A stretch of 64,000 nt of DNA, from the NCBI GenBank assembly GCA_963969345.1, contig OZ017766.1, positions 8,060,001 through 8,124,000 on the forward strand, in the 5' to 3' direction. The notes beneath the pieces are model-generated. The model had not been told where the DNA came from, made no database searches, and saw only the letters and a program-made list of their open reading frames with translations. The DNA comes from Turbatrix aceti (lineage: Eukaryota > Nematoda > Chromadorea > Rhabditida > Panagrolaimidae). The position numbers and the translations under genes are program-made. This document shows, in pieces, positions 1-64,000 of this stretch; position 1 is the first letter of the stretch, and every line of letters starts with the position of its first letter.

Positions 1-1054
1 AAGACAAACGTTCACACCTCGTTTTTCCTTAGCTTTGGTTGCTTTAAAGTACAACAATATTTTTCATACCGTCGCCTATTTACTCATATTTGGGTGTTTT
101 TTTCCTCGTTTCATGGCTATTACATATGACTGCACCTCAACTAAAAGGTGATCCAATTATGCAAGCGCTGGAATAGACAGGAGTGGAAGGGGAGGTCACA
201 AAATTACAGTAAGATTTACACTCATATCAGAAAAACAATAATCAGGGCTGTTTGCATCCGAATAATGGTACTCAGTAAGTATACAAAGCCAAACCTTGGT
301 AACAAGGTGTGCACTGCACATTTTAAAAATCACTACTTGACATTTGTAAAACTAATACAAATCTTGTTTTGTTGCGTTGCGTTGGAAAATGTTCCAGAAA
401 GCGGCTGTCATCGTCGTTTTCGCGATTTGTTTTGCATCCAAAAATGTCTTCGCTTCGCACGATGGAACACTCAATCTTGTCAACGTCATTTGGACTCAAT
501 CAGTTATGCCAACACCGAAATTTCCCTTGAATGAAACCGTTCAACGAAACGAAATTTCTGAAGACGTGGTATTAAAATCACACTGGGAAGCATACAAGCT
601 AGGCCTGAATCTGCGTAATCGCTATGTTAAGGACACCAAATTCGACATACCAAAGCGATTTTCAGTAACACGTCCACAGGTATTGTTGTACGCTGAAGAT
701 AAATACTTCTCCTTGCTTACCGGCAACATCGTATCGGATATCATGTTTCCAAACAACAATACGTTGCCAGTACCTGTAATCTCCAACACTGTTTTGCTTA
801 ATATGAAAACGTGCATTCGTTACAAAGACTTGGTAAAAATCTTTTTGCAAAAAAAGATGGATGAAACTGTACTAACTCATCAGACTTTTTTTGATGCACT
901 GGAAAAAATATACGATATGAAATTTGTCTTGACCAACCTATCACTAATAACTGACCTTGCAACATACAGCGTAAGTTTCTTACTCAGTTAGAATTTTGTC
1001 GTTAATTATTGCACATTATAGAAAAAGCTTAACGTCTTCGATCCCTATTGGCTG
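1..1054 (+). repeat. Left copy of a near-identical segmental duplication
   Basis: Bases 1-1054 match 13100-14153 at a constant offset of 13,099 with only scattered substitutions, for example Lys versus Gln in the encoded RYV(K/Q)DT stretch. Homology begins at the very first base of the window, so the duplicated block continues to the left of it. It covers the upstream region, exon 1, intron 1 and the first 33 bases of exon 2 of a phosphatase-like gene. The right break is sharp, just after the codons for PYWL. Confidence 0.9.
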
Positions 1055-1087
1055 AGTCCTCGGTTACGTCATATCGCTTTGTCTTAG
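389..1087 (+). pseudogene. 3'-truncated catalytically dead histidine acid phosphatase-like gene
   Basis: This is a broken copy of the secreted phosphatase-like genes in this cluster. Exon 1 is 389-970, followed by a 51-nt GT-AG intron, and exon 2 opens at 1022. ATG 389 was chosen because it is the equivalent start in the intact copy at 13488 and gives a hydrophobic signal peptide (about residues 2-23, ending FASKNVFAS). The segment LVNVIWTQSVMPTP occupies the place of the family's RHGxRxP catalytic loop, with neither the Arg nor the nucleophilic His. Homology to the intact copy stops near 1054 and the frame ends at TAG 1085-1087. The C-terminal half, including the region equivalent to the HD motif and the cysteine-rich end, is therefore missing. 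A 215-residue secreted protein could still be made. I call it a pseudogene because the fold would be incomplete. Confidence 0.75.
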
Positions 1088-1361
1088 ATACGCCTTAGGG
1101 TTCCTAAAGCCGTGACAGGGGCACGTACATACTATGTATTTAGTGTTTTACTCGCCTGTTTCACGGGACTCACATCAGGCCAAGTAAATACTAATTTGTA
1201 ATATTTATTGCAAGCAGGAAGATTTTTTGCACATTGGGATAAAAAAAATACACTAGCTCGTTTCGACAATCGTAAATATACATAAATCTCAATCAGTCAC
1301 GTTTTTTTCAAGTCGAAGAGCAATTGGGTTTTTTTTACCAATCACACGTTTGACTAACGTC

Positions 1362-2425
1362 ATCACGGAGAAGTCGAAACCAAGCTTGCGTCCCGTTAAA
1401 GTTAAGTTTGCGCCGGCCATTTGTAAACTTGCCATAAAAAGGACGCAAGCTTAACTCTGACTCGACGCAAGCTTAACGTATAGGCGTAAAATTTGCATAT
1501 TAGGTAGCGTTCGTGCCCGGTTGTTATTTTGTGTTTTCCATCCCTATTGTGTCCCCTTGTGTCCACGTTTTCTCATTGCATCATTTTATGTGCTCAAATT
1601 AACAAAACAATCATCAAGTTAACAAAAAAAGACAAGAATAACGCCGGATCAACGGCTAACCATGGGTGCTGTTGTCGTCGATGTGCGGGTATGATCACCG
1701 GTGCCAGTTCCGTCGCGGACGCGTTCGTCGTCAAGCATTTTTGATTCAGCGGTATTTTCGTAATGATGATTCAGGGGCGCTTTTCATGATTCTGATTCCT
1801 GAAAAAATGTATAATCTTTTTGTTAAATGTACATAAAAACTTACAAACAAACCTCGAAGTTGTTTTGAATCATAAAAAGTAGTTGTTGGTAAAGAAGTGC
1901 TTCTCTCGGCAATCATCACTCCGCGCAACGTCGAAACTGATATCTAAAACGAAAAAAAACAACAGATAAAAAACAAAAGCTCGACACAAACGGACAAATG
2001 CGAACACTGACTGAAAACAAGAAAGAATTGAAACATGAATCGAATGCAAAATTTTTATCGAAAGATCGCGAAGTCAATTTCGCTTTGAGATTCGATAACT
2101 TTTCATCAAAAAAAACAAAAAAAGTAAAATTTGAATTGAACAACTTCAGGCAAATTGCCAAATTAAGGGGCACAAGTCTGACTTTGCTGCACCGCAAGCT
2201 TGATACAACCAATTTTTGACAAAATGTTAAGTTTGTGCCATGTAAATGTCAGATTGCAGCCCTATGAACAGCGAAAAACGTTCATTTTTTTATTTTTTCA
2301 TTTTTTTCAAACTTGTTGCAAGTTTGTCGCAAGTCTGACATCGCTTAAGTCGACCGTAATCTGACTTAACATGCCGTATGTCTGACTCTGCGTCGACGTA
2401 AGCTTGGTTTCGACTTCTCCGTGAT
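1362..2425. mobile_element. Non-autonomous DNA transposon with terminal inverted repeats
   Basis: The left end reads ATCACGGAGAAGTCGAAACC and runs on through AAGCTTgCG. The right end at about 2395-2425 is its reverse complement, giving a TIR of roughly 28-30 bp. Subterminal AAGCTTAA and GCAAGCTT motifs recur on both sides. There is no transposase-like frame inside, so this looks like a MITE or deletion derivative. I could not define a target-site duplication. Confidence 0.6.
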
Positions 2426-5400
2426 AGCATTTAGTATCAATGATGCAGGTGCACTTTCGGTGATCGATGGGTTCAATTTCGATCACCATGATTAACTTTT
2501 TGAAAAGCGAAAAATTGATCGTAAATATGTTGGATGAATGAAATATGTATAAATAAATACAATTTCCCGAACGCAGACTTCGAGCAAGTGCCATTAATGG
2601 TGATGCAATTCATGCGTGGTGCCCTTAAAAATCGCACGACTAGGGGGAGGGGAGAAACAAGACATTGGTAATGCGATGAGTTAGGATTAATTAGTCATTT
2701 CATTGGCTGTCGTCGTCATTCACCCGTGGGTAATCTGTTCCATCACCAAAAACCGCCTGTACTTACACTGCAATGAATGGCCAGTTAGTATGTGTTTTAT
2801 ACATAACTGGCCAACCAAACGTCGCGCCGGGTGGTGATGTTTGGTTTTTCCAACACACAAAATTTTTGATAGTTAGAAGTAATTTTAGAATTCCAAATTG
2901 TTAAAAAAATAAAACTAGAAGGATTTTTTTTTTGTTTTTCGACTTGCAGTAAAAAATGTGTTCTATGTACACATATTTTTATATTTTTTTTATTGTCTAA
3001 TTATCTTAATTAAAAAACTCTTCAAATGGAAAAATTTTGAGGTCAAAAGTTTGCACAAGATACATAATTTTATAAATTAGTTAATTTACGAAATTAACAC
3101 GTGATTAAAATTAAATTTGTCTTGATTTGCGAAGTGCGTTCGTTCACCTGCACAAAACAGAAAAAAAATGTAGCAACTATATCTGAATAAAAACTTGTGA
3201 AAACAACATCTGGAACGCAGCGGGAAGTATGTATCTCTCAAGGGAGTTTAGCTTCCTCCAAACTTGTACGTCATGTGTCATGGCATCAATTAAGTTCTGT
3301 TTTGTGTTAACATTCGTACGTTCGAAAATGTAAAATGCGCCAATGAAAGTCGATTTGCTGTGAAATTGGATCTTTTCTCTTACAAATAAATATTTCCGAG
3401 TTTTGTTTTTTTGTGTTTGACATCATTCTTTTTTTTTTAATGGAACAAAAACGAAATGTTGTCAAAATTTGGTATCCGAAAAGTTACAACAGTTTTTTTG
3501 GTTTTCTAAAAAATTAGAAAATATGTAGAGTGTTTTCAGGCGTATAACTCCGTTTTCAGTTTCACGTGCCGTGCAATTACGAGTTCTAATAAATCATGTA
3601 TTCAAGGTTCAGTTTTCCACAAATTTATAAATAATGGAGATAAAAACACGGTCACACAAGGATAAACATCGGCAAAGTGAACAAAATAGATACACGAGTA
3701 AATTTTTTTTTTCCTGGAAATGAAACTTGAGTTAGGGTAACACAGTTGAGCGTTTTTTTTTCAAAAACCAGACTGATTTCTCAGGATGATTCTTTGTTCT
3801 AACGTTACTTTATGGAACTTCCAAACATTCTTTGAAGCTTCAAAAATTAGAAAATGTACGCATTTTCTAAATATTTATGTATAAACAAACAAAAAAAGAG
3901 TCCAAAACTAGTCATCCACGGACTAGTCATCACTCGGAGAAGCAGAAAAGTGTTGGCAGGAGATATAATAATTCACCGAAGCAGAAGCGCGGAAAACAAA
4001 GAACCACTGAACAATGCTGACTGATGTAATTACAGTAATTTTTTTTCTATTTTTTTTTGAAAATGACTAACCTCAAAATAATATCAAAAAGAAAAAAAAC
4101 AATTGTAAAACTTACATAATTTTTTTGGTTCCGCGACGGTTTTATAGTACTTACAAGCTTTCTGTTAACATACATAAGTGCCCTCCTTTTCCAGGAGAAA
4201 AAAACAACTTTTACGAGTCCCCGACGTTTTTTTTCTGTTTATTTTGGCCGCTTTCAAGACAATTCGAAAACAAGGACTTGTTTGGTCGGTTTTCTTTTCC
4301 TTTTTTCGCCCCCCTACCAGGGGCATTGTTCTCGCATGACCTTTGTTCGTGTTTGTGGCAATCATTGTTTTTTTATTATGACAGAGAACTGTGTAACTAT
4401 TTTTATTTTTGTCTAAAAAAATATTTTCATACATTTCAAAAAAACAATAAAATCTAAAAAAAATTGGTTTGTCAATGAAAAAGTTATAAATTTGTTCAAA
4501 AAGCGCAATTGAAGACAGAAAAGGAAAAAAACAACAACAAATTGGTCATTAAACTGCCCTCTGGGAATCTTAATAGATACCATCCTTGAAAGCAGAAAGA
4601 GGAAAGAGTAACAAACAAGTACGGATGTTACCCCCGCGGATGCCTACTTGAGTTCAGGAGTCTAATGACTCAGGAATGAATTTTATAGATTTCGAGGGAC
4701 AAACAGTCGTTTTTTTTCGACTACAAACACAATCATATTTTTTTTATTAATGTTGTTAAGATCATTCTTGATTGTGTTCGCAAACGAACCTCAAGCAGAT
4801 TTTTTTATCAATGATTCATAATTTTGTTTTTCCCTATTTTTTTCATTTCGGAATACAATTTTTTTGGTTTTTTATGAATGTTTTTTGCCATTTTCCGAAA
4901 AAAATTTTGACACGTTACAAAAAAATTAAACTAAATTAATGTGTGTTTTTTTGAATTTTGGTTGCGAACAAACGGAAACAAATAAATTTAAAACTAATTT
5001 ATTTTCATACAAACACAAAAAAATCTAATTTTTTTGAAACAATTATTCGTTCGATTTTGTCACAAAACCTTTGAAAAATACAACTGCGAAATCAAAGTCA
5101 CCGTAGTACTGTTAAAAAACGGGCCTGTGCATACACCTAAACCAGTTACAAATTCACTTCAGCATTACAAATTCACTTCTGCGTTTTTTGGCATGTCGCA
5201 TTCTCCATTCACTCTTTTTTTGCAACATTTCTGGAAGAAAAAGAAAATATTGCACGTTACAAAAACAAAAAAATCTGACGTGTGCCGTTTTTTGTTGAAA
5301 AATAAATAGAATTTATTTTATACGCAGGGTTGACGTAGATCACTTATATCTTTTGATAAATGTTCGCAAGATACATAGTACATAAAGCAACCAAAGTGCC

Positions 5401-6489
5401 AAAACCCCCGGGGTATCCCATGCCCAGTGACGACAGAGATAGAGATGTTTTCGTCTGAGATCTTGATGATGACAGATGAGACAACAATTTTATGAGTCAT
5501 CGATGCAATGCTAAATTTTGAAAAAAGTAAATTTTAACTTTTTTTGGATAAAAAAAATATTGAAAAAGGAAGCAAAAACCGCATTTCTTAAATTTAAATA
5601 ATTTTTTTAATTCCATTAACGTTATGTTCTTTCTCTTCAAAGAACAAAAAGTTGGCTTCGAAATATATTTCAAATTCACGGTACACAACGGCATTGTGAG
5701 AACCCAGAATTAAAAAAAATTGTGCATAGGCAAATTTCTTACAAAGCGTTCTTTGTTCGAGAACTTTGAACAAAAAGAACAGAAATCGTATGTATGTATT
5801 TATTTAGAAATGTGATAACACGTAAAAATTTTTTGTCATCAAATATGTATTTTGTGCTGAATTTTCGTTTGCTGATAAAATCCGCTTAAAATAGAAAATA
5901 CATTTTTTTGTATTTTTGATACGTAAATGAAATGTCAAAGATTTTGGTGTAAAATTTACAGCACGCTTTGTACAGTCTTAGTTTGAAGATCTGGTTCATA
6001 TTTATTTTGTAACGAAAAATTTTTTGTATTGCCTCAAAAATTGTTTCAAAGAACGCAAAAAAATTTACCGCTATTAAAAAACGAAATTGTTAACGAAAAA
6101 CCGGAACAGGGCACTTTTGTTGCCAAAAAATTGCCAGACAATGATAGACTGCATGATTACAGTCACTAGACAACTCCGGCTCCGGTATGCGGAATTTGCA
6201 TCTGATAAGTGTCCAACGATCGTTCGTTTATCGTTCAGCTCACGCATGTGCCACAAACATTTTTGCAGGGGGCGGCAACAAAATGTGCGTGCAGTTAATG
6301 AACAAACTTTTGTCGGACTTTCTCGCAAAGTAGATTTTAGATTTGTAGCCTACTACTATGTGTTAAATTTCATTCTGGCGTGACCCCGAAAGTATTGACA
6401 TTAGAAATTCGTGGTGAGAAAAAAAAGCTTTCATGAGAAACGAAGAAAAAAATATTTAGCAAAAAAAATACAAATTGAATTTTTATGTG

Positions 6490-7787
6490 CTCACAAAAAA
6501 AGGAGTGTTACCTGTAACACTTCAAAGTGTTATTCATGACACTTTGAAGTGTAATTTGCCTGTATAACACTTTCAAAGTGTTATTGAGCAGCTTACACTT
6601 TGAAAGTGTTACCCATAACTCTTTCAAAGTGTCAAACGACGAACTGTAAATGCATACAATAGGCTTGGCAAAGTGCGTCAAATGTGTTTTTTTTTTATGT
6701 AAATTTTTAGGCTTTGCGGGACTACACGGTTTAGGTACTGTTTTACTTTATAACCAATACAAACAATACAAACAAAGAAGCAACATCATAAAAAAAGTGA
6801 TGAAAATAGAGACGACCGCGCAGAAAGTGGCCGAACGATTTTTTGCTGGTTACCGGTGCGTTGAATTTTGGTAGGGGTGATGATGACGTCTCATTGCAGC
6901 CAATTTGTCTAAAAAACAAAAAAAAATTAGTCCAGTTTTCAGGCTTTTTAGGGCCAAAAATTTGTTAATTTCAAAAACTTACAGTAGTCCTTGTTAAACA
7001 GATGGTGCGTCAGAGATTCTGAATTTTTTTTTTGAAGTTGACTTCTTTTTCAAGCATCTGTATGTGTTTCTGCCTAAAAATCTAAAAACTGCTGGATGTT
7101 ACCCGTAATTACCTGTAATTATAAAAAATGGATAAATATTATTCAAAAATTTGGAGCCAACTGCATTTCAACCAATTTTTGTCTTTTTTCTGCGATCGTG
7201 ATGCCAATCTCGGCACTCCAGCTATCCCCTTGCCTTTCGCAATTCTACCTAACAACTCGCAGAAACTTAGAGCACAATCGCAAAAAAAAGATAAAAAAAG
7301 TTGAAACTGGATTGATTTTCAAAAAATTGGTAAAAACAAAAACTTTTTGATAACTAAAAACTTACCCCATCAGTTGTTCCTGAGGTTACATTCAGTTGAG
7401 GGAAAGAAGTAGCTAATACAAGTATTCTGGAAGAAATTCATCACGTCGCACGCAAAAAAAACGATGACAAAACTTTTGTCAAAAACCAACAATGACAAAA
7501 TACGCAAATTTGACGAAATCGCTGCGAACCGATCGCAACATTCGCTTCAAGACTCCTCTGATTGGCTATCTTGAATTTTTTTTCGTGCGAAGAACACCCG
7601 AAATGTTTATTCTTGAGACATGACTATACAAATTATAATTCACACTTTTCTTGTTTTTCCCGTAACTCTTTCAAAGTGTTACGGGGTCATTTTTGTTCTG
7701 CTTTTACTCTTTCAAAGTGTTATAGGTAATCCTTATAAGTGTTACGTCGTTTTACACTTCAAAGTGTTAACTCTTTTTTTTTGTGAG
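6490..7787. mobile_element. TIR element with repeated AACACTTTCAAAGTGTT motifs at both ends
   Basis: Both ends begin CTCACAAAAAAA, inverted with respect to each other. Each terminal 120-140 bases holds four or more copies of a short palindrome of the type ACACTTTCAAAGTGT (6505-6635 and 7655-7770). The interior of about 1 kb has no recognisable coding sequence. Repeated short palindromes in the subterminal region are typical of transposase binding sites in small non-autonomous DNA transposons. No target duplication was resolved. Confidence 0.55.
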
Positions 7788-8811
7788 TGGATTGACACAA
7801 AAAATCCTAAACTTTACAAAATGAACCACGGATAAATATTGACACTAACTTGACTTTTAGCCGCACCCCAGGGTTTATCGAGCCCAATCCTTACATAGCG
7901 CAAAAAATATGTATATGGCGCAAAAAAGTTTTAATAAAAGGCAAGTCCATTAAAATCACAGCCAACTGCTTCCGGCTCGTTCATCTGCCGCAAATGCCAA
8001 ACGCCAAAAGCGAAATCTGACTCTCCCTTCTCTGCATGATGCTTCAAGATTTATACATTTTTTGTAACATGTTTTTTTACCACGCAAAATACACGTCACT
8101 TGAAAAACCAGTAACCACCATGAATGAAAAAAAAACGAAAAACGGTTTGTATCGAAATAAAAATAACTGGGATAGTGAACTTGTGTCATCTGTCACGGCG
8201 ACACCAAAAACTATGGCCAATTGTCGTCCGTAGACGTCAAGCAACCGGCCCGGCCATGTTTAACGACAAGCCAAAGTGCACCCAAAAATAAATAAATAAA
8301 CGCTCCTTCAGGCAATTTTTGCCTTTGCTTCATTGTTAAATCCTAGACCGTGATGAAAGTTTTTTTGAGTACAGGACAAAAAATTCTGGTGTGAACCTTT
8401 TATAAAATGAGAGGGTAAATAAGCTGGACTAGACGGCTAGTGACATTTTTTACTTCCATGAAGACGACGAAAGAAAGCCTTACTTTTTTGTTTACTCAAA
8501 GCGAGAAAAAAGCTTCACACGCGCCCGTAAAGCATTGCCGAAATTTTATAATGCCAAGTTGAGCTCTCTGTACTTTGGACAAATAAAAATAGGGAGTTAC
8601 AAACAAGTTCACACCAAAGTTTTTTAGTTTAGCGGTTTTTGGAGTGAGTGCAAATGAGAATGAACCATAGAGTTCAAAAACGGGCGGAATGGATCAGAGT
8701 TGCTTTAAACTTATTTCCCGACCGTTTTAAACTTAGATATGAAACGTATATGTATGATACATATATTTATGATGTATGATACATATGGTATATATGTATG
8801 ATACGTTCAAC

Positions 8812-8970
8812 AAGACGAAAACCAGACCACAGCAACGATGGGAAGAAGAAATCGCGACCAAAACGAATCGAGACATTTACACCTACGTGGACATCATTTG
8901 TGCCTCCTAACATCTGGTCTAATGATAACTAACCACTGAGTAATGGTGAAATAAATAAATAAATAAAATA
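8812..8970 (+). mobile_element. 5'-truncated non-LTR retrotransposon tail
   Basis: One frame (8812-8910) reads KTKTRPQQRWEEEIATKT and then continues to a stop. This resembles the GRPxxRWxDDI tail that ends many non-LTR reverse transcriptases (RTE, CR1 and relatives). About 40 bases after the stop comes an (AAAT)n tail at 8949-8970, the usual 3' end of such elements. A 23-bp stretch, ATGTATGATACATATATTTA followed by TGA, occurs on both sides. It could be a long target duplication, although the region is microsatellite-like. Confidence 0.45.
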
Positions 8971-9187
8971 TGTATGATACATATATTTATGACTTATATG
9001 ATACATATATGTACATACATATATATGTACTATATTTACCTGCCTCATAGACTGCTCAATTTTATGACAATTATTTGTATACATAAATATACGGTATATT
9101 TAGTAAAGTTTAAGAACAAAAAAGATTAAATGAAAACATTGAAAACATCAGAAAAAAGCATTGAAATTAACTCAAAACCATTTATGT

Positions 9188-10489
9188 TCAAATCTGTATG
9201 TTTTCATTGATGATCAAGCTGAAAAACACTAAAAGAACACTAAAAGCAAAAAGACGCGGTGACACATTACGGAAACATTCAACTTCCATTGAATGCTTAG
9301 GTGTGAAGGGATCGGTTACAAGGTGGAACATTTTGACCGTGCAATTTGGCGCACACCGAGTGAAGCTTGTAATATCTTGAAAATCAACCAATTTTCGGTT
9401 TCGGTAGAGAACTTTTATGTAGAACGAAGAATCATCACTTTCCCATAATTCAATGGCAAGGGCTGACATCCAATCAGGAAAATCGTATTTGTGAAAAGAA
9501 ATTTTGTCACTCAATGCTACAGCAATAGCACCCAGGTTCATCGGGTCTACGGAATATCCAAAAAATTTTTCAAAACAATCGGCATTTCTAGCAATAGCAC
9601 ATGCCATAATATTTTTTTGAATTCTTTTGACGTTGTTTAGCATCTCACCGCAGCGTAGCCGGGGCAACAGACGCTGCCAGTTAGGAAGAACCGTGATGTT
9701 GTAGTCACTCACACCCAGCATCAGACGATTATGCTGTTTGTAAATTTTGCGAACAATGTCCACATACGTTTCGTTCGTTTTCTTAAAGACAGTATTCAAC
9801 CAGGGTGGATAAGTATGATTGAGTAATTCCTAAAAATTATAAATATTATGTTATTATTTGTTTATTCGTGAATAAAACAAACTTACATAAATTAGCAAAT
9901 TTTCTGCAATCGTTCCAATTGTGTGCAAATTTATTCGAGTACTCATGGCATCTGATAAATCTTGGTAAACATCAGTGTATTCCTCAAATTCCTGTTGGAG
10001 ATACATCATTACAACAGTTGCAAAACTTCGCATCGGGCAATGTGTATTACTTTGCACAACATAAGTATCCTTAGGAAGATAAGCGTTGTGTACCGCTACA
10101 GACAACGGAGTGTTGTAGGGATACTCATAAGATTTAAGCAGCACAGAAGTACCAATCATTTTTTGAATTATCACTTTTGTTTCCGCAAATTGCGAAAAAT
10201 CATTTCCTGATTGAAAACTGGTTTCGTCGGCATTGTAAGAGTCATTAAGGAATCCCAGGTCATCGATATATCGTTGACGAAGGGTTTTTGCCAATCTCGT
10301 GTTATGCAAGATGATTAACTCCGTAGTACGAACTTCATCGAAATCACTGGTATTCGTAGTGTCTGGCAATGGTGTTGTTTTATTGAGACCAGTGATCCAA
10401 AATACGTGTGCTACTATTAAGCGGTCAGCATACGTGCATTGGATTAGCAGCAAAGTTGAGGAAATCAGAACAAATACGGTGTAGTGCAT
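9188..10489 (-). CDS. Secreted histidine acid phosphatase-like pseudoenzyme
   Basis: Exon 1 is 9887-10489 and exon 2 is 9188-9829, with a 57-nt intron and 414 residues in all. Residues 1-21 form a signal peptide ending CTYADR. The body follows the branch-2 histidine phosphatase (prostatic/lysosomal acid phosphatase) layout: an N-terminal beta strand, a YPPWLN segment mid-protein, a GYS strand near residue 320 and a C-terminal CAPNC...VEC cysteine pattern. The catalytic residues are absent. RHGxRxP is replaced by WITGLNKTTP and YSAHD by YSVDP, so no phosphohistidine can form. A hydrophobic C-terminus (LFAFSVLLVFFSLI) suggests a membrane or GPI anchor, which the + strand copies lack. It is about 90% identical to the next minus-strand copy at 11427. 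Function is unknown; a binding or decoy role is only an inference. Confidence 0.8.
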
Positions 10490-10689
10490 GGTGTTGAGAA
10501 ACGGCCGTTTCTCCGTTTAAACGGTGGAAAAGTCCGTCCGCAAACCGCCTGAAACTTTAATCCTGGTAAAAAAAACTATATTTTTCATAGGCGGAGTAGC
10601 AACAAAAGAATATGTATCGCAACAAAACTTTTGCGTCATGCTTCTTTCTATAAATATACTATAATTATTTCACTGCTGCTAAGTAAATT

Positions 10690-11200
10690 GCATTTTTTTA
10701 CGGATCGAACCACGTGAAGGCAATCTCAGTTCTAGCACACCTATTTTATTTTTATGGGTGGAGGTGCGTATGACATATCGCACTTACTAAATATTACAAG
10801 TTAGGCTAGAATCTTTGTAATCGACATGCCGATGGCATCGATTTCGTTCTTTTGCAAGAAAAAATAAATGACACTGTCCGAAATCATATTTATTGCTTTT
10901 TATCACCGAACTGGAAAGTATTTACAGTAAGAAATTTGACTTAACCAACTTTTTACTGATAACTGACCTACAGCGTAAGTTTGTTACTCAGTTAGGATTT
11001 TGTCGTTAATTATTGCACTATAGAAAAAGCTTAACGTCCTCGACCCCTATTGGCTGAACAACACGGTAGGCGGAGAAACAATTTGTAATACGGCCCTGTA
11101 ACTAAGAAAGTCGAACATACAACCGACCCCGAGTGCACTGTTCAGACAAATCGTTAAGGAATGCCTCCCATACCGTGTCATCCTTTTACTCATATTGAAT
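10690..11200 (+). pseudogene. Scrambled relic of a phosphatase-like gene
   Basis: The segment 10690-10770 resembles the region just upstream of the copy at 17572 (ACGTGAAGGCAA... AGGTGCGTA). Bases about 10855-10980 resemble the end of exon 1. The splice-site and intron sequence GCGTAAGTTTGTTACTCAG, and then the exon 2 start (AAGCTTAACGTCCTCGACCC), follow at 10975-11110. The copy then jumps into exon 3 sequence (CCCGAGTGCACTGT at 11127). Large internal deletions and frame breaks rule out a product. Confidence 0.75.
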
Positions 11201-11426
11201 ATGAAAAAGCGTGTCGATGTCGAATAAAAATATTCTGTTACAAAATATAACATATTTCGAATACAAACATATCGTATATAAACTTACATGTAATAATATT
11301 TAGTACAATAACAGTGCATCACAAAATTTCGCAACGTTAAAAACAAAATTTTCAAATGAAAACATGGAATCAGGAGAAGAATCAAATTCGGAAAAGAGAA
11401 TTGGTTCAAAAGCATAAATTGTTAAA

Positions 11427-12727
11427 TCAAAACGTTTTTTCAAGGACAAAGTTACAAAACACCAAAAGAGCACTAAGAGCAAAAAGGCGGGGTGACACAT
11501 TACGAAAGCACTCAACATCCATTGAACGCTTAGGTGTAAAGGGATCGATCACGAGATTAAACATTTTGAACGTGCAATTTGGCGTACACCGAGTGAAGCT
11601 TGTAATTTCTTGAAAATCAACCAATTTTCGGTTTCGGTAGAGAACTTTTATGTAGAATGAAGAATCATCGCTTTCCCATAATTCAATGGCAAGGGCTGAC
11701 ATCCAATCAGGAAAATCGTATTTGTGAAAAGAAATTTTGTCACTCAATGCTACAGCAATAGCACCCAGGTTCATCGAGTCTACGGAATATCCAAAAAATT
11801 TTTCAAATTCGTTACAAGGTAGTTTTTTAACAATGCATTCAATCCTACTTATTTGAATTCTTTTGACGTCGTTTAGCATCTCACCGCAGCGTAGCCGGGG
11901 TAACAGACGCTGCCAGTTAGGAAGAACCGTGATGTTGTAGTCACTCACACCCAGCATCAGACGATTATGCTGTTTGTAAATTTTGCGAACAATGTCCACA
12001 TACGTTTCGTTGGTTTTCTTGAAGACAGTATTCAACCAGGGTGGATAAGTATGATTGAGTAATTCCTAAAAATTATAAATATTATATTATGTATTATTCA
12101 TGAATGAAACAATCTTACATAAATTAGCAAATTTTCTGCAATCGTTCCAATTGTGTGCAAATTTATTCGAGCATTCATGGCATCCGATAGATCTTGGTAA
12201 ATATCAGTGTATTCCTCAACTTCCTGTTGGAGATACATCATTACAACAGTTGCAAAACTTCGCATCGGGCAATGTGTATTACTCTGCACAACATAAGCTT
12301 CGGTTGGGGTATACGCGTTGTGTATCGCTACAGACAACGGAGTGTTGTAAGGATACTCATAAGATTTTAACAGCGGAGAAGTACCAAACAATTTTTGAAT
12401 TATCATTTTTGTTTCGGCAAATTGTGCGAAACTATTTGCTGATTGAAAATTGCTTTCATCAGGATCATAAAAGTCATTGAGGAATCCCAGGTCATCGATG
12501 TATCGTCGACGAAGGGTTTCTGCCAACCTTGTGTTGTGCAAAGTTATCAACTCAGTAGTGCGAAATTCGTTAAAATCACTAGTATTTTGTGTTTCCGGCA
12601 ATGGTGTTGTTTTATTGAGACCACTGATAAAGAACACGTGTGTATGTACTATGCGGTCGGCGTATGTAGATTGGCTTAACAACAAAGTTGTAAAAATCAG
12701 AAGTAAACCACGAAATACGGTGTGCAT
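11427..12727 (-). CDS. Secreted histidine acid phosphatase-like pseudoenzyme, second minus-strand copy
   Basis: Exon 1 is 12119-12727 and exon 2 is 11427-12065, with a 53-nt intron and 415 residues. The signal peptide spans about residues 1-24 (ending SQSTYADR). As in its neighbour at 9188, the RHGxRxP loop reads FISGLNKTTP and the HD motif reads YSVDSM, so the nucleophilic His, the phosphate-binding Arg and the acid/base Asp are all gone. Overall fold signatures remain: YPPWLN, the GYS strand, CTPNC...VEC and a hydrophobic tail LFALSALLVFCNFVL. It is nearly identical to the neighbouring gene except for a block around the RIQ(I/K) segment (about 11815-11865), where unrelated sequence has been swapped in. 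The two form a recent tandem duplicate flanking the relic at 10.7-11.2 kb. Confidence 0.8.
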
Positions 12728-13099
12728 GCTGTTGAGAAACGGTTGAAGCTAAAATTTGATCGCTTTGGCTTACATTTAACCCACTTTCATAACGCGTAAC
12801 CCCATACATAGGAGGCTGTCTGTATTTATTTATATGTAAAATGCTAAAATGTCGAGGATACTATGTAAAAAACATTTAATTAAAATAATTTTTTATATCG
12901 TCGTCATGACCGCACCAAAATTCATTTGGCGTAGGTTACATGTCATGATGATGCAAAGGAGGCGGAGGAGGACAAAGGGAGGGGGCAAAAGTGGATGAAG
13001 TTCATTCATACCACTGACAGCACTCATACTGTAAGGAAAACAATCGGCATTCACATCAGACTGTAAGGAAAACTTTAGAATAGTTCAAAATTTGAAGAC

Positions 13100-14153
13100 A
13101 AGACAAACGTTCACACCTCGTTTTTCCTTAGCTTTGGTTGCTTTAAAGTACAACAATATTTTTCATACCGTCGCCTATTTACTCATATTTGGGTTTTTTT
13201 TTCCTCCTTTCATGGCTATTACATATGACTGCACCTCAACTAAAAGGTGATCCAATTATGCAAGCGCTGGAATAGACAGGAGTGGAAGGGGAGGTCAGAA
13301 AATTACAGTAAGATTTACACTCATATCAGAAAAACAATAATCAGGGCTGTTTGCATCCGAATAATGGTACTCAGCAAGTATACAAAGCCAAACCTTGGTA
13401 ACAAGGTGTGCACTGCACATTTTAAAAATCACTACTTGACATTTGTAAAACTAATACAAATCTTGTTTTGTTGCGTTGCGTTGGAAAATGTTCCAGAAAG
13501 CGGCTGTCATCGTCGTATTCGCGATTTGTTTTGCATCCAAAAATGTCTTCGCTTCGCACGATGGAACACTCAATCTTGTCAACGTCATTTGGACTCAATC
13601 AGTTATGCCAACACCGAAATTTCCCTTGAATGAAACCGTTCAACGAAACGAAATTTCTGAAGACGTGGTATTAAAATCACACTGGGAAGCATACAAGCTA
13701 GGCCTGAATCTGCGTAATCGCTATGTTCAGGACACCAAATTCGACATACCAAAGCGATTTTCAGTAACACGTCCACAGGTATTGTTGTACGCTGAAGATA
13801 AATACTTCTCCTTGCTTACCGGCAACATCGTATCGGATATCATGTTTCCAAACAACAATACGTTGCCAGTACCTGTAATCTCCAACACTGTTTTGCTTAA
13901 TATGAAAACGTGCATTCGTTACAAAGACTTGGTAAAAATCTTTTTGCAAAAAAAGATGGATGAAACTGTACTAACTCATCAGACTTTTTTTGATGCACTG
14001 GAAAAAATATACGATATGAAATTTGTCTTGACCAACCTATCACTAATAACTGACCTTGCAACATACAGCGTAAGTTTCTTACTCAGTTAGAATTTTGTCG
14101 TTAATTATTGCACATTATAGAAAAAGCTTAACGTCTTCGATCCCTATTGGCTG
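13100..14153 (+). repeat. Right copy of the near-identical segmental duplication
   Basis: Partner of 1-1054. Here the homologous block runs into an intact gene, whereas the left copy is cut off. The left border of similarity is the window start in the partner, so the true extent is unknown. Confidence 0.9.
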
Positions 14154-14758
14154 AACAACACGGTAGGCGGAGATACTATTTATAATACGGCCCTGAAACT
14201 AAGTCGGACTTACAACCGCTGGCTATACGGATTAGACACTAAAGTTATCGATAAATACTTGTATCCGAAGCCTGCATTTGCACACATTCTCTGTGGACCG
14301 CTGCTTAAAGAAATCAAAGACAGTCTTATCATCCGTCAGGCTGAAATTGAAGCCAAAAATGTTACATGTGCATCAGTGCCATGTTTTAAACTGTATGGAT
14401 ACTCGGCAACAAATATAATGGTAGGATGCTTATTTGTGGTTTTGGGAATGAACCATCCGGGAATCGAGAATGATGACCTGCCTCCCCCCGGATCGTACAT
14501 TTCGTTTGAGCTTATTCAACATCCCGATCTTACAACTCATCTTTCGGTATGTTAAACGGGTATAAATATTTGGCGCTTTACCACTTACAATGTTTATTTT
14601 AGATTGTCTACCAGGAAGCTGAAAAAGAAGCAGTAGATTTCACAAATCAAACGACATGCCAACCCGAGTGCACTGTCGAGCTGTTTAGTCAAATCGTCAA
14701 AGAATACCTTCCGTACCCTGATATAAAAACTGAATGCGAGTTTCACCAAGATACATGA
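13488..14758 (+). CDS. Secreted histidine acid phosphatase-like pseudoenzyme (complete + strand copy)
   Basis: Exons are 13488-14069, 14121-14546 and 14603-14758, separated by introns of 51 and 56 nt, for 387 residues. A signal peptide (about residues 2-23) is followed by NLVNVIWTQSVMPTP at the position of the RHG loop. The strand GYSATNIMV sits where active enzymes have YSAHDTTV, and TTCQPECTVELF... KTEC matches the conserved C-terminal cysteine pattern of acid phosphatases. His nucleophile to Thr, phosphate-binding Arg to Trp, and the HD pair to Thr-Asn together make catalysis by the family mechanism impossible. Exon 1 is almost identical to the truncated copy at 389. Exons 2 and 3 are almost identical to those of the copy at 17572, so the gene is a mosaic. 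It ends HQDT, a little earlier than the 17572 copy. Confidence 0.85.
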
Positions 14759-14979
14759 CTTGTTGGTAACAACGATCCCTATCATCCAATCCCGGTCAGT
14801 CATGCTAGTGACCATACGGCGCCTTCTTCGTGCAATCCCGATACTCTTTACTATCTTTTTAACCTTTGTGATGAGTAATGAAGCACGATTAAGAGTAATA
14901 AATGCAAACGTAATGCATATTGGCAAATTCAAAAATGAATCTCACTTCATTTATCAGAACGTAAAAAATATAAATATAT

Positions 14980-15179
14980 NNNNNNNNNNNNNNNNNNNNN
15001 NNNNNNNNNNNNNNNNNNNNNNNNNNNNNNNNNNNNNNNNNNNNNNNNNNNNNNNNNNNNNNNNNNNNNNNNNNNNNNNNNNNNNNNNNNNNNNNNNNNN
15101 NNNNNNNNNNNNNNNNNNNNNNNNNNNNNNNNNNNNNNNNNNNNNNNNNNNNNNNNNNNNNNNNNNNNNNNNNNNNNNN
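14980..15179. other. Assembly gap (200 N)
   Basis: Exactly 200 consecutive N between AT-rich sequence. A fixed round length suggests a scaffold gap of unknown true size. It lies about 220 bases downstream of the phosphatase-like gene ending at 14758, so local synteny across it is uncertain. Confidence 0.98.
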
Positions 15180-15569
15180 ACGATGACAACAAAAATTTTT
15201 TTTATGAGCTTTTTTTTTGCGCTTATTTTCAGCGTTTACGTTATTACACCGTAAAATACCTCAAAAAAGCATATTCCATCGAAGTTGCCCCGAAACTCGG
15301 ATACATTTTCCATGATGCGTAATTCTGGCAAATTTACTTTTCAGACATGTTCGAGACGCCTAATTGCCTAAAATCTCTTTTTTTCTGATAACCTGAGTCG
15401 CGAACGACCTGTTGACGCTTCTTCTCTTTTTATTCGATAATTTTGAACACCTAGTCCAAACATGAACGTAAATGTTGCGTTTTTATTCAATCTGGTACAC
15501 GGTGGCAGTTTGACTTAAATAAACGGTTTTTTCGCATTATTACTTTTTTTATTACTTTTTTCGTGAAAA

Positions 15570-16821
15570 CGCTTTTTATTCTCAATCAACATAAAAACAA
15601 TAACAAAAACAACAACAAAGTAACGAAAAAAAGACGGTAGAGGAATAGGGGGATCACCCTGACGCAGTAACAAAACTTGGCTACTGCGCCACCCCGACGC
15701 AGTAGTAGCAAAGTTTGGCCATTGCGCCAGCCCAACGCAGTAGCAAAGTTTGGCCATTGCGTCAAAGAAGAAAGGGAAGCACAAGACGCAAAAGCACAGG
15801 CCCGCCGCAATAACGTAACTTGGCTATTGCGTCGAGATGGGGGTTGAAAAAATTTACACGACGAATACAATTACAAAAAGTGATACTGTATCCGTTGAAG
15901 AGCATTGTCCAAGAAAAATGATAAAGAATATCCAGAAACAAATCAAAAAAGGATGAGATTAGAGAAACAATTACGGCGACGATGTTAGCTATTCTGGAGA
16001 CGCTTTTGATTAACTTGGGTCGATTTCCACGAGCAGCGAAGAAGGTAGCCATCCGAGTAAGCCGAATCCTGAAAAATAACACGAAATAAACGCCATAAAA
16101 AGAAAACAGACAAAAAAACCGATCAGAAAAAACTCATGTAACTCTACGAAAAATTGGACAAACGAACAACGTTGTAGTGTGGATTGTTTGTCCGACTTTT
16201 CGTGGCAGGGCAATCAAAGATAACTGTTCTGACTTTCTTGATTACATGAGTTTTTTCTGATCGTTTTTTGAGTTTTTTTGTCTGTTTTCTTCTTCTGGCG
16301 TTTATTTCGTGTTATCTTTCAGGATTCGGCTTACTCGGATGGCTACCTTCTTCGCTGCTCGTGGAAATCGACCCAAGTTAATCAAAAGCGTCTCCAGAAT
16401 AGCTAACATCGTCGCCGTAATTGTTTCTCTAATCTCATCCTTTTTTAATTTGTTTCTGGATATTTTTTTATCATTTTTCTTGGACAATGCTCTTCAACGG
16501 ATACAGTATCACTTTTTGTAATTGTATTCGTCGTGTAAATTTTTTCAACCCCCATCTCGACGCAATAGCCAAGTTACGTTATTGCGGCGGGCCTGTGCTT
16601 TGCGTATTGTGCTTCCCTTTCTTCTTTGACGCAATGGCCAAACTTTGCTACTGCGTTGGGCTGGCGCAATGGCCAAACTTTGCTACTACTGCGTCGGGGT
16701 GGCGCAGTAGCCAAGTTTTGTTACTGCGTCAGGGTGATCCCCCTATTCCTCTACCGTCTTTTTTCCGTTACTTTGTTGTTGTTTTTGTTATTATTTTTAT
16801 GTTGATTGAGAATAAAACGCA
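15570..16821. mobile_element. Giant foldback palindrome 1 (about 1.25 kb)
   Basis: The left arm, about 15570-16155, is the reverse complement of the right arm, about 16235-16821. For example GTAGAGGAATAGGGGGATCA at 15638 is mirrored near 16735, and GGATTCGGCTTACTCGGATG at 16322 is mirrored near 16055. Each arm carries tandem variants of a unit around TTGGCCATTGCG or TACTGCGTC. Only about 80 bases in the middle are unpaired. Open frames in the arms are mirror images of each other and look non-genic. Long inverted arms made of subrepeats are the hallmark of foldback elements. Confidence 0.85.
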
Positions 16822-17571
16822 TCATAAAAAAATCATGGACGCAATGTGCAAAAAAATTGTAAAAATAGTTTCACAGTACAATGAATTGACAAAATTATTA
16901 TAAATCAAAAATATTGCGCCTGATCACTATATTTATAAACGCTGATCGCAGTTTGAACGAAAAATACACTAAAAGAGTCATTGCAGAATTTTCCTGTGGT
17001 GTTTTCAGAAAAAGCAGTAATAGCAAGTTTTGGCTTCTGGGCCTAACTCCGGATGCTTTTTGTTGTAAAAACGTAAAAAATGAGCTACTGTGATGTCTAC
17101 TTTGAGTTTTCGAAAAACGTTAAAAAAACAGGCTGTTAAAAAAAATTTTTGTTGTCATCGTCTTATATGTATGCTGACATGAGACATACATACATATAAC
17201 CGCAAATAAATTTACAGTAAATATATATATGTCTTCGCATTATTCTTTTGCACAATTTGCGTGCCACAAACTGTTTAATCAGTTTTATCAATGTTTGTGG
17301 CACGCAAACATTTTTTTAATATTTATAAAAAAGTCAACTGACTTTCTGTTTCTGAACAGTACTTGAGTTTGCTAGAACGAAGCTATCGTAAACTTTAATA
17401 ATTATAACTATCAGGTGAATTGCTTTTTTTCACGGACAAAGTCACGTGAAGGCAAACCTAGTTCTTGCCCCCCTATTTCGATTTCGCTCCAAGGTGCGTA
17501 CGGCACACCAAAAATCCAGTATTGCAAAACTAAAAGCACTGCTCTCAAAACAGGCTTTGTTGTGCTGGAAA
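16822..17571. other. Intergenic, with a 16-bp perfect inverted repeat
   Basis: No gene was seen. TTTGCGTGCCACAAAC at 17256-17271 is repeated inverted at 17293-17308 around a 21-base loop, giving a stable hairpin about 260 bases before the phosphatase-like start codon. A TATG/CATA microsatellite lies at about 17165-17235. Confidence 0.7.
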
Positions 17572-18862
17572 ATGCTGCAGAAAGCGGCTGTCATAGTCGT
17601 TTTCGCAATTTTTCTGGCGTCTGCAGAAGTTCAATCATCGGAAGCTAACAAACTCAATCTAGTCAACGTTGTCTGGACGCAGTCAATCTTAACCAAACCG
17701 ATACTTCCTAAAAATGAAACCTCTCAGCTAAAAGAATTAACCGACGAAGTGATCTTCAAAGCTCACTGGGAAGCTTACAAGTTGGGCTTGAATCTCCGTA
17801 AACGATACGTCGAAGATGAGAATTTCGGCATACCGAAAGAATTTATGGTTACCAATCCAAAAGTGGCTGTGTATGCTCAAGATGAATACAATTCTTTGCT
17901 AACAGGCAATATCGTATCAGATGTCATGTTTCCCAACGATGATACGCTGCCGATACCGGTGATATCCAACGTTGTTTTGATTGACCATAGAAATGAATGC
18001 GGGCGATACAATGACCTGGTAAATGTCTTTTTGCAAAAAAAGATGAATGAAACTGAAACAAATCATCTGACTTTTTTCGAAGCAGTGGAAAAAATATACG
18101 ATCAGAATTTCGACTTGACCAACATAAACATAATAACTGACCTTGCAACATACAGCGTAAGTTTCTTACCCAGTTAGAATTTTGTCGTTAGTTATTGCAC
18201 ATTATAGAAAAAGCTTAACGTTCTCGACCCCTATTGGCTGAACAACACGGTAGGCGGAGACACTATTTATAATACGGCCCTGAAAATAAGTCGGATTTAC
18301 AACCGCTGGCTATACGGATTAGACACTAAACTTATCGATAAATACTTGTATCCGAAGCCTGCATTTGCACACATTCTCTGTGGACCGCTGCTTAAAGAAA
18401 TCAAAGACAGTCTTATCATCCGTCAGGCTGAAATTGAAGCCAAAAATGTTACATGTGCATCAGTGCCATGTTTTAAACTGTATGGATACTCGGCAACAAA
18501 TATAATGGTAGGATGCTTATTTGTGGTTTTGGGAATGAACCATCCGGGAATCGAGAATGATGACCTGCCTCCCCCCGGATCGTACATTTCGTTTGAGCTT
18601 ATTCAACATCCCGATCTTACAACTCATCTTTCGGTATGTTAAACGGGTATATTTGGCGCTCTACCACTTACAATGTTTATTTTAGTTTGTCTACCAGGAA
18701 GCTGAAAAAGAAGCAGTAGATTTCACAAATCAAACGACATGCCAACCCGAGTGCACTGTCGAGCTGTTTAGTCAAATCGTCAAAGAATACCTTCCGTACC
18801 CTGATATAAAAACTGAATGCGAGTTTCACCAAGAAACTGTTATCAAAGAGAAAGAAGACTGA
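17572..18862 (+). CDS. Secreted histidine acid phosphatase-like pseudoenzyme (second complete + strand copy)
   Basis: Exons are 17572-18156, 18208-18633 and 18686-18862, with introns of 51 and 52 nt, for 395 residues. ATG 17572 opens a signal peptide (MLQKAAVIVVFAIFLASAEV). The open frame extends upstream without an ATG, and the chosen start matches the paralogues. The catalytic loop reads VVWTQSILTKP instead of RHGxRxP, and the HD motif reads YSATNIM. The conserved C-terminal CxPxC...TEC pattern is kept and the protein ends with a charged VIKEKED tail and no membrane anchor. Exon 1 differs clearly from the 13488 copy, but from the last codons of exon 1 onward the two are nearly identical through the introns. 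That points to recent gene conversion or unequal exchange with a breakpoint near intron 1. Confidence 0.85.
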
Positions 18863-19667
18863 CTAACTCGACTAACAAAGATCTTTACAACTTAACCTAG
18901 GTTAATTATGGTGAGCCATAACTGACCGATTCCACAAGGAATCAAACTTCATTAATCAAACAAAAATATTTATTACTTACGTTCATAGTACATATATATT
19001 ACTGTGACATGCATATAACCACATAATAAACTAATATGTAAATGCAACATTTTTGAGACAAAACAAACAGCAGCAGAATATAATACGACATAAACGTAAA
19101 TATAAAAATCATGCGAAAAATCGCTAGCCATAAAATCATAGAAACGTAAAAGAACATTAGTGTATCAAGTACTTTCCTATGATATCCGGTACTGAATGTT
19201 ATAATAAGAATCCTGATATTACATAACATGCATAAATTCGCTCACAAAATATACGTTTTTTTAGAACGTTTTTACGGTTTTTTACTCGAAAAAACCGTAA
19301 ACGATATCATTTCCGGAGTATTATTTTTAAACGTGCGTTACTTTCTTGTCACGGTATCGCAAATGATTTTGTCGAGATCCTTATGTATAAACAAACCTGA
19401 ACGACGGAGTAATATAAAACTCAGTTGATAAACAAACGAAAATAAATAAAGATTAGACGCGCCAAAATTCGCTCACAAAAAAATCCCCATACAAAAACGA
19501 AACGCACTCTGCCGCCAGTGCGCACGCGCTCTGGTTCAAGCGCGAAAAGTCTTCAACGCAATTTTTTGAGCGTTGAGGAGCTTTCTTCGTGTTTTCTCTT
19601 TTCCTTGAGCGAACCGACGAAGAATCCTTTTACTTTTGTTTTCTTCCTTTTGCTTACCCTCATCACC
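18863..19667. other. Intergenic between the phosphatase-like cluster and EFTUD2
   Basis: No gene-like frame was seen. The sequence ATTCGCTCACAAAA occurs twice (about 19235 and 19468) about 235 bases apart. The last 100 bases before the EFTUD2 ATG are pyrimidine-rich and probably hold its promoter and 5' UTR. Confidence 0.5.
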
Positions 19668-22600
19668 ATGGATTCTGATCTCTACGACGAATTTGGCAAC
19701 TACATCGGTCCTGAGCTTGATTCCGATGATGACGACGACGATGATCTCCTCGCGCAGCGCGAAGCTGACGACGACGACGACGAGGACGACGAAATGGCCG
19801 GCGGCGATGTGAGTTTACCTTGTTTAGCTCATTTTTGGACTTGCATGAATTTGGACGATTTTTAGGAAGATGAAGACGAAAACGCTCTCAACAGAGTCCC
19901 TGCCAACCAGGTTGTCTTGCACGAGGATAAGAAGTACTACGCTTCGGCTCTTGAAATCTATGGACCTGAAGTCGAGACATTGGTTATGGAAGAGGATGCT
20001 CAGCCGTTGACTGAGCCGATTATCAAGTCGGTCAAGCTCCGGCGATTTCAGGTGGGTTTTTGCGGGAATTTGAGGTTTTTGAGGGGGTTTACGGTTTTTA
20101 TTAATTTAAAAGGACCGTAAATGATCGTAAAAGATAAATATGGCTTTGCAATTACGAATTGTGGAGTAACGTTTTTGTGAAAAAGTAAAAGTAACATTAT
20201 TGCGCAATTTTTGGGGTACCGAAGTAATACTTTTTTTACGTTTCATTTTTTGGGCAAAAGTATTACTTTTTTTACGATTTTGATGCAAAAGTATTACTTT
20301 TTTTACGGTATCTTGCAAAATTATTACTTTTTTTACGGTTTAGTTTTATTTTTTTTACGTTTTTTGCCTAAATTTTTGCTTTTTCTTGTGTTTTTTTGTT
20401 TTTTTATAGAAATAAATTTTTAGGCCCAAGAATTCGAGCTCCCAGAAACAGTGTACAAGAAAGAATTCCTAGTCGACATGACATCTCACGCAGAACTCGT
20501 CCGCAACGTCGTCATTGCCGGCCACCTTGGACACGGCAAGACGACATTCATCGACTGCCTCATCGAACAGACCCATACCGAGTTCTACCGCTTCGACGAC
20601 AAAGACGTCCGGTACACTGACAACCTCTACATCGAGCAGCAACGCGGATGCTCGGTCAAATCGACACCTGTTGCACTGCTTCTCGAAACATCGCGTGAAA
20701 AATCCTTTCTCACGAATATCATCGATTCTCCCGGGCACGTCAATTTTTCCGATGAAGTCTCAGCGGCTTTTCGCGTCTCCGATGGCGTTGTTCTCGTCGT
20801 TGACGCTCACGAGGGTGTCATGATGAATACGGAACGACTCATCAAGCTCGCAGTCGCTGAATCTCTCCCCGTTACGCTGTGCATCAACAAGATTGATCGA
20901 CTCATCGTTGAGCTAAAGTTGCCGCCTGCAGATGCTTATGCGAAGATTCGGCACACCATTGAGCAGGTCAATATTCGACTCAAGTGAGTTTTTGGTATAA
21001 AAAATTTTTTGAGAGTAAAAAGAATCGAAAAACTTCATTTTTGACTTTTCTGGAGCGAAAATTCTAAAAAAAACAGTTTTGTGAGACTGAACGAAGGAAA
21101 ACACCATTTTTGAGTGAAAAACGCTGTTTTTTTGAACAAAAATGCCACTTTTAGGTTCAAAACTCCGTTTTTGAGGTAAAATGATGAACGAACCCGGGTT
21201 TTGAATATTTTTGGGATAAAATAATCAAAAACGCCTATTTTATAAGATTTTGGATAATTTTTTTTGGAAGAAAAAAAAACGCGGTTTTTGAGTTTTAGTT
21301 TTTGAATACTTTTTTTTTTATGCAAAAAATGGCGAAAAACGCCTTTTTTTTAGAATTTGTTTATAAAAAAACCATGATTTTTTTGTTTTTATTATATTTT
21401 TGAATTGAAAAAAAATCGATTTTTGTAAATTGTTTCTGTTCAAAACACTGTTTTATAATTTTTTTGATGGTAAAACGTAAAAAAATATATTTCCTGATTT
21501 TTATTTTTTGGGGTAAAATTATAAAAAATAGTTGTTTTTCAGTCAATTCTCGTTGACAGACGAAACCCTGATTTCTCCGCTTCTTGGAAACGTCATTTTC
21601 GCCAGTTCACGATTCAACATCTGTTTTTCGTTGTTCTCGTTTTCGCGACTCTACACTGCACGTTACCGTAAGTTTGAACGTTGTTTTTCGTAAAAAAATT
21701 TGGGTTGCAATTTGTTTGTTTTTTTTAGCGAAACTCAACGCAAAGGAATTTGCCCGTCGACTCTGGGGCGATGTGTACTTCAACCCGGAGACGAAAAAAT
21801 TCACCCAAAAACCTGCAAGCCACGATATTCCTCGGACATTTGTCAAATTCATCCTTGAACCACTCTACAAACTTTTTGCCCAGGTTGTCGGCGACGTGGA
21901 TACTGCACTGCCAAATATCATGCGTGAACTCAATATTTACCTGAGCAAAGAAGAAATGCGGATGAACGTTCGTCCGCTCATTACGCTGATTGGAAGACGG
22001 TTTTTTGGAGATTTTCGGGCTTTTGCCGACATGATCGTCGAGCAATTTCCTTCTCCACTCGAATCTACTGCTTCGAAAATTCGAAATACGTATACAGGTA
22101 ATCTGACGACTTCGACGGCACAACTTTACCTCAAATGCGATCCTGATGGACCATTGCTCGTCCATACGGTTAAAAATTATCCAACACAAGACGCGACTTC
22201 GTTTCATGTTTTTGGCCGGGTCTTGAGCGGAACTCTCAAAGCAGGATCAGAAGTTACCATACTCGGAGAAAATTATTCCGTTCAGGATAAGGAAGATTCG
22301 TGTGTTATGGTCGTTGGAAGACTCTGGCTCCCAGTTGCAAGGTACAATATTGAGGTAAGCAGTGTCCCGGCTGGAAATTTGGTCCTAATCGAAGGCATTG
22401 ATACTCCGGTCGTCAAAACATCGACCATTGTTGACAAAGATCCCAAAGATGAGCCGTACATTTGTCGACCACTAAAATTCAATACAAAATCGGTTGTCAA
22501 GCTTTCTGTCGAACCAATCAACCCATCAGAACTACCAAAAATGCTGGATTCCCTTCGAAAAGTCAACAAATCCTATCCACTCCTGACGACAAGGGTCGAA

Positions 22601-24707
22601 GAATCCGGAGAACATGTCATTGTTGGAACCGGTGAACTCTACCTCGATTGTGTCATGCATGATATGAGAAAGGTTTTCTCCGAAATTGATATCAAGGTTG
22701 CTGATCCGGTTGTCGCGTTTTGTGAGACAGTGATTGAGACGTCGAGTCTCAAGTGCTTTGCGCATACGCCCAATCAAAAGTGAGTGCTTTTTTTGATAAT
22801 GCAAAATTGAGAAATACGAAAAATGTAAAAAAATCTTTTCGAAATAAAAAAACGTAGAAAACAAAAAAATCGTGTTGAGATCGAAAATTTGTCTTTTCTA
22901 TTTTGATTTACGATTTGTTACTTGGGTTACTGTATTTACAATTTTTTCAAGAAATACCAATTTTTTTTGCATTTGAAAATAAAAAAAATAAAAATCTTTT
23001 TGAAACGAGAAACGCATCTTATTTTCTGTGTTTTACGATTTGTTACTCGGGTTACGGTACTTTCAAAACTCAAAAGGAATACTAGTTTTTTCGCCAATTT
23101 TTTTCCTTATTTTTTTAAAAAGTGCAAAACAAAAATCGCTGTGAGACCAAAAATTCTTTTTTTTTCAGTGTTTTTGGGATTTGTTATTTGGGTTACGGTA
23201 GTTGCTAGTCTCGCGAGGAATGTCGTATTTTTTGGCGTTGGCAACGAAAAAATCGCTTTCAGACCGGAAACTCACTTTTTTTCTGTCTTACTCGGATTAC
23301 GGTACTTAGAAATCTTACTCAAATGCGAAATACAAACTTTTTGTTGAATTTTTTGTAGCAAATCGAATTTTTTTATTTTTCAAAATTTGCAACACAAATT
23401 TTTCAACCCTCATTTTTTTAGGAACAAACTAACGATGACAGCAGAACCCCTCGAAAAGGGTCTAGCCGAGGATATCGAAAACGACGTCGTCAAGATTACA
23501 TGGAATCGTAAACAGCTTGGCGAATTCTTCCAAACCAAGTACAACTGGGATTTGTTGGCGTCACGTAATATCTGGGCATTTGGACCCGATATGACTGGAC
23601 CGAACATTCTCGTCGACGATACGCTGCCTTCTGACGTCGACAAGCAGCTTCTTGGAACGATCAGAGAATCACTCGTTCAGGGATTTCAGTGGGCGAGTCG
23701 TGAGGGACCGCTTTGCGAAGAACGTGGGTTTTTTTTATAGCTTTTTGTCGTTTTTTGGGGGAAAAAACGCGTTGAATGATTTTTAAAAAAGAAAAAATTG
23801 AAAGTAACGATTGTTTTGGAATTTTCGTTGCGAAACCATCGACTTTGAAGTAACATTTTTTGCTTTGATTTTGTTACTTTTTTACCATAGATTTTACGAT
23901 AGATAAGTTTTTCGCTATTTTTTTCTGAAATGATACTTTTTTGTCGTGTTTTGGACATTTTTAGGTTGATAAAATTGTAATTTTTTTTCAAAACTGGAAA
24001 AAGAACGAAATTTTGGGTAAAAACGGAGAATAGAATTAAGAACAACCCTAAAAACTCATTTTTGGACTTTTTTTTGAGTGTCATTTTTTTCAGCGATTAG
24101 AAACGTAAAATTCATGATGGTGGACGCCGAAGTCGCTGAAGAGCCTCTCTACCGCGGTGGTGGCCAGATTATCCCGACTTCACGTCGATGCGCTTATTCG
24201 GCGTTTTTGGTTCGTTTTTGATCCCAAAAATATTCAAACCCATGTTTTTTTGATTTTCAGATGGCGACACCCCGCCTCATGGAGCCCTACTACTACGTCG
24301 AGGTCATCGCTCCGGCGGACTGCGTGAGTGCCGTCTACACAGTCCTTGCCAAGCGACGTGGTCACGTCACGGAGGATTTCCCGATTCCTGGATCACCGCT
24401 GTACACCCTCAAAGCCCTCATTCCGGTCATTGATTCGTTTGGCTTCGAAACTGACCTCCGTGCTCACACCCAGGGTCAGGCGTTCCCGATGTGCGTCTTT
24501 GACCACTGGCAGATTGTTCCCGGAGATCCTCTGGACAAGACAATTGAAATTCTGCCCCTTGAAGTCCAGCCAGCGCCACATCTCGCGCGGGAATTCATGA
24601 TCAAGACCCGAAGACGCAAGGGATTGTCGGAAGACGTGTCGATCAACAAGTTCTTCGACGACCCAATGCTCATGGAACTCGCCAAGCAGCAGGAGCTTGG
24701 ACTATGA
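19668..24707 (+). CDS. EFTUD2: U5 snRNP GTPase EFTUD2 / Snu114
   Basis: Spliceosomal elongation-factor-2-like GTPase of the U5 snRNP that controls the Brr2 helicase during activation and disassembly. Exons are 19668-19808, 19866-20051, 20424-20983, 21543-21667, 21729-22779, 23422-23723, 24094-24209 and 24261-24707, giving 975 residues against about 972 in human. An acidic N-terminus (residues 1-50, [10 protein letters not shown]) is followed by the GTPase domain with P-loop GHLGHGKT, switch [10 protein letters not shown] and NKID. The EF2-like domains II-V follow, ending in the conserved [19 protein letters not shown] tail. All splice joins keep the frame and restore conserved text, for example ...RYPKLNAKEF across intron 4. 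Introns 2, 3, 5 and 6 are unusually T-rich and contain tandem or dispersed repeats. It appears intact, and identification is certain. Confidence 0.97.
20220..20345. repeat. Short tandem repeat in EFTUD2 intron 2
   Basis: Four degenerate copies of a unit around AAAAGTATTACTTTTTTTAC followed by GATTTT or GGTATC, spaced about 38-45 bases apart. It is intronic, with no coding content. Confidence 0.75.
22905..23320. repeat. Degenerate ~125-bp tandem repeat in EFTUD2 intron 5
   Basis: The phrase TTTGTTACTCGGGTTACGGT recurs in variant form near 22913, 23038 and 23177, and as CTTACTCGGATTACGGTAC near 23286. Flanking ACGAAAAAATCGC-type text recurs as well. This gives three to four units of about 110-140 bases expanded within the intron. 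Confidence 0.65.
23800..23960 (+). repeat. Dispersed repeat built around AATTTTCGTTGCGAAACC
   Basis: The core AATTTTCGTTGCGAAACCAT with neighbouring AAGTAACA and GATACTTTTTT text occurs here, inside EFTUD2 intron 6. Further copies are at about 25115-25250 on the same strand, and inverted at about 29690-29800 and 35645-35760. Only the ~20-base core is strongly conserved. It behaves like a small interspersed repeat; no TIRs or tail were resolved. Confidence 0.65.
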
Positions 24708-25485
24708 GGGGAGGGTGAAGATCTCGGATTCTTTTTTGTTTTGCTGTAAAGGATTTTTGATAAAAGTTGATGAGAATTGATGTGAAAAATGTCTTGAAAA
24801 AAAGAGTTGAAAAAAATATTGAAAAAATTAATTCAAAATTTTTTTCTATTTTTTTTATAAAACTAAAAATTTAAAAAAACCTAAAAATACAGAAATTTTC
24901 TATTTTTTGAAATTTTAAAAATGAAAAACAATAATTTTAATAAAAAAAGGTTTATTGAGAAAATTGATTTCGTAAAAATAAGCAAATACTAAAAAAATTT
25001 AAAAAAAAGAAGACAAAAAATTAAAAAAAAAACAAATTTTTAAAAATTGATCAATACCGTAAAAATTTGTTTTTTGGGTAAAAATGTTGAATATTTTTTC
25101 AAAAAAAAATAGACAATAAAAAAAAATACGATAGTTTCAGAATTTTCGTTGCGAAACCATTGACAATCTCGAAATAACATTTTTTTAAATTTTACCATAC
25201 TATTTTTTTCTGCATCGATACTTTTTTTGTAGTTTTCGGTTCTTATTTTTTTAAATGATAAAAAGGAGGATAAAAAACAGATTTTTGGGTTCGAAATTTT
25301 TTGGCGATATTCGTCAAAAAAATTATTCAAAAAAAATTGGACTGTGCCAGGATTTGCATATTTTTCATGTTTGGGGATTTTGCATGTCAGGTCTAAAAAA
25401 TAAGACACAAAAGTTTATGCAAATTTTATTTTTCACCACGAAGAGCGCAGGTCGCGAAAATCATTTGAAGACAAACTCGAGGACG
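24708..25485. other. AT-rich intergenic region
   Basis: 3' flank of EFTUD2 and 5' flank of the small membrane-protein gene. It is almost pure A/T tracts and contains a copy of the dispersed CGTTGCGAAACC repeat at about 25115-25250. No gene was seen. Confidence 0.6.
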
Positions 25486-26135
25486 ATGCCGCGACATCTC
25501 GGAGTGTTGACTATCTTGCTTTTGCTGTTGTCGGCGCTCGCTCGCGTCGGCGATGCATTGACGTCGGCGCAGAGCAAAGCCCTGCTCAAGACGGAAACCA
25601 ACCTGGCGTCACTCGCAGAAATTGTCCTGCTCTTCACCATTGCTATTGCTACCTTCGGAGGCCTCTTTATCGTATTCTTCCAGTGGTGGACTACCTGTGT
25701 TCTTCTCTTCAAGGTCAGGAATTTGAAAAAAATATTAAAAAAAATTTTTTTTAATTAATTAAAAAAAATTTTATTTTAATTAAAAAATTAATTTTAAAAA
25801 TTTTAATTTTAATTTTTAAATTAATTTTAAAAATTTTTATTTTAATTAAAAAATTAATTGAAAAATTTTTATTTTTTTTAATTAATTAAAATTAAAAAAA
25901 AACTTATAAAAAGAAAAAAAATTTTTATTTAAAAAAAAATTAATTTTTGTTTTTTTCTTTTCAGATCAAGCGTCGCTTCCTAATCATCAATTCAAAAATC
26001 GAAATTGCCAACAAGAAGATGGGTAATCGCGACGTCAAAAGCATGCTTCTCGGCGTCCTGGCTGGAAATAATATTGTCTTAGATACCGTAACCAACGCGA
26101 AGGAAACCGAATACCTCACCCAGTTACAAGTATGA
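25486..26135 (+). CDS. Small protein with signal peptide and one membrane segment, function unknown
   Basis: Two exons, 25486-25713 and 25965-26135, give 132 residues. The intron between them is 251 nt and extremely A/T-rich. The product opens with a signal peptide (RHLGVLTILLLLLSALARVG, cleaved near DALTS). A transmembrane segment follows at about residues 44-68 (EIVLLFTIAIATFGGLFIVF onward), then a short KRRFLIINSKIEIANKK stretch and a polar tail ending YLTQLQV. The topology suggests an N-out single-pass protein with about 60 cytoplasmic residues. I do not recognise the family. Splice sites are consensus and the frame is kept, which supports a real gene. Start choice rests on the first ATG giving a signal peptide. 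Confidence 0.65.
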
Positions 26136-28056
26136 TACGCTTATGTACATATATACGTGTGTGGTTTTTGTTGGTGGATGTTGGCCTGATTATTGTGATA
26201 AATGATAAATAATATAATCCTGAGTGAACGAAAACACGAAAAAAAGTAAAAAAAAACACAAAATTAGAAAAAAAGTGAAAAAATCAAAATTGAAATAAAA
26301 AAAATAAACACAATGCTAAAAAAAATCAAAATTGAAATAAAAAGTACAAAAAAACCCGGAAAAAACCTTTTTCTTCCTGTTTTTGAAACCATATTTTTAG
26401 ATATTACATTTTTTACATTTTCCGGACCATTTTCTGATTTGTGCCAGGGCATAAAATAAAACAGTATCTTACAATAATATTTTTTTGAGAACACTGAAAA
26501 AAAAATTTAATGTATGAATTCGAAAAAATGTCTTCAAACTAAAAAATTGTTCGTATTTTTGGTTGTTTTTGGCAATTTTTGGTGATTTTTGAAACTTTTG
26601 TAAAAAAATAGTAAAAAAATTTTGATCAATTTTAGGATTTTTTGCATTGTCAAAAAAATTGGTCAAAAAGGTCGGTTAAAGATTTTTTTACGAATTTTAG
26701 AAATGTTTTTTTGCGATTTTTTTTATTTTACAGATTTTTATTTTTCACCGAGAATTCGGATTCTTCAAGCACTCGCAAGCGTTTGAATTCAATTTGAATC
26801 TACAAATTCGTATTTATTTTTTCACGCGTTTGCCGACAGACAGGCCGCGCTATAACGCACCCTGCGTGCATGTATGTATCGCACGAACAAATTCATTCAA
26901 CAACCAACGACAATAGACAATATTTAGTAACAACGGGATCCGGACCAGGGTTTCTCGTTGATTTCTTCCTTTCCCGTTCCTGACAAGGAATAAATGTATC
27001 TAATACACAAGTTTCTATTCTCGTACCTTTTTCACGCATCCGCATTTTTTTTCACACGCGTTTTGTCATTCATTTCACGCGCGCGCGCGTAATGTAACGC
27101 GTTTTGTTTTGTCTGTTATGGAACTGAAGTTATATAACTTTTTGCGCGTTAACGTTTGTTTTTTGTACATATACCAAGTTGTAGCCAACGGCGCCCAGCC
27201 CAGCCTGAACATGTCTGTTGCGTTGCTCTCCGCTTCTTTTTTTTTTGACGCGGGGAAAAAAAAAGAAAAACTTTGTTTCCTTCTTGCAATAACAACAGGA
27301 AAGACGAAAAACGACGACGACGACAACCTGTCTCGAGTGTGTGTGATTGAGCTGTTCTCGCCGCCACTCTCGCATAAATAAGTCAGGCAGTCTCAGGTGA
27401 CGACGTAATACCTGTTTATATCGTTTTCACTCATTTATGCATCGATATGTATGTATTTATTTTAGTTGAGTCAAATGTTCGAGTTTTGTTTTTTTACGGA
27501 AAAAAAAACGGAGAATTTAGTCGTGGCAGCATTTTTTTGCTGTCGTGTATTGGCTTACAATGATGTTCATTTTTTATTATTGCTTTGAACTTTGATTAGA
27601 TATGTTTTTTACGACTAATGCAATTTGCACCTGATTTTTTGAGCAGAACATACGTAATTGGTTTTTGATTTATTTTGTGTACAAAAACGAACAGTGAAAA
27701 AAATTGTATAAAAATAGAAAAAAAAACTTTCGTCAGTTTTACGATTTTTTCCTAAACCGATACTTTTTTGTAGTTCGAGTTTTTTTTGATTTTTCGATCC
27801 TGAACGCGCTGAACACATTTTTTTTTAACGTAAAAAATTTAGACTTATTTTTCATTTTTTTTAATTAAAAAAAATCTACTTTTGCTGGTTTTTTTAAATT
27901 TTTTTTCGTTTTTTTTTTAAATTTTTTTTTTCGTTTTTTTAGACTAATTTTTTTCGTTTTTGTAAAAAAAAGTGATTTATGGTTTCCACACCGAAAAACA
28001 TTGTCAAAAACTAATTAGTTTTCAGTTCCATGTTTTTTTGTTTTTTTTACCGAACC
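26136..28056. other. Intergenic, no supported gene
   Basis: Poly-A/T-rich. A GC-richer stretch at 26745-27400 has CACGCG and GCGCGCGCG runs and short frames in several directions. None has splice-consistent extension or a recognisable domain. It may hold promoter or 3' UTR sequence. Confidence 0.5.
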
Positions 28057-29032
28057 ACGATGGGAATTTCTCCCTTATTTTTGCGACCACGCGTGCGTCC
28101 GTGTTGACGCGTGCTTTTTCCCGCTATTTTCTCTAGCCTATTTTTTTGCTCGTTTTTTGCGAAGTGTGTTGTGTTCGACGAGGTATCCTGGAGCCAGGAA
28201 TAGATTTTTTGATTTCGCGTTTCTTTTGCTTTATTGTGCTTGGATGGTAGGCCATTTCTGTCCGCCGTAGGAATTTTTCCGATTTATGCGCGTTGCGCTA
28301 GAGCGCTGCCAAAAAGCGTTATTTTCGAACTTTATCGGATCGCCATTCGGCCGGTTTTCGATCGATTGGTCCAAAAATTTTTTTGGGCATTACTATTAGT
28401 CCCCTTAACCTCTGTGCAAAGTCGCTTCCCGCTTTCTATGCGAGTTTTCGTCAGACGAATTTGCGACGTTTTGATCGCTCAACGGCTCCCCAGATGACAG
28501 AACATCGGTTCTAAGCAAGCTATATGTCACCTTAGGGCTCCAGGATTGCTGACATGCATTTGGAATATTTTTTTTAACAGCCGGATCACAAATGGGAGGT
28601 AATGGCCTCGGTTTAGCCCAACAAACCATAAATGGTGGTATCACAAGAACGCGCATAGACATCGGCAAGCGACTTTGCACAGAGGTTAAGGACACTAATG
28701 GTAGTCTCCAAAAAAATTTTTAGACAAATCCACCGAAAACTGGCTAATTGGCTATCCGCCAAAGTCCATAATTAACGCTTTTTGGCAGCGCTCTAGCGCA
28801 ACGCGCATAAATCGGAAAAATTCCTACGGCGGACAGAAATGGCCTACCATCCAAGCACAATAAAGCAAAAGAAACGCGAAATCAAAATCTCTATTCCTGG
28901 CTTCGAGATTCCTGCGCAAACAGAACACACTTCGCAAAAAACGAGCAAAAAAGTAGGCTAGAGAAAATGGCGGGAAAAAATGCGTACGCACGCGTGGTCG
29001 CAAAAATGCACCGAAAATTCCCATCGTGCGAA
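28057..29032. mobile_element. Giant foldback palindrome 2 (about 1.0 kb)
   Basis: The left arm (about 28057-28450) is mirrored by the right arm (about 28640-29032). CACGATGGGAATTT opens the left and AAATTCCCATCGTG closes the right (with a TTCC/TTCGG variation next to them). AATTTTTCCGATTTATGCGC at 28272 pairs with GCGCATAAATCGGAAAAATT at 28803. The loop is about 190 bases and differs from palindromes 1 and 3. Arms are imperfect (several indels), so it is older than palindrome 3. No coding capacity is evident. Confidence 0.8.
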
Positions 29033-30414
29033 CGGGAACAAAAAAACTTCCAAACCAAAAATTCCCAGGAGACTTTTTTTTTGATTTTTGTGCAAAAAAG
29101 TTTCAAGTAAATTGTTTTATTTTTTCTCTTGGGGAATGAAATTCATTACTAATGGTTGGTTAAAAACCCGAGACTAACATACTAAGTGGTTGCGTTCTAA
29201 ATGCGTATTTTCTCTCGTTTGGCATCCACTTCTGACATCACGCAACCACCGGAAACGTGTAATGCAGTTGTTTTTTTTAGCACTCTCGGTGAAAGAGTAA
29301 ATTAGTAGTTGTCAGTTTGAAGCGGTGGGGCGGCTGCATTATTGATATCTGTCTACCTTTTTTTAACTTGACGCCTGCCGCGTTCGTTCTGTTCTGGTTC
29401 GCTTCGGGCCGGCAACAGCCGTTATTTATCATCCTAAATATAACTGTCGTTGTTTTTTTTTAGCTTTCGAATTTATTTTGCCCTGTGTGGACAGGTTTCT
29501 GCCAAAAATGCCGTATCGGCCCATACTATTATAGAAACATCGCGGCAAAGAAATATTTACCAACCCAAAAAATTTGTATTTTTTAAAATTTTAAAAAGTT
29601 TTAAAAAACTTTTTTGAATCAGTTTTTAAAAATGTAATCATTTCCGCTTCGAAAACCCAAAAAAAAGCGACAAAAAATATCGTTTTTGGGAAAAAATATC
29701 GTAAAACTTTAGTATCAAAAAAAAAGTAACAAAATTCGAACAAAAAATGTTATTTCAGTGTCAAAAGTTTCGCAACGAAAATTTCAAAACGGTTGTCACT
29801 TTTTTGTCGTATTTATTTTTTTGGTTTTTGGAAAATTAAATATTTACCGTTTTTTATCCAAAAAGCGATTTCTTTTTTTATTACATATTCTAAATATCTG
29901 TCTTGCCCGGAATTTTACCGTAAAATTGATGCCTTATACATACATTCCTCTGTTGTCATTTTTTTTGACATAAAAGAATTCATGCATGTCAAAGAATGTC
30001 ATTATTGCATGCCAAATGTTTACACCCTCCGCAATTTCATTTTTCACAAACGTAAAAAATTTTAATTTTAAAAACGACGTTTGTATTTATAAGAACATGG
30101 TAGCTTTAAAAAATTGTTACATGAAAGCTTGGCTTAAAAAAAATTAATTAGATGCAAATTGAAACATCGATCATGGAATGAATTTGAAAATCATCATTTT
30201 TTTACTTTTCCGTGAATTTTTTGAATGACGTCAGCAAATGATTTATACTATCACCGGGTGTTTGACGCAGTAGGTCATGGGTCTGGTTCCTGCGCTCGCT
30301 CACCTGTCTGTGCACCAGGAGAATTTTATTGTTATTTTTTTACTGTTGCGTCGAGAAATTTTTTTTCGTGTGTGTCTGTTGAAAATTTTTTTTTACGACT
30401 TTTTTTAGGAAAAA
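29033..30414. other. Intergenic upstream of MCU
   Basis: AT-rich, with one inverted copy of the CGTTGCGAAACC dispersed repeat at about 29690-29800. A strong acceptor, TTTTTTTAG, ends at 30408, six bases before the MCU ATG. No gene was seen. Confidence 0.5.
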
Positions 30415-33400
30415 ATGCGGGCCAGCCACCTGATAATGACACTGCCCAGGTTGGTGCTGCGCCGGGCGCTGAGCGGCGGCAGCGGGACGTCGACGCCTTC
30501 GACGTCGGCATCGTCGACTGTGGCGACGTCGCCGATTTGTTTCAAGGGTCAAATCAGCATGAAATACGACCACGGCCTACCGGTACTCTCGCTCGAACTT
30601 CCATCCCGAAAAGAAGAATGTCAATTCCTGCTGAGACCACTCTCAGACAGTGTTGCAATTTTCTGCGAATCTCTGTCAAAAGAAGACAAAGGCATCGATT
30701 ACGTCGCCATTCATACGAAAGACGGAATCCGAGTCGCTGGATCAACTTCCATCGAACATCTCCTTCAACTCGGCAGATTCACGCTCAGAATCAACGATGA
30801 CTACTTTGACGTGATCGTTCCACAGGCGCATGGCGATGATGACGGCGTAATCACGGATTCTGAGCATGTATCGTGTCTCAACGATCTCAAAGCGAAAGTT
30901 GCGGCTCTGCATACACTGCTCAACGTTGATGAATTCAAACTCAAGCGAGAACAGCTACTGATTTTGAGGCTAGAAGCCGTGACGGAAGAACTCAGACCAC
31001 TGGAGAAGGTCAAGTTGACCCTCGATGCAGAATGCAAGAGAATTTCCGATCTCGGAGCGTGGGCGATCTTTGTTTTTATGGGTCTACAGACGGGAGTACT
31101 CTTTCGACTCACATATTATGATTACAGTTGGTGAGGTTAACGACATTTTGTTTGATACGATCGAAAAAATTTATTTGAACCATCTTACAACGAAAAATAT
31201 AAAAGTGCGTGCAACATGCGAACATTTGAAACACTGGGGTTTTTGGTGTGGTCTCGAGTGGAAAATCGTTTTTTTTTTGAAAAATCATGAAAAAATGCGC
31301 ATTTTATAAAGTTTGCTTCGAAAAAATCTAAAATTGACGCGGTTTCGTTTCAAATTTTTCTTTGTTATGTTTACCTAAAAAAGCAAAATTAGAAATTTTT
31401 ACATTTTTTTGAAAAGTGTAATTTAAAATTGTAAAAAAATTCTACAACCATTTTTTGTATTTCGTTGGATGTTGACAATCCTACAACAAAAATTGCAAAA
31501 ATGTGTGCCGCCTGCGAAAATTTGAAACATTTTTGGCTTGATTTCGAGCGTTTTTATGGGTGTTACTGGGTCCTGCAACGAAAAGTGCTAAACTGCGCGC
31601 AACATGCGAACATGTAAGACGAGGACAATAAAAATTTTTTTTGTCATGCTTATTTTTCCCCATTTTTTGAAAGCAAATTTGTGACATCATCATTTTCATG
31701 TTTTTGCGTTTTTATTGTAGAAAGCGTCTGAGCTAAAACAAAAGAAGCTAAAATTACGATTTATTGGATTCTCTGAAAACGCCAAGTTGAAATTCACGTT
31801 CAGAACCATTTTTTTGCATTTTTGTCAAAATCGAGTAGTTTACTTCTACTTTGAGTTGAACAGAAGCACTATTCATAATTTATGTCATTTCTTGTTGCAC
31901 ATGTTGGCGAATAAAGATTTTCGTATTTATTATCAACAAATTGCAAACAAATCAAAACAAAACAAAGATGTGCACCCAAAAGAGAGGGAGACGCTATCCA
32001 CTACGAAGTGAGTAGCTTCTGCGCGCAAAAGAGAGGGAGACGCTATCCACTACGAAGTGGGTAGCTTCTGCGCGCAAAAGAGAGGGAGACGCTATCCACT
32101 ACGAAGTGAGTAGCTTCTGCGCGCAAAAGAAAGGGAGACGCTATCCACTACGAAGTGAGTAGCTTCTGCGCGCAAAAGAAAGGGAGACGCTATCCACTAC
32201 GAAGTGGGTAGCTTCTGCGCGCATAAAAGAGAGAAAAGAGAAAGCGCGCAGATGGGTGGTTCTTCGTTGATAGATTCTGATGGATTCTGGTCGTCGCTGT
32301 GCCGCGATGAATTTTCCGGTGGCATTTCATAGACACTGCAAAAGCATCTTCGTAAAACCACAATTCAGAAATGGTGCGCTCAACACAATTCTTACCGTGA
32401 GTGATAACGGGTCACCTGTGCAAGCATCGGCTGGTATCACTGCTGGCACTGGCCGTGAAAATCATTGAGGCGATGAGAACAGAGAAACGGCAACGGAAAT
32501 CGATGCAAAAACGTTGACAATCCATTGTTCACAATTAGCAAAGTGAGGAACGTTCGCGATCTGTTAAAGAAAATGTGCGCACGCGCTGTTTGAACGTGTT
32601 GTTCTGACGTTCAAAAAACGGAACGCGATCGTTCCTCAATCGATTGTCAACGTTTTTGCATCGATTTCCGTTGCCATTTTCTCTGTTCTCATCGCCTCAA
32701 TGATTTCCACGGCCAGTGCCAGCAGTGATACCAGCCGATGCTTGCACAGGTGACCCGTTATCACTCACGGTAAGAATTGTTTTGAGCGCACCATTTCTGA
32801 ATTGTGGTTTTACGAAGATGCTTTTGCAGTGTCTATGAAATGCCACCGGAAAATTCATCGCGGCACAGCGACGACCAGAATCCATCAGAATCTATCAACG
32901 AAGAACCACCCATCTGCGCGCTTTCTCTTTTCTCTCTTTTATGCGCGCAGAAGCTACCCACTTCGTAGTGGATAGCGTCTCCCTCTCTTTTGCGCGCAGA
33001 AGCTACCCACTTCGTAGTGGATAGCGTCTCCCTCTCTTTTGCGCGCAGAAGCTACCCACTTCGTAGTGGATAGCGTCTCCCTCTCTTTTGCGCGCAGAAG
33101 CTACTCACTTCGTAGTGGATAGCGTCTCCCTCTCTTTTGCGCGCAGAAGCTACTCACTTCGTAGTGGATAGCGTGCACATCTTTGTTTTGTTTTTGTGAA
33201 AAATACGTTTGACCGATACTTATATAGAAATAAATTGTAAAAAAAGCAAGAGATACTCAGCATGGCAGCACATTCATAAAAATCACTACACTTACTTCCA
33301 ATTCAAAAACGTTGTTCTATTTTATTGCAAAATCACTAAGTTTACATCTGCAAAATCGACTGATATCAAAAACTGCGATTGTGCATCTTTTTGCGTCCAA

Positions 33401-34161
33401 GACAACTGTTGAGACGTCATTTTGTAAAAATGATGAAAAATGAAAAAACATGGGGTGTTTTATTTCCTATTTGAAGAAATTTGGTTTTTACAGTCAGTTT
33501 ACTTCTTCAAGAAGTGAATTCTAAAAAAAAGGCAAAAAAATAGCATGACAAAAAAAATTTTTATTGTCCTCGTCTTATGTGAATCACTCGGGTTTTTGGT
33601 GTGGTCTCGAGTGGAATATTGTTTTTCTTCATTTTTTGTTGATTTTTTACACAAAAAAACGTTGAAATATTCGAATTTTTATAAATTTTGTTTAAAAAGT
33701 TCGAAAACTATCCAGAAAAAATTAATCCATCATTTTTAGGGACGTGATCGAACCTGTAAGCTTCTTCCTTACCTATAGCACTGTAAGTTCCTTTTATATT
33801 TTCGATATACAAATAAAATAATTTTTTTCAGATGATAACATCTCTCGGGTACTACCTATATACACGGGAATCTTTTGATTACCCAACAGCTACAAAACGG
33901 GAATTTTCAAAACAATTCTACAAACTTGCCGCCAGGGTTAACTTTGACGTCGATCGATACACTTTTCTCGTCAAGCAGAAACAATTGCTGTTACACGACC
34001 TCGAAAGGATACGGGATCCCCTCTTCCAGCATCTTCCCGTCACCCGACTTGCCGCTCTCGAACTCGAACTTGCCCGAAAGGTGGTTGCTAAGACAGCACC
34101 GACGACGAACCCTGCCAACAATGAGGAAAAAGTGCCGAGGCGAAATCCCAAATCTGCCTGA
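30415..34161 (+). CDS. MCU: Mitochondrial calcium uniporter pore subunit MCU
   Basis: Pore-forming subunit of the inner-membrane Ca2+ uniporter. Exons are 30415-31130, 33740-33782 and 33832-34161, giving 362 residues against about 351 in human. The N-terminus (TLPRLVLRRALSGG) is a basic targeting sequence. An MCU N-terminal domain and coiled coil follow, then TM1 (GAWAIFVFMGLQTGVLFRLT), YYDYSW|DVIEPVSFFLTY and TM2 (ITSLGYYLYT). The signature WDxxEP selectivity loop is intact, with Ile replacing the Met of the usual DIME. The tryptophan codon is split by intron 1. That intron is 2.6 kb and contains a 1.24-kb foldback palindrome. The acceptor directly before the ATG suggests a trans-spliced or very short 5' UTR. 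Exon 2 is only 43 nt. Confidence 0.95.
31953..33196. mobile_element. Giant foldback palindrome 3 (about 1.24 kb) inside MCU intron 1
   Basis: Outer ends are AAAACAAAGATGTGCAC (left) and GTGCACATCTTTGTTTT (right). Each arm starts with five tandem 49-bp units (31982-32226 and mirrored at about 32938-33170). Each unit contains its own imperfect hairpin, GCTATCCAC...GTGGGTAGC. Arms continue as near-perfect reverse complements to about 32535/32625, leaving a loop of roughly 90 bases. Mirror-image 62-residue frames (32280 + and 32885 -) reflect the palindrome, not two genes. The high arm identity implies recent origin or ongoing homogenisation. Confidence 0.9.
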
Positions 34162-34871
34162 TTTTTTTTTGTTATCTTCAGAGAAAACTCGAGTTTCATT
34201 CCAGCCTTATTAGAAAAAAACCAGCGCTTACTTGTCATAATAATCCTAAACGTGCTATGATTTTTCCTACATTCGAGTGTAATAAATCGTTATTGAATTA
34301 TGTCGAAATGTAGAAAAAAGAAAAAAAGGCACCGTAAACAGTAAAAACGTTTTTATTTAGAAAATGCGCACGCATCTTAGTTTTTGGGCCCCAAGTGGAA
34401 TATAGTTATTTTTCTTTTGTTTCATAAAAAGTATTTTTTTTATTGTCGTCGTAAAAATTTGAAACTGCCAAAAACAATTATGTTCACGTATTTTTTGGTA
34501 TTTAGAGGTTCCTACAACGAAAATTGCAAAAATGCATGCAGAATGCGAAAGTTTCCAGGACTGCGTTTTTCAATGCGGTCTCGAGTAGAATATCTTTTTT
34601 CTACGAAAAAAATAAAAAAAAAACCGTAAACATTTTATCATCCGTTAAAAAAACAAAAAAGCGTGCATTTTGTTGTTAGTTTAAAAAAATGCGCACGCAG
34701 CTGTTTTTTTCGTGTCAAAACCATTCAAGTGCGCTTTGCTGCTTTTTTTTGCGAGCGTTCGTTTGCATTTATTTGTGCGCTTTTTCTTTCCCTTTGACTG
34801 TTCGTTTTTTTTTATTTTTACAACATTGTTTTTGACTACGTACTTTTTGTTGCAGCAAACTTGACTTGACC
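34162..34871. other. Intergenic between MCU and MIF
   Basis: Contains copies of short text shared with the MCU intron: a GGTCTCGAGTGGAATAT-like phrase (31250, 33600, 34570) and CTACAACGAAAATTGCAAAA (34513; compare 31480). The acceptor TTTGTTGCAG ends at 34855, 16 bases before the MIF ATG. No gene was seen. Confidence 0.55.
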
Positions 34872-35441
34872 ATGCCGATTCTGACGATTTCGACCAACGT
34901 TTCTAAGGCCTCGATTTCTGCCCAGTCGGCTTTGACCCTCAGCAAGCTTGTCGCCAAGCTCACCGGAAAGCCTGAATCGGTGAGGACATTTTTTTGGGGG
35001 ATTGCATCATTGCTTTTTTGTTTGCAACGACCTTGGTTTTATTTGGGACATAAAAACGAAAATACGGTTCTTGCAAAAAAAACTTATTTTTAAGCCTAGA
35101 ATTTTACCTAAATTTTTTTATTTGGATTTACTCATGTTTGTCTTTTCAGTACGTCAACGTAGTAATCAACGCCGACGCTATCGTTACCTTTGGCGGCAGC
35201 GGTGACCCGGCTGCCTACGCTGAACTCGGCTCGATCGGAGGCTTCCGCAACGTCAACAACATCGCCAAGGAACTCGCTGCTGCCATTTCGACTGAACTCA
35301 AAGTTCCCAAGGATCGGTGAGTTGAAAACGATTTTACTCACCAAAAATTAAGAAAAGAAAAATTTTTTTTTTAGTTTTTACATCAAGTTCTCCGACGTTC
35401 CCGCCGATGAGCTCGCTCACCGCGGCCAAACCTTTGGCTAA
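34872..35441 (+). CDS. MIF: Macrophage migration inhibitory factor-like tautomerase
   Basis: Small trimeric tautomerase/cytokine of the MIF family. Exons are 34872-34979, 35150-35316 and 35375-35441, with introns of 170 and 58 nt, for 113 residues (family about 114). The N-terminal MPI exposes the catalytic Pro1 after Met removal. A lysine at the position of Lys32 is present in TGKPES, and the FGGSGDPAAYAEL and SIGG motifs match the family. The C-terminal strand reads RFYIKFSDVP. Both introns fall at conserved-looking positions and all joins keep the frame. The predicted protein is full length and intact. The acceptor just before the ATG again suggests trans-splicing. Secreted MIF homologues are known from parasitic and free-living nematodes. 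Whether this one is secreted cannot be told, as MIFs lack signal peptides. Confidence 0.95.
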
Positions 35442-36008
35442 GTTGCCGCCGACTTGCTTCGGCACTTTGTTGAGGTCCGATCTTTTATTTACGTTCACCG
35501 TAGCTTTTTAATGCGACTTTTTTTGCCGTAATGTATTTTTTTCGGTGATTTGAATCGATTGGTGAACTGTAAGTTTTGTGTAAATTTTATTTAATAAAGC
35601 TTTTTTTATAAATTTGGTTTGGATCTGGAAACCTAGGAGAGCCCAAAAAAATATCGTTTTAGACAAAAACGTCGTAAAAAAGTAACAAATGCGAAGCAAA
35701 AAAAGGATACTTTGTATTAATGGTTTCGCAACGAAAATTTCAAAACTATCGTTAGTTCCTTATTTTCAAAACAGTTTTTCATCTTTGAAAACTTGTTTAT
35801 CTATTTTTTCGTTAAAGTACTGATTTTTGTGTGACAACTTCAGTGATCAGGTTGAAAAAAAATTTTGTATTAGATAGATTATGCTGGTTCGCATGCGTGC
35901 AAAAAATAAAATCGCATTGTTTTTTGCAACAGAATATTTCGAGGTTCACGATGTAAATTGGCATTTGAATTTATTTGGGCGCAAACATTTTGGCCAATCA
36001 ATCAATCA
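35442..36008. other. Intergenic, with dispersed repeat copy
   Basis: 3' flank of MIF and of the first array gene. It holds an inverted copy of the CGTTGCGAAACC repeat (about 35645-35760) and ATTTATT, which is an AATAAA polyadenylation signal for the minus-strand gene, near 35968. No gene was seen. Confidence 0.55.
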
Positions 36009-36774
36009 TTATCCCAATATTTCCTCTAATTCAGTGTATTCATTGTAGTAGATGATTTCTGTATGAGCATTGGCACCTAGGACACTGATGGTGATGTTTG
36101 CCGTATAGCCTTCTTCTGCTTCTATGATTTGGACTTCCTGTAAGTTACGTTTACGGTAACATTTTCAACTATGTCAAATCACTTACAAAAGTTGAACCGT
36201 CCACTGCCACAGCAGGATCGCAGCCCGTCGTATTGGATGACAGCAAATTGGAACTCTTTGCTGTGGTTTTTGACGCCTGGGTCGTCTTTGCTTTTGTCTT
36301 GGACGCTTTTGTAGTCGCCGTTTTCGATGCTTTGGTTTTCTTCGAACCTCGCTTTCGACGTTTGCTACTTTCTTGTTCGATCGTAAACGCGGCGTCATCC
36401 AGTGTTACGTTCTTTAGACAATTTGTTTGCCCCAAAAGAAGGTCGTAGTAGCAGACTTCTTCGTCGTAGTCATTGACTTGGAGACATGTGATGTTGTAGA
36501 TGTCGACAAGGATGACGGTCTCGCTCATCTTAGTGTAGTAATAGTTGAAGGTTTCAACCATGTTGTAAGCCAATTCCTACAATGCTTATATATAAGGTAT
36601 ACGTATACGTTGTTGAATCCTATATCATGTAACGAAACCCACCAAGAGTTGTAGGTTGTCTAGTGCGATCTGAGTGTCGGTGCCACTCTCAAGACCAACT
36701 CCATCGTCGCTGTCGGCGTGTACATTGATGACGAGTACAACATAGCACAATGCAGTGATTCCTATCACCTTCAT
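36009..36774 (-). CDS. Array gene 1: secreted cystatin-like protein with furin site and Lys/Thr tract (subfamily A)
   Basis: Exons are 36643-36774, 36187-36576 and 36009-36137, all joined in phase 0, for 216 residues. The signal peptide ends INVHA and is followed by an acidic DSDDGVG segment. Exon 2 gives a helix (ELAYNMVETFNYYY), a strand into NITC, an acidic loop and EVCYYDLLLGQTNCLKN. RRKRGSKK (furin-type) and a Lys/Thr/Ala/Ser-rich tract (about 50 residues) come next, then TGCDPAVAVDGSTF. Exon 3 carries EVQIIEAEEGYTANITISVL. LLLGQTNCLKN resembles the LGRTTCTK strand of type-2 cystatins, and exon 3 resembles their final FQIYAVPWQGTMTL hairpin. The QxVxG inhibitory loop is absent. TATA box TTTTATATC (36812-36820) lies about 40 nt upstream. 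The cystatin relation is inference; the gene model is well supported by its eleven paralogues. Confidence 0.85.
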
Positions 36775-37548
36775 ACTTGATATTGAACACGGTTGATTTG
36801 GATTGGCTTCGTTTTATATCGGTCTTGCTCGCATGAATAGCGATAATGATTCATAGGAGGGATCTATTTAATGATGTGTTTAGTTATGTTTAGTTAACTG
36901 TTTCTATGCTTTGGTTAAAGATAATCGGTTGGTTACACGTATTACCGCAATTTTGTTTAATTGGATGCACTTTTATTTATTATATTTATTACCAAAACAT
37001 AGTTTTTCGATATAGCAAAGTTCGTTGTCTGTCAATCACAAGATTGCTGTGATAAGGATAGCAACTAAAAAGTCGCGATAAAATGAGTCAGCAACGTTTG
37101 CTGGATTCAATCAAACCAAGATCATTTATTGATTGATATGGACATCGAACGCAAAGCCGCTTAAAAAACGACCTGCGCAAAAACCAAGAAGTCCAAACGA
37201 GCATTCGAGAATGTGCATTTGCAACGCGACTGATGCCGAAACGATGATTACGGTGTTCTATGTGCATTATTTTTTTTTGTTTTATTTTTATTTGGGATTT
37301 TCAATTAGTACCTGTTAAAGTTTTAAAACCCGAATAAACATGCGAAATTTTTGAATTTACAAAGTCTGACTCGCGGCTGACTAAAGTTCATTAGGTCCTG
37401 AAACGTCTCAGATTCAGGGGCGGCGTCACACTGCAAAACCGGTAGTACCGCCCCCCCCCTTCGCCTTGTTAGCATAAATGGAAGCGTTTTCCTCTATTTT
37501 ATCAGTGATACCTGCTTTTCACCTCTGAGTCGTCGTCGTTTTCTTATC
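36775..37548. other. Divergent intergenic region
   Basis: Holds the promoter of array gene 1 (reading left) and of the zinc-binding gene at 37549 (reading right). A GC-rich stretch (37415-37470) reads CAGGGGCGGCGTCACAC and then CCGCCCCCCCCC. This could be a transposon end, but no partner was found. Confidence 0.45.
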
Positions 37549-38751
37549 ATGTCGTTGCTGCCTTCCACAATCAAAGCCATAAATGCTGCTCTTGCAAGAA
37601 TTTATAGTGAGTGATTTTTTACGTTGGTAACGATATTAATAAAAATTTCCACTTTTTCAGAACAAATGTCGAAGGTCACAGTAGGTTCCGATGCTTATAT
37701 CGGGTTCATTGACCAATCGCATGCATTGACGGAACGTCGAAAACTACTGTCCACGTACACCGAGGAAATGGCCGGACGCATCGAAGGCGTCAACGTCGAA
37801 ATAGATGAGAAAATCGATACCTTGGAAGGTGAACGGAAGGAGCGCATTGCCAACATAATCCACGAATACGAAACCAAGACCGCTCAGTTACCTGCGATCG
37901 CTGACGTCGAAGTGGTCGTGGAAGAGGAAGCTGAGCCAGAAGCACCCCTCCCGCCGGCTGAAATTATTAGCAGCACTGTTCAAACTGTCAAAAAGTACGC
38001 CGAAAAGTATTTTGACGAATATAAACCTATTTCTGATCTGCACAATTTCTTTCACGCAGCTGCGAGTTCTTATTGTGAAATGAACGTTTCGAAACCAACT
38101 GATGCTGATATTGATTTCTGGATAAAGTGGTTATTGTCCCATAAAAAGTTGCCAACAACCACGTCGTATCCATTGGCGCTTACCGATGTCGATCGGGTTA
38201 TTCATTCTTTTGATAAACATGAACGTTTTGTAATTCTGGACACATCGCTTTGCGTCATTTTAACAAATCTTCCTGAGGTTATACCATCATTCTACCGCCC
38301 CTATTTGTTAATTTACGATTCGGTATCCCAACGATTTTTTCCCGTTTCTATAAAATCTAAAAATAAAGTAAGGTTTACACTTCTGCTCTTTTTTCTGTAC
38401 TTGTTACTTTAGAAATATGTCTGCTACAAATGCTTTAGGTTTGAACTAAACCCTTTCAAATGCCAACAACGACACTGCCCCATCTGCCTGCGCAAAGGCG
38501 AACGCTCTTTGTGTTTCAAGCCATCTCCGGAATCCAAACCATTCATTTGCTCCAAGTGCAACGCTTTTTGTCAGACGACTGACTGCTTCGAAGCCCATCG
38601 CCGAATCTGTCCTCTGCCGGTTCAGCGAATCCACAACGAAGTTTTTGAGCTTTTCAAAAGTATCTGCTATTATACAGGCCCGGAGCCGCTGGACAGCGTC
38701 GAATTCTCCGATACAAGTGACTACTGCGATGGATGTGTTCTCATTTTGTAG
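37549..38751 (+). CDS. Coiled-coil protein with C-terminal Cys/His zinc-binding cluster, unknown function
   Basis: Exons are 37549-37606, 37661-38367 and 38413-38751, with introns of 54 and 45 nt, for 367 residues. There is no signal peptide. Residues about 45-100 look helical and charged (YTEEMAGRIEGVNVEIDEKI), followed by an acidic-proline linker (EVVVEEEAEPEAPLPPAE). A globular middle part precedes a C-terminal cluster in exon 3. The cluster reads CYKC...KCQQRHCPIC, then FICSKCNAFC, then a DCFEAHRRIC segment; it has enough Cys and His pairs for two or three zinc sites. The CxxC...CFxxH..C pattern recalls Cys-rich segments near DNA polymerase B genes of Maverick/Polinton elements, but that is only a resemblance. 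A second, inverted and frameshifted copy lies at 40781-41900 on the other side of array gene 2. Confidence 0.75.
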
Positions 38752-39041
38752 TCGGGCATTGTTTTTTTCCGATTGCACAAAAATTAAAACATTCAAACAT
38801 TTACATATTTATAAATAAGTAAATTTTTATGTGTACTCTGTAATAAACTTTTATTTCACATCAACAATGTTAGTCGGTCTATAACACTAATCGACCGGCA
38901 ACATTTTATTGTGTATACATGTAGTACATACACACGATGTATACGTGTATATGTACATACAAGCAGGTACGTCTTATAATTAAAAGCGTCTACAATTTCG
39001 ATATATTTATTTATTAGGGCTCCAGAATTCCGACCGATCAA

Positions 39042-39803
39042 TTATGAACCATATAATTCCTCCAATTCAGTTTCAAGATTGTAATAAATGATTTCGGTAT
39101 GAGCATTTGTACCTAGGACACTGATAGTCAAGTTCGCAGTATAGCCTTCCTCTGCTTCTACGATATGGACTTCCTGAAAGTTGCGTTTACTTTAAAATTT
39201 TCAATTTTTTTTCAAATAACTTACAAAATTAGTATCGGCTACCGCCACAGCAGGATCGCAGCCCGTCGTGTTGGATGACAGCAACTTGGAATTCTTTGCT
39301 GTGGTTTTCGAGGCCTTTGTTGTCTTTGTTTTTGTCGTCTTGGTTGCCTTCGTAGTCGCCGTTTTCGATGCTTTGGTTTTCTTCGAACCACGCTTTCGGC
39401 GTTTTCCGTTTTCTTGTTCGATAACAATTGCTTCGTCGTCGATTGTGATGTTCTTTTGACAGTTTGTTTGGGCTAGCAAAAGATCGTAGTAGCATACTTC
39501 TTCGTCGTAGTCGTTGACTTGGACACATGTGATGTTGTAGATGTCGACAAGAATGACAGTTTCCGTCATCGCTGTGTAATAATAGTTAACAATTTCAACA
39601 ATGTTGTAAGCCAGTTCCTACAACGAATGTCAGTACGTTGTTGAATTCTATATAGATGCAACAAAACCCACCAATAGCTGAAGATTGTCTAGCGGAATTT
39701 GAACATCAGTGCCCTTCTCGAGACCAACTCCATCCTCGCTATCGGCGTAGACTTTAAAGACAATTACAGCACAGCAAAATGCAGTGATTCCGATCACTTT
39801 CAT
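39042..39803 (-). CDS. Array gene 2: secreted cystatin-like protein with furin site and Lys/Thr tract (subfamily A)
   Basis: Exons are 39672-39803, 39225-39617 and 39042-39173, for 217 residues. The signal peptide ends VFKVYA. The architecture matches array gene 1: helix, NITC...EVCYYDLLLAQTNCQKN, KRRKRGSKK, a tract rich in KTTKTKTTKASKTT, TGCDPAVAVADTNF, then EVHIVEAEEGYTANLTISVL and a short ELEELYGS end. TATA text TTTTATATTT lies at 39841-39850. It sits alone between the two zinc-binding gene copies. That suggests an inverted segmental rearrangement moved genes 1 and 2 apart from the compact array beginning at 44.3 kb. N-glycosylation sites NIT and NLT are present. Confidence 0.85.
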
Positions 39804-40780
39804 GCTTGTAGGATACTCCGACGTCGGATTATTGCTTTTCTTTTATATTTGTCTGCTCCGTACCGTACGGATAACGATGCTGATGCAAGGGATGTGGCGG
39901 ATTTGTTTAATGAGTTGTTCGTAGTGCACAATTTGCGAACATTTCAACGGATTTTACTCCTACGTTGTAGTTTTTTCGTTGTTAATATCACGGATAATTG
40001 GTAAATGACGCGTATTACCTCAGTTTGTCCTAATAAGTGGATTTACGTCTTTTTAGATATCGATCATTATAGGCTCTGTTAGTTTTAGAGATAATCTCTG
40101 TAATTTTTTCCGTTTTTTACAGAATTTTCCTTTACAAACAATTTCTGTGTTTTGCATCTATAATAATATAATAATGTTGATGTATTTTTTTTTAGTTCTG
40201 AAAACCTGCTTTGGAACCTCGAGTAAAATCTGATACGAATATACATAATTGAAACAATAAGCTCTTGTTTGATAGAAGCAGCAGTTTTGATCATTTTGAA
40301 CTCGGCTGTCATGTATAATTTTGAAGTTGACAAAACATTACATGAAAATCTGAAAAGCATCGATGAAGTTAAGAACGGACAACGATAGTTGACAAGGAAA
40401 CAATAACTAAATAAGTACATAAGTATATATTCTACCGGAGTTTATGTACGTTGTAGCGCCATGTAGTCAGGCTTTATACACTGGAATGTTGTGCTTATGT
40501 ATGTACTTCAGCATGCTTTTATACTCTTTGAAGCTGAAATTTAAATCCCCGATTATACCCTACGTAGCCTACATGGATACAAGGATTAAAGCAGCCCGGG
40601 TTTTGCAAAAACACAAAAATCAATAAGAAATTTACACAAATGATCACTTTTTGATTTTTTCAAACACTGCTCTTACTGAATATTTACTGTCAGCTAGGAT
40701 TAATGCAGATCCGACATCTATTTTTATTTTTCAATTTGACGCAATCGCAAAAACAAAGTACACGAAGGAAACTTTTCCGA
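39804..40780. other. Intergenic
   Basis: No supported gene. CCCGATTATACCCTACGTAG followed by CCTAC at about 40547-40571 is a copy of the CACGTAGCCTAC-type motif found upstream of several array genes, here about 750 bases from gene 2. Short frames lack splice support. Confidence 0.5.
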
Positions 40781-41900
40781 TTATTTATCGATACTTTTGA
40801 TGAACTCGAGAACTTCGTCGTGGATTAGCTGAACCGGCAAAAGGCAGATTTGGCAATGGGCTTCGTAGCAGTCAGTCGTCTGACAAAAAGCGTTGCACTT
40901 GGAGCAAATGAATGGTTTGGATTCCGGAGAGGGCTTGAAACACAAAGAGCGTTCGCCTTTGCGCAGGCAGATGGGGCAGTGTCGTTGTTGGCATTTGAAA
41001 GGGTTTAGTTCAAACCCAAAGCATTTGTAGCAGACATATTTCTGAAGTAACAAGTACAGGGGAAAATGCAGAAGTGTAAAACTTACATTATTTTTAGAAA
41101 TTCTAGAAACAGGAAAAAATTGTTGGAATACCGAATCGAAAATTAACAAATAGGGAAAGTATGGTGGTAGGACCTCAGGAATTGGTTAAAATGACGCGAA
41201 GCGATGTGTCCAGAATAACAATCAGCATATTTTTATTAAAAGAATGAATCACCCGGTCGACATCGGTAAGCGCCAATGGATACTGCGTGGTTGTTGGCAA
41301 TTTTGCCATGGTCAATAAACCATTTTTCAAGGAATCAATATCCGCATCAGATGGTGTCCAAACGTATTTTCCCTTACAAGAACTCGCAGCTGCGTGAAAG
41401 AAATTGTGCTGATCAGGAGTATGTTTATATTCGTCAAAATACTTTTCGGCGTACTTTTTGACAGTTTGGACAGTGCTGCTAATAATTTCGGCCGGCGGGA
41501 GGGGTGCTTCTGGCTCAGCTTCCTCTTCCACGACCACTTCGACGTCAGCGATCGCAGGTAGCTGAGCGGTCTTGGTTTCGTATTCGTGTATTATGTTGGC
41601 GATGCGCTCCTTCCGTTCACCTTCCAAGGTATAGATTTTCTCATCTATTTCGACGTTGACGCCTTCGATGCGTCCGGCCATTTCCTCGGTGTACGTTGAC
41701 AGTAGTTTTCGACGTTCCGTCAATGCATGCGATTGGTCAATGAACCCGATATAAGAATCGGAATCCACTGTGACCTTCGACATTTGTTCTGAAAAAGTGG
41801 AAATTTTTATTAATATCGTTACAAACGTAAAAAATCACTCACTATTTATTTTTGCAAGGGCAGCGTTTATGGCTTTGATTGTGGAAGGCAGCAACGACAT
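40781..41900 (-). pseudogene. Inverted copy of the coiled-coil/zinc-binding gene, frameshifted
   Basis: Exons are 41843-41900, 41087-41788 and 40781-41041, homologous to the gene at 37549 exon by exon, with the same splice positions. The N-terminal part (MSKVTV... YTEEMAGRIEG) is nearly identical. Relative to the + copy, a 2-base deletion at about 41179-41183 shifts the frame and gives TGA at 41175-41177, just after VILTN. A codon-sized deletion follows a little downstream. The zinc-binding exon (KYVCYKC... DCYEAHCQIC) is still open in its own frame but ends early at IKSIDK, lacking the last ~25 residues. A true pseudogene or a sequencing error at the 2-base site are the alternatives. Confidence 0.75.
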
Positions 41901-42715
41901 ATTTAGATGACGATATTTTTTTCAGTTGCAATATTTTTATGGCATGGCATGAACTTTGTGGTGATTTTTCAATGAAAGCGTACAATAGAAGCACTTGTTT
42001 CCGAACATCTCATTCGAGTCAGTCTTTGCTTCAATATCCCGGATCACAGATCCTACTGTAGTGCAATTCTCCCTCTCCGGCTGATCTTAAGATCTGTAGT
42101 CAGAATTCCCATGAAATGACTAATATATTATTTGAGTCAAATGTTCTCTTTTTTTTTGACATGGGATAACCGGCAACAGTTGGTTTTTTACGTATTGCTT
42201 TGCGTATGTTGCAAATCAAAAATCATTCGTGCTATTTTTTTGACTACTTTCTCTCAAGCCAAAGGTCGATTTTTCACAAAAAAAAGCAACTGCTGCATCA
42301 AAACACAATTCATGGATTTGAAACCTGGCAAATCGGATCCTTATTTATTTACACCCCTTTGTCGTTGTGAATGGCGTCGGCTATCCCGATTAAGGTGGCG
42401 TTGGCTGCAATAATTTTTACTGCGTATGCGCAATAAAAAAAACAAGGCAAAACCCGATGCTTTTCTCCAAATCAGGTGAAATGTTGTTTTCGGGAATTCA
42501 CAAAGTATGTATTCAAAACCCTTTTTTTGTAATCAACTGATTTCATTCAAAAAAAATTTCCTTAATGCAATAAAACGTTTTATTTAGAATTCAAAGTCGA
42601 CAAAATCAATATCACTCAAATCACTTGCATACAAAAACTTTATAGTAAACTTTGTGCACGGCACTCAAACAAAGCAAGATTTTCAGAGAATCGAGTACGT
42701 ACGTAGTTTTGCTTT
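41901..42715. other. Intergenic
   Basis: No gene seen. AATAAA for the minus-strand peptide gene lies at about 42570-42580 (reverse of TTTTATTTAG). Confidence 0.5.
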
Positions 42716-42970
42716 CTAACGGCACCCACCGCAGCAGTAGCAGTTGCCTCCAAACCAGGGCTTGTAGGAAAAACGGTTGCCGTCGCATTTTCGGCAGGCT
42801 GCATCCCTGCCGTTCCAGTCGTTGTGAATGCACCACGTGTTCTCGATGTCGTGATACTTGCTGCAGGTAAACTGCTTCGTGGCAGCCCCTCCCACAACGT
42901 CGGTCCAATCTCCGTTAACCGCCAGGGCAATGGCAGCCATGACGACGAACACAACGGCCAATAGCTTCAT
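42716..42970 (-). CDS. Small secreted eight-cysteine peptide
   Basis: Single exon, 84 residues. The start at 42970 gives a textbook signal peptide (MKLLAVVFVVMAAIALAVNG), probably cleaved before DWTDVV. The mature peptide of about 64 residues has eight cysteines spaced C-x10-C-x11-C-x2-C-x14-C-x-C-C-x2-C and ends GGCR. Even cysteine number, small size and secretion fit a disulfide-stabilised defence or signalling peptide. I do not recognise the spacing as a named family, and it does not match six-cysteine ShK domains. It lies on the same strand as, but is unrelated to, the surrounding array genes and has no intron, unlike them. Confidence 0.75.
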   Translation of the reverse strand: MKLLAVVFVVMAAIALAVNGDWTDVVGGAATKQFTCSKYHDIENTWCIHNDWNGRDAACRKCDGNRFSYKPWFGGNCYCCGGCR

Positions 42971-44259
42971 TTCGATCAGGAAAACACTAGTTTTGCTCAC
43001 TTTTTGAACACAAACTGAAGATTAGGGCACGCGTGACGCCTTTTAAAGTGCCAAGAGGGACGGGAGGCGGGCCAGTTAAAATTCCGAAAAGGTGACTAAT
43101 CCACAATCTTTGATATTTTGACTCGAATATTCGAATGGCACATGTTGCAATGTTGCGAATTGCTTTCGGAAGTGAAAAACGACAGTTGCGTCTGACAAAG
43201 ACAACACAAATAGAAAAGATTGTTGTCGAGACAAAACTTTGTTTCTGTTCTTAATTTAACATTTCTACACAAAAAATTACTTTGAATCGAACGGAAAAAT
43301 TGTCAAAAATATTACAGGAAAAAAAATTTGTCCATGGAAGCTGAAATGAGTGGCAGTCGAACAGGTAAAATGCACTTTGCGAGTAGGTCGAGAGTCTGGT
43401 GAGCGTTCAGCACAAGCAGGTAGCTTTTCTTGTCTCGTGAGTACGAAACGACAGGAATCAGCAGAACTCCTGCAAACCCGGATTTGTGTCCTTCAACTGC
43501 TGCACCGAGACTGTACGACCACATGATCAACGTCCCTGCTTTGTCGATGAAATTCAATTAATTTTGTGGTAAAATACATAAATGTTTTTTATTCATCAGC
43601 AGAAGATTCCCAAAAAACCACCTGCGTATGATTTTTGTTTGAAAAAAAATGAATATTACGTTGTGGCATAAATCGGGTATGAACTGGGACCGATTAAAAA
43701 AATGATTTGTAATTTTTTTTAAATCATTCATTGTTGAACATTATAATTCGCATTGCTATCTACAACAGTCTTCCATCTATCAGGTAAAACATGGGTGCCC
43801 TGTTCTCAAAAGTAAACGGATAGCGACTTCAAAAAGTTGACAACTACAGTTTTGAGGTGGTCAAATTTGTTGAATCGTTTGTTGCAGACCAATTGTTTTT
43901 AATGCCCATAAACGGTGCTGTAGTGACAACCAAAAGCACTGGCGTACTATCCTATTTTCAGTTTTTCTTGCAACAAAAAGAAATTATCCTCAAACAAATT
44001 TTTAACAGATTTGAATGATGTTTGAATCCGGTACGAAAACAGGTGAATTGAGTCGGATTACCTACACTTTATCCGTCAGATTATGTTTGTGCATGTTTAA
44101 ATTTATCAATTGTTTGTGCATAAATTAAGCGTGACGCATCATGGACAAAAACGTAAATAACTTTGCAAAAACTATTTTGTTTACTCAACAAACAGTGCCA
44201 AAAACAGAAGAAAAATCGCGATTATTAAAATAAATGCCAACATTCAAATCAATCAAAAA
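42971..44259. other. Intergenic with transposon remnant
   Basis: Includes a degraded mariner fragment (43734-43866) and an 81-residue minus-strand frame at 43312-43557 that I could not link to any family. The rest is AT-rich with no supported gene. Confidence 0.5.
43734..43866 (-). mobile_element. Degraded mariner-type transposase C-terminus
   Basis: Reading leftwards the frame gives FDHLKTVVVNFLKSLSVYF, an in-frame TGA, then LPDRWKTVVDSNANYN and a stop. The LPxRWxKVVDxNGxYF block closing the protein is diagnostic of mariner transposases. The internal stop and the absence of a recognisable upstream catalytic domain show a dead fragment. Confidence 0.75.
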
Positions 44260-45038
44260 TTAGCCTGAATTTTCCTCATATTCTTCATATTCAGTAAAGT
44301 AATTGTAATAGATGATTTCCGTATGGGCATCGGTACCCAAAACACTGATGGTCATGTTCACGGTTACGCCTTCATCTGCTTCTAAGATTTTTACTTCCTA
44401 CAAGTTTTGTTTACGGTAACCTTGTAAACATTTCATCAAAACAACTCACAAAAGTCGAACCATCCACCGCCACCGCTGGATTGCAATCTGCGGTGCCGGA
44501 TGACAGTATCTGGGAATTCTTTGCCGTCGTTTTAGACGCTTTTGTGGTTTTTGATTTCGTCGTTTTTGTTTTTGGTGCTTTTGTTGTCTTTGCTTTCGAT
44601 GCTTTGGTTTTCTTTGAGCCTCGCTTTTTTCTGCCGTTTTCCTGTTCGATCACAAATGCACCATCGTCGAGTTCGGTTGTAATATTTTTAATACAATTTG
44701 TTTTACCAAACAAAAGATCATAGTGGCAAACTTCTTCATCGTAGTCGTTGACTTGGAGACATGTGATGTTGTAAATGTCGACGAGAACGATTGTTTCATT
44801 CATTGCAGCATAATAATAGTTGAAGTCATCCACTATGTGATAAGCCAGTTCCTGTATCAAATATGTTACCATACTTTTTGGGATTAGATGCAACAAGACT
44901 TACCAAGAGTTGAATATTGTCTAGCAAAATTTGAGTTTGAGTGCCGCTTTCGACGCCTTCTCCATCGTAGTAACTGCCGGCGTAAACATTGATGACAAGT
45001 AAGGCAGAACAAAATGCAGCAATACCGATTACCTGCAT
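44260..45038 (-). CDS. Array gene 3: secreted cystatin-like protein with furin site and Lys/Thr tract (subfamily A)
   Basis: Exons are 44904-45038, 44450-44851 and 44260-44397, with introns of 52 nt each, for 224 residues. The signal peptide ends INVYAG. Exon 2 carries ELAYHIVDDFNYYY, NITC...EVCHYDLLFGKTNCIKN, the basic site GRKKRGSKK, the tract KTTKAPKTKTTKSKTTKASK and ADCNPAVAVDGSTF. Exon 3 carries EVKILEADEGVTVNMTISVL and ends EYEENSG. Unlike most paralogues the aromatic residue after EG is Val. TATA text TTTATATTCT is at 45081-45090. This is the first member of the compact run of ten genes spaced about 0.7-2 kb apart. Confidence 0.85.
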
Positions 45039-45673
45039 ACTATTTATGCACTAAACACTGTAATTTTGGATTTACGTCTTTTTATATTCTGATTTGTACA
45101 GAGAACGAGAAAGTGCAATGCGATGGATTTATTTAATGATGGGTTCAGTAGTAATCAACTATTTTTTCTGTAACAAAAAGCAACGGATTTGTCAATGTGC
45201 AGACAAATCTCGAATGTTTGTCACTATATGACAGTGTTTTGGATAATTCATAATTGTGATCACTGATGATCCGGTGATTACACGTGTTACCGTATATTTT
45301 TTAATAGAGTACATTTTAATGAACACAATAAAAATCAATGTATTTTTGAAAAATATTTAGAAAGCTTGCATTAAGTTATCGTTTTCAGTAAATTGAACAA
45401 ACAAGTAAATTCTCTTGTATTGTTCTTTGATTGCCCTAACAGTAAGAAATTCAATTGAAGAACACGAAAAACGATTGCGTTTCTAACAAAATAAACCGAC
45501 AAAGTTTTTTTTTCAATGTGTTAACTTTTACACAAAAGAACACATATAACGTGTGTAAAAACTATTGTATATCGAAACAAAAAACCAATCACGCCAAGTC
45601 TATCAAACAATATACCCCAACTCAAGTAAACAAGCGAACAAATCACATTTATTTAAATGCCAACAACCAAATG
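45039..45673. other. Intergenic between array genes 3 and 4
   Basis: Carries the TATA box of gene 3 and the 3' flank of gene 4 (ATTTATTTAA at about 45648, a minus-strand AATAAA). No other gene was seen. Confidence 0.55.
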
Positions 45674-46444
45674 CTAGCCCATATATTCAGCATAATATTC
45701 CTCAAATTCAGTGAAATAATTGTAATAGATGATTTCGGTGTGAGCATTTGCACCCAGAACACTGATGGTCATGTTCGTCGTCCAGCCTTCATCTGCTTCT
45801 ACGATTTGGACTTCCTGAAAATTATGTTAGTGATAAACATTTTTGTAAAAATTTTATCACTAAGACTTACAAAAGTAGAACCATCCACTGCTACAGCAGG
45901 ATTGCAGCCCGTTGTGCTGGATGACAGCAACTGGGAACTTTTTGCCGTGGTTTTAGACGCTTTCGTTGTCTTTGCTTTTGTAGTCTTTGTCGACTTTGTA
46001 GTCGCCGTTTTCGATGCTTTGGTTTTCTTTGAGCCTCGCTTTTTTCTTCTGCTTTCTTGTTCAATTGTAAACGCGTCATCATCGACTGTGATATTTTTCG
46101 TACAATCTGTTTGGCCAAACAGGAGGTCGTAATAGCAGTGTTCTTCATCATAGTCGTCGACTTGGAAACACGAGATGTTGTAGATGTCGACAAGGACAAC
46201 GGTCGCAGTCATCGCTGTGTAGTAGTAGTTAAAGTTGTCAACCATGCCGTAAGCCAATTCCTGCAAAACGTGCATGTTGTACTGTTTGAATCTTAGATAC
46301 GACAAAACTGACCAAAAGCTGAAGATTGTCCAATGAGATTTGAGTTTCGGTGCCGCTCATGACACCCACTCCATCATCACTGTCGGCGTAAACATTCACG
46401 ACGAGTAAGGCAGAACAAAATGCAGCAATTCCAATGACCTGCAT
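45674..46444 (-). CDS. Array gene 4: secreted cystatin-like protein with furin site and Lys/Thr tract (subfamily A)
   Basis: Exons are 46313-46444, 45871-46260 and 45674-45814, with introns of 52 and 56 nt, for 220 residues. The signal peptide ends VVNVYA, followed by DSDDGVGV. Exon 2 has ELAYGMVDNFNYYY, then NISC...EHCYYDLLFGQTDCTKN, RRKKRGSKK, the tract KSTKTTKAKTTKASKTT and TGCNPAVAVDGSTF. Exon 3 reads EVQIVEADEGWTTNMTISVL and ends EEYYAEYMG. TATA text TTTTATAT is at 46487-46494. The N-terminus is almost identical to gene 3 (MQVIGIAAFCSALLV), so these two are sister copies. Confidence 0.85.
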
Positions 46445-47018
46445 ATTTGAAATTATATTACACTGTAATTTTGGATTCTTGCTTCTTTTTATATCCGTCT
46501 GACTTGTCTGGAAAACGAGAAAGAGGAATGCGAAGGATTTATTTAATGATGTGTTCAACATTAATTTGCTGTTTTTCCTGTAACACAATACAACGGATTT
46601 GTAAAATTGTACACGAACTTTCAACATGTGTCATGCTATTATGTACAAAATTGTGCTTTGGCTCACATTCATGATCAATGATAATCCTGAGGTTACACAT
46701 TCCACCATAATTTCATTGAATTAAGCGCATTTCAATTATCTTCTGAACAGAAAACAATGTATGTATGTATGTATAAAGTGGAAAAATATTTTGTGAAATT
46801 TGTCATTCGGTTACCGTTCACAGCAAGGTCTAATGCGAATGATTTATTTAATGAGTTCGTAAACTTCCCACATGTGTATTATGTGCGTATCATAAATGTA
46901 CATACAATTTTGTGTTTTGTCTCGCATCTGTGTTTTAATGACAGCAAGGTCTAAAAATGTATATGCTTACATTTCATACTATAATTTGCATTTATTCGGA
47001 TTCATACATTTGAATCAA
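46445..47018. other. Intergenic between array genes 4 and 5
   Basis: Promoter of gene 4 at its left edge, otherwise AT-rich with a short GTATGTAT microsatellite near 46757. No gene was seen. Confidence 0.5.
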
Positions 47019-47785
47019 TCAATAGTAACCTAAATATTCCTCAAATTCAGTGTAAAAATTGTAGTATATAATTTCGGTGTGCGCTTTGTCACCCAGAACA
47101 CTGACTGTAATGTTGGTAGACCAGCCTTCATCTGCTTCTACGATGTGAACTTGCTGAAAGTTTCATTTACAATTGAACCTGAAACTTTGACAAACAACTT
47201 ACAAAGGTCGAACCGTCTACCGCGACAGCAGGATCGCAACCCGTTGTGTTGGATGACAGCAGCTTGGAACTCTTTGCTGTGGTTTTTGAAGCTTTTGTAG
47301 TCTTTGTTTTGGTAGTTTTCGTTTTGGGCGTTTTTGTAGTTTTTGATTTCGATGCTTTGGTTTTCTTCGAGCCACGCTTTCGACGTTTTCTGTTTTCTTG
47401 TTCGATAGTAAACGCAGGATCGTCGATTGTGATGTTTTTCAGACAATTTGTTTGGCCAAACAAAAGATCGTAGTAGCAAACTTCTTCGTCGTAGTCGTTG
47501 ACTTCGACACAAGTGATATTGTAGATGTCGACGAGAACGACAGTTTCATTCATCCCTGTATAGTAATAGTTAAAGTTGTCAACCATGTTGTTAGCACATT
47601 CCTGTAATTTGTGTACGTTATGTTTTCTGAATAATAAACATTACTAAACCCACCAATAATTCTACATTGTCTAGCAATAATATTTTTTGAGTGCCGCTTT
47701 CAAGACCAACTCCGTCATCGTTGTCGGCGCGCACATTGAAGACAACTAAGACACAACACAATACAGTGATTTTGATAACTTTCAT
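47019..47785 (-). CDS. Array gene 5: secreted cystatin-like protein with furin site and Lys/Thr tract (subfamily A)
   Basis: Exons are 47654-47785, 47203-47601 and 47019-47153, with introns of 52 and 49 nt, for 221 residues. The signal peptide ends VFNVRA. Exon 2 begins ECANNMVDNFNYYY; the extra Cys at its second residue is unusual in the family. It continues NITC...EVCYYDLLFGQTNCLKN, KRRKRGSKK, a KTTKTPKTKTTKTKTTKASK tract and TGCDPAVAVDGSTF. Exon 3 begins QVHIVEADEGWSTNITVSVL. TATA text TCTTTTATAC is at 47821-47830. Five cysteines in the mature protein leave one unpaired, raising the possibility of dimer formation. Confidence 0.85.
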
Positions 47786-48536
47786 GGTTGTAGGATACTC
47801 CGATGTCGAATTATTGCTTTTCTTTTATACCTTTTTACTTTGTAGGGATAATGGGATTTGGCAGATGTATTTAATGAGTTGTGCATATAGTGATGTTTGT
47901 TACAGCAGATTTAACTAACATAGTACATAAGTATAATTTCTATAGTTTTTACCGTCAATGATAATTAGATAATTGAAGCGTACAAAGCCTAATTTGCCCT
48001 ACGTGAATGCATATTCAAATACAATGCCCATTGTTTTATGGATTATCCGGTACTTATGCACGTCAATGTAAAATTTTCATTTTTTTCAAATTTTTTAGAA
48101 TAATTATCAGTTGGAACGTGACGTAGAAGTGTTCTACGGCAAAAAAATGAAAAAAATCAATCCACCGAAACTCTACGGCAAGCAAATGCTCTTTTATAGG
48201 GGCGCCGAATCACGCGCATTGTCACCTCGATTGGATCAAACCGAAGAAATCTCAGTATTTGTTTAGAATACCGAATTCTTGCCGAATACGTTGTAAAAGA
48301 TTATATTTATATGGAACTCAAAATAAAAGTGACTTATACTTTTGCACTCAAAGGAAATTTTTAATTTAAAAATTCCCGATTAGACCGTACGTAGCCTACG
48401 CAGCATTAATGATACGGATTTAGGCGATCCGGAATTCTCAATAGCTTGTTTTTTGCCATTTTGCAAACCTTTTCAATACTTATTTTGTACTATCAGTTGC
48501 ATTTATTGAAACGACAACATTTGGATCAATCAATAT
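47786..48536. other. Intergenic between array genes 5 and 6
   Basis: TATA box of gene 5 near the left edge and a TACGTAGCCTACG motif at about 48390. No gene was seen. Confidence 0.5.
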
Positions 48537-49325
48537 CTAATCAGAATATTCGGCGTCATATTCTTCAAGTTCTGTGTAAAAATTGTAGTAGATGATTTCG
48601 GTGTGTGGATTGTCCCCCAGGACACTGATGGTCATGTTTGTCGTCCAGCCTTCATCAGCTTCTACGATTTGAACTTCCTACAAGTTTCGTTTACGGTAAC
48701 ACCTTGCATTTATGTTTTTCATAAAAATGACTCACAAAAGAAGAACCATCCACTGCCACGGCGGGATTGCAACAAGTTGAGTTCGCTGACAACAACGGGG
48801 AATTCTTTACTGTAGTTTTCTTTTTTGAAGCTTTTGTCGTCTTCGTTTTTGTAGTCTTCGTTTTTGGCGTTTTTGTTGTTTTTGATTTCGATGCTTTGGT
48901 TTTCTTCGAACCACGCTTTCGACGCTTTCCGCTTTCCTGTTCAATCGTAAATGCGGGATCATCGATTGTGATATTTTTCAGGCAACTTGTTTTGCCTAAT
49001 AAAAGATCGTAGTAGCAAACTTCTTCGTCGTAGTCGTTTACCTGGAGACATGTGATGTTGTAAATGTCGATAAGAACGACAGTTTCGTTCATTTTTGTGT
49101 AGTAGTAATTGAAGTTGTCAACCATGTCGTAAGCCAATTCCTGTAACTCGAGACTGTTGTACTTTTTGTAATACTAAACGTTCAAAAATCTACCAATAGT
49201 TCTAAATTGTCTAACGAGAATATTTTTTCAGTTCCATCTTCGACGCCAACTCCATCGTCGCTATCGGCGTAAACTTTGAACACAACTAGAGCACAAAAAA
49301 ATGCAGTGATTCCGATAACTTTCAT
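48537..49325 (-). CDS. Array gene 6: secreted cystatin-like protein with furin site and Lys/Thr tract (subfamily A)
   Basis: Exons are 49194-49325, 48736-49140 and 48537-48677, with introns of 53 and 58 nt, for 225 residues. The signal peptide ends VFKVYA, then DSDDGVGVEDG. Exon 2 holds ELAYDMVDNFNYYY, NITC...EVCYYDLLLGKTSCLKN, KRRKRGSKK, the tract KTTKTPKTKTTKTKTTKASK with an extra KKKTT, and STCCNPAVAVDGSSF. That last stretch has an added cysteine next to the conserved fourth one. Exon 3 reads EVQIVEADEGWTTNMTISVL and ends EEYDAEYSD. TATA text TTATATACCA is at 49361-49370. Confidence 0.85.
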
Positions 49326-50040
49326 GCTTGTAGGATACAACGACTTCGGATCACTGTTTCTTATATACCAGTCCACTGTACAGATAAGAGGATGTGGTGG
49401 AGACATTTAATGAGTTCCGCGTAGTTTGCTGATGTTTGATACGACGTACATATAATTTCTATCACTATTGCTATCAATGATAATTGGTGATTGAAGCGTA
49501 TTATCTGGCATTAACCTACGTATGGAGCGTATTTCTGTTCTATTTATAGCAACATGTTATGTACTTTCATCAATTCTATGACGCTGATTTATCAACGATT
49601 TTAGGGGATCGTACAAAACATAAAAAATTTTATAATAACATTTCAAACTTGTTTTTGATCATGATTTTAAGGTGATAGACCAGCATACAAAGTTTTTGTT
49701 GTTGACAGCTTGTTTTCTGTGAAATTTTCTAATAAATGTTAGTTGCTTGAAAATCTATTTATTGCGGAACGGGGAGAAATGTATAACAAGTAAGGAGAAC
49801 ACTTTGATATCGCACCAAATAATACGTGATATACAGGTTCATCTCAAAGCATTGAATCTTTAGCATGTTTTTATGGTATGTTTTTATATACCCTTGCACC
49901 CAAATCGAATTTAAATACTCAATTATATCGCTTGTAGCCTACAAAGTATGAAGGACAAATTTCTGTTTATTAATCAGACGTCATAAAAAACACAATTTAA
50001 ACTGAATTTATTATAAATAATTAGAAACCACAATCTTTGA
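49326..50040. other. Intergenic between array genes 6 and 7
   Basis: Gene 6 promoter and gene 7 3' flank, with a diverged TTGTAGCCTACAA palindrome near 49930. No gene was seen. Confidence 0.5.
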
Positions 50041-50801
50041 TCACCCGTATAATTCCTCTAATTCAGTGTACAGATTGTAATAAAGAATTTCGGTGTGCGC
50101 ATTGTCCCCCAAGACACTGACGGTCATGTTTACCGTGTAGCCCGAATCTGCTTCTACGATTTGAACTTCCTGCAAATTGTCATTTGTATACAGTAACAAT
50201 TTTGATGTTACCAAGCAACTTACAAACGTAGAACCGTCCACCGCCACAGCAGGATCGCAGCCCGTCGAGTTAGATGACAGCAACTGAGAACTTTTTGCTG
50301 TGGTTTTCGAAGCCTTTGTCGTCTTTGTTTTAGTAGTTTTAGTTTTTTTTGTAGTCGCCGTTTTTGATGCTTTGGTTTTCTTCGAGCCTCGTTTTTTTCT
50401 TCTGCTTTCTTGATCGATTGTAAACGCGTCATCATCGATTGTGATGTTTTTGGTGCAATCTGTCTGGCCTAGCAAAAGGTCGTAGTAGCAAACTTCTTCG
50501 TCGTAGTCATCGACGGATACACACGTTATGTTGTAAATATCAACGAGGACTACAGTTTCATTCATCGCAGTGTAGTAATAGTTAAAGTTGTCTACCATGT
50601 CGTAAGCTAATTCCTGAAACTCGTTTCTTCTGTACATTTTGAATTTTATCCAAATACAAGAAAACTCACCAGAAGCTGTAAATTGTCCAATGAGATTTGA
50701 GTTTCAGTACCGCTTTCAAGGCCGACTCCTTCATCGCTGTCGGCGTACACGGCAAAAACGAGAAAGGTAGCGCAAAATGCAGTGATTCCGATCACTTTCA
50801 T
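50041..50801 (-). CDS. Array gene 7: secreted cystatin-like protein with furin site and Lys/Thr tract (subfamily A)
   Basis: Exons are 50670-50801, 50224-50613 and 50041-50169, with introns of 56 and 54 nt, for 216 residues. The signal peptide ends VFAVYA, followed by DSDEGVGL. Exon 2 has ELAYDMVDNFNYYY, NITC...EVCYYDLLLGQTDCTKN, SRRKKRGSKK, the tract KKTKTTKTKTTKASKTT and TGCDPAVAVDGSTF. Exon 3 reads EVQIVEADSGYTVNMTVSVL and ends TELEELYG. TATA text TTATATTCGT is at 50841-50850. This is the last subfamily A member; the next genes to the right belong to a clearly different subfamily. Confidence 0.85.
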
Positions 50802-51394
50802 ATTTGTATTCTGATACTGTAACTTTGGATTCGCTTCTTTTTATATTCGTCTGACTCGCATCAACAATGAGAATGTTCTGGATCTATTTGATGATGTGTA
50901 TAATGTTAATGAATTGTTTCCTGTCACACGATTCAACAGATTTAACAATTTGTACCCGAACTTGGAATGTTAATAAAACTTTTTGTGTGCATGCACGTGT
51001 TGATGTCTGACGACTATGGGTTACACATGTTACTACATGTTGACTTAATTAGATTTATGGTATTCATAAATCTGATTGTAGCTTATAAATCTATAAATCT
51101 GACTTTGCAGAAAAATTTATGCATTTCAAGTTAGTGACACTATTTAGAAAGCTTTTCTTAAGTCAAAAATAATATGATGTGCTTTTACGGTCATTGGCGC
51201 TTGATCAATAATATTTATTTCATCTAGATGTCATTTTGGATACCACATGTGTCAACATTAGAAACTGTTTTGATGCTGATCACTAATCATGCATTTACCT
51301 GTGTAGGCGTCATTCCGCAAACCTGAAAAGGGATTTAACATAAATCGCTCGTCCGTTGCTGTGATGGATTTTACTCACAGCAGACCTAATGACG
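50802..51394. other. Intergenic between subfamilies A and B
   Basis: Gene 7 promoter at the left, otherwise AT-rich. No gene was seen. Confidence 0.5.
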
Positions 51395-52201
51395 TCAGTC
51401 ATCGTCCTCGTCTTCTTCATTTTCTTCGCTTTCATCAGGCGATCCAAAAATGGCTTCGTATAAGTCGTAAGTCATGGATTTGGTCAAAGTTTCGTCATCT
51501 TTGATGGCGAATGTGATGTTTACCGTCCAGCCTATCCATGCAACCATAGCATCGACGTCCTGAAAAAAAAAAACATTTCCTTTGGATCTTCAGCAACATC
51601 CAAAATCTTACAAACTGATCAACAGGAGTTGTCTGTCGTGCTGCGTTACACTCCGCGTCCACCGTGAATACCGGAGCATCGGTAACCACTGTTTTCGTTT
51701 TCGTTGTCTTTGTTTTTGTTGTCTTAGTTTTTGTCGTTTTTATAGCTTTCGTGGTTGCAGTACTGTTGTCAGTTGCCGCAGCCGCCTTGGCCTTGGCCTT
51801 TCGCTTCTTTCTGCGGGTATACGTCCATCCCGCGCCTCCAGTCGGAATTACCTTCTCGCACTCGGTTTTACCAAATCGTACTCCGTAAAACGCATAATCC
51901 TCAATATACTGCTTCGAAATGAAGTACGAGATATTGTAGATGTCTACCAGAACCACGGAAGGGCCCCCACCGGGGTAAAAGTAGTTGTAGTAGGATACTA
52001 TATCGTAGCCGAATGACTGAAGAGTTTTTTACTTGGTTACTGTACTTAAGGGTAAAAACATACCAATATGTCAAGCGGGGTCAAATCATACTTGTACAAT
52101 GGATCGTCTGGATCTTCGAGGATAACGGTTTCTGTTTGGCCGTGGACGACAGAGCATCCCCACAATGCGAAGATGGCCAGGAACAAACTGATACGCGCCA
52201 T
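51395..52201 (-). CDS. Array gene 8: cystatin-like secreted protein, subfamily B with acidic tail
   Basis: Exons are 52064-52201, 51612-52016 and 51395-51559, with introns of 47 and 52 nt, for 235 residues. The signal peptide ends CSVVHG, then TETVILEDPDDP. Exon 2 starts SFGYDIVSYYNYFY and reads NISY...EDYAFYGVRFGKTECEK. The first two family cysteines are both tyrosine here, while the third and fourth (TEC, AEC) remain. The basic site RRKKRKAK and an Ala-rich then KTTKTKTT tract follow. Exon 3 reads DVDAMVAWIGWTVNITFAIK and ends in the acidic tail SEENEEDEDDD. TATA text is at 52251-52260 and CACGTAGCCTAC at 52311-52322. Confidence 0.85.
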
Positions 52202-52310
52202 GCAGGCTTGATTCAGATGCTGTAATTCTGCGTTTTCGTAGTTAAAAATGCTTTTATAAGGTTCCATCGAAAGGAAAGAGGTAAATCCGTTCCATCCCCC
52301 GATTATAGCC

Positions 52311-52322
52311 CACGTAGCCTAC
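52311..52322 (-). promoter_or_regulatory. Shared upstream motif of array gene 8
   Basis: CACGTAGCCTAC, an imperfect palindrome about 110 bases before the ATG and about 50 bases beyond the TATA box. Close variants occur at the same place before genes 9, 10, 11 and 12. Confidence 0.5.
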
Positions 52323-52967
52323 TCCGTATTAATGGGTATTACTTAATCTGATTACCCGATCTAACCCAACGTAGCAAGCTTAGCTGAAGATATGAGTTTT
52401 TCTGCGTGTAATGTTTGTCAAACAAAAGTGCCTACATTCAATGCATACACGTTTGCATAGTTGTTATAGGATTTAATTTATCTCGGTGCGTTGATAACTA
52501 CGTTTTTAAGTTCCGATTGTTTCCGTAAATACGGATATAGATTAAATCCAGTATTAAAAAAATCATTGATTTGCGTTTTTTTTTTTACGTTTCCAACTAC
52601 ATATAGTTTCGAGTTAATTAACAAGCGTGGTTACGTAAATATATATGTAAAGGCGCCGGGAGCTTACAATGGTTCTCCATTATTTTGACCGACCTTATGT
52701 TCGTCCGTTTTATGTTAGTCTTACATTAGTACGTTAGGTTGAATTTCACATCAAGAATGGTGTTGGTTTAACTTTTACACCGCGCCTTCACAATAACACA
52801 ATGCCACATAACAATTTTACATCAGAAGACCCTAATTTTTGTTTTCAATGTATAACCCGTAGTTCGAGCACAAATTGCTGTGTATACTGTAAGCTATAGT
52901 TGTCGAATGTTAGTACGCAGTCTCGCTCGCAGACCAAACACTTTCTTAACAATTCATACTCGAATAC

Positions 52968-53102
52968 ATGTGTTCACGTTGTCGTGATGTGAAGCCAGAT
53001 GCCAAATCATCCCAGGCTTTGGCTGGACGACAGTGTCCAGAATGTTTTGCGCGCACATACAGATATAATTCAGTATCAAAAACAGATCATCGATTAGCGT
53101 AA
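52968..53102 (+). pseudogene. Possible orphan first exon resembling CTU2/NCS2 zinc region
   Basis: A 44-residue frame reads MCSRCRDVKPDAKSS... GRQCPECFARTYRYNSVSK. The CxxC...CxxCF...(Y)R..S pattern resembles the N-terminal zinc-binding segment of the tRNA 2-thiolation protein CTU2. A GTAAGTAAG donor overlaps the end. No continuing exons were found nearby on +, so it is at best a displaced fragment. The resemblance rests on spacing and a few residues only. Confidence 0.3.
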
Positions 53103-53371
53103 GTAAGTACATTGTAGTTTCGAGTTAATCAACAACCACGGTTGTTAAACATAAATTTAGGCTAAAATACATACATACATAGTTTTCGATTATGAGAGTC
53201 TCACAATGAGACCGACATTAGACCCGTTCACGTTTATACAATCGACACTACAAATTTATTCGATCAAACGTTTTATGAACACAGCTAAGAAGAAAACATC
53301 GGAATCCAAATTTTAAAATGTAGTTGTCATTGATCACATGAGAAACTATTTATGTTGACGTCGCAAAAAAC

Positions 53372-54202
53372 CTAGTACTCTTCGTCTTCATCTTCATCGT
53401 AATCTTCCTCATCATCCATACCATAAAGCAATTCGTAAATGACTTGCCATAAGTCGTAGTAAACAATTTTGGTTTGAGGATTGTCTCCTTGGACGGTAAA
53501 TGTCATATTAAGTATCAAATCATCCCAAAAAATCACCGCATCGAGATCCTAAAAAAATCCATAACAAATTTTTAGCAAAATCCAAATGCTTACAAACTGC
53601 TCGACAGGATTTTTCTGTCTTCCGGCGTTGCACTCTTCGTCTAGTACGGTAAATATTGGAGCCTCAGTAACCTCCGTTGTTGTTATAGTCGTCTTCGTTT
53701 TGGTTGTCTTTGTTTTGGTTGTTTTTATAGCTTTTGTGGTGCCTGAGCTGTCAGCTGCCGCAGCCGCAGCCTTGGCCTTAGCCTTGCGCTTCTTCCTGCG
53801 ATCATACACCCATCCGGTGCCACTGGGAATGACTTTCTGGCATTCCGTTTTGCCTAATCGTACTGAGTAAAAGCAGACTGGATCCGTGTAGTAGTAGTAA
53901 TATTTTGATCGATAGCACGTAATGTTGTATATGTCGACCAGAACCACAGATTGGGAATCATAGGGGTAGTAATAATTGTAGTATGACACTAAATCGAAGC
54001 CGTGTGACTGAAGAATTTTTTTTTAATCTGAGTGTTGCAGTGCTCAAGAACCTACCAAGATGTCCAGTTTGGTGATGTTCATTTCTTCCATTGTGTCGTC
54101 TCCATAGTAGTACCCCTCATAATAATAGTATGGTCCACGCACAGAACAGTCGATGCATCCCCATAGAACGCTGATGGTAAAAAACAAAATGATATTTCCC
54201 AT
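53372..54202 (-). CDS. Array gene 9: cystatin-like secreted protein, subfamily B with acidic tail
   Basis: Exons are 54056-54202, 53594-54007 and 53372-53548, with introns of 48 and 45 nt, for 245 residues. The signal peptide runs to about CIDCSVRG, followed by a Tyr-rich stretch (PYYYYEGYYYGDD). Exon 2 has SHGFDLVSYYNYYY, NITCYRSKYYYYYTDPVCFY, RLGKTECQK, the basic site RRKKRKAK, then Ala-rich and KTTKTKTT tracts and EECNAGRQKNPVEQF. Here the loop between the first two cysteines is Tyr-rich instead of acidic. Exon 3 reads DLDAVIFWDDLILNMTFTVQ and ends DEEDYDEDEDEEY. TATA text is at 54254-54263, and the CACGTAGTCTAC motif follows at 54292-54303. Confidence 0.85.
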
Positions 54203-54291
54203 TGGTGTTGTAACGTTTTAACGTTTAAAAAGTGCTAAATACACCCCAATTTACTTTTATACTACCAATTAGTAAAAATTCAAATCATACG

Positions 54292-54303
54292 CACGTAGTC
54301 TAC
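54292..54303 (-). promoter_or_regulatory. Shared upstream motif of array gene 9
   Basis: CACGTAGTCTAC, about 90 bases upstream of the ATG and about 30 bases beyond the TATA-like CTTTTATACT. It is the same motif as before genes 8 and 12. Confidence 0.45.
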
Positions 54304-54906
54304 GCCGTATTAGAGCGTATTTACTAACTAAGCCTGTAATAGGATCGAATGTTGTGGATACAACTCAACGTTCATGTGTTTATATAAACGCGTCGATATT
54401 AGTGTTGATCTATAACATTTATCACTTCTTTGGTATCAGGATCTGATATGATATTTAAAAAAAGGTATCATGCTATGATGATTAGAAAGAACATGTCTCT
54501 AATCCAACCTTTGCATTCCGGTTATATAACAAAGCGGAACGGAATGCCAAGTCAATTATTTGGTTATTTCGTTTTATGATATTTCGAGATATTGTAATAT
54601 CAGCCGTCTGATATTACGATATCAGATGTGATATCTATTTTCGATTTTTGCCAACATGAGATCAGATAAGTGCTTATCTAAATCCTTTACACACCGATGA
54701 AATTTTTTTATTTCATTAACATTTACTTGATAATATTGGTATTTTCATTTTTTGTGTTACGTTTGACCTGAATGAATTTACAATGGCACACACAAAAGTT
54801 GATAATGGTTCTTATAGATTTATGCATACAAGTAACTCATGGTAGCGTGGTAATCAGATGCTTTCAAAAAACAAAATTGTCGTAGATGAAGAAATACACA
54901 TACTCA

Positions 54907-55034
54907 TCAGGCGTACATCTCTTCGACGTAAAAGTTGTAATACAAAATTTCAGTATGGGTGATGCCTAGAATGTGTATAGTCGTGCTCACCGAGTAGCAT
55001 TTGACGACTTTAATGATATTGATGTCAAATTAGT
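54907..55034 (-). pseudogene. Relic third exon of an array gene
   Basis: Read on -, the sequence is closely similar to the last ~120 bases of array gene 11 (57639-57770): ILGITHTEILYYNFYVEEMYA and a stop. Further upstream VKCYSVSTTIHI matches EGYSVNMTMHI with a frame-disturbing insertion. No exon 1 or 2 accompanies it. A former twelfth-to-thirteenth gene was evidently lost here, or this is a partial duplication from gene 11. Confidence 0.7.
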
Positions 55035-55247
55035 TAACGGGATCCTCATGCACTCGTTCGACAACACAAATGCAAAAAAATATGATTTTTTATTTATTCA
55101 TTACAAATTTACATATTTGTCAGCCACTGACGTTTTTATATTTTTATTGGCACTAAAACGTCTGAATCGTGGTTGGCAGGGGTTACAGCATGAGGTGTGT
55201 AATATGCGTCACAAAAAACCTAGTACTAAATATGTGCCATGGTGACA

Positions 55248-56125
55248 TTACTCTTCTTCGTTATTGTCGTCGTCATCTTCATTTTCATCTTCATCTTCAT
55301 CTCCATATTCATTTAGGTATGCAGGGGCATAAACCTGACTATCATATCCAGATCCAAATATGAGTTTATAAAGATCGTAGTACACATTTTTAGTTTCAGG
55401 ATTCTCTCCTTGGATGGTAAATGACATATTCACCACCCAGCCTTCCCATAAAATCCTTGCATCAAGGTCCTGAAAAAAATTCATAACATATTTGTAACAG
55501 TATCTAAAAAATATTATGCTTACAAACTGTTCGACTGGATTTTTCTGTCTTCCCGCGTTGCACTCTTCATTTAGTACCGTGAATATCGGAGCATCGGTAA
55601 CCTTTGTTGGTGTTTTAGTCGTCTTCGTTTTGGTTGTCTTTGTTTTGGTCGTTTTCAAAGCTTTCGTAGTACCTGTGCTGTTATCAACAGCCGCAGCCGC
55701 AGCCTTCGCCTTAGTCTTGCGTTTCTTTCTGCGGTTAAACGTCCATGCAATGCCACTCGGAATTTCTTTTTGACATTCAGTGTTTCCAAATCGCACTGAG
55801 TAAAAGCAGACTTGTTCGACATAGTACAGAGATATATAACACGTGATGTTGTAGATGTCGACCAAGACTACGGATTGAGAAGCAAAGGGGTAGTAATAAT
55901 TGTAGAAACTCACTAATTCGTAACCATATTCCTAAATAGTTTTTTCTTGAATACTTGAATGAACATTACAAAACTTACCAAGACGTTTAGCGTGGTGATG
56001 TTCAACAATTCAAATGGATCATCTTCATCTTCGATGATAACGGTTTCCGGATCTGATCTACCATGGACTACGACGTAATACACCGATAATACACCGAGTG
56101 TCAGGAACAAATTGATACTAGCCAT
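55248..56125 (-). CDS. Array gene 10: cystatin-like secreted protein, subfamily B with long acidic tail
   Basis: Exons are 55979-56125, 55524-55931 and 55248-55469, with introns of 47 and 54 nt, for 258 residues, the longest subfamily B member. The signal peptide ends YYVVVHG, then SDPETVIIEDEDDP. Exon 2 carries EYGYELVSFYNYYY, NITCYISLYYVEQVCFY, RFGNTECQK, RRKKRKTK, an Ala tract, KTTKTKTTKTKTTK and EECNAGRQKNPVEQF. Exon 3 reads DLDARILWEGWVVNMSFTIQ and ends with about 25 mostly acidic residues (GDEDEDENEDDDDNNEEE). TATA text CTTTTATATG is at 56173-56182. The downstream neighbour is the relic exon at 54.9 kb. Confidence 0.85.
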
Positions 56126-56552
56126 GTTGGCTGGCTTTAGTTTCCTTAATGCGGTGTTTGTACCCTAAATTGCTTTTATATGTACTCAATTCGAGAAATC
56201 TAAATCTGTCAAGTTGCCACGTTTAAAAATTATGCACGTGGTTTACACCGTATTAGAACCCATTAAGCCGGAAACTACTAAATATTTATCATAAGGCTGA
56301 TTGTTGTGGATTCAAATCAACGTAGATCAGCATAGCAAGATTAGCTGAAAATACGCTACACAGGAATGTGATTATTATTAGATCAACATTCGCTTAATGT
56401 TGATGATTTCAGTTTTGTGTTTTGATAGTTCAGGTAAATGCAGGTGCGGATTAAAGTCTTTTTGTCCGGTTCCGGGAATCGTTAGGCTCCTATGTATGTT
56501 TCTCAAAAAGTATAGTTCCAAGATTAAAGTTTATATTGAACGTTGAACATTT
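56126..56552. other. Intergenic upstream of array gene 10
   Basis: Promoter of gene 10 with CACGTGGTTTAC at 56235-56246, about 110 bases before the ATG. GCATAGCAAGATTAGCTGAA (about 56330) repeats text from upstream of gene 8 (about 52370), showing the upstream DNA was duplicated with the gene. No gene was seen. Confidence 0.55.
56235..56246 (-). promoter_or_regulatory. Shared upstream motif of array gene 10
   Basis: CACGTGGTTTAC, a diverged version of the CACGTAGCCTAC element, about 110 bases before the ATG and about 55 bases beyond the TATA box. Confidence 0.4.
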
Positions 56553-57189
56553 TGTCGCGTCACGCGAAGTATTCGAACTTCCCGCGTTCTGGTCTCGAGG
56601 CGAAATGGAGGAGCGCGTGCGCATCGAGCTCAACCTCGGCCCGATCCTCTGGAAACTTCGCGACCAATCAACGAATGCGAACGTTCCCACAGATCTCCTC
56701 TTGTATCTTCCAGAATATTCTGCCCCGATTCGTATATAAGGCTCTCATTCTGCCCCTGATTGATGATGTATTGATGATGTATTGTTGATGATTAGTTGAT
56801 GATTGGTTGATGTATTGTGGATATTGTTGTTGTTGGTTATTGTCTGTGTTATTCTGTGTTTATTGGGTGTTCCAATAAACCTCTGTGCTTTACTCCTGTG
56901 CCCCACGTAGAGCGACACTAGCGACCAGCTAACCTCATCGCCTGGTCCTAACGCTCGCTCTACCCTTCTTGGACCAGCTAACCTTATCGCCTGGTCCCAC
57001 TCGTTTCCTCCGACCGGCAACTCGGTGCCCGGTCATCTCACTCATCACCTACACCCACGGGCGCGTGTAGGAACCTCCTGGGTGAGTTCCTCTTTCTCTT
57101 TGGTTTTCGGTCGCTTGCCGCCTCGTTCTAGGCAACGCGACACCCGCGCCACCACCCCAACCCAACCGGGAGCCTGGTGTGCTCCCACA
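56553..57189 (+). mobile_element. Solo LTR of an LTR retrotransposon
   Basis: 637 bases beginning TGTCGCG and ending CTCCCACA (TG...CA), flanked by a 4-bp target duplication ATTT at 56549-56552 and 57190-57193. Inside are a TATA-like GTATATAAGG (about 56732), and AATAAA (56873-56879) followed by a GC-rich downstream part. This matches the U3-R-U5 layout of a Ty3/gypsy- or BEL-type LTR. There is no internal coding region, so the element is reduced to one LTR by recombination. The GC-richness and short open frames inside are unlike the surrounding DNA. Confidence 0.8.
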
Positions 57190-57638
57190 ATTTACAGAAA
57201 AAGTATTTATGAAATAAAGCGATGTTAATATGAAGCTTATACACTGTGGATACAAAAGCTTTCAGATGCAAAGCGGTCTCAATGTTGCAAAATTCGATGC
57301 TGCTTAATGCATTCGATCAACCTAAAACGATTTATTCCGGTAACCTAAAAGAAAAGTTGAAAAAAGCATATTTGCTTTATTGTGCATTTTCTGTTGTAAA
57401 AAGATGAATGTAGGTTGCCGAAAAACTTGAGCATTCGGTAGGGTTTTTGTATGGGTATCCAAAAGTACTTAGTATGATCAAATCTTAAAAATTGCAAAAA
57501 AAATTTGCTTTCCTGTTCTCCACTCAGAAAAAATGTTGAAATAAATTTATTCATGCTCACAAGTAGCTCATCGTGGTAATCAGGAAGCTACTATCAAAAA
57601 AAAATCGTCGTAAGTAGAAGAACAATAACACATACTCA

Positions 57639-58502
57639 TCAGCTGTACATTTCTTCAAGTTCAACGTAAAAGTTGTAATACAAAATTTCTGTATGTGGTG
57701 TGTCGCCTAGAATGTGCATCGTCATGTTGACCGAGTAGCCTTCGGTGGCTTCGATGATGTCGATATCAAATTGATCGATGGGTTCCGTCTGTTCTGCCGG
57801 ATTGCATTCGTTTGACGACGAATGCATCGGTGAATTCGTCGCTTTTGTCGTTTTTGCAGCTTTGGTTGTCTTTGTTTTCGTTGTCTTTGTTTTTGTCGTT
57901 TTTGTTTTGGAAGCTTTAGTTTTGGATGCCGCGCGTCTTTTTCGAGCGTTTTCCTGCACAAATGTGAATGCTTCGTCTGTTATCGTAGTGTTTTTGTAGC
58001 AGTTTGTATGACCCAGCCGAAGTTGGTAATAGCACACTTCTTCGTCGTAGTTGTTGATATCGTGACAGGTGACGTTGTACAGGTTGACGAGAACCGCGGT
58101 TTGGTTGGATGCAACGTAGTAGTAGTTGTAGAGGACGACTATGTTGTAGACGAGTTCCTAAATTGTTATACATTATATGTATTTTGTGTTATGGAATTAA
58201 ATTTTTTGTTGAATCCTAAATTGTTATACATATATGTATTTTGTGTGACACCATGTACATATGTATAAACTGTTATACATATATGTATTTCGTGTGACAT
58301 CATATACATATATGCATAAATTGTAATACATATATGTATTTCGTGTGACACGAATCGTGTCATAATAGAATAAACTTACAAGTTTTTCAAGATTGTCGAG
58401 TTCGACGACGGTAACGGTGCCTTTTTCTTCTCCAACGCCATTATCATCTGTGCAGCTGACGATGGCAAAGAGGGAGAAAACCAGCAAACCAGCCTGCCAC
58501 AT
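57639..58502 (-). CDS. Array gene 11: cystatin-like secreted protein lacking intron 2
   Basis: Only two exons, 58380-58502 and 57639-58157, for 213 residues. Exon 2 and exon 3 of the other members are fused in frame (...EPIDQFDIDIIEATEGYS...) at exactly the usual junction. The signal peptide ends AIVSC, then TDDNGVG. The body has ELVYNIVVLYNYYY, NVTC...EVCYYQLRLGHTNCYKN, the basic site ARKRRAASK, a KTKTTKTKTTKTKTTKAAK tract, NECNPAEQTEPIDQF and the final EGYSVNMTMHILGDTPHT. The loop between cysteines 1 and 2 is HDINNYDEEV. Intron 1 is enlarged (222 nt) by a minisatellite. A TATA-like TATTTATACA lies at 58571-58580, somewhat farther upstream than in paralogues. Confidence 0.85.
58160..58370. 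repeat. Minisatellite in intron 1 of array gene 11
   Basis: About four copies of a 45-55 base unit containing TTATACATATATGTATTT(T/C)GTGTGACA. Paralogous introns here are about 50 nt, so the repeat accounts for the whole enlargement. Confidence 0.8.
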
Positions 58503-58940
58503 ACTGTTGTACAACAGTAGAAAACGAAGTGCGATGTAGAAATGATACATACGTAGCCGAGATTCCTTCATATTTATACATGTAGCCCCAATGAAAATGT
58601 AGACATCAAAAACACAGTATCGAGGATGAGCTTCTCGTTAAAGGCTACGCGATTGTTATCCTATCTAGATTATCCCCAGCCCAGAAAACATTTTCCAGGT
58701 ATGTTTTACTTTACTTGCCTAATTAAATTTTGTAGCCTTCATCTTCCACCTCCGCGGATTGGGTTGGATTCTGAATTCGAGCCTGACGTGCATGCGCAGT
58801 ACGCAGATTGTAATCGGATTTACAACAGATCTCTTTTTGGACGGACGTCAATTAGCGTTCAACTAGAGTTTATGTATTATTTGTCTCGCTTAACACCTCA
58901 ATAGTGCACAAAAAAGTTGGTTACTGTGATCGTTATTGGC
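58503..58940. other. Intergenic between array genes 11 and 12
   Basis: TACGTAGCC at 58550-58558 is the gene 11 version of the upstream motif. A 92-residue + strand frame at 58626-58904 has no recognisable content and includes a plausible small intron. I do not call it a gene. Confidence 0.5.
58550..58558 (-). promoter_or_regulatory. Shared upstream motif of array gene 11
   Basis: TACGTAGCC, a partial copy of the CACGTAGCCTAC element about 50 bases upstream of the ATG and next to the TATA-like text. Confidence 0.35.
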
Positions 58941-59818
58941 TTAGCCAGAACCAGCCCAGGCTTCTATGTAGTCGTAGTAGATCTTTTGTTTGTGTTCTCC
59001 GACAATGATTGTGAGGTTGGTTGTGTAGCCTTCCCATGCTATCGTAATTCGGACGCCCTGAAAAATTTAAAGATGTTGCTTATATTTGAATTTTAATAAA
59101 ATTTCGAAAAAAACTTACGTATGGGTCTTCATTTTCAAGTCCCCTGGCTGGGTTGCACTCATTATCGACGTCGAAGACAGGCGATTGGGTCACTGGCGCG
59201 ACAGTTTCGCCCTTCTTTGTCTTCTTTGTCTTTGCTGGCTTTTTCGTAGTCGTTGTCTTTGTTTTGGTTGTTTTGGTTTTGGTTGTCTTGGTTTTGGTTG
59301 TCTTTGGGGCTTTAGTAGTCGTCGTCTTCTGCTTCTTAGCCTTTGTGTTGGAAGCCTTCCTCTTCTTGCGCCCGTAATAATAGTTGTAATCATAGTACCA
59401 ATCGTACCACGCAAATCCGTTAAGATCGGTTGATACATTTTTGTGGCAATCCGTCGATGCCATTTGCACGTCGATGAGACAAATTTCCTCGTCGTAGTTT
59501 ACGGATGCGAGACAAGTTACGTTGTAGATATCCGTGAGAACAGCAGTTCTGTTGCTACCTGAGTAGTACCAGTTGTAGATGTTCACCATGTCGTAGCTTA
59601 ACTCCTGGAAAGTTTTTTATTGACTATAAATCTGAATAAAAAAAATAAAAAAAAGAACAAACAAGCTTTTCAAGAGGATCCAAAGGAATAAGAGTCAGCG
59701 GATCGTCTTCATCTTCGAGTAGAACAATTGCAGGCGTTGTCTGGGCATCGGTAAAGAAGTATGCAAGACTGCAGCCTAGAATCACACTGACTACAGCGAA
59801 CCAACGTCGCTGAACCAT
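58941..59818 (-). CDS. Array gene 12: most divergent cystatin-like secreted protein
   Basis: Exons are 59663-59818, 59119-59604 and 58941-59057, with introns of 58 and 61 nt, for 252 residues. The signal peptide spans about residues 8-25 (FAVVSVILGCSLAYFF), then a TTPAIVLLEDEDDP stretch. Exon 2 holds ELSYDMVNIYNWYY, NVTC...EEICLIDVQMASTDCHKN, a Tyr-rich YYDYNYYYGRKKRKAS containing the furin-type RKKR, and the longest Lys/Thr tract of the array. Short KKTKKGE segments and DNECNPAR follow. Exon 3 reads GVRITIAWEGYTTNLTIIVG and ends EAWAGSG. TATA text TTTTATATCT is at 59861-59870 and CACGTAGCCTAC at 59913-59924. It is the distal end of the array. Confidence 0.85.
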
Positions 59819-60501
59819 TGTTGGTATGAATTGATGGGCGTCGATTGTTTTGTCCTGTGCTTTTATATCTTTGCCGGTAACAGATTCCAGATACACACGG
59901 ATCACGTAGTACCACGTAGCCTACGTCCGTGTATGCTAGCTATGTACGATGGATGTTTGGATTTGGAAGAGGCGGTGGGGAGTGGGAAAAAAAAAAGAGA
60001 TTATCTGATTGGCACTCCTCGATACTATAGTATACGCTCGGAGCAGTAGTCAATGATCGAACGTATTCGCTGGGATTAAGTTGATTAAATCGTTCATTAA
60101 TCTCGGACACTTTTTTTAATATTTACGTTGTCCAGATTTGCGCAGAACAAAAAAGGAAATAGGATTTACTCCTGATCCGATTGGGAAAACAATATTGCCA
60201 CGTTATCATCCGATTCAAAACTTTTTTTGGAGTTTCTGTTTTACTCTCCTAGATTTTATATACTTCGTTGTAGCTTAACTCCAGATTGTAAATAAAATTT
60301 CTCTGTTATCAAGGGGTTTTTAATTTTATTCTGGCGTTGAAAAAAATATACAAACACACTATTTACCTCATTTTTTGTTCCATTTGGTAAAAAATAGATA
60401 CAATACACGATTTTGTTTGCTTAATTTGATAAAAAATATACAAAAACATGGTACAATTTGAAAAAAATCTTTGGGAATACCCCCAAAGACGACCGAAAGG
60501 T
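59819..60501. other. Intergenic right of the array
   Basis: Gene 12 promoter, then AT-rich DNA with the 3' flank of the minus-strand gene at 60502. No other gene was seen. Confidence 0.5.
59913..59924 (-). promoter_or_regulatory. Shared upstream motif of array gene 12
   Basis: CACGTAGCCTAC about 95 bases upstream of the ATG and about 45 bases beyond the TATA box. It is identical to the gene 8 copy, with a second half-site TCACGTAGTAC at 59902-59912. Confidence 0.5.
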
Positions 60502-61908
60502 CTAAAGCAAAAACAAGGCAACAATCAAAAAAATCAAATTCAAAATCGAAATCGAAAACAACTTTGGACTCTCTGAATTCGCGAAAGTATACTTCAGAAG
60601 AGCGTTGTAATTTATGATTTCCAAATCTATGTCGTCTTTTAACTTCCACAATGATTCGTACTCATTAACAATCTTTTCCCATTCTGCGCCACGCGAAACT
60701 CTTATCTTGATAACCTTCACTTCTTTCTGCTCTTTGAGCCTTCTCCAGTCTTCTTCGTATTCGTGGGTATCCAGAGCCACGTAGGGTCCAACCATGGATT
60801 CAGACCTGGGATGAGAGCTTCGTAAAACCTGGTATTCCATGACATCGGGACGACCCGTGACACATGCTTTGCCGATAATGTGGACGTTTGCCTGAAAAAA
60901 AAAAGTAGATATGCCTTGACCCTTGAAAAATGGTTGGTCCGGGTGGTAGTAGTGAGTCACTACTACCACCCGGACCAATTTCACTACTAGTGACTTACGA
61001 TAGGGGTCATTGTGTAGCGCTGGAAAATTTTGTAAATCTCAAAATCCTGTTGATCGTCGTTAAGCGAGAGATTCCGACGGATGCTTAACACTGTGACGAG
61101 AAAAGCTTGCTCAACGTCCGGGTAGTAGGCGAGTTCGGGGTACTGCATATAGCAGAGCTCTCGGGTTTTTTTCTAAAAATGAGCATTCAACAAGATTTCA
61201 AAATTTATTTAAATCATGTTTTTTTGTTTCGCAATAAAAATAAAAATGCCAAAACAAATCTAAAAGCGAGTTAAAATTTTTTTTTGAAAATGGAAAAAAA
61301 ATTTAATATTTGAAGTTTAAAATTTTAAAATTTGTTGAAAAATTTTTTCGCTAATGTTCAAAATTTTTTATTTTGACAGGGTTACAAAGTTTTGGAGCGT
61401 AAGAAAATTATAAAAAAAACTGAAAAATGAAATCGAACCCACTATGAAAAAATGTAAAAACAAAGAAAAATATATAACTTACAAGCAATTTCCTATGCAA
61501 CGTGCGTTGAAAGTCAAAGTAACAAACACAAGTTGTGTTCTTCTCCCGACCTCGGCAGACCATCGGAGTAAACGGTGGATTATGACTGCAGTTTGTCCTC
61601 TTGGGTACAACAACTCCTTCGGCAAACACGCCGTATGGTAGTGGTGCCATCGGCTGTTGAATTAAAGACCAGAGTACTGTATCGTTTACGACGGGAAGAG
61701 GCTTTTTCTTTTTTGGCTGCATTATTGGACTGTTAAGCCAAAACTGCCAGATTGATTGTTTGGTAGTTGTTTCGACGGGAAATCCGGCGACGGAGTTGTC
61801 TGGATTTTGTGCTTTGATGATTTCAATGAAATGGGTTCCACTGACGTCGAAAGTGGCAGATATCATGAAGACGAAAGCTAATTTTAGTATGCGATGTGCA
61901 CATTTCAT
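60502..61908 (-). CDS. Secreted or surface-anchored protein of unknown family
   Basis: Exons are 61483-61908, 60999-61172 and 60502-60891, phase 0 throughout, with introns of 310 and 107 nt, for 329 residues. ATG 61908 opens a signal peptide (LKLAFVFMISATFDVSG). Mid-protein it has cysteines in NCSHNPPFTPMVCRGREKN and TTCVCYFDFQ, and N-glycosylation sites NCS, NTT and NLS. Further on come a charged stretch (EEDWRRLKEQKEVKVIKIRV) and a strongly hydrophobic C-terminus (LFSISILNLIFLIVALFLL) ending the protein, as in GPI-anchored or single-pass surface proteins. I do not recognise the family. TTTTCAG lies four bases upstream of the ATG, so a trans-spliced leader or an untraced 5' exon is likely. 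Intron 2 contains a perfect 22-bp hairpin. Confidence 0.65.
60934..60978. repeat. Perfect 22-bp inverted repeat in a 107-nt intron
   Basis: TTGGTCCGGGTGGTAGTAGT plus GA, one spacer base G, then the exact reverse complement. The 45-base hairpin occupies nearly half of intron 60892-60998. A smaller palindrome (TCACTACTAGTGA) follows immediately beside the donor site. Confidence 0.95.
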
Positions 61909-64000
61909 GATCACTGAAAATTGTGACAGTGTGGTGACCAGGAAACAGCCGTTTTTTTTGTTCCCAAACGAACACGAACATTTTATTCATTTTGTTTGAG
62001 AAATCGAACGAACGCGAACACTTTTGTTAATTTTGTTCGAAAAAACAAAAAAACGCGAACATTTTTGCGAACGAACACGAACGAACAACAAACTGGTTTT
62101 TAGCGGAATTTATACAAAATTTTGTCCAAACTGGGCATAAAAACGTAAACTTCGGTCCTATGTGTTTTCACGTTTTTTGTGAAAGTTTTCCTACACTTTT
62201 TATTGCCGAAGGCAATTGGCACTATTTGTCATTTTTGGAAAAATAACATCAATTTCGGGACCATCAAACTGATTTTACCCCAATTTTTGTTAATTTTATC
62301 TGTTCGAAAAATTTATTTTTGTTCGCGAACAAACTCGAACAATCCAAATCTGTTCTCGAACGAACACGAACGCAAAAATTTGAACTTGTTCGCAAACGAA
62401 CTCGAACGAACATCCCTGGTAGTGAAACAATAGGCTTAAACTTAACGCGCACGATTAAAGATAAATATTAATTAAATAACAAAAAAGAAACCAAAGGAAT
62501 AGGAAAAAATGAAATTGATTGTTTCCTAACATCAGAGATTACAAAAAATAACTCAGAATCAGTGTCAACCACGTAGCCAAACAAGGCATGACACGTTGCG
62601 TGGATACCTTAATCCAATTATTTTTTCGTAAAAAATCACGAAACGTTGACTGAAGACGGGATCTTACTGTATGCACTTTTACTGGTCGTTGATCAAAAAA
62701 ACAAGGTTTTTTAGAAAAAACATCTAAAATTTTGACAACAGCCACTTCCGTTCCAGAAAACGCTGAAAAAAAAAAAAAAAGAAAAAAAAAAAAAAAAAAT
62801 TTAAATTAAAGCACAAAACTTCGATCCTGCTGCGCTCATCATGGGCGAGAACCCAACAAAAGTCATGCAAGAAAAAACGATAACGCAAACGTATATTACA
62901 ATACGCTGATTTCAGCTTTTTTTTCTGATGTGAGATTAATGTACGCAAAAATGTTTTATCAAGAAAATCACATTTTTTTTGCGTCTTCAGGATAGATAAG
63001 TCACAAATTCAATCTATGATCGACTTATCAAAAAATGTTTTCAGACAAAAAAGTTATTGGTATGTACATAAACGCTTCGTTAACATTTTCAAAAAAATGT
63101 CCATTTTGCCGCCGCATTGATTGGTCCGGCTCGTGTCTGATTCATTTTTTGGCGACGCAAATGCACTGTTATTGTCTGTGGCAATTTGTACGTACGTACA
63201 CGGATCAATTTGTGTCGCCCCATACTTTTTGTCTGCAAAGAGGAGGGCCTTTCTTTTCCATTTGTCAATTATCTTGTTATAAATATTTTCCTTGACATCA
63301 GGTGAAACACGAAATCGTGTTAGTTTACGGAAAAATGTTGAACAAAAAAAACAGATGATCGAGGAAGCATTCTTGGATGCTATTTGACATGATCAAGATC
63401 AGAAACTCTCGGATATTGTGTTTTAAAAAGCTTTTTTTTTGCCAAACGAACATGTTTTTGGGTACATAACTGGTCTAAAATTTGATATGTACTAATGTTT
63501 AGTGTTGTAATTCCCCGATTTTTTGTTGTCTACAAGGATGGAGACAGTCGCGATTCAGCAAGAGCTGAAGTTGGTGCAATCTAGTTACGGAAATCCACAC
63601 CTTTTCTAAAAATACGGAAACTTTGCTCGAGGATACAATTTCGATCGAATCGGAAAAAGGTAGTGAATACAGGTGCGGACGACGACAATCACATACATAG
63701 CTCTTCGCAGCTGGGTGCAAGTTCAAAGTTGGTAGCAGCTACTACCACAACCAACTAGCCAACTTCTTTGTCGTTCCCTTTGTGGAAGATCAAAAAAAAA
63801 GCAAGCAAAGTGGACGAACGAACGAACGAGACAGATGAATCCCTGCTTTTTCTTTCTTTTGTATCATAGTAAGCGTCCAAGTTGTTTGTATGTTAGTAGT
63901 AAAAAAAAAAAAAGTCGAAAGTCACACACAGAACAGCATTGGGGCGTACAACAGATATTTTGATCATCGCCGGAGGAATCTATATCTCGGCTGTTCGCCT
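61909..64000. other. Terminal 2 kb without a supported gene
   Basis: Contains a possible small hAT-type element (61939-62418), a poly-A tract (62766-62799) and only short frames without motifs or splice support. Confidence 0.5.
61939..62418. mobile_element. Possible short hAT-type MITE rich in CGAACGAAC motifs
   Basis: The left end CAGGAAACAGCC and the right end (reverse) CAGGGATGTTCGTTCG both start CAGG, as hAT ends often do. Flanking GTGGTGAC and GTAGTGAA agree at 6 of 8 positions, as an aged 8-bp target duplication would. The interior has many GAACGAACACGAAC repeats on both sides and no coding sequence. The TIR match beyond the first four bases is weak. Confidence 0.35.

Follow-up and report, generated by a model that had tools for sequence, protein, structure and literature searches.

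A twelve-gene array in Turbatrix aceti encoding proposed cystatin descendants with a convertase-type site inside the fold

In cathelicidins the cationic peptide is C-terminal and released, whereas the proteins of the gene array described here have a Lys/Thr tract that lies within the fold, enclosed by cysteines C3 and C4, and would stay tethered. Neither a cationic insert nor a convertase site is known to us in the CRES subgroup. CRES proteins are described as secreted, with a cystatin fold that has lost cysteine-protease inhibition (PMC2784779, PMC3343081). At least some of them are reported to inhibit prohormone convertase 2, and vertebrate cystatin families are said to have tended predominantly towards losing inhibition and gaining new functions, most of these in innate immunity (PMC2784779). 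Fetuin-A, of the cystatin superfamily, is described as two chains that are disulfide-joined after proteolysis, with its connecting peptide after its two cystatin domains, whereas the cut predicted here falls inside a single cystatin domain (PMC9340150). The nearest nematode precedent that we found is the multi-domain 'cystatin-like' protein (MCD) of Trichinella spiralis, which is secreted, has degenerate motifs and is processed by proteolysis; its two or three cystatin-like domains are cut apart, processing is blocked by 1,10-phenanthroline, and a conserved intron lies 4-5 residues after the first cysteine (PMC2680962). No inhibition was shown for MCD proteins, papain being the only enzyme assayed, and MCD differs in build from the present family, the accessible text mentioning neither an in-loop basic site nor a Lys/Thr tract (PMC2680962). 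The first-pass annotation of this DNA had stated that it knew of no described family of such a build. Our searches, which covered open-access papers, likewise brought up no cystatin-fold protein whose domain contains an internal convertase site; in nematode protein sets the family may already carry a different name.

The window analysed, a stretch of 64,000 nucleotides of T. aceti DNA (contig C1, 8060001-8124000), contains twelve gene models (g1 to g12) on the minus strand, running from 36009 (stop of g1) to 59818 (ATG of g12). Each can be read without interruption from its ATG to its stop codon once its phase-0 GT..AG introns are removed, and each begins with a hydrophobic stretch as judged by hydropathy, which bears out the original description of a tandem array of twelve secreted-protein genes. 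Eleven models have three exons: exon 1 encodes the hydrophobic N-terminus, exon 2 starts at the helix and ends shortly after C4, and exon 3 encodes the last hairpin. The models are g1 (exons 36774-36643, 36576-36187 and 36137-36009; 216 amino acids), g2 (39803-39672, 39617-39225 and 39173-39042; 218), g3 (45038-44904, 44851-44450 and 44397-44260; 224), g4 (46444-46313, 46260-45871 and 45814-45674; 220), g5 (47785-47654, 47601-47203 and 47153-47019; 221), g6 (49325-49194, 49140-48736 and 48677-48537; 225), g7 (50801-50670, 50613-50224 and 50169-50041; 216), g8 (52201-52064, 52016-51612 and 51559-51395; 235), g9 (54202-54056, 54007-53594 and 53548-53372; 245), g10 (56125-55979, 55931-55524 and 55469-55248; 258) and g12 (59818-59663, 59604-59119 and 59057-58941; 252). 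In g11 (58571-58380 and 58157-57639) intron 2 is absent, so that exons 2 and 3 are fused; the protein has 236 residues from the first ATG, and since its hydrophobic stretch starts at residue 29, a later in-frame ATG may be the true start. Between g9 and g10, a decayed, g11-like exon-3 fragment with an in-frame stop and gaps (54910-55044, minus strand; tblastn identity 62.5%, E 1.7e-12) is the remnant of a further copy. The C-termini of g8-g10 (51395-56125) are acidic tails with 13-15 acidic residues among the last 25, a charge opposite to that of the Lys/Thr tract.

The array proteins present a helix segment, N-x-S/T before the C1 position, C1, C2, C3, a basic site, the Lys/Thr tract, C4 and a final hairpin. 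The common feature order claimed at first pass is thus present, except that g8 lacks both C1 and C2, which the other eleven possess. The claim that every array gene has a basic site and then a Lys/Thr tract stands: R-x-K/R-R lies between C3 and C4 in all twelve, followed by 42-67 residues to C4 (67 in g12) with 9-20 Lys and 11-22 Thr. With the g11 tract as a genome query, at least eight places matched at E <= 0.01; those listed all belong to array members, namely g1-g7 and g11, and g8-g10 and g12 are absent among them. The array genes are under purifying selection. Over the 21 pairs among g1-g7 (NG86, mean dN over mean dS, with mean dS of 0.74-1.10), the ratio is 0.19 for the N-terminal part, 0.11 for the first core part, 0.12 for the tract and 0.23 for the second core part. 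The values across core and tract indicate that the array pattern is not due to chance, and that for the tract indicates that it is kept at the protein level despite 15-base repeats in the DNA.

Four protein searches of the 59.9 Mb genome (28 contigs) located 39 distinct main-exon places, of which the window accounts for 12 and other parts of contigs C1, C2 and C4 for 27, and we read 31 of the 39. All 31 members have R-x-K/R-R flanked by cysteines C3 and C4, at 14-44 residues from C3 and 6-67 from C4. The Lys/Thr tract after the site is confined to the 12 window genes; in the 19 members read outside the window, the site-to-C4 distance is 6-22 residues. In a trio at 1.25 Mb of contig C2, a Lys/Thr stretch instead lies upstream of the site, with 44 residues from C3 to the site including 9-10 Lys and 8-9 Thr. 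The idea of a cationic insert between conserved disulfide cysteines therefore needs adjusting: the loop does contain a convertase-type site, but it is this site, and not the tract, that defines the build. C1 and C2 are both present in 27 of the 31, spaced 9-14 residues apart; three members (g8 and a pair at 1.17 Mb of contig C2) lack both, and in one they are mismatched. Their joint loss suggests a bond between them. A sequon just before the C1 position occurs in 24 of the 31.

The reading of these genes as descendants of a type-2 cystatin, which the first-pass annotation had put forward together with structure prediction and profile comparison as checks, mostly holds. The structural check, proposed there for genes 4, 7 and 10, was carried out on g11 and g7. 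For an AF2 model of g11 (58157-57642), cystatin-superfamily chains fill rows 1-23 of the structural match list (VIA-align), headed by a nematode cystatin, but Foldseek alone returned no significant match. The g7 model, made from exon 2, the translated in-frame intron and exon 3, agrees with the cystatin fold for the helix and first hairpin only. Profile comparison with cystatins (HHalign) gave a collinear match scoring above all 300 shuffles, and the family intron lies at the same place and phase as in five cystatins of the same genome. By contrast, single-sequence, PDB-sequence and single-profile comparisons gave no significant cystatin match, and PF00031 was absent from Pfam results for 7, 6 and 8 family sequences, the control L017, a cystatin of the same genome, being detected at 1.3e-17. 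HHalign also aligns the cysteines on either side of the site, present in 31/31, with those of L017, in agreement with the coincidence of C3 and C4 with cystatin positions noted at first pass; the two line up with the first disulfide (TxC...C, after the third strand) of type-2 cystatins, and we predict a bond between them. As for the second disulfide, of the last hairpin, no cysteine follows C4 in the 12 window proteins save for a CC doublet at C4 of g6, and the last exon of four cystatins from the same genome is likewise without cysteine. The pre-helix GxG occurs in g1-g7 and g11 and not in g8, g9, g10 or g12, its alignment to the cystatin Gly being uncertain.

Compared with the type-2 secreted cystatins (PF00031; for example Ascaris Al-CPI, PDB 4it7, and L017), the family lacks QxVxG and escapes Pfam, and it has an extra C1-C2 pair in the first hairpin, a convertase-type site in the C3-C4 loop, and an extra C-terminal strand and helix. 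The inhibitory QxVxG hairpin had been described as gone, provided that the homology is right. The motif is indeed absent from all 12 window proteins, but the hairpin itself is still predicted, as g11 model strands 19-33 and 40-54, with C1 and C2 across it. These cysteines (residues 31 and 42 of g11) are placed symmetrically on the two strands, which end at 33 and 40, so that a disulfide would lock the loop that enters the protease cleft in true cystatins.

We consider it somewhat more probable than the reverse that these proteins derive from a cystatin, no longer inhibit, and are split by a convertase into two chains that a disulfide keeps together, with a flexible cationic tail in the array; both the cutting and the function are what we infer. 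The type-2 cystatin fold, one helix and an antiparallel sheet, would be kept while the cysteine-protease inhibitory motif was lost. A C1-C2 disulfide across the first hairpin would close the loop that replaced QxVxG, and glycosylation of the sequon next to C1 would cover the hairpin further and hinder docking; with both in place, the hairpin could not enter a papain-like cleft. During secretion a furin-type convertase would cut at R-x-K/R-R, the accessibility of which was judged solely from the low confidence of the model in that region (g11, from residue 71 onward). Since the cut falls between both cysteines of the ancestral disulfide, no peptide would be set free: the two chains would stay tethered to each other. 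In the array proteins a folded head would bear, as part of the second chain, a Lys/Thr stretch of 42-67 residues (counted to C4) that is free, disordered and cationic.

What such a tail might do can be approached by analogy. Histidine-rich glycoprotein and cathelicidins are analogues for polyanion binding, and the use that we guess to be likeliest, given the charge, the secretion and the number of copies, is the binding of extracellular polyanions, whether microbial surfaces, mucus, glycosaminoglycans or the coats of sperm or eggs. The vertebrate trend and the convertase inhibition by CRES cystatins make polyanion or microbe binding the first guess and convertase inhibition its rival (PMC2784779). 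A bolder picture, which we hold tentatively and think possible although doubtful, is that of a cystatin turned inside out: a new disulfide disables the hairpin, a convertase site lies in another loop, and a Lys/Thr polycation has grown on two different sides of the cut (after it in the array, before it in the contig C2 trio), exposed yet tethered. Such a protein would correspond, in an invertebrate, to the cathelicidins, except that its effector would form part of the domain itself. If the reading as a non-inhibitory derivative is right, this is a clear case of an inhibitor fold that has lost its function and acquired a cationic tail, processed and tethered, and the family concerned occupies 39 main-exon places in a single genome. 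It would then offer a testable model of how nematodes may build new-function secreted proteins from cystatins, and would show that Pfam can miss such descendants.

Several other explanations fit part of the evidence. The Lys/Thr tract could be a mucin-like or crosslinkable spacer, with O-glycosylated Thr and transglutaminase-acceptor Lys, in structural coat or matrix proteins of egg, cuticle or semen. This role would suit its pentad-like KTKTT runs, which come with 15-base repeats at the level of the coding DNA, the weak, sub-threshold Pfam matches to mucin-like glycoprotein, the Tyr-rich helix and the acidic tails of g8-g10. Yet the 19 outside relatives have the site without the tract, so that the family as a whole cannot be accounted for by a tract with a matrix role; we judge this explanation rather unlikely. 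It is appreciably less likely that the R-x-K/R-R loop is a bait, held by C3 and C4 on the cystatin scaffold, that inhibits furin/Kex2-type convertases in a switch from cysteine to serine proteases, because the loop is long and variable and is of low confidence in the g11 model, unlike a rigid canonical inhibitor loop.

The family might also owe nothing to cystatins and be a nematode secreted family that converged on a similar helix-plus-sheet arrangement, as the lack of a Pfam, PDB-sequence, single-profile or significant Foldseek match would allow; the shared intron place and phase, the shuffle-tested collinear match and the nematode cystatin heading the structural list make this improbable, to much the same degree as the bait loop if marginally less so. 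The remaining alternative, that the proteins are working cystatins whose loop is decorated and which retain inhibition of some cysteine protease, is very improbable. The second hairpin loop (PW in cystatins) keeps its W as xGW in g4, g5, g6, g8 and g10, with Y, V or L in the other seven, and by sequence g1, g2, g3, g4 and g6 keep QV at the first loop, but full QxVxG is missing from every window protein and the first hairpin is in most members flanked by C1 and C2 and by the sequon before the C1 position.

Other cystatin-related loci were seen in the genome. L058 (G000:C2:346700-347300) is a degenerate, secreted-looking cystatin without QxVxG that keeps the cystatin intron place, and may represent another path by which a cystatin becomes non-inhibitory; L020 (G000:C2:5284958-5285206) is a cystatin domain in a longer open frame, which may be a cathepsin F-type prodomain. 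Within the window, g2 is flanked by an inverted duplication (37536-38268 with 41181-41913, and 38299-38664 with 40790-41155; 91-92%) containing a gene for a coiled-coil-like protein with a Cys/His-rich end, and its left copy gave no Pfam match at E <= 0.01. A near-perfect (97%) 510-base inverted repeat with a 190-base spacer (31978-32487 and 32678-33187) is perhaps a mobile element or hairpin. Direct repeats (99% and 86-89%) at 1-300 and 13100-13399 and at 818-1117, 13917-14216 and 18004-18303 possibly belong to a repeated element, and open reading frames of equal length lie in these regions at 148-991 and 13247-14090. A tandem duplicate (9216-10161 and 11449-12393; 91-92%) has pairs of open reading frames of about 200 amino acids, with no Pfam match at E <= 0.01. 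Genome-wide there are 43 SL1-like RNA matches, all under the Rfam cut-off, and the two that were read carry a leader sequence that we take to be SL1. The window also holds an elongation factor G-like gene on the plus strand (20451-24704; GTPase, domains II and III, and C-terminus) and a mitochondrial calcium uniporter-like exon (30415-31131; PF04678, E 1.7e-22).
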